Made by a program: the position numbers and the translations under genes
Shown here: piece by piece, positions 1-64,000 of the stretch
Position numbering within the stretch: the first letter of the stretch is position 1
Layout: each line of letters begins with the position of its first letter
NCBI GenBank assembly: GCA_947184155.2
Contig: CAMXCT020001791.1
Coordinates: forward strand, 470,658-534,657
Direction of reading: 5' to 3'
Source: Cladocopium goreaui
Taxonomy: Eukaryota; Sar; Dinophyceae; Suessiales; Symbiodiniaceae
Length of the DNA: 64,000 nucleotides
The notes under the pieces: generated by a model
What the model was told of the DNA's origin: nothing
What the model saw: only the letters and a program-made list of their open reading frames with translations
Databases searched by the model: none

Positions 1-1170
1 GATTTTCACGTGATTTTTTAAGCACGTCTCATGATGATTTAATAAAAGTGATTTGAACTTTCGAAAGTGAAGAAAAAATGTGATTTGATCAGTAAGATGG
101 TGTTTTTTGGGGGATATTGAAGGAGGCTTGACAATGTTTTTAATGTGGGATTTAAGTTGATGGATTGGTTTCAGGGGAAGTCTACAGGAAAAGTTGAGTT
201 TTACCTCTGAAATAGATATTTGTTCTGCTGATTTCCCCTAGAAAATAAGGGATGAATAGGATATGAATATATCATAAATACCTAGGCCCTCCAAATACCA
301 AAAAAAACATCGTAAAAGTACCAAACTTGTGGGGTAGGCGTCTAAAACCGACCCAAAAAAAAAAATGGGCCATAAAGGTTAGCCATGGTTAACCCAAATA
401 GAAACCAACAACTAGCTATCATAAATCAACCATAAATCCCATGACATCCCCCATTTTTCTTGGAAAACGTCACATTTCCCATGGGAAAATAGGGGAGAGC
501 ACCTCGTAGGTTGCAATCAGCTAAGTTGTTTTAGAGCCAGTTTTCCTGGGCGAAAGCTGATGCAACATGTATAATTAAACAGATCTGTACATTTAAACAG
601 TTAAATATACACAAATCAACATGTGTATCTTGTTATGCTGTGTATAAGTGTGTATGTGTGTGTGTGTGCGTATGTGTGTATCTTAAAGTATCTGGGTAAA
701 TTATAATATTTCACTAACCTGAATTAAGGCCATTTGGGGATGATTTCCCTTATTAACCATGATTCCAGGCTTCGGTCGCAGTGAGGTCGTTATAATTTAC
801 CCAGATGAATGTATAAACCAACTAAATCCCGGCAGGGTGGCACGCCCTCCTCCACTCTCTGCAAATAGCTCCGAAGGCTCTGCAACTCTGACAACTCCGC
901 CGTTCTCCGCCTCAGCGAGCTGAAATGGTCGACGACCATTGGGGATGATGATAGTGGCCCCTGACAATTCCCATCATTCCAGTGAGGTCGCGACGTGAGG
1001 GTTGTGGATAAATGATGCACAATGGATTAGATTTTTTTCCAGCCCTTTACCCTCATTTAACATAGCCATGGAAAATGGCCAATTTATAGATCATTCTCCC
1101 ATTAAAACCTCCATTTATAAGGGATTTTCCATATGTTAAATAACCAGATGGTACATCCCTTTATTACGAT
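1..1170. other. Sequence downstream of the glycosyltransferase gene
   Basis: AT-rich sequence with a TG microsatellite near 645-685 and one family-2 inverted-repeat element (690-806). A GC-rich patch at 830-925 is open in two minus frames (one reads ELQSLRSYLQRVEEGVPP) and could be an exon of the next gene or a continuation. No recognisable gene. Confidence 0.4.
690..806. mobile_element. Family-2 inverted-repeat element, copy 1
   Basis: Begins ATCTGGGTAAATTATAATA and ends TTATAATTTACCCAGAT. Shares internal TTAACCTGAATTAAG-like and CAGTGAGGTCG blocks with the copy at 6397. Confidence 0.75.
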
Positions 1171-1311
1171 TCAGCATCGATGCCTCACCACCCTTTTTTT
1201 GCGCCTCAACTCCCACCAGATGCAAAGGAAGGGCAGGACCAGCGCCACGGCCGCGCCAGCGCCGAGCGCCATGGCGGAGAGGCAAAATTTGGCGCCAGCG
1301 AATTTTGCAGA
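1171..1311 (-). CDS. Last exon: C-terminal transmembrane segment and basic tail
   Basis: This exon joins in phase 0 to the exon at 2154-2059 (acceptor GCTGAAG). It encodes a 46-residue tail: a hydrophobic span [20 protein letters not shown], then ELRRKKR and a short tail ending at TGA (1171-1173). A signal peptide at the other end of the model and a basic stop-transfer here together give type I topology with a short cytosolic tail. A donor at AGG-GTGGTG inside the exon could instead extend the protein towards 0.8 kb, where another GC-rich patch (830-925) is seen. Confidence 0.55.
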   Translation of the reverse strand, partial: SAKFAGAKFCLSAMALGAGAAVALVLPFLCIWWELRRKKRVVRHRC

Positions 1312-4300
1312 CTTCAGCTAGCGAATTGAAGAATAGTTGTTCAAATGTGAACAATCTAAAGAAATCTCTGAAGTATTCAATTGTTTAGATGTGAAGAATC
1401 AGAAGTTGATCTCCACTGAGAATTATTGATGGAATCTACATGTGGTCTCCACATGGAATCTCCATCAGTTGGGACTGAACTCCCGGCCAAATCTCTGGAA
1501 ATCCATGGGTGAATGGTGGTCCGACTATGGGGCTTTAAAAAAAAATTAAAGGGAAACCATTTGGGATATTTGACAGCGAAATCATTTGGGTAGCATTCCC
1601 ATCCACCAGTGAGTTCAATTGTTTTCCCACTAGAATCACTAGCGAACTCCCATTTCTATTGGCTTTCAATTGTCAGCTTTGCTTACCGAAGCACGAAAAA
1701 CGAGTGACCCAGTACCCGTGGCAATGACCCTGTTGTTGCAGTATGTCAGTATGTCGATCTCTTTCCAAGAATTACCCTCTGCCAATCAAACATGGCATGC
1801 TGGAAAATTCCCCATCAATCATTTTCCCAGAAACCTCCATGGATGATCTTCCCATATGTTCATCTAGATGTTTCCATACTCTTCTGCTAAACTACAGTAG
1901 GAACTTTTAAGAGAACAGTTGTTCCATTTTTCCATGGATTACCATCTGGTAAACTGTCCCATAACTATGGAAAATCACCATTTTTAATGGGAAAATCCAC
2001 TATTTATAAATGGCCATTTTCAATAGCTTTTTGTATGTTTACCAGAGGGTACCATCACCTTCGCTCCCCGGATGTTTTCCGCCAGGGCGTCAAAGAGCGA
2101 CACGCCACTCTCGGTTCGAAGTTCCCGCAGTTGCGGGGAATTGGCGCGCCAGACCTGGCTCAAGGTCGACCCAGGAAACATCGCAACCATGTTTTTTACC
2201 CAAAAATATATAGATAAATAAGATCCTAAATAATACTTAAATAGTTTTCTATACATAATATATATATATACATATATATATACATACATACATACAGTAT
2301 ATCTTTGGGGGTTGCTACAACATACAGCGCGTGCATAGCAGAAACAAGTCCCTATTCATCCCTGGAAGAGCACCTCAGCACCAGCCCAGAAGTTGAGAAA
2401 TCCTCAGCACGGCTGATGTCATGAGTGTCGTGGCTCTGATGACCTCAAGGTTGCTGCATCTTGCTGTACAATGTGATACCCTCTGGTAATTTAACATATG
2501 GAAAGATCCACCATTTTCTAGCTGGGAAAATCCACTATTTCGACTGGGGCCATTTTCAATAGCTATTTTGACATAACCAGAGGGTAACCCAGTAAAATCG
2601 GTAAAAGATAAACCTCGAATATCAGGTTTAAGCAAAAACGGATCCACCGTCCCCAAATTGACCTGAACAATGGGTGAAGGTCAAACCATGAACCAAGAAA
2701 AATCGTTGATTCTTGCGTATTACTGGCATCAATCCCATAAATTGGTGGTTTTTTTCTCCCTGCTAGTGGCTTATTAGACCCAAACAACCAGGGTCATATC
2801 CGACATATCCAGGTAACCATGGCCCCAATGGGCTCACCAGATTCACCAAGAATCGATGCACCCAAGGCACCTGCGGAGAGATCGGAGGATTGCTTCGAAA
2901 AAAACGGGGCGCCCTATTTTAATCCACCCAACATCCCAGGGTTCATCATCAAATCATCATCGAAATCGATCAAAATCCCAGGGTTCATCATCTTCCATCA
3001 AGGACCCAAGATGACCCAAGTATCATCATCATGTTTCAACTACAATTGAAATTCTTGGGGTACACCGGTACACCGCACTTCTGGACCTGGTGACAAGCCC
3101 CTATCTTGCCGAAAAAACACACAAAAAACAACTTCGCTCTGGTAGCCGAGCATAGCTATGCAAACCGCGGCAAACAAATACCACGCAAGGTGACGCACAC
3201 CAGTTATAAGTTGGTGGACAAACCCCAGTTACTATAGTTATATCTACCATAAACCCACAGTTCACCAACTTATAAACCAACTGAGCTATCTGGGAGCCCC
3301 CTTAGCTATCAGCAAAATCAGCTATAAATGCATAGAAAACCAATTGTTTGTCTGTATAAATGAACTTAGCTATTATAAATCAACTATACCCTCTGGTAAA
3401 CCAACATAGCTATTGAAAATTGCCATTTATAGTTGATTTACCCATTGAAAATTGTGATTTTCCATAGTTTTTTGTATGTTTACCAGAGGGTAAATCCCAT
3501 GAGATCCCATAAATCTGTTTTTTGATCCCAGTAAAATACCATGAATCCACCAGATCTTCGTTGCCTCGTGGAACATCACTGGCAAATGCACTGCCTTGAT
3601 GCGATCATCACATCCAACACCTGGGATGGCGAATCTGACGATACGCAGCAGGATCCTAATGGGATATATACTGATAATGGGAATTTCTCAACGAGTGTAT
3701 ATATATATAATTATATATATATAACTTGCATATGTATATGTATATACATATAATATATATATGTGTGTGATTATGTGTGTGTGTATAGCAAATCAAGTTT
3801 CATAGCAATATATTGCAGTTTACTGTAATATATGTGACATCTTGGGGTTTGTCCGAACTATTTAGTGGATACCGCAGACAATGATCAACCACTGGATTTT
3901 TGGATTGTGGGTATGTTAGAGATTGTTGATTCGGGACCGCACGTGGAAAAATGGAAAGTGGCAGCCAAAGCAACAAAGTGAATGAACAAGCAATAATTTA
4001 TAATAATTTCATTCCTCTCCAATCTCCGCCTGTCACTTGTTACTTCATGTTATTTCCATATACATCACCACGAACTAAGCACACCCATGGCGGGTGGCCA
4101 TCTCTGTTATTTAGAGGATCAATCATTCTGAGCCTAAGCCATAGTCCAACAGGTTCCTATTCCCAATTGAAATAATGGTTTGTGGCTTGGATTTCAATTA
4201 AATTACGTCAAAATTTATATATATATATATATATGTACGTAAATATACGTGTATATACATATATATATATACATATGAATATGAATATGAATATGAATAT

Positions 4301-7300
4301 GAATATAGATGTATATACCACAATATAATAACCATGATCCTTTCCAGCCGAAAGCCACCTCATATATACTCATGGACCTATGGATATTCCTGCGGCATCT
4401 CCAATCATAGCTGGTTGTATTCCCTTGTTTCATGCTTCAAAAGCCTCGTCATATCATATGTTGTTGAAACCACCATGAAATATCACCAGTATGTGGTTTT
4501 ATCATGTTTTATCACCTGTCACCAGTATGGTTGTAGATATTGCTTGTTTGTGCATACTGGTTTATCAGTTGTGTCACCAGTATGGTACCTCCCCCCAATA
4601 TCAATCTAGGGTGTTATCAGCTTCAAGATACCCAACACATGATGACCAAATATGATACCTAACATCTTCTTAACATCTTCACCACCATCCATCACCAGTA
4701 GATCAACTCCACCATACTCGGCCCCTAGGCCCCTAGGCCGGTGCTTCCAAGCCACGCTGCCGAAACTCATCCAGGATGCGCGTGCCGTCCGCGTTGGTCA
4801 CGCGGAAGTGCTTCCGCAGCACGTCGTTCGGGCCCCTGGGCAGCCGCTGCCGCTGGGAGCTACTTCCAGAAAATGAGGTGGTTCAGGACATCAGGAGTTG
4901 CTGTATGTTGCTGTGATTTTACGTAACTTGGCCAAGATTGGCCAAGTCAAATACATTTAAGTTGAAGGATGTTTGCATCACCATGTTTTTCTTCATTCGA
5001 CATGTCGATGGCTCAAACTTGGGTACCAAAGCGGCTCGCAAATTTGGTCATTTTGAACGACAGCGATGTTTCGCAGGCAACGTCATGTTAACTAACAATG
5101 TAAACGGGTAGACAACCTTTTTCCTCGATTTGCAGAATCCTTGGCCCCAATTTCCCTGAAACTACACATACTTCACCCGAGTAAATTTGGGGTGTGGATG
5201 ACGTGGAACCAAGAAAAACCAAGGAACAGATACCACAGGATCCCGTCAAATCCCTTGAACTTCCCCTGTTCCCCGTGTTCTCCCAGGTTTTTCCCCTGCA
5301 AAAGTCTGCAGCTATGGCTGCCATGGCTGAGGCACGAGGGCTCCGCCAAAGGAAAGTTCATCTGTTCCTGAGGGGTCTGGGGAACGAACCTCTGGGCCTC
5401 TGGATTCAATGGAACATCAATGGTATAGAAAATGGAAAAAATGAATTATAAATCAAGGCTACTATATGGTACCATATGGAATTATATGCTATTATATGGT
5501 ACATTTATTATAAATCAATATAAAAGTTTATATAAATCATCTGGAATTATATGGTATTATATGCTATTATATGGTATTTTAGTATGTTTTAGTAATCCTG
5601 GAGGTCTCTGTTCCCAGTAACGTGGTTTCCCCTAAAGGGTGCTGGCTGCTGGACTTGGCAGAATCCTTGGCCCGGATCGGGCCCCAGTGAACTGCTTGGT
5701 GGTTTTAACCATCTTGAAACATATTGGTCAATGGAAAGGATGACATCCCATATATCATGGAACATATAAAATGATTGAAACCACCAACCAGTTATAGTAC
5801 TGATATTGAAGTAAGTTAATCTGTATATAGTATTAGCATATGTACGTGTATAACATGGGAATTAATATGTTAACTCAATCTATAACATGGATATTGAAAA
5901 AATATAGTACATTATAGTACTACAGTTTAAATGTTTGCCAAATATGATCGCGTATGTGTTACAGTAGAGAAACACCTGTCACCTAAGCATAGGTGACTAT
6001 ACATCATGTGGATATATATATATACATAGATAATTATATATGTGTACGTGACGTGTGTGTGTGTGTGTGCACGCACGGTGTAAGATTTCAATACCAACAC
6101 CGTGTTGTCTTTGGATTTTTTTACTGTATAACCCAATGAAAAGAAGGCTCGCCTTTAAGCCTTCAATTCTTGAGAGGCCGGACTCTGCCCATGTCCGGCC
6201 ACCAAGCTACCCTGCACAGGCCCGATCCCGTTCAATTGTCAACTAAGATCAACTACGGGATTGACTGGATGATTTGGGGCTACCCCCACATGAATTAGGA
6301 AACCCCTGTGTGGATGTCAACCATCAAGAATTGGGACATTTATTCATAGTCAGCAAACACACGTGTATATATATATATGTGTGTGTGTATATTTATATCT
6401 GGGTAAATTATAATATTTCATTAACCTGAATTAAGTTCATTATTCCCAGTGAGGTCGCAGTGAGGTCGCTATAATTTACCCAGATATATGTGGCCAGGAT
6501 GGGGGTAGTGCCCGGCGAAGTGGATTTGAACTGCGCAGGGCCACTATGTCGGTGACATAGCTGACGCTGACGAGACTTGTTTCCAAAACACAAAATCCTA
6601 AACCCTAAAACCTAAATCTGACATGGAACCCTAAGTTAGCCTTGAAAGTAAGGTCTTCCTAAAAGCGAGGGAAAAAAAAACGTGAAAAAAAAACAAATGG
6701 AAGCCATTGGAAGCCTAAAGCTTAGAGAATTGGAAAAATGTTAGACATTAACCTGCGGGCCATGAATCCATATCCAGGGCTGCTCGGATGTAGCTGGCCA
6801 AGTCTTCCAAGTAGCTGGGGCACTTCACATGCAACGTCGTAAAGTCCTACAAGCAGTGCCACGGGTCGGTTTCGATGGGGTTTAACCATGTTTAACCACT
6901 CAAAATAGGATTTAAACAGCAAGAATTTGGATGTATAGTTGATTGATGATGTATAGTTGATTGATGATGGCATATGATAGCTAAGTTGGTTTATCACTCC
7001 CAGAACTGCTAGGTTTATGGTAGATATATCGAGCTACTTAAAGGGAGTTATAAACCAACTTATTGTGGGGTCACCACCTTTGTACGCCGCGTTTTTTGGA
7101 TCGATTGGTGGGAACATGGTATGAAAAGTGGGTCAAGATTGCAAACTGCCCTCCGGTAAACTAAGAATATGGAAAAACATAGTTTACCAAGGAAAATGAT
7201 CAAACTACCGATTACCCATGCATACCCAACATTTGCTGGAGGGTATCTTCTTTAGACTTGCTTGATGAATTCTGAGCAGAATGCAAATGGAAGACAAGAA

Positions 7301-10300
7301 TGCTAGGAATTGCCGGTTTCATCCATTTCCACCAAGAGAAGCATCATTTTTCAAGACCCATGTCCTTGCATGTTTCCTCGTGTGTCTCTAGTTCATGTCC
7401 ATTTCAAGGCGTGTCCTTTAAAAAAAAAAACGTTTTGTCGTGCAAAAAGAAAACGTGGTGCAGCTGCACGGCCCTATCATGCTCCCGTGGTTTTCAGCGG
7501 TCCGACAGGCCAGGAAACACGGAATTACCTCAGCAATCGGCATGAAATCTGAGGCTGTGCGTGCCGATGTCGTGCATGAAAAAACCCATCAAAACAGTGG
7601 TTTTTCAGTGCACAAGTGGGAAGTGGGACATAGGAAATGACCAGAAAGTTTGTATTTATATAAGGTTACACTATATTACCATCTGGTTATTTAACATAGC
7701 CATGGAAAATCACCATTTTTAATAGGTAAACCATCTATAAATGGGCCATTTTCCATGGCTATGTTAAATAACCAGAGGGTATATATATATATATAGTATA
7801 TTCTCAATAAGTATGATGAAGTTTGTCTTAAGTCCGAACGGGCCCACATTGGCCATGTGTTGGAGTAAACCCAGTCAAGCCGAGTTTTCCTTCAATTCTT
7901 AGTGTCATTTCTGGTGGGAATCCCAGAAAGGTTGGTTCAAAATAAGCTACCGCATTCCACTGCTTCTTATTATCACGTTCCCATTCTGGGAAATTTCCAT
8001 TGATGGTTGGAAAAAATAGGTGCAATTTTCAGACATCCCAAAATAGTTACCGTGGTTTCCCATGGTTTCCCATGGTTTCCCATGGTTTCCCATGGTTTCC
8101 CATGTCCCCTGAACGCTGCTCGCTGTGGCCTTATGGCTCCAAGGCGCTCCACACGGGATCCGCGGGCATACGCCAAAGGGTTTCGGAGGAGGCCCAAAGG
8201 CTTCCAGTGCCGGTGGATGGAAGCCATACAGCCCAGGGCATGTAGGTCCAGTGATGGGGAATCTGATGATAGATCCAACCTGACTTCGCCAAAGGATGCC
8301 AGATGCCAGCCAGATTAGTTTAGGAGAAGAGGGCAGTTTAACCGATAGGTTAATGTTGATGATTGATGATGTGGGAACATTCTGGAATAAGTATAATATA
8401 AGTATTAGGTATTCCCTAGGTCTTTTAATCGATGAGGAATCCATCGACATAGAGGGCCTCCCTTTGCACGATAGGCTTGGCCTTGCTATGGCCACATCGT
8501 GGGGATCATGAGGGGCATGGCAATTTGGTGCCAGTTAAATAGATGTGAAAGTGTGATGTGCTGCGCGTATTGTTCTGCAAAGACAAGAAAACAGTGTTGA
8601 CACCTAGAGACGAAATGCAACAAAAAACTAATTATATATATGTGTGTGTGTGCGCGATATATTATATTATTATTTTATCATATCATATCATATGATATTG
8701 TATTAAATCATATTTTATTCTGTACTAAACATATCATACTATATTATATTATATTATGCTATATTGTGTTGTATTGTATCACATTAAATTACACTACACC
8801 ATAATATATTATGTTCTATTCTATTCTGTTATATTGTATATCATATAATGACATGTTACATCGTATTATATAATATTATATATTATATTATGTTGTATGA
8901 TATTATGTTGTATGATGATATATTGTATAATACTATTGTATTATATGTTTTGCAATTTATTATATATAATGAATATATTATGAAACGGTTTAAAGGGATG
9001 GAGGACCCCTGCGGATTTTGTAGGATGGGCCCATCTACATTATCAATTCTGGAAAAACAACCCACAAAGCTTCGTTAAACCCTGCCTTTTGAGGAAGCCG
9101 CAGGCACGCTGTTTGGGAGGCCGCAGGCACGCAAGAAGAACATGTTTCATCATAGATTTCCCAGAAACATCCCTTTTTGCAGTGTTTCACCACACTTGAA
9201 GCACCAAAAGCAAACCATTCAAAGTCCAAAAAGACGGGGAAGTTCATGGGTTTTCCCTTAAAATCCCCGAATTTCCCATGGAAATATTGGAAATCATCAC
9301 CATCTTCCCCAGTCAAAAAGGGCAAAATTTTGATGCTTGGCTTTCATACCACCAATATCCACCAATCAAAAGGCCGACCACCTCCCTGCCGGAGCAGCTG
9401 TTCGGACCCTTGCTCAACAGGTAGACCACGCCAAAGCCTTCTCCGAGTCCACAGAATTTGCCGCCCATCTCAGCATAGCCTGCTGGCTGTGTGCTGAGAA
9501 AATGTTCTCCACACCTTTTGATGGGCGAAACCAAGAGATTCTAACAGATCCCATTACAATCCAAAAGGAATTATATGGCATAGTATATTTCCAAAAAAAA
9601 ATACTTTGCTTCGAGTGATCCCCACCATGACATTTATACATTTTCTTACTGGCAAATCTTCTGACATTCTATCTGACATATCTTCTGACATTCTATTTGG
9701 CATTCTATCTGGCATATCTTCTGGCATATGATCTGGCATATCTTCTGGCATATTTTCTGGCATTCTATTTTCTGGCAAATCTTCTGGCATTTCTATCTGG
9801 CAATCTTCTGGCACTCTATCTGACATATCTTCTGGCATTCAATCTGGCATTCTATCTGGCCTATCTTCTGGCATCTATCTGACATAATCTTCTGGCATTC
9901 AATCTGGCATATCTTATCTTCTGGCATATATTCTGACATATGGCATTCTATTCTCTTCTGGGCATATCTATCTTCTGGCATATCATATCTTCTGGCATCT
10001 ATCTGGAATATCTTCTGGCCTATATCTTCTGGCATTCTATCTGGCATTCATCTGGCATTCTTCTGGCATATCTTCTGGCATTCTATCTGGCATATCTTCT
10101 GGCATATATTCTGGCATATCTTCTGGCATTCTATCTGGCATTCTATTTGGCATTCTATCTGGCATATCTTCTGGCATATCTTCTGACATTCTGACATTCT
10201 TTCTGACATTCATTTCTGTCCCATATCTTCTGACATGACCTTTGTCCCATATCTTCCTACATGAGGTCCGGCAGGGAACACTTGGCGTGGATACTCGCGG

Positions 10301-13300
10301 TTGAGGTCCGGCAGGGAACACTGGGCGTGGATGGTCGTGGTTGAGGTCCGGCAGGAACACTGGGCGGGGATGATCACTGGGCGGGGATGGTCGTGGTTGA
10401 GGTCCGGCAGGGAACACTGGGCGTGGATGGTCGTGGTTGAGGTCCGACAGCGAACACTGTGGATCGCGAGTCGCAGTTGAGCAGGAGGACGAGGAGGACA
10501 ACGAGACGAGGAGGACAACGAGAGGAGGAGGACAACGAGAGGAGGAGGACGACGAGAGGAGGAGGAGAGGAGGAGGAGGAGGAGCAGGCAACTTAGATAA
10601 AATCTAACAACCCTCACCTGGCAGGTGGGGAACTACAAGAAAATTGGATGAGTATGTCATTCATATTAAAAAGGCCATCATTCAATGTATGGGGGAAAGG
10701 GATTGCACTTGCACATTATATAACGGGGAGTTGTATGTGCCAAGTAGATCCAAGTAGTACTTATTCGGAAATCCGATGTATATAACCAGGTACGCCGAGC
10801 ATGGTTGTGGATTACCTTACTGAGTGGGATGCACATCCAATCAGAGGTGATACGCTCATTGCCCGCATAGGCACTGGATTACACACGGCGTTGTTATATT
10901 CTCAGGAAAGACATACCCCAAACCTTTGAACAATGTTCAAGCTGCCAGCTGAAGCTGGTTTCTCTGAAAAAACAGCACCCATGGTAAGCCCATGGGAATT
11001 CAAAACTCGCCCATTACATTGCCATTTACAAGTGGTGAATTCCCCATGTTCAGATGCACCTGCACCACGATGTAAGTCACCCATCCTTTTAAAGGACAAA
11101 ATATACAAAATCCACCAACCATATACCCCCGGCATCCGGAAATATGACTGATAAATCATGGTTCTTGGAATTCAAATATCCATGGTAATGATTGCGGTTG
11201 CTTTTGATTTAAAAAAACACCTTAAATCCAACTATATTAAAATCACCATTAAACATCATTAAACGCCCTTAGGACCCCAATAAACCCCAATAAATTGAAG
11301 GGATCTCTCTGAAATTCCATGGTTTTCTTCCTGGTGCTCCCTGGAGGATCATCCCACTCCTCGTGGTTCATACTCCTCGTGATCGAGAGGGTCCCGTGGA
11401 TTCTCTCATTTATGGCAACATTAACTCCACAAACACCACTTACCCTCTGGTTATGACTAACATAGCCATGGTATAGATGACCCATAGAAATAGATGGTTT
11501 ACCTGAGTTTACCCGTTCTTAATAGCATGGTGGATCTTTCCATGGCTATGTTAATCATAACAGATGTCATAACCAGAGGGTACGGGGAAGCATGGGATGA
11601 TCCTCCAAGGATTCATGATCCCATGATCCCAGGATTCTCCCATCGTCCCATTATGAAAATGTCAACCCTGGATGAATTTCAACCCCTAGCCGGGCTGATT
11701 CATTGGGAGGCTACCATATATTTAAGTATCAGAGAATGACTATTGGAGGAGTACCCCCTAATTACCCTCTGGTAATTTAACGTAGCTATTGGAAATGACC
11801 ATTAATAGTGGATTTTCCCATTAAAAATGGTGATTTTCAATAGCTATGTTAAATTACCAGAGGGTAAACCATGGTTTAGTCTCATCCGGGGTTGACACTA
11901 CCGCGGTGAGTTCGGGCCCCCAGGGCCACCTTTGTGCACTGCGTCGGTGATTAGCTTGGCCCAGGCCGCACCCTTGGCCCGCAACCGCTTCAGCGAGAAG
12001 ATCTGCATGGGCAGAGCTAGCACCTGCCGCAGCCAGGTGCGGACCCCTGGATTTTGTGGCAAAAAAAGGTGGGAAAACCATGGGAAAAGCAAAAAAAAAA
12101 ACGTGGAAAAAACACCTGCTCTAGATTCTTGATTTTCTAGCATCCCAAATTTAGATCGTGTCCTTGGGAAAATCCAACCATTTAATTAATTATCTAGAAC
12201 CGATTATTTAGTAAAGATTATGAATCAAAGTTCCTTGTACCAGTAACTATGCCTACGGCCCCTAGGTGAACATTGAAATGGGCTCATCCCACACCTGTGA
12301 TTGCCGCCGGAGAAAAAAAAAAACAATCTTTGAAGAGCGCCTCATAGCTGACATAGTACCTCTGCTCGGATATGCTTTTTGCCATAAAATCAGCCGGCCC
12401 TAGCCATCCTACTTGCTTGCCATACAGATTGGCTGCATTTCCGATTCTATGTGATACTGTACTTACTTCGTATATGCTGCCTATATCTGCCTATACGGCC
12501 CAAAACACCTGCTATGTACTTCTGCCAGCCACATACCAGCTCAGCATCCTACCATCCTCACCTGATCATCTGCCACTGCGAGGAAGTCGTCCTACATCAC
12601 AAGGGCAACGGGGTGGGTAATCTTCAGCCCGATGGCCCCGGTGTTTCCGCTCGAGCTATGCGCAATCAATGGGGGAAAAACAGACATGTGTGGAAGTCTT
12701 TACCCTCTGGTAAACTAACATAGCTATTGAAAATGGCCATTAATAGTGGATTTTCCCACTAAAAATTGTGATTTTCCATAGCTATGTTAAATTACCAGAG
12801 GGTAATCAACTGGAAATATTCATCTTCCCTGGCCCCCATAGCTCCCAAAAATGTCTCTGATGATTTTGAATATAAAAAAAATCAACATCATCAATCATCA
12901 CAAATCACCAATCACGATGAATCGTCAATCACCATTGCCATAAATCATCACAAATTATCAACTGTCAATCATCACCAATCATCATCCTCCAAATCATAAA
13001 TTCACGGTAAATCATCCTATATAATTCACCCTAAACTACCGTAATTCAATCACCCAAAAATCACCCAAAAATCGCCATAAATCATCCGATTAATCATCCG
13101 ATTAATAATCCTACAGAATCCTACATCGCCATCATCCTAGATCTCAAACAGCGTCAAAAAATATGAAAGTCAATGGGAAGGATGACATCCCATATTATGG
13201 AAAATAAAAAATGTTTGAAACCACCAACCAGTATATGTTGATTTACCCATTAAAAACTGGATGATCCCCCCTCCCCTCATCCCAAAAAAAGTCCTCGTCC

Positions 13301-13790
13301 AAGTGCTCCAGATGCTCTGCCAGTTCCGCTGGGTCGGCCAGGAAAACGTAGTCTCCTGCGGATGGGATCATCGGATCTGCTACCATGCCATTGAAATATA
13401 TAGGAGATAGATGGATATAGATTAATATAGTAGTTATATATAGTTATAATATATATAGCATAGATTAATATAGTAGTTATAGTTATAGTATAGCAGTATA
13501 GCATAGATAAATTATATAATATAGTATAGCACATCCCAAAAGATAGAAAAATCAAGTCTCGATTCATGATAGTGATAGTGATTGATTAAACTTTTAGATG
13601 TTCTTTGGGGGATGACTATAGGTTGGTCCTGCAAATCTTCCCATGCAATTCTGGGAACTGGGAAATTAACATTATCAAACCATATTCAACCATAAGAATC
13701 CTGAAAAACAAACGTAATGTTAAATACCCAGATTCTGGACCTCAAAATGAATGGACCAAATACTAAACCACTGGGTCCACCGCGGTAATT

Positions 13791-13821
<31 letters not shown>

Positions 13822-16800
13822 TAATTAAATATTAAAGGATAGTGTTCTATACTTTTCTCGGGGCTGTTCAATGTCGTTCACCCCATTCGTGACTGGAGAA
13901 ATTGGACCATATGGTGCCAGCAAACGGGGGCCACTTCTCAATTTCCAGAGCGGCTCCAGCATCCACCCAGATCAGCGCATCTTCAGCTTCGGATTGGGGC
14001 ACCACCAGGTGAGGAAACATCCGCAGCCATCCTGCGACGTTGGGTGGCGGAGGTGGCATGAAACGCACCGACAAATGTTCAAGCGGAAAGGGATTCACAG
14101 ATTCACACGATCCTGGGGAAAAAAAAAGGTTGAAAAAAAAACAACACAACAACAACTCTTCAATTCTTCTATATTATTCTGACTTTGCAGGCTCTTCCAG
14201 TTCTGTTCCGAGGCCGCTCCCAAGGCCCCAGCTTCCCAGCTTCCCCACACCATTGCGCTCCTGCACTGCCGTAGTGACTGGAGAACTGCAAGCAATCCTC
14301 CGGCACCAGCGCGTGGATTTCTTGCCAGGCATCGAGCTCCTCCTGCTGGTAGAAACGGAAGGAACCTGCGATGTGCGGAAGGAAACTTGCGGATTTTTTC
14401 GGTCGGGATTACCACCATAAATTGCCTTTTCAAGAGGGAACATTACCCCTCTGGTAAACTAACATAACTATGGAAAATCATCATTTTTAATAGGGAAATC
14501 AACTATAAATGGGCAATTTTCAATAGCTATGTTAGTTTACCCGAGGGTATATTCAACCAAATTTGAAGGGTGTCCCTCTCAAATTGTCACATAAACCCAT
14601 GAAGGTGGGTGACGGGAAGATTTCAAACGTGTGCACCATCGCGGCAAAGCCGGTTTCCCCTGGAACCCTCCGCAGCCTTTGGCCCTTAAATTGGGTTCCA
14701 GCTCCTGACCATGGGAAAGCAAAGTGATCGCTTGACTGCAAAAAACCATCGGCCTCGAGACTCCTTCTTTCTCTTTTCCTCCTTCCTCCTCCTCCTCAGT
14801 ATCATCATCATTGTCTCCCTTCAAAAATCTCGAGGCTGGAGACTGTCTCCGGGTCTAGTTTCCAGGTCAGTCGGTCACTATGAACCATAGCCATATTCAC
14901 CTCCGGTAGTCACCAGCAAATCACCAACTTGATATCCATCATTTCGACTCCTTCACGGCTTCCTCACATCCTCCTCCCCACGTGTATGGCCATGTGTTCA
15001 CCATTCTATTTACCCCTTCCCCCCCATTCATCAAATTTTCACCCATCAACCCCATGAACATTGCCAAACTCAGCTACCCAATCATCGCCCATCCTATCAT
15101 ATCCCATCATTCTCTCCAGTAGTCACTAATCGAACATATATAATCCCATGATATCCCATGATTATCCCTATGAAAACTGGAAAAAAACACATACAACCCC
15201 ATCATATCCCATCATTCTCTCACATCAAACCCATATTAAACATTGTTAAACCACAAAAAATCGCATCCCCCATCGACCCCATCGGCCCCATCCCATCTCC
15301 TTTAAAGCTTCCTTCACGTCCTGCTCCCCCAGGCCATCCACCACCAGGTGGAATCGCAACGGCCGTGTCTCCGCGAAGAACAGCGCCGAGCGGATGCCGG
15401 CCAGCGCCTTGCGGCCGAAGGCCGGGAAGCCCACGGAGGCCACCTGGCGGTATGTGCAAATGTGTATGTATATACCTGAATCTTCATTCGGACATTAATG
15501 TCTGCCTTTTCAACATTATATGCCTGAAGGGGGTGTCGGACAGAAAATCTGACTGCGGGCGGAATTCAGTTTCAACAATCGAAAACATTGAAATGCTGTA
15601 TTTTTGGGGAAAATGAATTCGGGCGGAATTGCACGTGATTCGGGCGGAAACACACGTGATTCAGGCGTAAATGGCCGTAACGATTTTTTTGAGAACACAA
15701 AGATAATTTTTTGGCTAAAGTGGGTTCGGGCGGAATTTGGAGCCTTAGGCGGAATCCTCAGATTCGGGCAGATTTCCTGACTGAATGCATTCAGACTGAA
15801 ATTACTGACTGCACGAAGATCTAGGTATATGTGTGTGTGTGTTGCACATAAATATGTGCCATTACAATATCTATATATATATACATATGTATATATATAT
15901 AGATATATAGATGGTTTGTAAAAAATATATATATGACTTGAAACATGAGAGCAAGGTTGAGTCCCTTCAGGTCGTGGTCTCATCCGTCACGTCCGCACCA
16001 TGGCCAGGTGCACCGGCGCGCCATCGCCCCCGGCGCGCCACTGCAGCAGGGAGCGTTCCTGCAGCAGCTGCCACCAGCGGCTGCTGGCGCTGCGGAAAAG
16101 CTCCCGCGCCTGACCACGCCATCTGTCACCAAGGGAAGATTACATTTGGGGGTTTCCTAAAATTGGGGATCCCCAATTATATCAATTATGTAGGTTTCAA
16201 TACTCAATGGGAATTGGAATTACTATTGGGAATTCCAGGATCTTAAATTGGAGGTACTGTACCATTTTTCAGGCCATTTTTTTGGGGGATATTCCCTAAA
16301 AAATAGGCCTAAAAAAAAGGCCTTATATGGCCTTATATATGGTAGGTACCTCCAATTTAGGATCCTGGAATGGCCATTGATTTGGGGGTTTCCGAAAATT
16401 GGGGATCCCCAATACCGTAGGTCTCAATACTAAACTGACTTAATTTTGGATGATTTGGGGCCATTTGGGGTACCCCTATTGAAGGAAACCACAATTTATG
16501 GTAATAATGGGATATAACAAACAATAATGGGTGAAGAATGTGTTGTATGATTGTTGAAGCTATAGAAATTCCAACATATATCCCACATAATCCAACAGGT
16601 GGCCTAGTTATGCTTATCAACAGAAATCATCAGAAATCTACCTGTCGTATGTTGATTGCTAAAAATGTTGGGAGGCATATCACCCTTCGGTAACCAAACA
16701 TGATCAAACATGGCAAGCCGGAAATCCCCGCACTAAATGGAGCTTTGGATGGGGAACTCAACTTTAAATGGTGAATTTCCCATGCATTATCGTATGTGCT

Positions 16801-19800
16801 AAGCGTAGAATATTATACATCCTGATTCATCTATTTTCCATCATTTATTCTGCACTATTCATCCATCATCATGATTACCAATAGATATCATCTTCTTCCC
16901 AAAATTACACCTGGAATGGCATAATTAAATTTAATTAACATGTATTCCTAATGATACAACAATTATTCCCCATGTTTGAGCCATAGGTAAATTCTCAACC
17001 ATAGATATCATGAAATGGATACTCATGATTAACAGGAATACATTCATTCTTCATGAAATCATTTTCCGTTACTCGCCCATTATCATTCATGGAATATATC
17101 CGAAGATATTTGTATATTATCAATATTGCCATAGATAACCATAATTCTGTAAGTATACCCTGCAGTAAATTAACATAGACCCTGCCAGATAGGGGTTGGA
17201 AGACTAGTTTCCACTAAACAATTGGTGATTTTCTGGGTCGAACTGTGAATTTACCAGAGGCTACTTATTATCAATAAATAATTATGCTAATTATATATCC
17301 CTAGGTATAATCAATGTTCTTAATTATACATATTCTCCATAGATATTTCATCAATATCTATGCCATAAAATATCATAATATATACATATCTATATCTATA
17401 ATCCCTAAAAAATACCTTCTGGTTATTTAACATAGCCATGGTATAGATGGCCCATAGAAATAGATGGTTTACCTATTAAAAATGTTGATTTTCCATGATT
17501 TTCCATGGCTATATTAAATAACCAGATGGTAACTATATAACCATATTTTTCATTCTCCATACCCTCTGGTAAACTAACATAACTATGGAAAATCACCATT
17601 TTCAATGGGAAAATCCACTACAAATCACCCTTTTCAATAGCTATGTTAATTTACCAGATGGTATATCCCACTAATATTCCCATGATTTTCCCATATAAAA
17701 CCATATAAAACCTCCATTTCTGGTGGATCAACCTCCATTTTCATTCTCCATAGATCTCATCTTCCCTGTTTTCCCGATCTTCTCGCCTGGAACGCCAGGC
17801 TGTGCCAAGGCGATAGCCACGTCAAGGCCACCTGCAGCAGCGCGACTCTCCATGCCTGGCCGGAGCAACGTTGTGGTCCCGGTAAGGGGCCTAAACCTAT
17901 CCCCAAAATGGGGAAATCACCAGCAGAATCTCGATTCAAGATGATATAAGATGGTTTGAGCTGGTTTAACTTGCATGTAAAATGGGCAAAAAGGGTCAAA
18001 AAGGCTGGACTCCAGTACCAAAACTTCGGGATTTCAGTGGCAAAATATAGGGCTTTCCCCACCTGAAGGCTGAACTCGCCGTCGTCCACCAAATCTAACC
18101 ACCCAAAGCGGAAGATGGGAGACAACGATGAGGACAAGGCCACCTGAGGGAGCTGCCAGGATGGCATTGATGGTCCTAGGTCCATCAATGAGTCCAAAAA
18201 AAAATGAAACGTCCATCTTAGATAACCCCATTATAATATTGTTTGTGAAATCTCTGAATGTGGTAATCCCATAAAAAAAACAACTAAAATTTAGGTGTCA
18301 TTTTACATCCAATAAAGATGGTAATCACCCAATGCCTTAAAACCTACCACTCTCTCTCTCTCTCTCTATCACCTTCAGGCAGATGTCTGCCCCAGTCCCT
18401 TGTTGGGATAGTTCATTATTGGGTTTACCACACGAATCGAATATTGTAAATAGCCACAAATAGCCTATGTTAAGTTGCATCCCACGTGTATTTCCATTGA
18501 TTTTACGTATGGATTTCTTAATCCCACAGTGTCATTTCCATACAGGTTTCCCATGTATAATTTCCACTTGGATTTCCATCTTATCGAACTATTTCCATAG
18601 TTGCCTCCCGTTGATTTTTTCAATTTTCCATTGTACCATCTGGTTATTTAACATAGCCATGGAAAATCATGGAAAATCACCATTTTTAATAGGTAAACCA
18701 TCTATAAATGGGCCATCGAAAAACCATGGCTATGTTAAATAACCAGAGGGTATATTTATAGGGATTATAGATATAGATATGTATATATTATGATATTTTA
18801 TTTAACATAGCCATGGAAAATCATGGAAAATCACCATTTTTAATAGGTAATCCATCTATTTCTATGGGCCATCGAAAAACCATGGCTATGTTAGTCATAA
18901 CCAGAGGGTATATTTATAGGGATTATAGATATAGATATGTATATATTATGATATTTTATTTAACATAGCCATGGTTAAAATCATGGAAAATCACCATTTT
19001 TCCCACATCTTCCCACAGTTCATGATCCCAAAGCGTCTCCCCTTTTGGAGTCGCTGAAATGCACCTCAGCTGCCCGCATGAACGGATCACAGGCTGGCGA
19101 CGTCGCGCAGTCCATGGCGGACTCGGTCGCCTCGCCATGTGGCGGCCATGGGAGCGCCGTGGTGGGATGGTGGCATGGTGGGAAAAGATGAGGGAACTAT
19201 TCAATGGGAGATCTCCAGGATCCTAAAATGGAGGTACGTTAGTACCATTTTTCAGGCCATATTTTGTGATATTCCCTAAAAAATAGGCCTAAAAAATCGG
19301 CCTTATATATGGAATCGGTACCTCCATTTTAGGATCCTGAAATTCCCATTGAACTATGGGGACAATGATGGGGGAACTATAGGATAGCTATGGATAGCTT
19401 ACGTGTGGTAAGCTAAATGGGAGATTTTGGGGTGATGATCGGTATGGTTCTGGACTGGGTAAAGGGGTGTTTTTGATTTTCTGTGATCGTTGTGGTTGCG
19501 GTTATCATTCAAAGGCAGTTTCACCCATCATTTTCGTGGAAAACATGGCTGATGCTAGCTGGATAAACCCCCAATACCTGGATATTTACATATTCATCTG
19601 TAAATATGATTTTTCCATTGCCATGCTTGATTACCGGAGAGTATGATATTGGATTACACTGAGTACTTGATTTCTTTAATAATGGCCAAATCTGATGACT
19701 GTGCGTCTTCATTTTTTGTTGGTTATGGTCCTGGTTTGTGAAAAACATAAGAAATCGATTATGGTTGTGTCTGTGTTCCTTCTAATACATTGGAATATGT

Positions 19801-22800
19801 TTTTGAACTCACCCATAGTAAACTCTCTCCAGCAACGTCAACCCCAGGTTCATAAATCCTGATGAATTACGGGCGTTCCCCCCAATAGAGCTAATTAATA
19901 TACTTTGCCACTTAAATTGTTTGTGCCCCTCCAATTAAACAGCCTAGGGATGCCTAGGGGGTTGCTAATCCGGCAATAACATGAACCATTCATGTGTGGA
20001 TCATCTTACGTTACCCCAGGTCATCCCAAATGGGGGTATATCATCCAACAACTAACTTTTTCGTCTGGGTCTTTTATCATCAAATAACGATTCATATACG
20101 TTTCCCTGCGTGTCCTTGCGCTCTTCGGTGTTTTTATCATGTTCTACTAACTAGACAAGTTTTGTATTTAATAAGGGGTTGCCGGGGGCATGCTGCTCAA
20201 GGAAGTATTTGATGGTTTCAGTGTTCCACTCCGCTCTGCAATTTCAGCTCATCGTCGCAACCTCAGCAAGGAAGATAAGAATACTTCACGGGAAACGATT
20301 CCCGTGATGGGGGTGTTCATGCGAGGCAAAATTTTGGCGGAATCAAAGACATACAAGATTATTCCCATGACAGGAAAAGGAAATTCACTTTGGGCGTCCT
20401 CACTCGTTCTTCTTGGATGTGGCCCAAAGCTATCGAGCTGTAAAAATGTTACTTCCAGACTTCCAGAGTCTTGTAGTGATGCCTGTCCAACATGGCAAAA
20501 CGACCTAAAGAGAAACTTGCGCTTACCTTGCGCTAGACTTGCGTTCAAAACAGGCTTTGCAGAGAAACAAATCTGATAATTAAAACGATTCATCTCCCTC
20601 GGAAAAACCCGTGACAATTAAAGACAGGACTGGCTCCTTTTTGGCTCGGGGGGACCGTTTGGGAATCAAACTTCTATTTAGCTACTACACTCTCCTTCTA
20701 CCATACCTCTTGAAATTTGATTCGCGTGGGGCTCCTTTTTGGCTCGGGGAGGTGGGTTTTGGGACCCAAACTTCTATGTAAGCTACTACACTCTCCTTCT
20801 ACCATACCTCTTGCAATTTGATTCGCGTGGGGCTCCTTTTTGGCTCGGGGGGGCGGGTTTGGAAATCAAACTTCTATGTAAGCTACTACACTCTCCTTCT
20901 ACCATACTTCTTGAAATTTGATTCGCGTGGGGCTCCTTTTTGGCTCCGGGAGATGGGTTTTGGGAATCAAGCTTCTATGACACTCTCCTTCTACCATACC
21001 TCTTGAAATTTGATTCGCGTAAGCCTCCTTTCAGGCTCGAAAAGGTGGGTTTTGGGAATCAAACTTCTATGACACTCTCCTTCTACCATACCTCTTGAAA
21101 TTTGATTCGCGTAAGCCTCCTTTCAGGCTCGAAAAGGTGGGTTTTGGGAATCAAACTTCTATGACACTCTCCTTCTACCATACCTCTTGAAATTTGATTC
21201 GCGTAAGCCTCCTTTCAGGCTCGAAAAGGTGGGTTTTGGGAATCAAACTTCTATGACACTCTCCTTCTACCATACCTCTTGAAATTTGATTCGCGTAAGC
21301 CTCCTTTCAGGCTCGAAAAGGTGGGTTTTGGGAATCAAACTTCTATGACACTCTCCTTCTACCATACCTCTTGAAATTTGATTCGCGTAAGCCTCCTTTC
21401 AGGCTCGAAAAGGTGGGTTTTGGGAATCAAACTTCTATGACACTCTCCTTCTACCATACCTCTTGAAATTTGATTATCAAACAAACTTCTATGGCCCGCG
21501 GGGCCAGGCTTCTGCTGAAGGACACCATTCGGGAATCAATCAAATTTAATCAATGCTTGTCCAGGACCTCAGCACCTGGTTTCCAAGAAATTGAATCGAT
21601 GCTAAACGCGCTCAATACGTTTCAAAACCACATATATACCACATATCCTAATTTAAAACAAAAATCCTACTGTATCTTGCGCCCGCCATTGGGTTTGATT
21701 GCGTGCCTGAAGCCACACACGCACCACAAAATGGCAACAACATAACCCACAGGGCCACCTCCACGATGCGCAGTAGCTCCTGGACTGCTGCTTCAATGCC
21801 CTGCTGCAGTTCTTCCTCAAGGCCAGCCCAGTTGGAGCTTCAACATGGGTACCCTCTGGTTATGTCAAAATAGCTATTGAAAATGGCCATTTATAGTGGG
21901 TTTTCCCATTAAAAATTGTGATTTTCCATAGCTATGTTAAATTACCAGAGGGTAATGCCCCGAACTACATGGAGGTCTTGTGTTGAAATATAGTGGGAAT
22001 AGGATGGAAATATCATGGGGATAACGGAATATCATAACCTAGGTGACGTTTATGGATTGTAGGAACGTTAGAGTAATCCCCAGAAAGTGGGGAAATGGAA
22101 TATACTGTTATGAACAAAACCGATCGAATTGTTTCCATACAAACTGGTTGAGTGTGGCAGTTTCGGCCCTACCTCTCGGGTTGTCAGGGTGCCATGCAAT
22201 GTGGCAAACCCACATTGTCACATTACACAAACCATTGTTTCAGAAGCTAGGGGCTTAAGATCCCCCAAATGATAAGTGGTGGTAAATCGAAAATGGATGA
22301 ACATGGTCCACTCAGATTACAACAATATTGGGCTTACCACATTGCCTCCAGTACTCTCTCTGGTAACTACCCTGGAAGCGGATCTGCCTCAACATGACGA
22401 TCATTCCTGGAACATCATGGGTAAATCCTCGGTAAACATGAACGTGGAAAGTCGTTTTGGCAATGGTCATTGTACCTTAACTTTACCGTAAGCTACATCT
22501 ACAGCAACTACCTCATCACGCCCTCATCATTATCAATGCGTGGGTCGTTGTCATTTGGGTATGGGTCATGAACCCCAGCAGCCGGGCGTGGCATGTAACC
22601 AGCGAAAGAAAAGAGCAAACCGTCACAGACGACTACGATCACCAAATCAAACCTGGTGGCATTTTGACACAGTACCGTATACGGTAGTGATACCCGCCTT
22701 GATTGAGGGGTAGGAACCCTTACCCCACCATTCCATCAAAATCTGGTTTATGTAATGGTTGGGTGCGGGTATTTCTTTTAGAATGGATACTTTTTTGGGT

Positions 22801-24285
22801 TTATATACAATGGAAGACCACTATTGTACTACCTAGATCTACCTAGCAGGCCGGATGTCCCAAAAAAATTGTTTCCCACTAAGAGACTATGTTGTGGAAA
22901 TGACGTAACAGTTACATGTTGAAACAATGTAAACTTGATTTATATGTTATGGAACGGGCCGCATCTTGAAGGGATCATTTTAAGATATCTTAAGATGGAA
23001 GGCGGCCAAATCCTGGAAGGCCAAATCCTGGACGCAGAAAAACATTGACCAAATTTTAGCGTTTCTCCATCCAACCTTCCAACTTTTATATCATGGTAGC
23101 CATTTTGCAGACACATTTCCATTATGGAAGCACCGATTTTGGGCCTAATGAAACCAAGGGATAATGCAATTTTATATAATGGATTGGCACCCCCTTTTTA
23201 TGAAATGGATGGTGCGGAGTACCAAGATTCAAAAGTATTTTGCTTATTTTGCCCACATGTACCTGGGTTTCCATTTTATACGGTGCATGGGTTGTTCCAT
23301 TCCATGGGGCTTCAACCAAGGGGGTGTAATGATAAGAAAGAAAGAAAGAAAGAAAAAAAGAAAGAAAGAAAGAAAGAAGGGAAACAGGAAGGAAAGAAGA
23401 AAACCAAACAAAAAGGAAAAAAAACATGCAAAATACCCATATACATCATATACTGTAAACACATATTAAAAAAAAAAAACGCATCAACAGCATCCCACAG
23501 CCATGCCACCCACTGCGGGGAGCTGCGCTGGATGCTCGCCAAATGCCCGCAGCAGGCCTGGCGCAGCGGCACCATGGCAGGCACGGCGCATTCGGCCAGC
23601 TGCACCGGCTCGCTACAACAGGCCGCCTGGCTGAAACGCTTAGCGTCGTTGGGGCCGGTGTCACCGGTGGAGACGCGTTTTCCCATTGGTTTTTTTCCGT
23701 CAAGGCCTCCATGGGGAGGATTTCTGATTGCCACGTTTGATTGCCACGTTTGGTTAGAGTTTTTGAGAGATAGTTTGTTATTAGTACTATATCATGTACC
23801 CATGTATGTCCCATAAAGAACAGTAAACAAAGTTGTGCCTGCCAACTTAGATATCTTAGATATGCCATCCCCCCCTTCACACTGAACACCCCCAAGAAGT
23901 CATGGTGGATGATGGGGATGAAACCACATATTTGGGACCAAATAATGGGGATGTTTAATATTGGGATGATGGGATTAGGAATGCCAATGGGGTATCAATG
24001 GGTATCACCTTCATTTACAGTAGATCTAAAGATATGCGTGTGTGTTTGCATGTATTTATGTATATGTATGAATGTACATGTGCATATATGTATTTATACA
24101 TATGTATGTACAAGTATACACGCATGTGCATATATATATATTATTTATTTACTTATTTATTTATGTACATGCATATGTATGTATATATATATATATGTGT
24201 GTGTGCGCATGTAAGAATATGCATATATATATATATATATGTGTGTGTGCATGTAAGAATATGCAAATATATATTTATATATATG

Positions 24286-24316
<31 letters not shown>

Positions 24317-26865
24317 GTACGTGTATATATAAATAATACATATATATATACATATATATATATATATGCACATACATATGTATGTATAAATATATATATA
24401 CATACATATGTATGTATATATATATATATGTGTGTGTGTGTGTATGTGTGTGTGCTTCAGTAAGCCAAATTCTGACGATGCCAAGGTGTGTTTGGCTGTC
24501 CAAAAAGAGTGGATACTCCCAAATATATGGCTGGATGTCGAGAAGTACGGTCTCTGACCCACACAAAACAACTCCACACCAAGATCTTCAATTATCGCCA
24601 TTTCTTCTCCCATGTCTCCCGCCAAAATGTTAGCAAAATAGATTTTCAAAAGAAATACAAAAAAACATAAACAAACATTACCCTCTGGTAAACTAACATA
24701 GCTATGGAAAATCACCATTTTCAATCGGAAAATCCATTATAAATCACCATTTTCAACAGCTATGTTAAATTACCAGAGGGTACACCAAAACGTTCAGCAT
24801 GCTGTCCTTATGCCAACTCTTCGACGCCAAAACTTCGACGGCCGCACCTGGATCTCGGCACCTTCACCTCAAAGATTGACACGGCGGAGTTCGTCAATGG
24901 CTTCTCTCTTTCTGGGGAAATATCACTTGACACAACATTTGAAGGGTTTGATTGGGAATGCAAATGACACACTTATATATATATTATAGGAAATATCTAG
25001 CATAGGCATCAGCAATTTCGGCCCTGAAAGCCTACATTTGAACTGACCAACCATGGAAGCCACAAAAAATAGATATTGAAATAACTACTTACCAGGCAGT
25101 TTAGCTTTAAATCATCTTGCAAAGTTTAAGGCTTGTTGGGTAGAGGGTTGATCTGACAAATTCTGTGACCCACCGGGGCTAGTGGTGATAGCCAAAGCTT
25201 TCGGTGACGCGATATTCCAGCCACAAAAAAAGGAATTCTGCATCCTTTAGGTGTACATTGCATATAATATGGATAATTATCACAAATGCAAGTACATGTG
25301 CACCATATATATTATTCAGAATAAACTACCCAAATTCACAAACCTGATAGTTAGCCTTACTTACCTATATATATATACTTACATAATCTTACTAATCTTA
25401 CATACATATATAATAATTATCGCACATTGCCCCGGTCATTGGCGGCCTATCCCATGCCCTGGCGCCTATGGAGTTCCAACACTTGGGCACAGGTGCCAAA
25501 TTGACGTTGTCCGCGGACCATGGCACCATGGCACCATGACCGCCCGGGCCCAGGAGATGACACGATGGAAACCAGGTGGAATTCAATGGATTTGTTGGAA
25601 AATCCTGCAGGAAACCATGGGTTCTTACCCCAAATGTAGACATATAGAAGTTTCCTCCAAAATTTCCAATCATCCAATTCTAAGCTCGACTGGGAACTTA
25701 GGGAATCCAATGGCTTTCCAACGCTAAGACTACATGTAAGGATTGCTGAGGTTTTATCTCAAAGAAATAGCAGTGTAATGTGATGTATCATTTGGTGTGG
25801 TTTGTTGCTGGGGGTTGTCAGAAGAATAATGTCCATTGAGGAAACCATCCAGTCAAACCCGCCATACGTAGCCTCCAGACGTCCCACCAGCAATTGCCAC
25901 CTTTGAGTCGTGTGAAAGTGCGCTTTAAGCCATCCAATAAGTGGTAGGTACGTGGCCCCAGCATCCTTGGTACATAGTGCTGCATCAACGTCCTACAGGA
26001 TCTGTGGGCCCCTTTGGACCAAAATGCTCCTTGTCCATGATCCGCAAGACAATCCTACCGAATCCTACCCCTTGATGTAATTAAAATATATTTAAATAGG
26101 TTACAGTAAATGTGCCCAACGGGCCCGGGGCCCCGAAATGACTAGATCCAAGACTAAACCAGGGTTTCATTTGGATGGTTAACGGCGGATTACAGAATGT
26201 ATTGGTAACTTGTATATATTTGGCACTGTTCCACTGTCGAGTTCCAAAGTTCTTGGCAAGGGGGCCTCTCTTGCCTAACTTCTCTCTCCCTGAGGATGTG
26301 TTTGGGTGGAGCCAAATCTGCTCCAACCAAAGCCACTGCACAGCCGCTGATAGAATCATGGGTGCGCAGGCAGTTTTGTATCTGGAGGGCTCCTGCGAAT
26401 CTGTTCTCTGCACAAACTGGCTACACAATCTATTTAAATTTAAAATTCAGCTGCAGCACACGTGTCAACCAACAGGGCAAGTACTCACAGGAGTACAGGG
26501 GGCACTGTGCAGAAATCTCACCTCTAGCATGACTAGCGCAAGGACTTTAGCAACCTCTGGGTGGTCTGCGATTTCATCACAGATGCTCCTGCTTTACCCA
26601 CACGCTTGGCCTTGCGGTCCAAGAGCTCCGACAAGTCTCGTGGGAGGCCCGGCAAACGGCGGTGCTGCTGCAAGTCACCTGCCAATCCAACGACTGCGAT
26701 GCCATCGTTCATCTTTTGGAGGAGCTCGCTATCGATTTGAACTTCAATCATCTTCAACGTCCTATACTCGCACGAGTCTGTGTCCAAAGCCTCACGCACT
26801 GCATGGGGCCAGTTGGCTGCCGCAGCTGCCAAGAACAGGAACGTGAGTGCCACTTGAAGTTTCAT
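1171..26865 (-). CDS. Secretory type I membrane protein with GT8-like glycosyltransferase core (multi-exon gene model)
   Basis: A long gene model running from a signal-peptide exon to a transmembrane exon with a stop. Resolved exons, in transcript order: 26865-about 26536, 25992-25846, 24903-24868, about 23705-23489, 21815-21759, 18143-18063, 17831-17787, 16109-15999, 15443-15300, 14365-14261, 14031-13957, 13355-13279, 12591-12562, 12046-11930, 9486-9382, 6846-6753, 3620-3540, 2870-2818, 2154-2059, 1311-1171. Most neighbouring exons agree in phase (mainly 0). Donors are GT, one GC and four GA; all acceptors are AG. The middle resembles GT8/LARGE-type retaining glycosyltransferases, so a sugar-nucleotide transferase in the ER or Golgi lumen is the likely role. 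Exons are certainly missing (for example between 11.9 and 9.5 kb and around 4.8 and 8.2 kb). The model could be two genes; no alternative stop or start was seen between its ends. Confidence 0.6.
1940..2051. mobile_element. Family-1 short inverted-repeat element, copy 1
   Basis: Begins TACCATCTGGTAAACTG and ends TTTACCAGAGGGTA. It has the shared core AAAATCACCATTTTTAATGGG. It starts eight bases into the intron that follows the exon ending at 2059. Confidence 0.8.
2477..2586. mobile_element. Family-1 element, copy 2
   Basis: Ends TACCCTCTGGTAATTTAAC and CATAACCAGAGGGTA; intronic. Confidence 0.8.
3387..3492. mobile_element. Family-1 element, copy 3
   Basis: Ends TACCCTCTGGTAAACC and TTTACCAGAGGGTA; intronic, about 50 bp from the exon at 3540-3620. 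Confidence 0.8.
4756..4836 (-). CDS. Candidate exon (unassigned)
   Basis: A sharply GC-rich block in AT-rich intron sequence. The minus frame reads [17 protein letters not shown] then [14 protein letters not shown]. Acceptor CTGCCCAG is good. The phase does not fit the flanking exons at 6.8 and 3.6 kb, so either a partner exon is missing or this exon is skipped. Function not recognised. Confidence 0.35.
5690..5802. mobile_element. Short inverted-repeat element with GGTTTCAA ends (family 4)
   Basis: Left arm TTGGTGGTTTTAACC, right arm GAAACCACCAACCAG, shared interior GGATGACATCCCAT. Related segments occur at 13166-13240 and, diverged, at 38060-38150. Confidence 0.6.
6397..6485. mobile_element. 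Family-2 inverted-repeat element, copy 2
   Basis: Begins ATCTGGGTAAATTATAATA and ends TATAATTTACCCAGAT; shorter interior with a doubled GTGAGGTCGCA block. A decayed third copy is visible at 47133-47222. Confidence 0.75.
6753..6846 (-). CDS. Exon near the 3' part of the secretory glycosyltransferase gene
   Basis: Bounded by CTTGTAG and G-GTTAAT, 31 codons plus one base. It reads [16 protein letters not shown] and ends [10 protein letters not shown]. The leftover G matches the acceptor phase of the exon at 3620-3540 ([13 protein letters not shown]...). No domain named. Confidence 0.45.
7677..7781. mobile_element. Family-1 element, copy 4
   Basis: Ends TACCATCTGGTTATTTAAC and AATAACCAGAGGGTA; subtype with GGTTAT ends. 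Confidence 0.8.
8050..8100. repeat. Tandem 10-bp repeat GTTTCCCATG
   Basis: Five perfect copies of a 10-bp unit. Flanked at 8100-8300 by a GC-rich patch that is open on both strands; a minus frame containing [13 protein letters not shown] may be an exon but no splice phase could be fixed. Confidence 0.8.
8630..8965. repeat. AT-rich degenerate microsatellite
   Basis: Run of TAT/ATAT/TATTG-type repeats with almost no other content. ORFs reading [11 protein letters not shown] across it are composition artefacts. Confidence 0.8.
9382..9486 (-). CDS. Exon near the 3' part of the secretory glycosyltransferase gene
   Basis: A 35-codon phase 0/0 exon ending GAG-GTGGTC. It reads [18 protein letters not shown] and ends [10 protein letters not shown]. 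Glycine- and cysteine-rich, plausibly lumenal. The opposite strand is also open over this stretch, but the minus frame has splice sites at both ends. Confidence 0.42.
9640..10215. repeat. Degenerate minisatellite of TCTTCTGGCAT / TATCTGGCAT units
   Basis: About 575 bp of interleaved 9-11-bp units (TCTTCTGGCAT, CTATCTGGCAT, TCTGACAT). On the minus strand it translates as [12 protein letters not shown] in several frames, which is a by-product of the repeat. It lies in the 3' part of the glycosyltransferase gene, presumably in an intron. Confidence 0.88.
10263..10470. repeat. 40-bp tandem repeat, five copies
   Basis: Unit begins GAGGTCCGGCAGGGAACACT and repeats at 10263, 10303, 10343, 10398 and 10438. 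The third copy has an internal insertion and the last is diverged. Directly abuts the TCTGGCAT array on one side and a purine array on the other. Confidence 0.85.
10484..10590. repeat. Purine-rich GAGGAGGACAACGAGA repeat
   Basis: Several imperfect copies of GAGGAGGACAACGAGA passing into plain GAGGAGGA. Third of three adjoining arrays. Confidence 0.8.
11441..11582. mobile_element. Family-1 element, copy 5 (longer)
   Basis: 142 bp. Ends TACCCTCTGGTTATGAC and GTCATAACCAGAGGGTA; extra internal sequence. Confidence 0.78.
11660..11897. mobile_element. Family-6 inverted-repeat element carrying a nested family-1 insertion
   Basis: Arms TGTCAACCCTGGATGA and TCATCCGGGGTTGACA. Interior block GACTATTGGAGGAGTACCCC. 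Interrupted by the family-1 element at 11763-11866. Confidence 0.8.
11763..11866. mobile_element. Family-1 element, copy 6, nested in a family-6 element
   Basis: Ends TACCCTCTGGTAATTTAAC and AAATTACCAGAGGGTA. Sits inside a second inverted-repeat element (11660-11897). The related element at 50059-50192 lacks this insertion, which provides an empty-site comparison. Confidence 0.85.
11930..16109 (-). CDS. GT8-like (LARGE/xylosyltransferase-type) catalytic core exons
   Basis: Exons 16109-15999, 15443-15300, 14365-14261, 14031-13957, 13355-13279, 12591-12562 and 12046-11930 join into a nucleotide-sugar transferase fold. The joined exons read [18 protein letters not shown], then [11 protein letters not shown] (the first strand and early acidic region of GT8), [25 protein letters not shown], and [19 protein letters not shown] at the place where GT8 and LARGE proteins have their metal-binding LDxD strand. 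[10 protein letters not shown] follows, then [11 protein letters not shown], matching the NxGV-(L/I)F-L-lines-up-R segment. The acidic metal motif reads D-A-G-D instead of D-x-D. Two of these joins (14261/14031 and 13957/13355) need GA donors, and each then restores the family pattern exactly. The substrate cannot be told from sequence. Confidence 0.72.
12701..12804. mobile_element. Family-1 element, copy 7
   Basis: Ends TACCCTCTGGTAAACTAAC and AAATTACCAGAGGGTA; intron between exons 13279 and 12591. Confidence 0.82.
14444..14549. mobile_element. Family-1 element, copy 8
   Basis: Begins TACCCCTCTGGTAAAC with one extra C and ends GTTTACCCGAGGGTA; slightly diverged ends. Lies in the intron before the exon at 14365. 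Confidence 0.78.
16233..16370. mobile_element. Family-3 inverted-repeat element, copy 1
   Basis: Arms TTCCAGGATCTTAAATTGG and CCAATTTAGGATCCTGGAA. Shared interior ATTCCCTAAAAAATAGGCC and GGCCTTATAT. Confidence 0.78.
17413..17531. mobile_element. Family-1 element, copy 9
   Basis: Ends TACCTTCTGGTTATTTAAC and AATAACCAGATGGTA. Confidence 0.78.
17560..17663. mobile_element. Family-1 element, copy 10
   Basis: Ends TACCCTCTGGTAAACTAAC and AATTTACCAGATGGTA; only 29 bp from copy 9. Confidence 0.8.
18634..18752. mobile_element. Family-1 element, copy 11
   Basis: Ends TACCATCTGGTTATTTAAC and AATAACCAGAGGGTA. Contains a doubled GGAAAATCAT segment. Confidence 0.8.
18752..18970. repeat. Direct repeat generated around an inverted-repeat element
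   Basis: The segment starting TATTTATAGGGATTATAGAT and running through TATATATTATGATATTTTATTTAACATAGCC occurs at 18752 and again at 18910. Each copy leads into part of a family-1 element, so a 158-bp unit including the element was duplicated in tandem. Confidence 0.75.
18800..18910. mobile_element. Family-1 element, copy 12, 5' truncated
   Basis: Starts at ATTTAACATAGCCATGG without the terminal TACCATCTGG and ends CATAACCAGAGGGTA. Part of the local tandem duplication. Confidence 0.72.
19214..19340. mobile_element. Family-3 inverted-repeat element, copy 2
   Basis: Arms TCCAGGATCCTAAAATGGAG and CTCCATTTTAGGATCCTGA. Interior ATTCCCTAAAAAATAGGCC matches the copy at 16233. Confidence 0.78.
20640..21475. 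repeat. 92-bp tandem repeat, about eight to nine copies
   Basis: Unit contains TTTGATTCGCGTAAGCCTCC, TTTCAGGCTCGAAAAGG and CACTCTCCTTCTACCATACC. The last five copies are virtually identical at 92-bp spacing. The first three are about 100 bp and carry the variant GTGGGGCTCCTTTTTGGCTC. Increasing identity towards one end suggests recent expansion there. Lies in an intron between the exons at 23.5 and 21.8 kb. Confidence 0.9.
21850..21954. mobile_element. Family-1 element, copy 13
   Basis: Ends TACCCTCTGGTTATGTC and AAATTACCAGAGGGTA; about 35 bp upstream of the 19-codon exon at 21759-21815. Confidence 0.8.
23326..23400. repeat. GAAA microsatellite
   Basis: Run of GAAA units on the plus strand, giving KERKKERK in one frame and FFLSFFLS on the other strand. 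Confidence 0.9.
23489..23705 (-). CDS. Cysteine-rich exon of the same secretory protein
   Basis: A GC-rich block inside AT-rich introns. The minus frame reads [17 protein letters not shown] and later [12 protein letters not shown], ending WLWDA before a GTTGAT donor. Several paired cysteines suit a lumenal, disulphide-bonded domain. The left (5') edge is uncertain. Plus-strand and alternate-frame ORFs over the same bases look like shadows. Confidence 0.5.
24020..24445. repeat. TA/TG/CATA microsatellite
   Basis: Roughly 425 bp of ATATAT, TGTGTG, ACATATG and similar units. ORFs of Y, I, C, V and H across it are artefacts. Confidence 0.9.
24679..24782. mobile_element. Family-1 element, copy 14
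   Basis: Ends TACCCTCTGGTAAACTAAC and AAATTACCAGAGGGTA; near-perfect. Confidence 0.82.
25846..25992 (-). CDS. Exon of the same secretory protein
   Basis: A 49-codon phase 0/0 exon between TGTAG and GTTTCC on the minus strand. It starts [18 protein letters not shown] and ends GGFDWM, with aromatic and basic residues typical of a folded domain. Family not recognised. It lies between the signal-peptide exon and the 24.9-kb exon, all on the same strand and in compatible phase. Confidence 0.5.
26536..26865 (-). CDS. First exon: signal peptide and N-terminal region
   Basis: The ATG at 26865 opens a run beginning [19 protein letters not shown], a textbook signal peptide (one Lys, a hydrophobic core, small residues before the cleavage site). 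An acidic and leucine-rich segment follows, and the frame stays open until a stop at 26533, so the true 3' edge is an upstream donor. Upstream, the sense strand has a pyrimidine-rich stretch followed by AG about 15-20 bases before the ATG, suitable as a spliced-leader acceptor. The open frame continues further upstream, but the signal peptide argues for this start. No domain recognised. Confidence 0.55.
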
Positions 26866-27109
26866 GACTTCACGGCTTCTTGAGCCAGAGTTTGTGGAAA
26901 GTGAAAAAAGGAAGGCTGGATCAAAGCTAAAAGATGTTTGATTAACTGATTCCAGCACCCGGTAATAAATGGAAATTTCTGCTGACCGCGGCCGACCGCA
27001 AGGGGGAGGGCGTGAGGGCAGAGATGTTGTGAAGAAGAAGAAGAACAACAACAACACCATCACTTTGTTTTTCTTCTACCAGTCCAAGGGTTTCAGAAGC
27101 AACGTTGGG

Positions 27110-28270
27110 CAGCTTTCCCGTTTATAAACAATTCTGAACCTGGGAATGCTTCTTTCGCTATGTTTTGGGAACAAAATTAGGTTGTTGTTTTGCCGCTACG
27201 CAGGCGCCACGCAGGCATAAAGGCATATTTGCTTGTGCTTGGCGGGTTCGCTGGCTGCAAGATGTGGCAAGCAGCAAGGAAAAAGTGAAAACTGACAGTT
27301 TTAATAGCGTTTCAGAAGGGGCGTTAGGAAGTTTTGGGGGCTTCCATTGCTCTCTGTTTTGTGAGCGAAATTATAATTAGATGGTGGAGGCGCCCCAACG
27401 GCATGTAGCTTGTGCTCGGCGGGCCCCACTGCCTCCTAGATGAAACAGCTATAACAGCTGGAAAAAAACTGAAAGCTTACAATTTTAGTCGCATTATTGG
27501 TGCTTCTTTTGCTACGTATTGGGAACAAAATTAGGTGGAGTTTCGGTGCCCCAACCACATGTAGCTTCTGCTTGGCAGGCTCGCTGGCTGCCAGATGTAG
27601 CAAACAGCTGGAAAAACTGAAAACTGACAGTTTTAGTAGCGTTTCAGAAGGGCATTAAAAAGTTTTTGGGGTTTCTTTTGCTACATTTTGGGGCTCCGTT
27701 TTGGCAACAAAATTATTTTATTGTTTTGCCGATTCGGAGATACCATAATGATGTATTTGTGTTTGAGGGGCTTGCTGGCTGCAAGATATTGCAAACACCT
27801 TGAAAAAGCTGAAAGCTGAAAGTTTTAGTAGGGTTTCAGAAGGGACGTTACGTAGTTTTTTGATTTTTTTGCTACATTTTAAGAACGAAATTACGTTGTG
27901 TTTTGTGTAGCATGTGCTTGGCGGGCTCCACTGCCTGCTGGATGTGGCAAACAGCTGGAAAAACTGAAAACTTACAGGTTTAGTAGCATTTCAGAAGGGG
28001 CATTTAAGAGTTTCTGCGGCTTCTTTTGCTACGTTTTGGGAACGAAATTAGGTGGTACTTTAATGTTTCGCAAGCGCCCCTACGGCATGTAGATTGTGCT
28101 CGGCGGGCTCCATTGCCTCCTATCTGAAGCAGCTGGAAAAAGCTGAAAACCGTCAGTTTTTGTAGGGTTTCAAAAGGGACGTGAGGGAGTTTTCGGGGCT
28201 TCTATTGCTACGTTTTTGGGAACACCATTAAAGGTGGTGCTTTGATGTTTCGCAGGAACCCCAACGGCAT
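27110..28270. repeat. Diverged tandem array, unit about 160-190 bp, seven copies
   Basis: Each unit holds TTCTTTTGCTACGTTTTGGGAAC, a GGCATGTAGCTTGTGCTCGG-like block, GCAAACAGCTGGAAAAACTG and TTTTAGTAGCGTTTCAGAAG. Copies begin near 27147, 27345, 27502, 27672, 27863, 28020 and 28198 and differ by many substitutions, so the array is old. It fills the spacer between the RibD-like exons and the signal-peptide exon; no gene seen in it. Confidence 0.82.
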
Positions 28271-28339
28271 GTAACTTGTGATTGGTTTGAGGATAGGTTT
28301 CTGAAAGAAAGCGGGTGAATCTGCAAAAAAACTGGGAAA

Positions 28340-28430
28340 ATTACATAGCCCACAGCGGGCGACATTCTGGGCAACAACAGCAACCCTTGAGGCATCGCCG
28401 GTGTGCGAAGCCTTACAATATGCTCTTAAA
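28340..28430. repeat. Dispersed repeat, copy 1
   Basis: Contains GCGGGCGACATTCTGGGCAA and CAACAGCAACCCTTGAGGCA, then GCGAAGCCTTACAAT. Almost the same sequence is at 45270-45335. The minus strand reads RVAVVAQNVAR in both. Confidence 0.75.
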
Positions 28431-28524
28431 TTCTTGATGATTCTCACTGCCGGCAAAATCAATCGTATCCAACAGCGGCTCTTTGTCTTCCGCAGCAAAA
28501 TGCCAAACACATCCCGGCTCTGAC

Positions 28525-29125
28525 CAACAAGGGTGGCTTGAGAATCAGCACGAAGTCCATGGGCATCTGCTTGTGCTTCTCCCTAGGCGCCCGGTGCAGT
28601 AGAAAAATTTGTTGAGATGCAAATGCATCCAATATGCATAAGACTCATGAGATGCATGGATTTCCTGAAGCTCTTCAAACCAAACGATCCAATGTTTTTT
28701 TGACAACTTTGTTCCCCTTTGTTCCCCTTTGTTCCCTGCATCCAGCTCTTCGGGCCTGAGTGATCCATTGCAAGGTCTTGTCTTCACAAGCCACTCGTCC
28801 ATCCAGACTTGTCGCAATCTTCAGGACCACAAATGGCCTCTGCTGAGTGTTGCTGAAATGCTTCGGCTTGGATGGGCTATGTGGGCAGTTTGTAGGCTGC
28901 CAGCTGAGAGGTTTTCGACTTTGTTATCAAGACAACATGCGTAAACTGTCACCATGATTCCAGGCACAACAGAGCAACAGCAAAGCATCAGGCTCGGGCC
29001 TCTGCAACTCCCACATCCACCTGGCGAAGTTCCAAACTTAGATTGGGATTGGCACATCGCACAAATGTTGGTCCGGCAATGGCAGTCCAGTGATGGCAGT
29101 CCAGGGCAGTCCAGCGCACAGTCTT
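28525..29125 (-). CDS. RibD-like riboflavin biosynthesis deaminase/reductase (partial gene model)
   Basis: Two exons join in phase across a GC-AG intron. Exon 28842-28756 reads QRPFVVLKIATSLDGRVA and ends LQWITQ; exon 28582-28525 reads GEAQADAHGLRADSQATLVG. This is the hallmark of the RibD C-terminal reductase domain: RPxVxLKxAxSLDGRxA, then WIT, then HxLRxxxDAxLVG. That domain reduces the ribosylamino-uracil intermediate with NADPH in riboflavin synthesis. Upstream, 29125-29000 reads VRCANPNLSLELRQVDVGVAE, which fits the end of the deaminase domain (DPNP...LR..GI.V..G). The start, the zinc-site exons and the 3' end were not resolved. The aspartate usually before the A of DAxLVG is replaced by serine-glutamine. 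Confidence 0.62.
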
Positions 29126-29695
29126 GGCGTCTTCGCATGTCGTCTCCGAGCTGCGGAGCTCAGTCGGTGAAACGCAGTTCGTCGGCTCGGTGCTCCAGCT
29201 CCTCCACCACATCCTGACGCAGTCACTGCCATGGCCAGTTGGAAAAATTCTGCAGTATCAATATGTATCAATATTGTTTATATTTTAAGTTATAACATGT
29301 TATAACCTTATATAACTTATTAACATTTACACACAGGATGCGCATATGTAGTCTATAATTAAGAACAGTAACTGTTTTTCTATCGAAAACATAACAATAC
29401 ATAACGATACGGGTACGGTATATGCGGGTACCATTTGTTCAACCTTGGTCCGCTTGATTGCATTTTGAACCATTACAGTTTTTGCCCTCCTTTGCGCTCT
29501 CGATAGCTTGCACCGCCGAACTCCTGGCACGGCTACATCCCTGGCGGCCCTTGAACCAGGATGAATCAGGATATGTTTTCTGACATAATCAAAAATCATC
29601 CAATGAAATTCTAATCGCTTCCACCACTGCAATTTTGATCACAAACACCATTCCCTTTCCCTATCTTCCCTTGAAAGTCTGAAGATCCATCCATC

Positions 29696-32600
29696 TCACT
29701 TCCCCCACATCCTTCGGTGCAGTATAAAGAAATGCTGCAGAGCCGCTGTCGTAACAGGTCCTTGGCATGTGGAACAGGCAGAAGGCAAACAAAAGATCTC
29801 CAATCAAATCCAACCAACATCAATAAGTCAATAAATTGTATGGCATATGTATATATAGAGTTTCCATTTTGATAGCCTGCTGCCAATCCTGCCATCTAAA
29901 CATCTATCCGAATCATGAATTCAGGATTCAAACTCATGAAAATCAAGCAGAACATAGATTTCAAAATTTGACATAGATTCTGACATAGATGAAAATAGCA
30001 CAAACCTTTACCCAGTGGGCCACTCCTTTCTTCAGTTCCACCGAGATCCACCAAGTTTCACGAAAAAAACACATCGCATTTTTGGGCCAAAGTGCTACCT
30101 TCGAGGAGCTCTCGTAGGCAATGGACAAAGCGCCAGCAGGTCTGTTGGGTGCTGGGGAAGAAGCGAGCGAACCTGGTCGTTTTGGCTGTTGGGATTCATT
30201 CAATTCACCAAAATGCATTCAAGAAAAGGCTAAAGGCAATGAATGGAATTAGCAAAATTTAGCAAACTTGGTAAACTTCACTTACTCCGACATGCCCAAA
30301 CAGTCTTTCTGTCTGTTCTGCTCCCCGATCCCAAACAAGACCTTCGTCAAATATGATATCCCAACATTCCCAACATTCGCTCTCACTATGAGCAAGTTTC
30401 AGCCACGTGACATTCCAGCAATCTGATGATCAGTGGCATGGGAAAATTCTATGTGCAAATCGGCTCGGCCATTGCGAATCAACGCGGGATTCAGCCGATC
30501 ACGGTGGTTGGTCGTGAGGACGAAAATTTGGCCTGCACAGGAGAAAGGTTCAAAGGGGTGAGCCTCTTGTGTGGTATACCGGTATACCTTTTCAATGTGA
30601 TTCAATGCGAAACCAACAACAATTCAGAATCCAGAATTCTGGGACCCTATGGAAATCTATGGAAACCTATGGAATTCTCAGCCAATTCTGCCAAGTTCAT
30701 CCATGGTTTTCCGCTTTACCAAACTTCGGGCGTTCGCACACCGGACACCTTCAGCTTTGCCGACGCCGTCCAAGGCGTTCAGGAGGCCTGGCAGCGGCGT
30801 GCCCACGGTTCTAGGCAGCATTGGATAGACCTATTACGAAAGTATATCTATATATATATATAATATACCCATATGCTCCATGGTGCTGGAATATTTACCA
30901 ACATTTGCCATAAAAATCACCCAAATTAGGTAAATATAAATATAATTAAATATAACATACATGGAGCATATGGGATAGACATTGTCAAGTTTCTCATCAT
31001 TATGGTATGTATATGCAATTGTATACTTTATTATCCTTCCAAGCCTCCGGTTCTTTTGATTCGCTATGAGCATCAGAGTCTGTCTGCAGATTTGTTCGAA
31101 CTCCCAAATTGAGGAGACGTCAGAGACCTCCAACAGTTGGAACGGTACAAAACCGATTGTCCCAATATCCCTTCCATCGCCTGAAAATGTGAGGACGGAG
31201 TCAGTGAGAAGTTTCTCACGATCCTTCCCGAAAATGGCATCAATGTCTTCGAACACTAGTAACCTCGGTATATCAAGGTATGGCTCAGTGTGCTTTCATA
31301 TCTGCTCCTAGTATCTCTTAGTTGCGCTTCAATGTAGCAGTAGTGACGTAGTGTGTGTGTGTGTGCATCCACAAGTCTCAAAAACAACTGACTCGACTGA
31401 CTGCTGGCAAACCGGTACCCTCTGGTGAACTAACATAGCAATGGAAAATTGCCATTTATAGTGTATTTTCCCATGAAAAATGGTGATTTTCCATTGCTAT
31501 GTTAGTTCACCAGAAGGTAAATCCCGCAAGAAAATCATCCAGCCCACTTTCATAGCAAACCAATGCAAATCGTGCATACAGTATCTACAGCGTATCTGCG
31601 AAGAATATCGATAAATCATGATACAGATACAGCATGATACAGCAAATCGTTAACATATTCTAACAGTCTTTGTTCGAGGGACGAATGGCGTGGTGCCTGG
31701 TTCACGGCAGCTCTCAGAGATTCATCCGTCAGATTTGGATGCGTCAAATGCAAATGGCCTCGGGCGATGGATTTGGGTATCAAAAATGGGCTGTCAATAG
31801 ATGCGCAAAACTGCCCATTCTTGGTATGAAAATGTATATGAAACCATCCGTTTTTGTGGGGCAGCATTGTTTCTCGCACTTTTGAGAAATCTCGGGGCTC
31901 AGGCACAGGTTGTGCTTGAAATGGCCAGCGATTGCCTGTATGAGCCTGACACGACAAGCACTTTGAGCCGAACTTCGAATAATTAGAAACGACATCTATA
32001 TATTGACTGACATATACAAGTAGAAATCTTCAGCAGAGTCTGGCAGTCCCAGTTGCGACGTCTTGCCAGATCCAGGAACTCCGTAGAAAAGGTAGCCCCT
32101 CTTGTGCTGAATGCCGTGCTCCTGGTGGAGTCCAAACGACTGCCAAGACATGCCAGGACCAGAAGCACCGTTTTGAGCAGGTCTTGAATCTCCCTCGAAG
32201 GCCTCACATGTCAGTGAGTATCAGTGAGTAATGTGAGTAACGTCTTGACAGGTTCTCGTCGGATCTCCTTGTACCACCGTCGGGTGTCTTCTCCAAGGAA
32301 CTCCTCAATGTCACCCAACAGCCTCTCCTTGACTCCTCACAGTGCTGGAAGGGTGGTGCCAACGTGCCGATAATATCAACAACTCAAGAGATTCATCATG
32401 GCTCGTCATGACTCATCTGCCCCTCGGAAGCGCAAAACTGGACCAGGATGACTCAGGACTCAGCACCGCACTGATGACATGATATTGTGTGGCACATTGT
32501 GATACTATGATTTTGTCAGTCAGGAACATATTTTTTCCATCTGTTAATTTAAAAGAATACAATGAATACAAGAAATCAATGTGTCCATAGGGCCAAAAAA

Positions 32601-33990
32601 AGCCAATCAATGCTCCTTAGAAAAATGAAAACTTGCCCCTGGAGTCCTTCATCCAAGACCACGCTCTCGATCCGCCGTGCAGGGCAGACCACGCGCGCTT
32701 GCCAGAACTGCTGCGTCGGGTGCCATTCAAAGACGTTCACGAAACCCGCCTGAAACCACAGCTGTCCGTTGAAGTTAAATGTCTGCGGGTGTCTGCTTTT
32801 TGTTGACTTTCACAACTCCCAACTCCGCACTGTTCTAATGGATTTAGCTTCTAAAACTGACGAAATTCCGTGAAATCACTGAGTTGTTCATGTTTTTCGC
32901 GCAAAAACTTGGCGAACTTCATTGAGAAGGCTCCCAATGTGACTCGTCAAATCCCTTTCCTGAGTGCGCTCGCTTTCCTGCACGAGCTCCTGACAGAATT
33001 GCGCCAAGACCTGCTCAGGAAAGATCTTCACAGATTTTCATGCTTTTCCCATTTGAGACATCGTGATGACAGATCATGGCATATCAATACATATCATGTA
33101 AATTCGTGGTATCTCGAAATTTTAAGCACAAAACAATGCTGCTGTTCAAAGATGTCCAAAGGCTTTTCATAGTTCTTGCGACTCGATCTTGGAACGCCCA
33201 CCTGAGATGTTTCTCGCTTGGTGAAGAGCACCTGGGGAAAAAAACAGCTGAATCAGCCACCCTCCCTGGAGCCTCCATCCTTGTATGAATGAAGGATGTG
33301 TATTTTGCAGAAGTTTAAAAAGGACAATAGCCACCGACCACCGAAACGCACTATAGTTTGTGTCTGCATTGCAAGAGATAGACTATTACGAGTCATTATA
33401 TAACTATTATGTACATTAGTACTGTCAATTGTTGTTACTATTAACATCATCATCATCATCATTATTATTACTGCTACTAGTATTGCGACATCATTGTTAT
33501 TATGTCTTTAACACAGTGTCTATCTATCACAACACGCACAAAGTCATAGCCCTGCTGAGGGACCAAGTTTGTGTAGAGCTCTGCTGCGTTGCTCACTCCC
33601 ACTGGCTCACCCAACGTCTGGTGCAATGCGCTGAGACGATGGTTTCGCCACTCAAATTCAAAGAAGCCAAGGCCGATGGTGGTCCTGAGGGAAAACTGTT
33701 CAAAATTGTTCAATTTTGTAATCACAACTTGAATCCATAGACAGATCATGACAATTGAAGCAAGTAAACCGGCAAGCATCGGGCAAGGCGTTTCCGAAAC
33801 ATGCTCACCGTCCACCAAATCTCCAGACAGCAGCTCTGGGCTGTATCTGAAAGATTGAACCTTGGCAGTACATGGCAGTACATGGCAACAGCATTTTCCA
33901 GACTCGAGGACGGCTTTATCAGATTCAGCTCCTTCCTTTCATTCCTTACGCTGTTGCTACAAATTGCTGCAACACCCTGAGATGTATACG
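29696..33990 (-). CDS. BCS1-like AAA+ ATPase (14 resolved exons)
   Basis: Exons, 5' to 3': about 33990-33882 (weak), 33846-33809, 33684-33611, 33231-33202, 33010-32960, 32749-32647, 32335-32268, 32121-32057, 31945-31899, 31758-31683, 31263-31181, 30787-30749, 30532-30412, 30172-30099, 29760-29696 (TGA). Lengths of the last 14 sum to a continuous frame. The product shows the BCS1 N-terminal region ending ESVVLDEGVKERLLGDIEEF, Walker A GVPGSGKTS, LTDESLRAAV, Walker B LLVFEDIDAIF, the TFSGLLNALDGV segment, sensor TTNHRDRLNPALIRNGRADL, then MFARFFP. BCS1 is a mitochondrial inner-membrane chaperone that moves folded Rieske protein; dinoflagellates have many BCS1-like paralogues, so the substrate is uncertain. 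Donors: seven GT, three GC and three GA. The 5' end is unresolved; an ORF near 34485-34290 may be the N-terminal exon. Confidence 0.88.
31416..31519. mobile_element. Family-1 element, copy 15
   Basis: Ends TACCCTCTGGTGAACTAAC and GTTCACCAGAAGGTA. Lies wholly inside the intron of the BCS1-like gene between exons 31683-31758 and 31181-31263. Confidence 0.85.
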
Positions 33991-34888
33991 GACTTTTGTC
34001 GGGCAATGTAGCCGCATGCCAAGGAGTAAATTCGTGACTTCTGCCGCAGTTCCAGGTAGGCATTTTGCTTCAGGTCCTCGAAACACACGGGATTTTCAAA
34101 TTTTCTCACGCCATCAAAATCAGAACAACCAGGCAACCAGGATACAAAAGCAACAATCAAATCGCACCATTGTGAGGCACTTCACCCAAAGCCTTTCTAC
34201 GGGAAGAGTCTGAAACCAATTTGATCTGAACACTGAACTGGAATCCCGCAGTATGGTATGCCTCGCGGGACTCAAGCCATCGACTCAATTCTGCTCCGGA
34301 ATGCCCAAAATGAACAGCGACTGAGGCTCCAAATAGCCTTCCAAGGCCGATGCATCGAAGGGCGCAAGTTGATTCTGCAAGGTTTGCAGCCGAGCAAACG
34401 CCCGGTGTGCCATGGCGCGGCGGGGCCACTTGAGAATGCGATTTCTGATGATTTTCATTCGAGGCTTGTCCGTTGATCTGTACATTTCACGGATATGGAT
34501 TTTTTGGGGCTCTGTGGCAAGAATGTAGCAACACTGAGAAGTCTGACTGCAACAAAGATTGGCAGGAGAATCTGGATTAAGAAACACCACGCATCAGATC
34601 GTTCATGGGTATCTAGATGTATCTAGGAACCGCATGGAACCACTCTAGCCCCATTAAAGTTCGTCTTTTCACATTGGCAATAACAATTCACCATATAATT
34701 CGCTGTGGTATGACCATCTCCTACTCCAACTTTGGACCATGGACGCACCCGGCGCAGGCCCACGGCCCACGGCCTGAATCGACATGGCCAATGGCCTCAA
34801 TGAACAAAGTGGATTGGCGGACGCAACGAGTTGTAACATGTTGTAACGGATGTGGGAGGACTGGTGGAGGATGGATAACAATGACAAA

Positions 34889-34997
34889 TACCCTCTGGTT
34901 ATTTAACATAGCCATGGTATAGATGGCCCATAGAAATAGATGGTTTACCTATTAAAAATTGTGATTTTCCATGGCTATGTTAAAAAACCAGATGGTA
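34889..34997. mobile_element. Family-1 element, copy 16
   Basis: Ends TACCCTCTGGTTATTTAAC and AAAACCAGATGGTA; GGTTAT subtype with the CCCATAGAAATAGATGG insert shared with copies 5 and 9. Confidence 0.8.
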
Positions 34998-35984
34998 TAT
35001 ACAAATATGGCAATGGATAAGACTCGACACAAAGTTTTGAGATCTCAATATTTTTCCCATGGTTCCATGTGTGCCATGGTCAAATAAATCCCCATTGATC
35101 CACAACCATCCCTCAATAGTGGCAATTTACGTCTTGACCATGGCACCTATGACTCATGTCCCAAAATTCTCTTTGAAAAATCCATTGCCGCCTAGGCCTT
35201 GTTGTGGATATCTGTGGATATGTCACTGTTTGCCATGTTTGTCTTTGTGTCACCAAAAGGCATGCCTCCGGAATCCCTGCGGCTCCGACACAACGCTTGA
35301 CCTTTTTCGCCACCACCAGGACCACCAGCTCATCACAGGGTGGTGTCCGGCCTCTGGGGGGGGGCACTTCCCTTAAGGCAACGCCCGGAACTTCCAAACT
35401 GATGAAGTCACCATGAGTCGCGACCGTGAAGTCACCATGAATATTGAGACTAGCTACTGATTCACAGCCAGTTGCTACTGAGTTACTGTCCACATCTGTC
35501 CACAAAGATCATGAGACATGTTCTGTTTGCTCAAGTTGGAACGCTTTCGGAATAAGAGAAAATCCTTCCTGGGCATCTTTGAAGGCTTCGGCTTCTGCAT
35601 GCGGGGAACCTGGACCCCTGGCACGAACGCTCAGGTTTTACCAAGACAGCTCTGGAATGCTCTGAAGATGTTTTGACAAGTCTTTTAGACACAAACCTCA
35701 GATATTGTTGGACCTTTTCCCAAACCAGTTCAATTTACTTATGACGGGTTCTGTGCAAGCCCACAAGCCCAAGAGCCACCCAAACTAGAGACAAATCTCT
35801 GTTTCTCCCGGGGGCCCCTTGCCGGGAACATCCAGCATCACCTTCATCTTGTTGGTTTGTGGCTCCTTCCTGCGGCGCTCCCTGAGTGGAGGCAGCGCTC
35901 ACAAAGGTCCCAAACACATACCGTGGTTCGGAGCCCGCCCCCTTTTCGGGAACGCGGCCCCTATACATAGGAAACGCCCGTCTG

Positions 35985-36150
35985 TTGCACCTCTGTGCTG
36001 TTTTTTGGCGTCCGCATTGCCTTTTCTTTCCTTCTTCTCTGATGGAGAGGGCCTCCTTGCGGTCCCCGCACAGTGGCATCCCCCGATCAAAGAAGAAGCA
36101 AAGTTAAGGCAACAGGGACGCCAAAAAGCAGCACAGGGGTGCACCGCACC
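35985..36150. repeat. Imperfect inverted repeat, arms about 80 bp
   Basis: Left arm contains TGCACCTCTGTGCTGTTTTT, TGGCGTCCGCATTGCC and CTTCTTCTCTGATGGAG. The reverse complement of the right arm contains TGCACCCCTGTGCTGCTTTT, TGGCGTCCCTGTTGCC and CTTCTTCTTTGATCGGG. The arms meet with almost no loop, so a long hairpin can form. Confidence 0.7.
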
Positions 36151-36608
36151 CACGGATTCGGTGATCTTAGCTCGACAGCCGACAGCTGTCAATCGAGGCC
36201 AAACTCCAATGGACTTCAGAAGTCTTCAGAAGTCCCCCCGAGTCCCCTACCCTTCGACCAAGCTCACCGTGCGCCAGCCTGGGTCAGTGCTCAGACAAGA
36301 GCTGATCACATGAAGATCATGTCATGAAGATGTTGCAAAACCTCAGGTGAAGCGTGATTCTAAGCAGGAGGTGTTGAAAAATCTCAGCTTGAAAAGTGTT
36401 GGAGATGGCAACGCGCATCACAAGTGACACGAAATCCGGCTCTGCAGCACGCAGCTCTTTTTTCAGACATCCTGCCGTTTGGCAGTCGTCGTGCTTTGCC
36501 AATGCGATTGAAAAATCTGTGTATCACATGCATCAGAGTGAAACCACATTTATAACATATCTATAATTACCATCATCAAAGTTCATTTGTAAAAGGTGAA
36601 GCTTTCAC

Positions 36609-39600
36609 CTTGAATTCCTGGAAATCGCAGAGGTTTTGAAAGTTCCGATTGATTGCTGTTCCCTTGAAGCTTCCTTTGAAGCTGCGAAGGGAAGAAGGCA
36701 AGTTCTCCTGCAGTTGAGAAATACCTGGGCTGTGAAGTCGAACGCAGCCAGCGAAGTGGAGCTCCAACTCAACGAGGTTCGACTTGTGAAGCGCAGTGGC
36801 CAACAAGCGAAGCCCTGCAGCGATCAACCCAGAGTGCTTCGTAAATGGGCCAGTGGTCCACAGCATGTAACCGTTATAACCCACTGAAATGCAATGCCTT
36901 TGAGGTGCTTCGAAGTGTGTCAATGAGTGCCCGATATCAATAATATAATAATATATATATATCAATCAATATAACTGTGACATACTGTGACATCTCAGCT
37001 AACACATGTCACAAAGCTATACAAAGCCCATAACCCAGAGTAAATCGGTTGGCATTCTCCTTCGAATGGATCCCCAGTGGATCCCCGAGTCCCATCCCAG
37101 AGACCTGCATCAGTCAGGTTCTTGCAACCAACGAAGTCCAGATGTAGGTGCTTCAGCTTCAACTGCACCAGTCGTGCCGTCAAAGCTTGGAGAGATACAT
37201 CTGTGATCCGAACACAACCTTCGAAACTCAGCTTCAAATTCACCAAGCACGGTGGCAAAGACTCCGCCAGTGCTTTCACTACAGAATCTGAGCACGACTC
37301 GTCGAAGTGTGCCAAACTGAGATCCAAGGATTCTCGGGAAGTGTCTTTCAATAAAGCATCGCAGACGTTCAACTTGCCGGACTGTAAACCTTTGGCATGC
37401 TTCGGCAAGAGGTTCTTGTGCACGGCTTGAGGCCATGCCAGGATTGCCAGAGTCGAATGCAAAGTCTGATTTGCACGATCTAAATTCCGATGCAATCTTT
37501 CTTGCCCTTCTGCTGACTCCAACTCTTTGCTTTGGGCAATGGCCTGGAAGATGTTGGTCCTGTCACGCTCCTGGGTCGTGTTGCCTGGACGAAGCGACTT
37601 CCACTCTTGGCACTTCACTACACTCAAAACATCTCAAAGCTGCCAAATCATTGCAAAGTGGGAATGCTTCAAATTCGAACAAACACGCAACCAGAGTCTT
37701 TGGAGATCAAGAAACATCAGTTGTGTTGCGAAATGCCAAGAAATCCAGCAGAAACACACAAAACCGCCTCTCCGAAACTGCCCAAACTCCTGGCCTTTCT
37801 CCAAACAGACTTCCAGGCCTCGATCCAGCAGAAAGATGGGGAAGTCCTGTTCCCTGGCAGATTTCGCCACGGCCGACTCCCCTGGAACCAAATTTTTGGT
37901 GATGATCTTGGCTTCCTGTCGTCCATGCATGAGGCTTACTGCGAGATCCAGCTCCATGTTGGGGTTCATGACAGCCGAATAGAGCTCGTAATCGCACCAA
38001 ATCCTGGTGGTTTCAGGACGCGGCAAAACTTATAGGCATACTCATACCATCTTATCTGGTTGCTGGTTGACCTACCCCTCTGAAAAAATATTAGTCTGTT
38101 GGGATCATTATTCAAAAATAAAAAAATGTTCCAGACCACCAACCAGTTATAGAATCTTTTACAATCTTATGCAGAAGTACCAACAGTTTTCACATGACTT
38201 GCATGGCAAATATGGCAATGCAGGGGTGAAGGAAGTTCTGGTCACAGGTCCTGGAGAAAGGCGTAGCATCCTCATCCAGGATGAGCAACAGACCTCTTGA
38301 TACCTTAAGGGCTGAGAAGAAGGACGTCTGGATCACATCCTTGGCCAGGGATGACGTCGGATGTCCCGTATACCTTTTCCGTGACATACCCAATGTTCCC
38401 ATCTTTCAAGGGGAATCCCTAGAGGGAAACCATGAGAGAACACTGGAATTTGAACAGATTGAAAGAAAATTGAACAAACCATGGCTGGCACATGTGGGCA
38501 CCCTACAAAGTCCTCTGCGATCTCCAGGTCAAGTTCGTGTTGACGATTGGCATACCCACCTGAATCAACAAGAGATCTTCGCGATGGGAATGCTCACACT
38601 CCTCTGGTTGTATCATTCATTGATCTTGTGTGAATATAATGGATGAAAATCTTTAAACATCGGCCAACAAAAAGAGGCCTCAAGGAAGAAAAATATCAAA
38701 ACGGAAGAGAAGAAGGCAGGGCTGATTTAAAATGAGTCGAAAGAGAAAAAGCCTAGCAAAATCCAAAAAAGATAGTGGAGACTATTGAAAATGATATACT
38801 GGTGTCAACTTAGTAGAGAAAGTGCGCCGAAAACAATGGTTCAGTTTGATGATCGGTGAAAATGTTGAAAGAATAATCATTTACATATATGATAGTATAT
38901 GTTGGCATGTGCACGTAAAATATAAACAAACAGTCCTCACAAAAAGTTCCAACACTTGCAATTTGTAAGACATCAACAAAGAGTTCCATGACAAAAACAT
39001 CCAACGCGATTGTAGGCTCCAGAGGACAAACAACCAATGTGCCACAACAAAACAACAGCGCAACGTGATGTGAATCTATGATAATCTGCGTACATATTTA
39101 ATATAATTCCAACATCAATACAAACCCATAAACACTGACCACAAGTGCTGTTCAGCCACAGACCCAATAGGAACCCAGGTCTCCCAGTCGTCTCAGAATG
39201 GCATGTTGTTGGCAGCAGTCCACGAAGGAACGAATCGGTTCGCCCCACCAATGGCTGCAGTACCACACTGGAAGACACGCCTCTGGCGAAAGCAGCTCCT
39301 GGTGACCCGGAAGTTGCGGGCAACTGCAACAAAAACGTCAGAGTTTTTCGAAGAAAACATGGTCTTTGCATAACACTTTGGAGTCTTTGGCTGTAGCATG
39401 ACCTAGCCAAAGTGGTCGCTTTGTATCATGTGGTGAAGGGTTGTTTGATCAATTTGAGCTTTTTTCATTTTGGGCCCTTGTCCTTGTAGCTTATGGAATT
39501 TCGGGCTGTCACAGTCATCTCTCGTGCTGAGAGTTCAAACTCGCCCATCGACACGACTTCTTCGATGTTTCTGCTGAATTGTCCTGGCTTGAGAGATCCA

Positions 39601-40707
39601 GGGTATGGCTCGAAACGGACTTCTCAAGTGGATGGATTAAAAAAAAACCATAGGATCCATGGTGCTGCCATATATGGTGACATTATGTAACATTTACCAT
39701 CAATATACCCCAAATGTTAGCATATATACCTGCACCATGGATCCTATGTCCATTGATACCCGAATTTTGACACAACCTGAAGAGTTTGTGCATGGCTTGG
39801 TGACTGGGCACGTTGGGGTGAAGCATTGAGAAGTCACAACACGTTCAATCACTTCAATCGACTGAAAAATTGTGATTTTATGGGATTCAACTGGGAAAAA
39901 TGGTGATTTAATGAGATTAATGGTATTTAATGAGATCTTATAAATACATACTCATGGTTATATGAGACAAAACTAAAACGACAATCCGCAAAACAAGAAT
40001 CACAAAAATCCCAAGAGCCAAACACATCCAAACCCTATGGCCCTATGGCCCTATGGCCCTATGGCCCTATGGACTGGTCCTTGAACCAATCGAACACATA
40101 GAGTTAGCGTGTCCATTCCGTTCTCACTGTCCCTTTCGCTGATGACTTGGATGACTTTGCCACTGGCCCTTGGAAGCTTCATCTGGGGGCATCTTTGAAA
40201 CACTGTCGAGCCGATCGCTGGCACGTCCTTCACCAGCGAAGCCGGCCACTGAAGCAGCACGCCCTCTGGTGGAGCTGTTTGGGACAGGACATGGTGATAG
40301 TTGAACTGATAGAGGTTCAACGTGGCTACTGAAATCGCGGCACCTGTAAAGGCATCCGTCCATCCCCGACACCATCGATCTAACTCCTGGTCAATGATCT
40401 TCAGCTGTTCGAGGGTCATTGCTCGTTCGAATGTCTTTAGATTTGTGCGTTCATAGGTATGAATCGGCTCATCGCTGGATGATGAAACCGAGCTCTGCTT
40501 GGATTCTTGTCGTCTGCCTTGAGTGCCTTGACGAGCAATGGCAGAGGCCTGGCGATTGAAATTACTTTGCTGTGCAAAGCGGCTGTCGCTCTCACCCCAA
40601 AGGCTCTTCCTCTCCACTGTCTGTTGCACAGTTGCCAAGTCGCCAATGGCTCTATGCATCAAGGTTTTCATCTGTAGAAGTGCACTATGCATCCATTCCT
40701 GTTTCAT
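36609..40707 (-). CDS. SHWWGE-module protein with leucine-rich repeats
   Basis: Exons: 40707-40098, 39267-39157, 38559-38523, 38373-38251, 38003-37790, 37543-37105, 36814-36609 (continuing). Summed length so far is 580 codons in frame. Order: a Ser/Gln-rich N-terminal region; WYCSHWWGEPIRSFVDCC; YANRQHELDLE; GLLLILDEDATPFSR joined to IWCDYELYSA; AREQDFPIFLLDRGLEV; then LRR segments with LVNLKLSFEGCVRITD, LKHLHLDFVGCKNLTDAG and LVELELHFAGCVRL. From memory, this SHWWGE...PFSRIWC arrangement is common in dinoflagellate predicted proteins, where it has no proven function; the fold may be TIR/Rossmann-like. The ATG at 40707 lies 9 bases after a TTTCAG acceptor, likely the trans-splice site. Three of six internal introns use GA and one uses GC. 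The 3' end was not found; an exon near 36440 (LRAAEPDFVSLVMRVAI) may follow. Confidence 0.75.
39648..39748. mobile_element. Family-5 inverted-repeat element, copy 1
   Basis: Arms CCATAGGATCCATGG and CCATGGATCCTATG around ATTTACCATCAATATACCCC. It lies in the first intron of the SHWWGE-LRR gene. Confidence 0.75.
40036..40075. repeat. CCCTATGG tandem repeat, five copies
   Basis: Perfect 8-bp units just beyond the first-exon donor of the SHWWGE-LRR gene. Confidence 0.9.
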
Positions 40708-40900
40708 TGGAACCCCTGAAATGATGTGGGCAAAATGGCCGGGTAGATACGATAAATGTCTGGAAAAAGGTGCAAGATTACAATGTTAATGGGTTTGCCT
40801 AGGAAAAGCACCGAGGTTAGAACATATTTTGCAGACTATACCCTCAGAGTGGAGTTTGTGATTGGGTCTACCACAAAACTGGATAGATTCCGGCGTTCAA
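40708..40900 (-). promoter_or_regulatory. Short intergenic spacer with trans-splice acceptor
   Basis: Only about 190 bp separate the stop of the channel gene from the ATG of the SHWWGE-LRR gene on the same strand. The sense strand has ATCATTTCAG ending 10 bases before the ATG, a good spliced-leader acceptor. No TATA-like element is evident. Consistent with co-oriented dinoflagellate genes processed by trans-splicing. Confidence 0.5.
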
Positions 40901-43333
40901 TCAGTCCGCCTGCTCCATTTGCATTCGCACCATGTCAACCGCAGTGGCCCCACCGCGCAAACGCAAACAGCCCAACAAAAAGTCAGACTCTTCGATTGCA
41001 CCCGTCTTTTCCGATGCCAAAATCTGGAAAACTTTCACTGCATCCGACATATCCAGTTCTAAGGCATTGAGGAACGCATGCATTCTCTCATCATCCAAGG
41101 CTAGCTGGAACTCGGCCCAGGAAATTGCACCATTGCCGTTCTGATCAAAGTCCTTGAAAATCGTGTACAACTGGCGAACTAAACGCTCGTTGTAATCGAT
41201 TTCGTTGTCGATCAAAACATCTCGTTCCCTCTTGCTGACTGTGCTTTGCAGGCTGCAAATGAAGCTGGTGATGGTGTTCACCAACCTGGAACGCCATAAA
41301 ATGACGACTTAGCGGATCGAAACCAACAGCGAACGGGGAAAGTTGTGGCACAAGGTACTGTACCCCAAATTGGTGGCCGAGTATGGGGAATATTTGATAT
41401 ACTGTATTTGGGGCTGTTTCAGTGCAGCACCACTCACCCACAACACGGTTTTCGTAAAGAAACTCCTTCATTGCGGGTTAAAAGAAACAATATGGACAAA
41501 AAGATACAAAAAGAACATGTACTAAACTGTACTAACATCGATTCCAGGAACACCATGAGCGCAAATACAACATATGACAAGAAAACGATCCGGACGTACC
41601 ACGCCATTTCTTGCAGTTCATCCCAAAGCTCACCCCACAGCAGTCCGCTGTAAATGATTTGATACAAGGTCATTTGGGAGGAGAGCAAGTCACCAAATTT
41701 CCTACACACCAGTGGCGTTTGGTCATTTGGGCAACTGTCCCAAATACTTTCCGTCAAAACCAAACCATAGACATAGATGAAGATGAGCACCAGTAGCACG
41801 AGCCATACCATGACCTTGAAGCTTTCAGCCATGGACGTGAGCAAGACACGTAGCTGTCGAAGTTGTGTCCATCTGGCCAAGGCGCTTCTGAAAGTCCACA
41901 AGCACCTTCAATTCACCAAAGTGACGAAAGTGACTTTGGTAAAATGCCAATATTCAACCAGCCACACAGAACTATGAAACATGTCAAGCGTCAAGTCATA
42001 ATCAAAATATGTTGAAATGTTGCATCCTTATGTGTCATTATGTGTCCCAAGATTCCTGGTTTAGAAGCTTCAAAACTTGTAGGCAGAAAGTCAAAGATTC
42101 TTCATGTCAGCACGTGTTTTTTTGCTTTCAACAAAGTTCCATTCATCAACGGAGCCCTTCTCGAAATTCTCGCCTGGCAAGTCGCATGATCCGTCCAACA
42201 CGTATCATGGCCGAAAGATTGCCAAGAGATCTGGAGCCTTCCAGCAAGGCCGCCAAGAGCATTGACAATGAAAGTGAGTCCACGAGGTTCCACCAACGAC
42301 GGCTTCCTGCCGAGAAAACTGGCAAAGAAAGGTCATCTCTCAAGATTTTATTTGCATAAACAGATGATGACATATGATGACATATGATGACATATGCATA
42401 TACACATACAAGAATCATACAAGCATGTCGTAGAGTATGCACACATACACGTATTCGTATACATATGTAAATGCTAAATGCATGCTTGTGTGTGTGTATC
42501 GCATGTATGCGTGTACTTCACATCTGCTTGTTGGAGTTTAAGACCTTGCCTAACACCGGACCAAACCAAAGAAAACCCCATGCAGCATCAAAACCTTGAG
42601 GATCCTGGAGGCATGCTTTAATCAGGATTGACTGACCCAATTCATACACATATATAACTTATGTATAACTTGTATAAGATCTATATTGAATCTAATGACA
42701 CTGTCTTGGCCGAAAAAAAGACCCAGATCCTGTGAAAAATCGTTTGCGCTCCATGCAGATGCGAATCAGCAAATCCACTGAGAAGAATGCGCAAAATGCG
42801 GTCTCCAAGGTCCACGCCCATGTTGGCTCTGAACGACTCATGCTGGTGTGATGAATTTCCACACCCAAGCAGACAGCATAGATCACAACCAGCAAATCAA
42901 CCGCATATTCGTAGAGTCCAAGGCTTTGCTCTAAGGCCTGTTTCCACTTTCCACTTTCCCATAAGGGTAACGCACTCACAAATGAAGCCTGTGGATGATT
43001 GAAGATGTTCTTCTCATTGTCGGCCTTCACCCGATCTATGAGTTGGAGCAAATGAGGGGCTACACCAGCCCTGAGGCCCAACTGATCATCTGGCGAAGGG
43101 CCCGAGCCCACATTTTGAAAGGTGGAAGCTCTCGGAGGTTTCGCTTCCGGTTCTCGTTGCGAATGTTCCGAGTGTTCCAACAATCTCATCAGCTGCTCCA
43201 TCCGATGATCGAAATGATTCTTGATGCGCATCTCTTGCTCCAACAGCAAAGGTCTCAAAGCATCCAATTGAAAGGGGTCCAAATCGACATCTCCCCGCGA
43301 CTCGGTGAAAAACATCCGAGGTTTTGTGGACAT
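40901..43333 (-). CDS. Single-domain voltage-gated cation channel with C-terminal EF-hand, 496 aa
   Basis: Four exons, 43333-42730, 42306-42156, 41887-41537 and 41285-40901, sum to exactly 497 codons including TGA. The N-terminal 140 residues are acidic and basic cytosolic sequence. S1 is about 141-161, S2 172-191, S3 207-226. S4 reads IRVGRIMRLARREFREG, with arginines spaced every three or four residues. S5 is about 275-297. The pore has TLYQIIYSGLLWGELWDEL, and S6 is VFALMVFLESMLVNTITSF. An EF-hand loop follows at 416-427 (D-Q-N-G-N-G-A-I-S-W-A-E). This is the one-repeat layout of bacterial NaChBac-like and CatSper-like channels, so four subunits should form the pore; Na or Ca selectivity cannot be told. 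Introns start GATCTG, GCTCCG and GTTAGT. A pyrimidine-rich AG lies about 37 bases upstream of the ATG. Confidence 0.9.
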
Positions 43334-44939
43334 GGCACCGACAAAAACCAGACGTTTTAAAGTGCCGGGCCTTGAAAAACCAACCTATCTGGACCTATCT
43401 GCAATACTGATCTCGAGATTTTGAACCAGACCGCCCAAGAACAGTTGATTGACTGTACTTCGGCATGGTAGCCATGGCACACACCCATGAACACCTCCAG
43501 CCTACTCATTTTTTTCGAATGTGGTGTCAAACTACCAAAAGACCTTGGGATACTGGGGTCCCTGACGCTTGCAAAAGGAATTGCTCGTCCTGGCCACAGA
43601 GGCATGGCTGGTGCAAGAAAGAGCTGCGAATCTTTTTTGGGGGTCCAGAAGGCGCTGATGGGAATAATATGAAATGATATTATGAAGGCTTCACCGAATT
43701 GGATCATGTTGGATCATGGCCATCATGCCCTCAGTCCATCTGCAACATAAACAGTTTTGAAAAAAAAAGCCATGCAAACGCAAGCTCAAGCCCGTGCCTC
43801 TGGGATACGAACCTGGCGAAGCTTTCAGCTTTCCATGTCTCAACTTGTCCAAAAAAAAACGTGTCTTCCAGTTGGCAAGGCCATACACCTCAAAAATTAA
43901 TCACGTGACGGGTATTGACCGGTTTTTGAAAAACACTGCTGAGGTTTATGACCTTGCTGGTCCCACCGCTCCACTTCCCCCCAGCAAGTTGAGAGCCTCA
44001 AAGGGCTGACAGCAATGATGAGAAGTTCGCCTTTGACACAGATTGGAAAACAAACCACCCCGCCGAAAGCTGAGGCTGCTCGTTTAGGATGCCTAATTGC
44101 CAAGCAAGCAAATGTACATGAGGAAGGTAAGACATGCAAAAGTCAAGGGTTTTCGCTGTGAGATCCCTGCATCCGGTGATTCTTGACATCATTTGACATT
44201 CCAGAACAAGCACAATGGCTGGCCCTGATTTAGGTTTCTGCCATAGCTTCCATGACTTGCAAAGAGATCTCTTCCACGCGTTAATCTGGGTGTCATGCGG
44301 AGACCAAGGCAGGCCCGATTTCGTCGCTACTGCCAAGGCACAAAAAAATCAGATCATTGCTTGGATCAATTCACAGCCGAAACACAGAGAGAGAGAGAGA
44401 GATGGTAAAAAATTCCGAGAAATGAGTGTCATTCAACATGTTGCTAGTCAACACGTTTGAATATTACCCAAATCCGGGAGTTGGTTTGGGTTGCGAACAT
44501 CGCCTATTTGCAAGCTGCATCCTTCTTGCATTACAAAATTCAAAGCTGCTCAATTCAGGTGATCCAGCTCCAGTATGTTCTGGCTCGACCAACAATGATC
44601 GTGCCATGAAAGGGTGTCGCCTGAATAGTCACCCGGGCGCTGCAGAAAGCTTCAGCGAAGGCCAGATTGACTCAGGATCAACTTGATATGCAGCGCCTTG
44701 TTAGAGCGGGTCGAACCCAAGAGAAAGCAATATAGGGGCCACTATAAACAAGTGAAAAATGAATGAACTTCATGAACATGTCGGGCAAACTTGACTGCTT
44801 GAAAACCCTTCTGCTGAGTTGCATTGGTGTCGTTCCATCATAGCTGTCAGCAATAGCCGCACATCAGCCCACAGGCAGCGGCCAACCCATAAAGCTATCA
44901 CAGTTTTAACAAAAACATAGAAAAACAAGCAAATTGCAA

Positions 44940-45031
44940 TACCCTCTGGTAATTTAACAGTTTGCTATTGAACATGGCCATTGAAATAGTGGATGTTTTC
45001 CCATGAAATTCATGGTGGTTTTCTATTGATC
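44940..45031. mobile_element. Family-1 element, copy 17, decayed
   Basis: Left end TACCCTCTGGTAATTTAAC is intact; the body is recognisable but the right end is lost. Confidence 0.6.
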
Positions 45032-45227
45032 TTTCCCATCAGTTTTTTGTAAACGTTGACCGGGCACTTTGCAATCCCCACTGCAGCTGCCAGAGTCTGG
45101 ACCCACAAAAAATTACCCGCCTGAGACTGAGAAAAATACTGCAGGGACGGTGATGTGATATGACTGGTACATATACTGGTATACATATATATATATACGG
45201 TAATAGTAATCATAAATATTAAAGGTG

Positions 45228-45260
<33 letters not shown>

Positions 45261-45264
45261 GCAG

Positions 45265-45340
45265 AGCAAGCGGGCGACATTCTGGGCAACAACAGCAACC
45301 CTTGGGGCATCGCCAGGATGCGAAGCCCTACAATAATTGA
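45265..45340. repeat. Dispersed repeat, copy 2
   Basis: GCGGGCGACATTCTGGGCAA followed by CAACAGCAACCCTTGGGGCA; preceded by a CAA microsatellite (45226-45262). Confidence 0.75.
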
Positions 45341-47519
45341 TGCTATAGTGAAAAAATGTGAAAAAGATGTTAGTGTGGCAATTCCGGTTGATGGGTGACA
45401 CAGTGAAGGGGAAAAAAGATGGTTCCATGATGATATGTGGGAAATACTTATTAAGCTATGGTGATGGGTGTGATGAAAATTTGATGACGAAAAAGGAAAG
45501 CGCTACAGCTACAACATGCTACAACTATCATAACATATCACGACTACTGGCAGAGTCTGTCAGACTGTCAGTTCCCGGTGTGTTCAAATGTTTCAGAACC
45601 CTTGCTTCCATGTTTGTATAATTATTCATATACTATAGACATCTATAGATCTATATAGAGAATCGGTATAAACACCTCCTTATTTGCCTGTTCATGCCTG
45701 TTCAATTCCACATTTCTGCCAGGTCTCCAGGGCTGCTTCAAATCCCTTCCCAGATGTCTTTTGCAGCGCCAACTGCTGGAGCCAAACCACGGACTGTGAC
45801 CGTGCCACCGTGCCACCGTGCCACCGTGCCATGGGTCGCCTTCAAGCGAATCCCACAGGAAGTTCATGGAAATTCCAACACCTGAGGTACCAGTCTCAGC
45901 ATGTCTCAGCTATTCATGTGCTATGCCTGCTATGCACTGCTATGCATTCATTTTCACAGACTGTCTGGAGGGATGCCAAAAAATGGAACATCTGCCAAGG
46001 CTCCATCCCTTTCCTCTGACAGAACCTTTCAGATCTCAGCCCTCAGAAAAGTGGAATGGTACCCAGGTGCCGCCTAAGCCTCAAAACTTCTCTGTACAGA
46101 ACGTGAGGCCAGAAGGCCCGGATCTCGTGATGTCAAGGGGCTCTTGGACACGAGACCCGCGTCTCATTCGCAGAGCCAACGGCGCTGTTGACCCCGGGCG
46201 GAGTTTCTGGGGAAGGCTATTTTCGCTCTGCCAAGCCCTTCATCTTAGCCAAAACATGAGATCATTTTCCCCCAGGACTCCAGCTTCAAGGAGCTGAACA
46301 CCGATATATCGTTGGGATTCGTTGGGCCGACATTGTCAACATCAGATTAGTAAACCTCTGGGCCTCTGGGATGTGTATTTGGGGGAGGCTCATTTTAGTA
46401 GCAAATGATCGCTCTTGGAGGATCACACCCCCAATCAACCAGGGTTTATTGGAGAATCCGGTGGCTTTACATGACTATCCAACCTCTGGGACACACAGCG
46501 TCCGTTTCAGAAATGCAATGCCTCACTCTGCTGGTGAGGATTTCAAATTCATACCCAGCTCTGGGTGCCAGGTGATCCAACCCCCGTCCTGAAATTTAAG
46601 CATCCTTTTCGTGAACTTGGAGCGTCCCCAACTTTGGATTCCACCTCTTTTTGGACGTCACATGACGTCGGTGGCTGGTACCTGCTGGCTGGGTCCATAT
46701 TCAAATCCTGGGACCCCTTCAGGGGTGGCATATCACGCCCTGAACTGGAACTGGCGGACGACCCGATTCGAGGGAAATTCATGTAGACATTCATGCCACG
46801 AAGAAGCTCAGTGTATTCATTTGTATTCAGTGAGAAATGCCCTACTTCTGTTCTCAACACCTCATGTCTTTCAATTTGTGCTGACTCAATGACTTCTAAG
46901 AATTCATGAGAAACCGCTGCGACTCTGCTGCATTCCCAGGCTCTAAGTCGTTTTTTTTTTCATTCGAGACATTTGGAAGAAACATGCTGAAACATGCTGA
47001 AGCATGTTGAAACCACAAACGTATCAAATGCATCCACCAAAATGCACAACTCTAGTGTAGTCCCAGCGAACCAAAGCTGCAATCCTGTTCCAATCTAAAA
47101 TTCAAACGGTAAACTGTCGCAGAGGAATCTGCATAAATTATAATAATTCACCGACCTGAAATAAGGTTATTTTAGGATAGTTACCCCTTACCAATTAATC
47201 ATCGTGCCCTAATTTACCAACGGGTTGCCCTCGGAGAACCCGTGATTTTGGATGTTCCAGTTCCAGCATGTGGCGCCATGGCGTCACTGTATGTCACTGT
47301 CACAGTCATGTCTCACAGCAACGAGGCTCCAGGATGTCCAGTGCCGGCACTGGACATCGCGAGGCGTCACGGCGACCATATCCCTACGAAAAAAAAAATA
47401 TTGATATTCATGGATATTCAGACATTCACCCCCTAATGTTGCTGGCTCCTCATATCGTGACTATCCTGACTCTTCCTGCCCTGTTCAGCTATCCAGCCCA
47501 ATGTGTGGATGAATTGCCT

Positions 47520-50500
47520 CTAGCTGTTGCTTGCTAGACTCCCGCTTCGTGCTGACTGCATCTCGAATTTCCAGTCAAAACCTTCCAGCAAATTTGGCAG
47601 ATACGTGATCAATTCATGCTGCTCCCACAACGACCCAGCTTTAGTCATCCTCAAATACATCAAACGCTCTTCGTAGATGTCCCATTCGTTTGTTCTCTTT
47701 GATGTTCCAGTTTAATCCGAAGCACCTGCCCAAATAAATCATATACCAGCTACGATCATAATATGTACATCCATCATCATCTATCCATAGTGAGACACAC
47801 CATGTCACAACCTTCATCCCCATAGGGCTCCTGAGTTGACATGAGGAAAATATCCGTATTCCATCCCATTCTTCATAGCTATTCCGGTATTCCTATGTCA
47901 GTTTCTACGTTCAAAAAATTATAGAGAGCGTAACCAAATAGGGGATATACTAAAGTGAGCACAGAAAACAATCCTCGAGAAGTATATCGTAAATATACGG
48001 TAACTACATTTAAATATACAGATTTTTAAATATACGAACTGGATTTTAGACTACCTCCGGGAAAGTTTTCCGTAGCTCGCCTGGCCACTTGAAGATATAG
48101 GTTTTATGGAAGATTTATAGAGGATTTATGGAAGATTTTTACAGGATTCATGGAAGACTTATGGAGGATTTATGGAGGATTTGTGGAGGATGTATGGAGG
48201 ATTTGGAGGATTTGTGGAGGATTTATGGAGGATTAGGTATGCCGAATACTAAACTAACACTATATAAGAGTTTGTAAAATCCTCACTATGTGATGGGATG
48301 TGTACACTTTAATTAAGGACTAACCCCTTACTAAACATCAGGACCCACCCACTCACAATCCCCATATTTTACCACCTACAGCCTATAGCCTATAGTACTT
48401 TACGAACTCCAGGGTAGGCTGAAAATTTCTTTGGAGGTCCTTAGCTAATGGTTCAACTGTGCTTGAATCGACATTTAGATATGCGGAACGGGCCCAGCCA
48501 TTTAAACATACGGATGGAACTGGTGTTTCATACTACCTCCGGGGCCTCGCAGTCTGGCCCGCCCTCCACATATTTAAATGTCGTTACTATTCCGGTATTC
48601 CTATGTCAGCTTCTACTTTCCCCAAAAAAATCACCGAACCCATCCTCAAAAAATTATAGAGAGCGTAACCAAATAGGGGACATACTAAAGTGAGCCCCGA
48701 AAACAATCCTCAAGAAGTATATTGTAAATATAGAGGAAACATCTGTTTTGCGCGTAAATGGTGCCCCTAATTATATGACCCAACCTTCAGAAGGCGATTT
48801 CACCTAGTTTTTGCACATGGTTTCTCTTCAGAAACCAGGTCCCGGCCATGCCATGCCATGCCGAAATTGCCGGAAAGTCCCAGGTTCGTCCTAAACGACA
48901 GCTGCATTTTAAGCGCCGCCTCAGAGTTTGGAACACCAGTCCATCTGAACCACTTCACCTAAGGGAAGTGAAACGAACTGGGCGTGGCCAGGGTGAAATA
49001 CCAACATTGCTAAATATAATTGATGATAATAAAAGTAATAATTAAAATAATAATGATAATAGTAATATATATATATATATATGCACATTATAGACATGTA
49101 AATGCATATGTATATATAATACCATATAAATTATATATACAGTATCTCTGTGTGTTTGATTGTCTGTGTATATCTAATATGAATTGGTTGGACCCCATGT
49201 TCTCATAAACCCACCGAGCCACTCATGATTTGCAAAAATTCGATGAAGCCCGCCGTCGGTGGCAAAGAATGGTGCCCCGTGCCGAAAATCGCGTGGTGGA
49301 AGATCGTCCGCAACTGATCCATGTGGGTATCCTGAGTGCCCACTCGCCTGGCTATGTCTCAAAATCCCTGTAGTTGTGTTCACATCTCACATCAAAACTG
49401 CATCTCGTGTTTTTTCTTGGGAAAAACATAATCATATGATCTTTGCGGTATTTTCACTTCACAGCTAAGTGTTATTGATCGTATTTCTGGATAGCGGCGT
49501 TGAGCGGAAAGCTCTTGCAGAGCATCTGGCGGATCTGGTCCAAGGTTAATCGCTGTGTGTTCTCCTGCGCCCGTGATCCCAGACGTGGTGAGGATTGGGC
49601 AGCACAAAAAAAAGCACAGGCATAATCCCATCACCCTAATATTCAACACCCCAATTGCATGGTCCAAATTATGTGGAAATTCATGGAAATTCCCTACTAA
49701 GCCATGGTTTCGTTAAAGGGGTGTTTAATATTAGGGGGAAAGGATTAGTTAAAAGATGTTAAAAGATGTTAAAAGCTATAGTTTTTTTAGGACTGATGTT
49801 TAAGGTCATCTAATGGATGCGTTCCACATAGATTGCATGAGCATAATGTACTGTGGTTCAATCGTCCAAATCAAGTCAACTAGATCAAGTATGATCAAGT
49901 CAAGCCAATTGAAACCCAAGAAATGCTGATACGGTTTTATAATGTTTTATATGATTCAACGAGGATTTTTACAGAGGGATAATCATGTGTCCTGTTGTTT
50001 TTTTCGGGATAATAATCCATATATTTACACGATGAATTACATGCTGGTCATGTGTAATGTCAACCCTGGATTAATAAAACCCTAGGCTGTTTAATTGGGG
50101 GGGGCACCATTTAAGTATTGGATTATGACTATTGGAGGAGTACCCCCCCCAAAAAAAAATAAACCATGGTTTAGTCTCATCCGGGGTTGACATTACCCTC
50201 TGGTTATGTCAAAATAGCTATTGAAAATGGCCATAGAAATAGTGAGTTTTCCCATGTTTTCCCATTAACAATGGTGATTTTCCATAGCTATGTTAGTTTA
50301 CCAGAGGGTAAATCACTTTGCGATTGAAAAAAAAAACAAAACCGTCGAACCCTTGGCCGATCCCCAAGGGATCATCAAAGATCCAGCGCTCGGGCCAGCT
50401 GTCAATTCTCCCGTGAAAACCATGGGGAAAACATCCGAGTCATCGTTGGGAAAGTCCCAGAAATCTGGATTTGATGGTGAAATCTCCAGATGTTTGATGG

Positions 50501-53500
50501 TGAAAAAAAAACTCAAAAAAAAACACCAACATCTCCACGAATATCTCGTGAAACCATTAAAAAAATGCCCATGTTTGATAGTCAAATTAAGTCAAATTCC
50601 CCAAATCCACATCTTGGTGATAAGTTGTATCCCTAACTGATGGTGGCAAAGCATGCCATATGGTTCAACCGCAGGGGTCCAGTTAAGCACCTTGAAATTT
50701 GCAAAAGTGAATATTAACCAAAGGCATCCAAAGGCCTGTTGTCTGCTTAGCCCTCTTCAACCATGTCCAATCCCCTCGTGAGTTACATCAATAGTTGATT
50801 TTCCAGCTTCAAAGCTCCATTTCTTTCAGATGAAATTAAGCTATAGATGCTATAAAGATGCGATGCACAGTGGTCACATCCATTCCATCACCATAGGATC
50901 CATGTATGCTATATATGGTAACATTTATCATCAATATACCCCCTATGTTAGCATATATACCATACATGGATCCTATGGGATCACCATCACCCAGTTGGGC
51001 TCTCCTTGTCCGCCAAGATGAAGAGCTCGCGGAACTGGTTCGCCTCGGATGGCGAGAAGCCCAAGCGCTCGATGGCCAGGCGCTGTCGCACGAACCTCGG
51101 CGGCACAGTCTGGGCCCTGGGGGCCCTGGGGGCCCTGGACCGACCCCCTAAACCTGCCGGGAAAATGCTTGGAAAACCCAGGATTTATATGGTTTAAGAT
51201 GGTTTAATGCTGTTTAATAAGGTTTAATAGGGTTTAATATTGCACCCAAATATTGAACCACCCAAAACCTGCCCTCACTGCCCTACGTGACCACGAAATG
51301 CCAGGACCTCACTTCAACTGCTGCAGCGTTGCTCGATCTGCTCTTGCTGATCCACGATCTTTCCTGGGCAGGGTTTCTGGCTGGTATTTAATCCCCATCT
51401 CTTGCGTGAATCCATGGTGATTAGTTGAACCGAATGCCAGGATGCCTCAATGTGGGGTTGGCATTCATGGTAATTATACAGGTTGCATCCCTAGCGAAAT
51501 GATTAGCACGGCTATCCTTCAATAAAAAAGAAACGCCTCTGTAAAACAATGTCTTGTAGGTCTTTTAGGATAGTATGCATGCATTGCATTGCATTGTATA
51601 TGCATAGGTGGAACAGGAATGTACTTCCCCTTGTGTCATACTCTCAGGTCTTGTCGTGCGCTGAAAGTGGCACAAATTGTGCGCTGAGCATCGCATGATC
51701 ACCAAGAATTCGCTAAAGCCAAGTGAAAGCTCCTGGCAACTGGCGCTGACACTGAAACTCCAGCACGCACTCACCCAAATAAAACTGTTTCTGTTTCAAG
51801 ATCATTTTACTTCATTTTATATGTTTTTAAAAGAATACGTCATTCTCTCCGTTTATTTCCACTGAGCATTGCCGTCTTGGTCTCTTCCTTCAGAGTGCGT
51901 GGTATGGGCGCCTTGCACACACGACACCAACGAGCCCGTCCCCGTCCTCGTCGGATTGGAGGATTTGCACCAGAAAGGGCCGAAATTCTCGACAACGCGC
52001 CTCTTGGGGGAACCTCAGTGCACCATGTCCACCATGTCCACCAGTCCCCGAGTTCTGTAGAGCCTTGTCCCATGCCCAAATTATCCTAAGTCAGTGGGGC
52101 ATGGAATTTTGGCGTTTCGGGGTGTGGACAAAGCCACATGCCAAAACTTCATGTCCAATGTCTCAGAGATTTATCCCAGGATAGTTACTGAAACTAGGTG
52201 GAAACCTCGTTTTCGATGCTTGACCCCTCTACTATCCTCTACAGTATATCTCTCTATCGGGGGAATGGAGCCAACCAGATGGTCACCATCCACCAGCCAG
52301 CCGTCTAGTTCAAAATGATTTCCCCCAATCCTAACCATTCAGATCTCATCATCCGCATCCCCGGACCTTATTCAGAGTTCCGAACATTTCTTGACCCCAC
52401 CCAAGCCCTATTTACATATAGGGTTTTAATTTTTTCACCGATCCACCCCTAGCCCTAGTGGGGTTTTTTCGTTGCCACTTTGCCCCCCAAATCAGACATG
52501 GTGCAAGACTTCAATGACCTGCACCAGTTCTGGTTTCCAAATCCTCCAATCCTGGTCCCGGTCGAAGCGCCGGAAGAGTTGCTGCAGCTCCTCCACTTCG
52601 TGGAAAGCGAAGCCCTACGACGGTGACGGTCAAGGAACGTCAAGGACACGGGGCGCGCAACGGGGAATGGGATGGGCAATTGGGGGTGTATAATGGTGTA
52701 TATAGTCTTGACTAAGCAAAGGGACAAATATGGGACAAATGTGTAGGTCTTTTTGTTACAGGGTTTTTTCCCTAGATTTACGAATACGAGTAAACTGAGT
52801 AAACCATGCAAATCCGTTGTTTTGAATTCTGCGAGGATTGAATGAAATGGAAGAAAAACTATGAAGAATTTGGGGTTCGAGGAGCTGGAGGAACTTTGGG
52901 GGATATTGGAGGTGTATCAGGGGGCTGTTATGATGTTTTGTTCAAAAAATATGCGTGTATATTCTCATTCACTTACACCGTAGTACTAAGACAAAGTTCT
53001 TTAACATGGTTTGGGTATACAAACAAAGTTCCTTTTAAGGGCACAAGCGAACTTCAAAAAAAAAAGAGAGAAACGACAGCAAAGTTCTACACCAAGAGAA
53101 AGACTTGGGACACTCCTAGTCTGCAATTTCACAATTTTGGGCTGCCTCATCTGTGCTTTTTCGATTTCAAGCAATGTCTTCTCGCGCAATTTCACATTGC
53201 ACGACTTCGACAAGTCTAAGCGACTTTGGGCAGGGTGGCAGTTGCCGACCGAGCCACGGCACAGTTTTTGATGAAGTTGAGAATCGCCCAGGAACTGACA
53301 CATCCGCTCCAGAAAACATCCACATCATTGAGTCATTGAGATCATATGTAAGAATTCTTCTTTAAGAAAAATATGTGGATCTGCCAGTTCAGTTTCAAAC
53401 ATGTTTATGTAAACAAACAATTCAAAAGGTCAACCTTTGGGATGTGCACCTGGGAAACTCCCTAGGAGAAAGTGATTCCCCCAGCAGCCATCACCTTTGG

Positions 53501-54534
53501 TGTGACCGCGGTTTTGGGGAGCTGCATGGGAACGGTTGGGAGACCTGCTTGGACGAAACTGTCCCACGTTTCACCACAAAAACATGGCGGTTCTTGCCCT
53601 CTGGAGCCTCTGCCCCCCAAAAATCGCTGAGATTTACAGCTGAAAAACAACTGAAAACCCAATCTTAGTCAACCAATGAACCAATATTCTCGATCAAGAA
53701 AATGTACCAATGGGGCATCCAAGTCGGTCAATGATGCCACCCTGACCCAGCGGTAGCTCTTCCGGCGTCCTTCAGTAGAGCAATTCTGCAGACCATTCCT
53801 TGGTTTTGCAACGATCGGCCTCAAAAACGAAATCGGCCAAGTAGTTTCCCATGGATTCCTAACATATTACACACTCCGGTAATCAAACATGGCAATGAAA
53901 AATCCATGAAAATCCATGAAAATCCTCCAAAAAGGTAGAGGTTTTATTGGGAAGCTCATCTATGGGGGATTCTCCAATGCCACCATGGAGGTAAACGAAA
54001 TTTGTTTCAACTCACCATCCATCTTCCGGAAATCCAGGATTCACTGTGTCCTTTTGGATGTTTGCGCCACTTGGACGCCAGGCGCAAGATCCTTCCTGCC
54101 AGGTTGAAAAGCAAACATCAAAAGGAACCATGCCATCCCATCACTACCCTGAAGCCTCACTAAACCAAGCTGGATTAATATAAAGGCTCCAGGAAAATCT
54201 CGAAAAAAAGATTAAAAAGATCCACAATTTCTCCATTTCCAACATGTTCCGATTTGAACGTCTAAGTTTCCTCCAGGCCATCCCTCCATTTCCCACCTCC
54301 CCCCACCTGTGGCCATGGCGCACGCCGAGTTCCACGTGCGCCGGTGCCCGGCTGCGGGCGCCTCGCGCTTCATCTGGCGCCCGTGGACAGCGTGGAACCA
54401 TTGCAGGGTGGAGCCGTCGGACAGCGACACCTTGGACGGCCAAGGTTAGGGGCAACCCTGGCTATCCTATGGTGATACGTAGGGACATCTGATATGTATA
54501 GCATATATATATACATATATATATATATACATAG

Positions 54535-54566
<32 letters not shown>

Positions 54567-57500
54567 ATATATATACATATTAACATATATACATATACAC
54601 CATAGCAACCCCCAAGATAGAAAGGTAAAATCACCTATTCGAAATGAGAGTGATAGATTGGACCGTTGTTGTCTTTTCGGGGCTTGCTTTTTTAGTGAGA
54701 ATCGTATGGACTTTGACTTTCATGGATGTTCAGGGGGGATGCAATCAACAATATCATGCCTAATCTGAGAGGTCATGCCTGTTAGTATTTGATTTCCTCA
54801 TGAGTTTTTTTCCCCTCCGCAGTCTCAGCAACGAGTCCTCATTAGTTATATGCTACTCATATATTATATATCCTCATCAGTCCCCACTGCGCCCCCAAAA
54901 AAAAAACAAAGAATCAAAGGATCAAAGTAGCCATCCAAGGTTGAGCCTGACTGTCAGACTGATCTTCATCCCCAAAAACTAATGTCTCAATATATTGACA
55001 CATCGCCCTCTGAATTTTCCCCAGGCACCAGGACCTTCTGCTGATCCCCGGTGAGGCTCACAGCTGCCGCACCCTGAGGCATCGCCACCTGCGCCTCTAG
55101 GTGCCAGTCTTGGCCAAGGCCGTGCTGCATCAAGGCGTGCAGCTGCAGCTGGTCCCCCAGCAGCACGGCCGCGCGGAAGGGATGCCCCTCCGAAGCATCC
55201 AGCAGCGCCAGGGCAGTGGCCGAAGCGGCCGAGGGGATGCCTCCAAGGGGCCAAGGGATGGAGAGAGGCATGTTTTTTTTTGTATTTTTTCGTGTTCCAT
55301 CTTGCATGAAGACTTGTGATAGGCCATTTTTACATGGCCATGGTTCGATGCTATTTGGCATGCGAAGTCACAAAGGCCTGATGAATCACATGGCAGACTC
55401 CGACCATGATAATGGCCCTCGTAAAACAAGAAATAACAAGGACAAGAACCGTCAAAACCCACCCCCAAATCCCACCTGGTAGCTCCAGTGCAGAGCACCG
55501 AGACTCTCGGCCGTCCCAGGGGCACGCCACCACTACCCCGGAGCCCGTGTGGCTCAGCAGCCGTTGCTGGCCCCAGCTGACACTACGCGCTAGGCCGAAA
55601 TCCAGCAGGCCCTGGAAATTCACTGGGGACCAAGTGCCGAAGCCTTGCTCCTCAGCTTTTTCGTAAGGCAAGGGTAGCCAGGTGGGGCCTCGTAGCACGA
55701 TAGCCAAGCTGGTTTAGTTGCTTTAGTTCCCGAGTTTGACTATGGTCTGTGGTAGATATATCGCACTAGTTCATGGGGTTTACAAGTCAAAAAGGGGAAT
55801 AAAAGATTTGTGGTGGTGGTGGTGGGAGAGTCTGACTTGGTAAACACATGTACGCTCAATAATACAGCACCATTTGGGAATGACTTTCACCAGCCATTTA
55901 TCGTTGACAACCTCCAAAGTTGACGGGTGGCGCTTTATTCCAATGACATTTTGACACTATGCCGATGCTCTTGACTTCCAAAAAATGTCCAGCATACCCA
56001 ACACTTATATAAATTCCTCTGAGCCAGGGCACCGCGGCAGAGGCTGGTAGGAAGGCACCCATGCCTCCACGAGTCATGGCAATCGTGCCCTCAGGGCTGC
56101 AGGCCAACAACTCCGGCTCCAGGGATGGCGGGAAGTGCACAGCCGCTGGAACCACCTTGGTGACAGGAACCTGCCCAACCAGGCTCTGCGGAAAGAGTTT
56201 TGGAGTGTTAAACATCCATAAACATCCATAAACATCCATAGACATCCATAAACCATCCATAAATCATCCATAAACATCCTTTTAGAGTGCATGTGCCTTT
56301 TCTGTAACGAGACTTGAACATGGAAAATTCAGAAAACTGGTTGCTGGTTCCGCAACTTTCACCCATTTTCACGGTCCTGGATTTAATTCCCAAATACCAA
56401 AATGCAAGAAAACGGTTCATCTTTGAATCCCCTCCAAACAAAAAATGTACACAGAACACCCTGGTGCCCTTTCCAAGCCGCCGGTCGCACCGTGGTCACC
56501 ACCTCCTGAAGACGCCGGTGTCCACCGCTGTCCAACCAGCTGTGCTCCCCAGTATAGCGGCGACCGTACTGAATGACCCCTTCGAACCAGGTGTTTTTGC
56601 CGTGCCCCGCTGCACCCACCAGAGGCTCTGGGCCTTCCTTGGCATATCTGAGAATTGAACCTGGCTCGCCTAAAGAATTCGGTGATTGAAAAGTTCAGAT
56701 CCTTCGTTGCTGGGTCTGTTTATCCACCGGTATATCCTCGTTGTTACACATGTGCCGTTGAAATCCCTGAGATTTGCTTGAAAAAACATCCAGACTTTGC
56801 ATCCCAGCATCCGCCTCGCTCCAATGCATGTCAGCCTCAGGGTGGAAGCCGAACATATCGCTGGCCCAAAGCTCCTGCCGTCTGCAGTTGAGAAAAAAAA
56901 CAACCCACCTAGGTTAACTGTGGTTTATGGTAGATATCTCTATATGGAATTTAAATATATGATGTAGTATAGAACCAACTTTTCACTGAGGGGAGCACCA
57001 CCTTATAGAGTCGATTGGGCATTGGCACTTTCAAAAAAACTATTTGAAGACGGGGAGTGTGACCCTTGTTGTGGTGCTAATATAAAAGACAGATTAATCA
57101 CTAGTACAGATTAATACACTATAGGTTCTAACCTCGTTCTGCTGAAGTCACATGGTAGGCTTCAAAAACCAATATATATATATATATATACAGGGCACCC
57201 GCAGCTTGGGTAAGACATTTCGCGCTGACGCTGACGACACATTGTGACGACACATTGGCGATGCCCCCGGCCCCCCTGACGACGCATTCTGACGACACAT
57301 TCCCTGACGACACGTTGCCCCCTGACGACGCATTACCCCCTGACGACGCATTGTGACGACACATTCCCTGACGACGCATTGCCCCCTGACGACACATTAA
57401 CCCCTGACGACGCATTGTGACCACACCCGCAGCTTGGGTAAGACATTTCGCGCTGACGCTGACGACACATTGTGACGACACATTGGCGATGCCCCCGGCC

Positions 57501-60500
57501 CCCCTGACGACGCATTCTGACAACACATTCCCTGACGACACGTTGCCCCCTGACGACGCATTACCCCCTGACGACGCATTGTGACGACACATTCCCTGAC
57601 GACGCATTGCCCCCTGACGACACTTTAACCCCTGACGACGCATTGTGACGACACATTCCCTGACGACGCATTGCCCCCTGACGACGCATTACCCCCTGAC
57701 AACGCATTCTGACGACACATTCCCTGACGACGCATTGCCCCCTGACGACGCATTGCCCCCTGACGACGCGTTGTGACAACACATTCCCTGACGACGCATT
57801 ACTCCCTGACGACGCATTACCCCCTGACGACGCATTGTGACGACGCATTCCCTGACGACGCATTGCCCCCTGACGACGCATTACCCGCTGACGACGCGAT
57901 GTGACGACGCATTCCCTGACGACGCATTGCCCCCTGACGACGCATTACCCCCTGACGACGCATTGTGACGACACATTCCCTGACGACGCATTGCCCCCTG
58001 ACGACACATTGCCCCCTGACGACGCATTGTGACGACACATTCCCTGACGACGCATTGCCCCCTGACGACGCATTACCCCCTGACGACGCATTGTGACGAC
58101 ACATTCCCTGACGACGCATTGCCCCCTGACGACGCATTGTGACGACACATTCCCTGACGACGCATTGCCCCCTGACAACGCATTACCCCCCTGACGACGC
58201 ATTGTGTGTATATTATTATTTCCTGACGACACATTGCCTGTTGACAGGCTAGGCATGACGAGCAAGGGCGCAGGCGTACTGTATTCTTTGTATGTGGGAA
58301 GATAAATAGAGGAATGTAGAGAGGAAGAGGAGCCGGAGGGCAGATAGGGATTTGGCCTGACCACCAAGGCTAGTTCATGTCGAAATATAAAGCGTAGAGG
58401 TAATTATCAAGATCGTGTGGCGTGCTTTTGCAACCTCAGTTGAAGATCCTTGAGGCAAGGATCAATCATTAAGTTGAAGTAGTAGAACCTTCTTATCTTC
58501 TTACCAAACCCAAACGAAGAGAGCGCCGGAGTGTTCCAGGAGAAAGCTCAGGAAGTTCAATGAAAAAGTATTGAGCGTGTAGCATTGAGAACATGCGGGA
58601 GTTGAGCGCGTAACATCAAGAGCCTGCTGGAAGTTCCAAGGCTAAAAGATGCTAAAAGCATAGCACAGGAGGCTAGCATCAAGAGAACGCTGGCAGTTCC
58701 AAGAGGAAGTCAAGAGCGTAGCACCAAGAGCCTGTTGGAAGTTCCAAGAGAAACCTAAGCGAGCAATACCAAGAGAGCGTGTTGAAGGACCAAGAAAAAC
58801 CTAAGAGTCTAGCATCCAGAACGTGTTGGAGGTCAGAGCGTAGCATCAAGCGAAGAACAAAAGAGCGTAGCAACTAGAGCGTCCTGGCGTGTTCCAGAAC
58901 AAAGCTAAGAGCGTAGCAGGAAGAGCGTGACTTTCTCCAGACCGCAGCGTCAAGAGGCGGAGCGTAGCACCAACAAGAGCGCGTTGGAAGTTCCAAGAAA
59001 AATTATAAGAGCGTATCATCACGATTGTGGTGGACCGTAGCGTCAACAGCATCTTGGACTGTTCCAAGACGAGGTTCAGCGCTTAGCATCAAGAGAGTGT
59101 CAGAGCCGGAGCCAAAAACATTGGCCTGACCACCAAGGCTAGGTTATGTCGAAATATAAAGCGTAGAGGTAATTATCAAGATCGTGTTGCGTGCTTTTGC
59201 AACCTCAGTTGAAGATCCTTGAGGCAAGGATCAATCATTAAGTTGAAGTAGTAGAACCTTCTTATCTTCTTACCAAACCCAAACGAAGAGAGCGCCGGAG
59301 TGTTCCAGGAGAAAGCTCAGGAAGTTCAATGAAAAAGTATTGAGCGTGTAGCATTGAGAACATGCGGGAGTTGAGCGCGTAACATCAAGAGCCTGCTGGA
59401 AGTTCCAAGGCTAAAAGATGCTAAAAGCATAGCACAGGAGGCTAGCATCAAGAGAACGCTGGCAGTTCCAAGAGGAAGTCAAGAGCGTAGCACCAAGAGC
59501 CTGTTGGAAGTTCCAAGAGAAACCTAAGCGAGCAATACCAAGAGAGCGTGTTGAAGGACCAAGAAAAACCTAAGAGTCTAGCATCCAGAACGTGTTGGAG
59601 GTCAGAGCGTAGCATCAAGCGAAGAACAAAAGAGCGTAGCAACTAGAGCGTCCTGGCGTGTTCCAGAACAAAGCTAAGAGCGTAGCAGGAAGAGCGTGAC
59701 TTTCTCCAGACCGCAGCGTCAAGAGGCGGAGCGTAGCACCAACAAGAGCGCGTTGGAAGTTCCAAGAAAAATTATAAGAGCGTATCATCACGATTGTGGT
59801 GGACCGTAGCGTCAACAGCATCTTGGACTGTTCCAAGACGAGGTTCAGCGCGTAGCATCAAGAGAGTGTCAGAGCCGGAGCCAAGAACGTAGCATCAAGA
59901 GCGTGTTTTAATTCAATGCGTCACAAAAAGAAGAAAAAATAGCGCGCCATGCTTCATGAGAAGCCAAGGGCGTAGCGTCAAGAGCGTGCTGGCACGTCCC
60001 AGGACAAGGCAAAGAGAAAGTGTTGGAAGATAAAACACACCAAGAGCGTGTTGGAAGTTCCAATGACAGCTAAGAGCGTAGCATCAAGAGCATAGCATTC
60101 AAGAGGCGACTGTCTCCAGAGCGTAGCGTCAAGGGCGTGCTGAAACGCCTCAGGTGAAGGCCAAGAGCGTAGCATCAAAAGAATTTTCAAAATCTCAAAG
60201 AGCAAGCCCAGAGGCTATAGCATCCAGAGCATTTCGTTTGTTACTCTTCCCTTTCGTTTTGTCTTCCCTTCTGTTCCCTACGTCGCTCCTTTCGTTTTAA
60301 CTTCTGCTCCGTTCGTTACTTCCTCCCCATTGTTTCATCTTATTCGTTCACCTCTTTCTCTCATTTAAAGGCGTTCATTTCGCGAAGTCCGTCGTTTCGC
60401 TCAAATCTTCTGTCCTGTTCTTCCTGCTCTTCCTTTCCTGTCAACTCGTCCTTTTCATTGTGTCCGTCTTTTTGTTGCAACTCTTCCCTTCCATTCGTTG

Positions 60501-62316
60501 CTTCCTTCCTTTCGTTTCAACTCTTTGTAATCCCGTTCGCTGCTTCTTTCGTTTCAACTCTTCCCTTCTGTTCCCTATACGTCGTTCCTTCCGCTTTAAA
60601 TCGGTTTAACTCTTCCCTTCCGTTCGCTACTTCCTCCCCCTCGTTTCAACGCTTCCATCCTGTTCATTTACCTCTTCCTTTCATGTCAATGCGTTCATGT
60701 CGCTATTTCCTTCCTTTTTTCAAGTCTTACATGCGGTTTGTTTATCTCTTCCTTTTTTCCAAGTCGTTCATTTCGTTACCTCCTTCGTTATAGTCATCAT
60801 GATCGGTGTTGGGGTCCATAAACCAACCCTTCAAACCGTGACCATGGTTCCGCCAGTTCCTGGAACTGGGGGCCCAGTTCCTAACATGACAGGCCCTTGT
60901 AGGGAAAATATGCAAGTGAACCAAACAAAGACGTCCGTTATACGGTGAAAACCCACCATGGACAAAAAAAATGTCCCTACGGTTTGCCAAAATAAAAACT
61001 AGATGCATATATGACATGCATGTAGGCTTTGAGTGTATGCATGCTTTTCTCTCCCAAGTCGTTGGTGAAAAAGTCGTCTTCGGGGGGCAATTCGTCTTCG
61101 GGGAATTCGTCTTCGGGGGGGAATTCGTCTTCGAATTCGTCTTCGGGGAATTCGTCTTCGCAATTCGTCTTCGGGGGGGAATTCGTCTTCGGGGGGCAAT
61201 TCGTCTTCGGGGAATTCGTCTTCGCAATTCGTCTTCGGGGGGGAATTCGTCTTCGGGGGCAATTCGTCTTCGGGGAATTCGTCTTCGCAATTCGTCTTCG
61301 GGGGGGAATTCGTCTTCGGGGGGCAATTCGTCTTCGTGGAATTCGTCTTCGCAATTCGTCTTCGGGGGGGAATTCGTCTTCGGGGGGCAATTCGTCTTCG
61401 GGGAATTCGTCTTCGTAATTCGTCTTCGGGTGGGAATTCGTCTTCGGGGGGCAATTTCTCTTCGGGGAATTCGTCTTCGGAATTCGTCTTCGGTCAATTC
61501 GGGTCTTCGGAATTCGTCTTCGTCGTCGTCGCAAATTCGTCGGGGGCGCAATTCGTCTTCGGGGAATAATTCGTCTTCGTCTGCGGGTGGAAATGTCTTA
61601 CCCGCACAGCGGGCGCAATGTATATATATATCTGTGCGTGGGTATGTGCAAAAACTAGCTACTGTGGCAAACCAACAATAAATTTATCATTTGGGAATGA
61701 TTTCAGGGGTACCACATGACACCCCTGAAAATCCCCATGACTTTGCCATCCGACCCGGATCTCCTGCTGGCCCTGAGGGCCCCAGCCCTTCTGCCAGGCG
61801 AAATGGCCCCGCATGGGCGTCACGTGCGCGTAGTGCTTCGAAGTGATGGGTCCAGCCTCCCAACCGTACCAGCGCCCAACCCGCGTCCATGGTGGAGCGC
61901 CTAGCGGACATGGCAGACATGGCGGGGCCTGCAGATGTTACCCTGCGACATATGCAGAGATGTGATTTCGACTGATTTCCAGAACATAAACTATCCACAT
62001 ACCAGACATACCACTATTTTCAGTGGGATTTTATACCTTTCTCTCTTTTTTTGGGGTGCATGGGGGTGCTATATGCTGAAACTGCCCAGGCAGTGAGTTT
62101 CTTTGTCAGAATCACTTCGCCTGGATTGGTCACCAGCATCCTCTCACCCATGGTGCATTCCACGATGCGCCCAGTCAGCAGGACGAACCACGAAATGGCT
62201 GTGACCAAGAGCAGGCTGCGCACGTAGTACCAAGGAGTCATGTCCACATTCACCATGGGATCTTCACTTAATCCTTCATGATCACGGGATCTTTGCTCCT
62301 GACACTTCAGAACCAC
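47520..62316 (-). CDS. Membrane-anchored EF-hand protein (about 17 exons)
   Basis: Exons: 62316-62121, 61900-61764, 56874-56812, 56637-56503, 56185-56017, 55688-55476, 55240-55029, 54430-54307, 54095-54051, 52614-52505, 52013-51926, 51109-50991, 50398-50347, 49564-49481, 49331-49215, 48958-about 48880, 47696-47520 (TAG). Nearly all joins agree in phase. The N-terminal part has one membrane span (YYVRSLLLVTAISWFVLLTG) then GERMLVTNPGAPPWTRVG; an unrecognised, tryptophan- and glycine-rich domain follows (ELWASDMFGFHPEADMHW, SLSDGSTLQWFHAVHG), possibly a beta-propeller. After it comes an EF-hand loop D-R-D-Q-D-W-R-I-W-K-P-E, then a second loop beginning D-E-D-G-D-G-L-V. Further helical segments include NQFRELFILADKES and MDQLRTIFHHAIF. 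A calcium-binding, membrane-tethered role is inferred. Introns use GT, GC and many GA donors. The 5' start is not fixed (first in-frame ATG at 62256), and an exon near 53.8 kb is probably missing. Confidence 0.75.
47885..48735. repeat. Direct repeat within an intron, spacing about 710 bp
   Basis: The segment CTATTCCGGTATTCCTATGT through ATAGAGAGCGTAACCAAATA to AACAATCCTC is at about 47880-48000 and again at 48588-48735. Both are in the intron before the last exon of the EF-hand gene. Between them (48102-48235) is a GAGGATTTATGG minisatellite. Confidence 0.8.
50059..50192. mobile_element. Family-6 inverted-repeat element without insertion
   Basis: Arms TGTCAACCCTGGATTA and CTCATCCGGGGTTGACA. 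Same GACTATTGGAGGAGTACCCC interior followed directly by AAACCATGGTTTAG. A partly matching inverted copy lies at about 19838-19965. Confidence 0.8.
50194..50310. mobile_element. Family-1 element, copy 18
   Basis: Ends TACCCTCTGGTTATGTC and GTTTACCAGAGGGTA. Directly adjoins the right end of a family-6 element. Confidence 0.82.
50891..50978. mobile_element. Family-5 inverted-repeat element, copy 2
   Basis: Arms CCATAGGATCCATG and CATGGATCCTATGG with the same interior ATCAATATACCCC. A diverged relative with CCATATGCTCCATGG arms is at 30869-30974. Confidence 0.78.
52505..52614 (-). CDS. EF-hand exon
   Basis: The minus frame reads GFAFHEVEELQQLFRRFDRD then QDWRIWKPELVQVIEV. The loop has D at positions 1, 3 and 5, I at 8 and E at 12, as in functional EF-hands. 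The acceptor is CGTCGTAG. The end is either CAG-GTCATT or a GC donor 14 bases later; the latter keeps phase with the next exon. Confidence 0.75.
54495..54605. repeat. ATATAC microsatellite
   Basis: Run of TATATACATATA units in an intron of the EF-hand gene. Confidence 0.9.
56213..56280. repeat. AAACATCCAT tandem repeat
   Basis: Six to seven imperfect 10-12-bp units in an intron of the EF-hand gene. Confidence 0.85.
57197..58210. repeat. CCCTGACGACGCATT minisatellite with 228-bp higher-order copy
   Basis: Units such as CCCTGACGACGCATTGTGAC and CCCCTGACGACGCATTACC repeat for about 1 kb. The first 228 bp (including ACCCGCAGCTTGGGTAAGAC and CTGACGCTGACGACACATTG) are repeated almost unchanged from 57425. 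Minus-strand frames read NASSGGNVSSGN, a by-product of the repeat. Confidence 0.92.
58353..59890. repeat. Two near-identical 769-bp tandem copies
   Basis: Copy 1 at 58353-59121 and copy 2 at 59122-59890 start GGCCTGACCACCAAGGCTAG and differ at only a few bases. Inside each, shorter units of the type GAGCGTAGCATCAAGAGCGT followed by TTGGAAGTTCCAAGA repeat imperfectly and continue to about 60230. Confidence 0.92.
60230..60790. repeat. Pyrimidine-rich degenerate repeat
   Basis: Recurring TTTCGTTTCAACTCTTCCC and CTTCCGTTCGCTACTTCC units for about 560 bp; ORFs over it are Ser/Phe/Pro artefacts. Confidence 0.8.
61073..61575. repeat. AATTCGTCTTCGGGG minisatellite
   Basis: About 500 bp of 13-17-bp units AATTCGTCTTCGGGGG with a 62-64-bp higher-order pattern that includes a CGCAATTCGTC variant. 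Frames read PPEDEF or NSSSGG as by-products. Confidence 0.92.
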
Positions 62317-62584
62317 TACACTCGGCCCAGTTTGGATTCTGACTTTTGGGTTTCAGAAGAAGTGCCTACAAATTTGGGCATCTGTGCGACCAGCTCGTCA
62401 TTTTTGCATCGGTAGGACCTGGTGCACAAACATTAACATTAGTTATTAGTTCTTATTATATAACTGGGCGCCCAGAGAAAAATTGAACATCGCACCCGGA
62501 AAATTGTCTGTCTACTCTTTGATCAGGTTTGATGGCATCTTCATTCTTCAATTTTGTTTTGGATTTGGGACCCAAAAAAAAAAC

Positions 62585-62702
62585 GGCATCGTTCTGCAGT
62601 TCAGCAAACGTGCGGTTCATCTGCCTTCTCCAATTGCGACTTGACCTTTGGGGGCGCCACCAGATAGCCTTGGGATGATCAGGATGCCAGTGGCGGAGCA
62701 AG
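62585..62702 (-). CDS. Candidate J-domain exons
   Basis: A minus frame at 62702-62669 reads LLRHWHPDHPK before a GC donor. A second at 62620-62585 reads MNRTFAELQNDA between GGCAG and GTTTTT. The HPD triplet after a Leu-Leu-Arg-x-Trp helix, then an aromatic helix F-x-E-L-x-x-A, is the J-domain pattern that stimulates Hsp70. The domain is short and the exons cannot be chained with certainty. It could be the end of the next upstream gene. Confidence 0.38.
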
Positions 62703-62719
62703 GTCGGACTGTCCGATGT

Positions 62720-63514
62720 TTTTGCTGCGCTCCCACTGGGGGGTACTTTGGGGTCAAATTTTCCGGAGGAAGATGGGAAATGAAACCGGTAGGTTTGATC
62801 TGGTTTTTGGGGCGGTCTTACGTCGAAACTGGATTTCCTTTGCGTGTCTCAGGTCTCAATATTGCATCGGACGGAGACAAGAAAAGGCAGGACTGGGGTG
62901 TGTAAAAACTTGCAAAAAATGAACAGGAGACTTACCAACTGGCAGTGAAAACATGAAACCGAAGCTATGACCAGATTGCATTGTTAATCTATGAAGTGGA
63001 GGAACCACATGCCTAAGGATGCTCAACAACTGGATGAAACCCGAAATCGACAGCTATTCTCAACTGTACCCCCCAAAACAGTCTGAAGCGGGTCACCATT
63101 GGAAATCATGCCAACGAACAGTACCCCATGGTTGCTTTATAGAGTAGCTATCCAGTACCGTGTTTCAGAAAAGACATTTTCCCCAGCAATCCTGGTATTT
63201 TCCAACCATAAATCCAATGGCTTACCGTGGCTTCATCATGTTTCATCAACATACCCAGTGAAGCATCAAAAAATATTTTTAAAAAAACTCCATCCCATCC
63301 CATCCCATGAAACAATGGTTGGTTGACAGGTATCCCCTTGAAAAGGCCAATAATAATCTCCAATAAGCCAGCTACAGTAGAACCACCGTGGTTACCAGTA
63401 GTACCGCGCAAGGTGGTGGCGGAAGCTTCATAAATAGGAAACCTGTAGGAGAGGTTGGTTGTTGTGAATCACGGATGGCAGAGCGAATCCACTGATGGAC
63501 TGAAAGGTGATTGA
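62720..63514. other. Upstream sequence without a supported gene
   Basis: Mixed-composition sequence with short open frames on both strands. None has recognisable content or convincing splice sites. A CCCATCC short repeat sits near 63290-63305. Confidence 0.4.
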
Positions 63515-63600
63515 TCTCTCTCACTCTTTCTCTCTCTTTTGCTCTCTTTCTCTCTCTTTCTCTCTCTTTCTCTGATTATCTACCTACCTACTACATGCCG

Positions 63601-63662
<62 letters not shown>

Positions 63663-63738
63663 TTATCTCTCTCTCTCTCTCTCCCTCTCTCTCTCTCTCA
63701 TCTGTCTGTCTAACTATCTATCTATCTATCCATTTGTG

Positions 63739-63794
<56 letters not shown>

Positions 63795-64000
63795 CATCTA
63801 TCCATCTATCCATCTATCCATCTATCCATCTATCCATCTATCCATCTATCCACCTATCCACCTATCCACCTATCCATCTATCCATCTATCCATCTATCTG
63901 TCCATCTATCCATCTATCCATCTATCCATCTACCTATCTACCCATCTATCCATCTATCCATCTATCCATCTATCCATCTATCCATCTATCCATGTATCCA
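63515..64000. repeat. TCTA / TCCA / CTCT microsatellite
   Basis: About 485 bp of TCTATCTATC, TCTATCCATC and CTCTCTCT tracts running to the end of the window. Confidence 0.95.

What the first reader, a model, noticed from the sequence alone, without database searches (positions are those of the whole stretch)
1940..50310. A multi-copy inverted-repeat family whose ends carry GT and AG on both strands
About 18 copies of a roughly 104-bp element with ends TACCCTCTGGTAA...TTACCAGAGGGTA. Because the element is nearly palindromic, each strand reads CTG-GTAA at one end and TTACCAG at the other, so a copy offers a GT donor and a CAG acceptor in either orientation. This is the architecture proposed for introner elements (DNA transposons that create introns) and matches reports of such elements in dinoflagellates. 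All copies in resolved genes are inside larger introns, so here they are not shown to act as introns.
Basis: partly seen in the sequence, partly recalled or inferred. Interest (0 to 1): 0.85.

Follow-up and report, generated by a model that had tools for sequence, protein, structure and literature searches.

The report
Very abundant hairpin transposon in introns
A roughly 106-base, self-complementary DNA transposon remnant occurs in an estimated hundred thousand or more copies in a dinoflagellate-type genome; where genes could be resolved it sits inside introns instead of making them, so it looks like an ordinary, if very successful, non-coding transposon.

Summary
The repeat is real and understated. 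The window holds 21 copies (19 full length). In the 1.17-Gb assembly the 13-base end matches 204,829 times (reversed control 1,901), which scales to about 120,000-155,000 copies. Four empty-site alignments, for three copies, show a single TA, so the target duplication is TA. Copies are ~106 bp, AT-rich and near-palindromic with conserved TIRs: a MITE using the TA target of Tc1/mariner elements. No cognate transposase was found.

The introner reading is not supported. Sixteen copies lie in introns whose ends I mapped, in a 21-exon gene and a BCS1-type gene. None ends at a splice site; the closest is 34 nt away. Five more lie between coding segments of a two-pore-channel gene. Splicing at the element's own ends would leave +13 or +11 nt, a frameshift. 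One predicted splice scar occurs twice in the genome (control 4), both in element debris. The other occurs 261 times (control 110); 20 of 261 were inspected and all 20 are element ends with an extra G. GT and AG are there because the TIR reads CTGGT. I rate this a new, very abundant member of a known kind. Splicing by rare copies is not excluded without RNA data.

The parts
1048..1153 (-). element copy, divergent, 106 bp, downstream of the last resolved exon
1940..2051 (+). element copy, 112 bp, downstream of the last resolved exon
2477..2586 (+). element copy in intron 20 (2854-2403) of the 21-exon gene
3387..3492 (-). element copy in intron 19 (3564-2871); empty-site counterpart at window 413-450 (38 bp, 92%) with a single TA
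7147..7245 (+). divergent element copy in intron 16 (7502-6847)
7677..7781 (+). element copy in intron 15 (8147-7529); near-perfect foldback
11441..11582 (-). element copy with expanded interior, intron 13 (11929-9480)
11763..11866 (-). element copy in intron 13, nested in a second repeat; uninterrupted counterpart at window 50085-50197 carries a single TA (with an 8-nt length difference just left of the junction)
12701..12804 (-). element copy in intron 11 (13293-12592)
14445..14549 (+). element copy in intron 8 (about 15297-14366; boundary ambiguous)
17156..17263 (-). element copy in intron 6 (17786-16110)
17413..17531 (-). element copy in intron 6
17560..17663 (+). element copy in intron 6
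18634..18752 (+). element copy in intron 4 (19064-18144), part of a 158-bp tandem duplication
18799..18910 (+). partial element copy in intron 4
21850..21954 (-). element copy in intron 2 (23509-21816), 34 nt from the acceptor: the closest approach to a splice site
24679..24782 (+). element copy in intron 1 (25446-23631; boundary ambiguous)
31416..31519 (-). element copy inside a GC-AG intron (31696-31284, ends read by eye) of a BCS1-type AAA ATPase gene
34889..34997 (-). element copy, gene context unresolved
44940..45027 (-). partial element copy, gene context unresolved
50194..50310 (-). element copy at the right edge of a second repeat, gene context unresolved
2371..25517 (-). 21-exon gene (homologue: unnamed 581-aa Symbiodinium natans protein P0001); 15 element copies (14 full length, 1 partial) in 11 of its 20 introns
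30402..32336 (-). BCS1-type AAA ATPase gene (extent of the coding pieces used); spliced model matches BCS1 6sh3 at E=3.6e-32

Best explanation
A non-autonomous DNA transposon (MITE) that inserts at TA dinucleotides and duplicates them, as Tc1/mariner-superfamily elements do. A transposase supplied in trans, not found here, is inferred to recognise the conserved terminal sequence CCCTCTGGT. Copies are short foldbacks of about 106 bp built from a limited set of arm modules. They have amplified to roughly 120,000-155,000 copies and persist in AT-rich non-coding DNA, including long introns, where they are removed with the surrounding intron by that intron's own GT/GC/GA donor and AG acceptor. The CTG|GT and CCAG motifs at the ends follow from the TIR sequence and are not shown to be used as splice sites. 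Shown: copies, TIRs, TA duplication (from few sites), copy-number estimate, intron locations in the resolved genes. Inferred: transposase type, mobilisation in trans, lack of own-end splicing genome-wide.
For: 13-mer ends 102,327 forward and 102,502 reverse against control 922 and 979. Terminal TA at both ends in 68 of 79 full-length copies, no flank match beyond TA above chance, and four empty-site alignments with a single TA for three copies: 11763-11866 vs window 50085-50197 (78.6% over 117 columns), 3387-3492 vs window 413-450 (92%, 38 bp), and L016:3263-3372 vs L018:546-634 (75%) and vs window 6978-7059 (73%). Strong foldback in six of six copies folded. Element GC 0.36, flanks 0.39-0.41; density falls with GC over 50 5-kb bins, Spearman -0.72, but only -0.34 (p 0.09) in the 26 bins from loci chosen without regard to the element. 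Fifteen copies in the 21-exon gene sit in 11 of its 20 introns, 34 to over 2,000 nt from splice sites; one in a BCS1-type intron; five between coding segments of a two-pore-channel gene in L018.
Against: No transposase with these TIRs was found: PF01359 gave no match (its control was silent too), and none of the 16 loci fetched for PF13358 and PF03184 shows the TIR as a pair of ends around the gene; L055 has one lone element end near its edge. So the Tc1/mariner assignment rests on the TA duplication alone. The empty sites are few, were sought only in 0.29 Mb of held sequence, and two are 73-75% identical; one further junction-spanning hit (L009:761-864 vs window 691-748) has a 10-nt gap near the junction and does not show a clean site. 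Five window copies have no resolved gene context. No RNA data were available.
Confidence: 0.9

Rival explanations
1. Introner: a DNA transposon whose copies are themselves spliced as introns, using the GT and AG carried at their ends (or one site from the element and one from the target).
For: Both ends carry CTGGT in 59 of 79 copies. TIR-bearing introners exist in Symbiodinium microadriaticum, and 12,253 recent introner introns are reported for Polarella glacialis (PMC9860276 section 7; PMC11453091 passage). Many copies lie within genes.
Against: 0 of 16 copies in introns with mapped ends touch a splice site, and the top-scoring models of the 20 introns of the 21-exon gene measure 207-2,628 nt, so none has element size. 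The residue after own-end splicing is +13 nt, or +11 with an AG|G acceptor, both frameshifts, whereas the Aureococcus introner that carries both sites adds 12 nt. Scar TACCCTCTGAGGGTA: 2 in 1.17 Gb, control 4, both in element debris. Scar TACCCTCTGGGTA: 261 against control 110, an excess, but 20 of 20 inspected (of 261) run on into an element match, weakest E 9e-4, two of them partial. AG|G acceptors are 96.1% in Cladocopium goreaui (PMC9412976 table, passage) and 17 of 20 in the top-scoring models here; the TIR offers CCAG|A.
Confidence: 0.05
2. A foldback element kept because the RNA hairpin helps long, weak-signal introns to be spliced (bringing exon ends together), that is, a domesticated intronic structure.
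For: Very stable folds. The two arms of one copy share the same 10-nt module in 13 of 79 copies against a mean of 5.2 in 5,000 re-pairings (largest 13), and within-copy arm identity is 0.571 against 0.482 between random arms. Fifteen copies in the introns of one gene.
Against: Arms differ in 66 of 79 copies, positions relative to splice sites vary from 34 to over 2,000 nt, and 9 of 20 introns of the same gene have none. Foldback form is usual for a young MITE (recalled).
Confidence: 0.05

Closest known systems
Stowaway-type and other Tc1/mariner-related MITEs (recalled general knowledge)
   Same: short, AT-rich, TIRs, TA target duplication, very high copy number, no coding capacity, frequent in introns
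   Different: no cognate transposase identified here; TIR CCCTCTGGT is not a recalled Stowaway end; almost the whole element is self-complementary and the arms are mix-and-match modules
Introners of Symbiodinium microadriaticum, family 1 (PMC9860276, section 7 read)
   Same: TIR-bearing, in Symbiodiniaceae
   Different: that family has 4-bp target duplications from which the 5' splice site is co-opted, and its copies are introns; here the duplication is TA and resolved copies lie inside larger introns
Introner elements of Amoebophrya A25 and A120 (PMC7789003, passages seen)
   Same: inverted repeats that can form a hairpin, in a dinoflagellate lineage
   Different: those have 3-5 nt direct repeats overlapping the exon/intron border and coincide with introns; these do not

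Membership tests
MITE (non-autonomous TIR DNA transposon) | short, too small to code for a transposase, terminal inverted repeats | tested here: met
   79 full-length copies, 88-142 bp, commonest length 104; conserved TACCCTCTGGT ends; foldback in six of six folded
MITE (non-autonomous TIR DNA transposon) | target-site duplication shown by empty sites | tested here: met
   four empty-site alignments with a single TA, for three copies
MITE (non-autonomous TIR DNA transposon) | high copy number of similar copies | tested here: met
   204,829 ends; about 120,000-155,000 copies estimated; median 8.2% from consensus in 30 copies of 103-106 bp
MITE (non-autonomous TIR DNA transposon) | shares TIRs with an autonomous element | tested here: inconclusive
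   three transposase families searched, 16 loci of about 3 kb inspected, no matching pair of TIRs; longer elements and other families not covered
Tc1/mariner superfamily | TA target duplication | tested here: met
Tc1/mariner superfamily | DDE/D transposase of that superfamily acts on these TIRs | not testable with these tools
   DDE_1 and DDE_3 matches exist in the genome, but the loci seen do not carry these ends
Introner | element boundaries coincide with intron boundaries (element is the intron) | tested here: not met
   0 of 16 copies in introns with mapped ends; 5 further copies lie between coding segments of a third gene
Introner | splicing at the element's own GT and AG preserves the reading frame | tested here: not met
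   own-end splicing leaves +13 or +11 nt (arithmetic on the TIR); scar searches give no support
Introner | RNA evidence for removal at element ends | not testable with these tools
   no RNA reads available

The most novel reading that the evidence does not exclude
A small subset of the more than 100,000 copies has landed in or next to coding sequence and is spliced with help from its built-in GT and AG (for example one element site plus one flanking site), so that this MITE is an occasional, still uncatalogued source of new introns or exons in the lineage.
Probability: 0.1. Interest if true: 0.6.

Novelty: new member of a known kind. Interest (0 to 1): 0.33.

Why it matters
Dinoflagellate genomes are reported to gain introns from introners, so a TIR family carrying GT and AG on both strands is a natural suspect. 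Here the suspicion finds no support in gene structure, frame arithmetic or a genome-wide scar count. What remains is a MITE that occupies an estimated 1% or so of a 1.17-Gb genome and contributes 15 insertions to the introns of one gene. It is a reminder that GT/AG at TIR ends is not evidence for an introner, and a possible contributor to long introns.

Tried and rejected
Pfam on frame translations with stops as X, minus strand 29-48.9 kb only, found an EF-hand hit and a weak AAA hit, both below Pfam's cut-offs, because exons are short; homology with joined exon pieces worked instead. A catalytic family name for the 21-exon gene was dropped: its homologue P0001 has no Pfam match and P0002 only TPR repeats at residues 624-671. 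Rfam and tRNA scans of the window found nothing. A 24-base end pattern had no match in viral contigs, where records near this genome may be left out. A target duplication longer than TA was tested and rejected. Arm covariation was looked at only through module counts. A low-copy related end (TACCCTCTGGTGTCATCAAACATGG) was counted, 436 matches, but its loci could not be fetched.

Weak points: the 14 loci L015-L028 were positions I picked (50,001-60,000 of contigs C10-C1600), not drawn at random; six other 10-kb loci (L009-L014) were chosen because they are rich in the element, and eight 3-kb loci (L001-L008) came from the pattern itself. The empty-site search listed 169 junction-spanning alignments; its output was cut in the middle, most of what I saw were AT or CAT simple repeats that I set aside, and I did not print the rest. 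Intron ends come from a script that maximises similarity to one homologue, with a small bonus for GT over GC over GA; introns 1, 8 and 17 are ambiguous. Several short exons of that gene have weak E-values on their own (0.004 to 0.97) and were accepted for order and frame. The BCS1 intron ends were read by eye. The coding segments of the two-pore-channel gene come from a score trained on 913 codons of this window; the PDB match covers query residues 3-88 and 256-353 well and the middle hardly at all, so two of the five copies (L018:3510 and 4800) are placed between supported segments but next to segments known only from the score.
Full report
WHAT IS THERE. The end motif TACCCTCTGGTAA occurs 38 times in the window with up to 2 mismatches; 1.14 are expected by chance. 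A profile search gives 21 copies at E<=1e-4, 19 of them full length (99-142 bp) and 19 of the 21 in the first 35 kb. The window lies in a 1,165,616,438-base assembly in which the 13-mer with up to 1 mismatch occurs 102,327 times forward and 102,502 times reverse, against 922 and 979 for the reversed control. In the held sequence 128 of 132 such matches lie in copies, and the 89 copies not fetched by the pattern itself carry 1.28 matches each, which scales to about 155,000 copies. Fourteen loci picked without regard to the element (L015-L028; 5 kb of one read N) hold 14 copies in about 135 kb, which scales to about 120,000. At about 106 bp each this is roughly 1.1-1.4% of the assembly.

ANATOMY. 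Seventy-nine full-length copies from the window and samples (of 97 copies found) are 88-142 bp long, the commonest length 104. Thirty copies of 103-106 bp differ from their consensus by a median of 8.2%, range 2.9-37.8%. The terminal TACCCTCTGGT is well conserved; behind it a limited set of arm modules (GTAAACTAAC, GTAATTTAAC, GTTATTTAAC, GTAAACATAC and others) is combined in many pairs. Both arms carry the same 10-nt module in 13 of 79 copies, against a mean of 5.2 and a maximum of 13 in 5,000 re-pairings. Six copies folded as RNA give -39.8 to -63.9 kcal/mol, z -7.5 to -14.5.

TARGET SITE. The terminal TA is present at both ends in 68 of 79 copies, and flank matches beyond it are at the random level. 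Joining the flanks in a script and searching the 0.29 Mb of held sequence gave 169 junction-spanning alignments; the printed list was cut, and most of what I saw were simple repeats, set aside. Four alignments, for three copies, show an empty site with one TA. The copy at 11763-11866 sits in a second repeat whose uninterrupted copy at 50085-50197 has a single TA, with an 8-nt length difference just left of the junction. The copy at 3387-3492 matches 413-450. L016:3263-3372 matches L018:546-634 and window 6978-7059, only 75% and 73% identical. One more hit, L009:761-864 against window 691-748, has a 10-nt gap near the junction and is not a clean empty site. The duplication is therefore most simply TA, the target of Tc1/mariner-superfamily transposases.

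GENE CONTEXT. Nine exon pieces joined as a query matched an unnamed Symbiodinium natans protein of 581 aa at E=3.0e-47, 38% identity over 95% of the query. tblastn of that protein placed 21 exons on the minus strand between 25,517 and 2,371; several short ones are weak on their own. A script scoring GT/GC/GA donors, AG acceptors, frame and homologue gave 20 introns of 207-2,628 nt. In the top-scoring models the donors are GT 8, GC 5, GA 7, and 17 of 20 acceptors are followed by G; introns 1, 8 and 17 have ambiguous ends. This resembles the published Cladocopium goreaui pattern (GT 36.6, GC 43.6, GA 19.8%, AGG acceptor 96.1%; PMC9412976 table, passage seen). Fifteen copies (14 full length, 1 partial) lie in 11 of the 20 introns, between 34 and more than 2,000 nt from the splice sites; introns with copies have a median of 921 nt, those without 601. 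A BCS1-type gene (spliced model against 6sh3, E=3.6e-32) has one copy inside an intron of about 413 nt, whose ends I read by eye. In sampled locus L018 a two-pore-channel gene (5tua, E=5.6e-25) has five copies (four full length, one partial), all between coding segments; exact intron ends were not mapped there. None of the 16 copies with mapped intron ends touches a splice site. Five window copies (1048, 1940, 34889, 44940, 50194) have no resolved gene context.

DOES IT SPLICE ITSELF? Splicing at CTG|GTAA and CCAG|AGGGTA would leave TACCCTCTGAGGGTA, a net +13 nt after subtracting the duplicated TA. An acceptor obeying the AG|G rule (CCAGAG|GGTA) would leave TACCCTCTGGGTA, net +11. Both break the frame. 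If it happened often, processed gene copies would carry the scars. The first scar occurs 2 times in 1.17 Gb (control 4); both sit in AT-rich element debris with stops in all six frames of the 215-bp stretch. The second occurs 261 times, more than its control (110). I fetched 20 of the first 100 listed; all 20 run on into an element match (weakest E 9e-4, two of them partial), so they are ends with an extra G. The other 241 were not inspected. The scar test sees only transcripts that were copied back into DNA, so it is supporting evidence. RNA data would be decisive.

DISTRIBUTION. Copies have GC 0.36 and flanks of 0.39-0.41. Density falls with GC over 50 5-kb bins (Spearman -0.72), but part of these came from loci chosen for being element-rich; in the 26 bins not so chosen the trend is weaker (-0.34, p 0.09). 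In the window the 21-exon gene has 0.65 copies per kb and the 38.5 kb above it 0.10.

TRANSPOSASE. PF01359 gave no match, with the control silent as well. PF13358 gave 8 matches, and PF03184 gave 150 (of 716 candidates, 150 were scored). In the 16 fetched loci, about 3 kb each, I found no pair of TACCCTCTGGT ends around the gene: L055 has one lone element end near its edge, and a few single matches with 2 mismatches occur. L056, L059, L061 and L066 show other inverted repeats of unknown extent. The mobilising enzyme is therefore unknown.

COMPARISON AND NOVELTY. By length, TIR, TA duplication and copy number this is a MITE. It differs from the Symbiodinium microadriaticum introner, which has 4-bp duplications and co-opts a splice site from them (PMC9860276, section 7 read), and from the Amoebophrya introners, whose direct repeats overlap the exon border (PMC7789003, passages seen). 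The 12,253 introner introns of Polarella glacialis are taken from a passage in a review (PMC11453091); the original paper was not seen. Searches for introner with dinoflagellate (13 papers), introner with Symbiodiniaceae (5), miniature inverted-repeat with Symbiodinium (4) and MITE with dinoflagellate, terminal inverted repeat and intron (2) showed no paper that by its title or the shown start of its abstract describes this family. Of those listed I opened passages of four; passages of PMC9412976, PMC7245778 and PMC8045281 were seen too. Repeat libraries were not searched, so the family may be catalogued already. The assembly is unnamed; its size, GC (window 0.446) and splice-site mix resemble Cladocopium, which is an inference.

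Noticed in passing
window 11658-11902 and 50056-50197: A second repeat with inverted-repeat-like ends (AATGTCAACCCTGGATGA and TCATCCGGGGTTGACA), interrupted in one copy by the element studied here.
   Followed up: partly
L009:6508-6649: A related, rarer 142-bp subfamily with end TACCCTCTGGTGTCATCAAACATGG; 436 matches genome-wide with up to 1 mismatch.
   Followed up: partly
window 57200-58240 and 61070-61520: Two tandem arrays with 64-bp periods and, by eye, related units (CCCC-TGACGACGCATT and, on the other strand, CCCC-GAAGACGAATT).
   Followed up: no
window 58352-59119 and 59121-59888: A 768-bp direct tandem duplication, 99.3% identical.
   Followed up: no
window 20632-21475: A 92-bp-period tandem array inside intron 3 of the 21-exon gene.
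   Followed up: no
G000 contigs C5566, C875, C3290: DDE_1 transposase matches repeat on one strand at about 2.0-2.1 kb, in apparent tandem arrays.
   Followed up: no
window 40904-43384, minus strand: Gene with channel-like transmembrane segments (by eye) and an EF-hand hit below Pfam's cut-off; no element copy in it.
   Followed up: no
P0005: A predicted protein from a 65,243-bp ENA contig matches the exon at window 23.5 kb exactly and its flanks closely with indels and frame changes, so a very close relative of this genome is probably held elsewhere.
   Followed up: no
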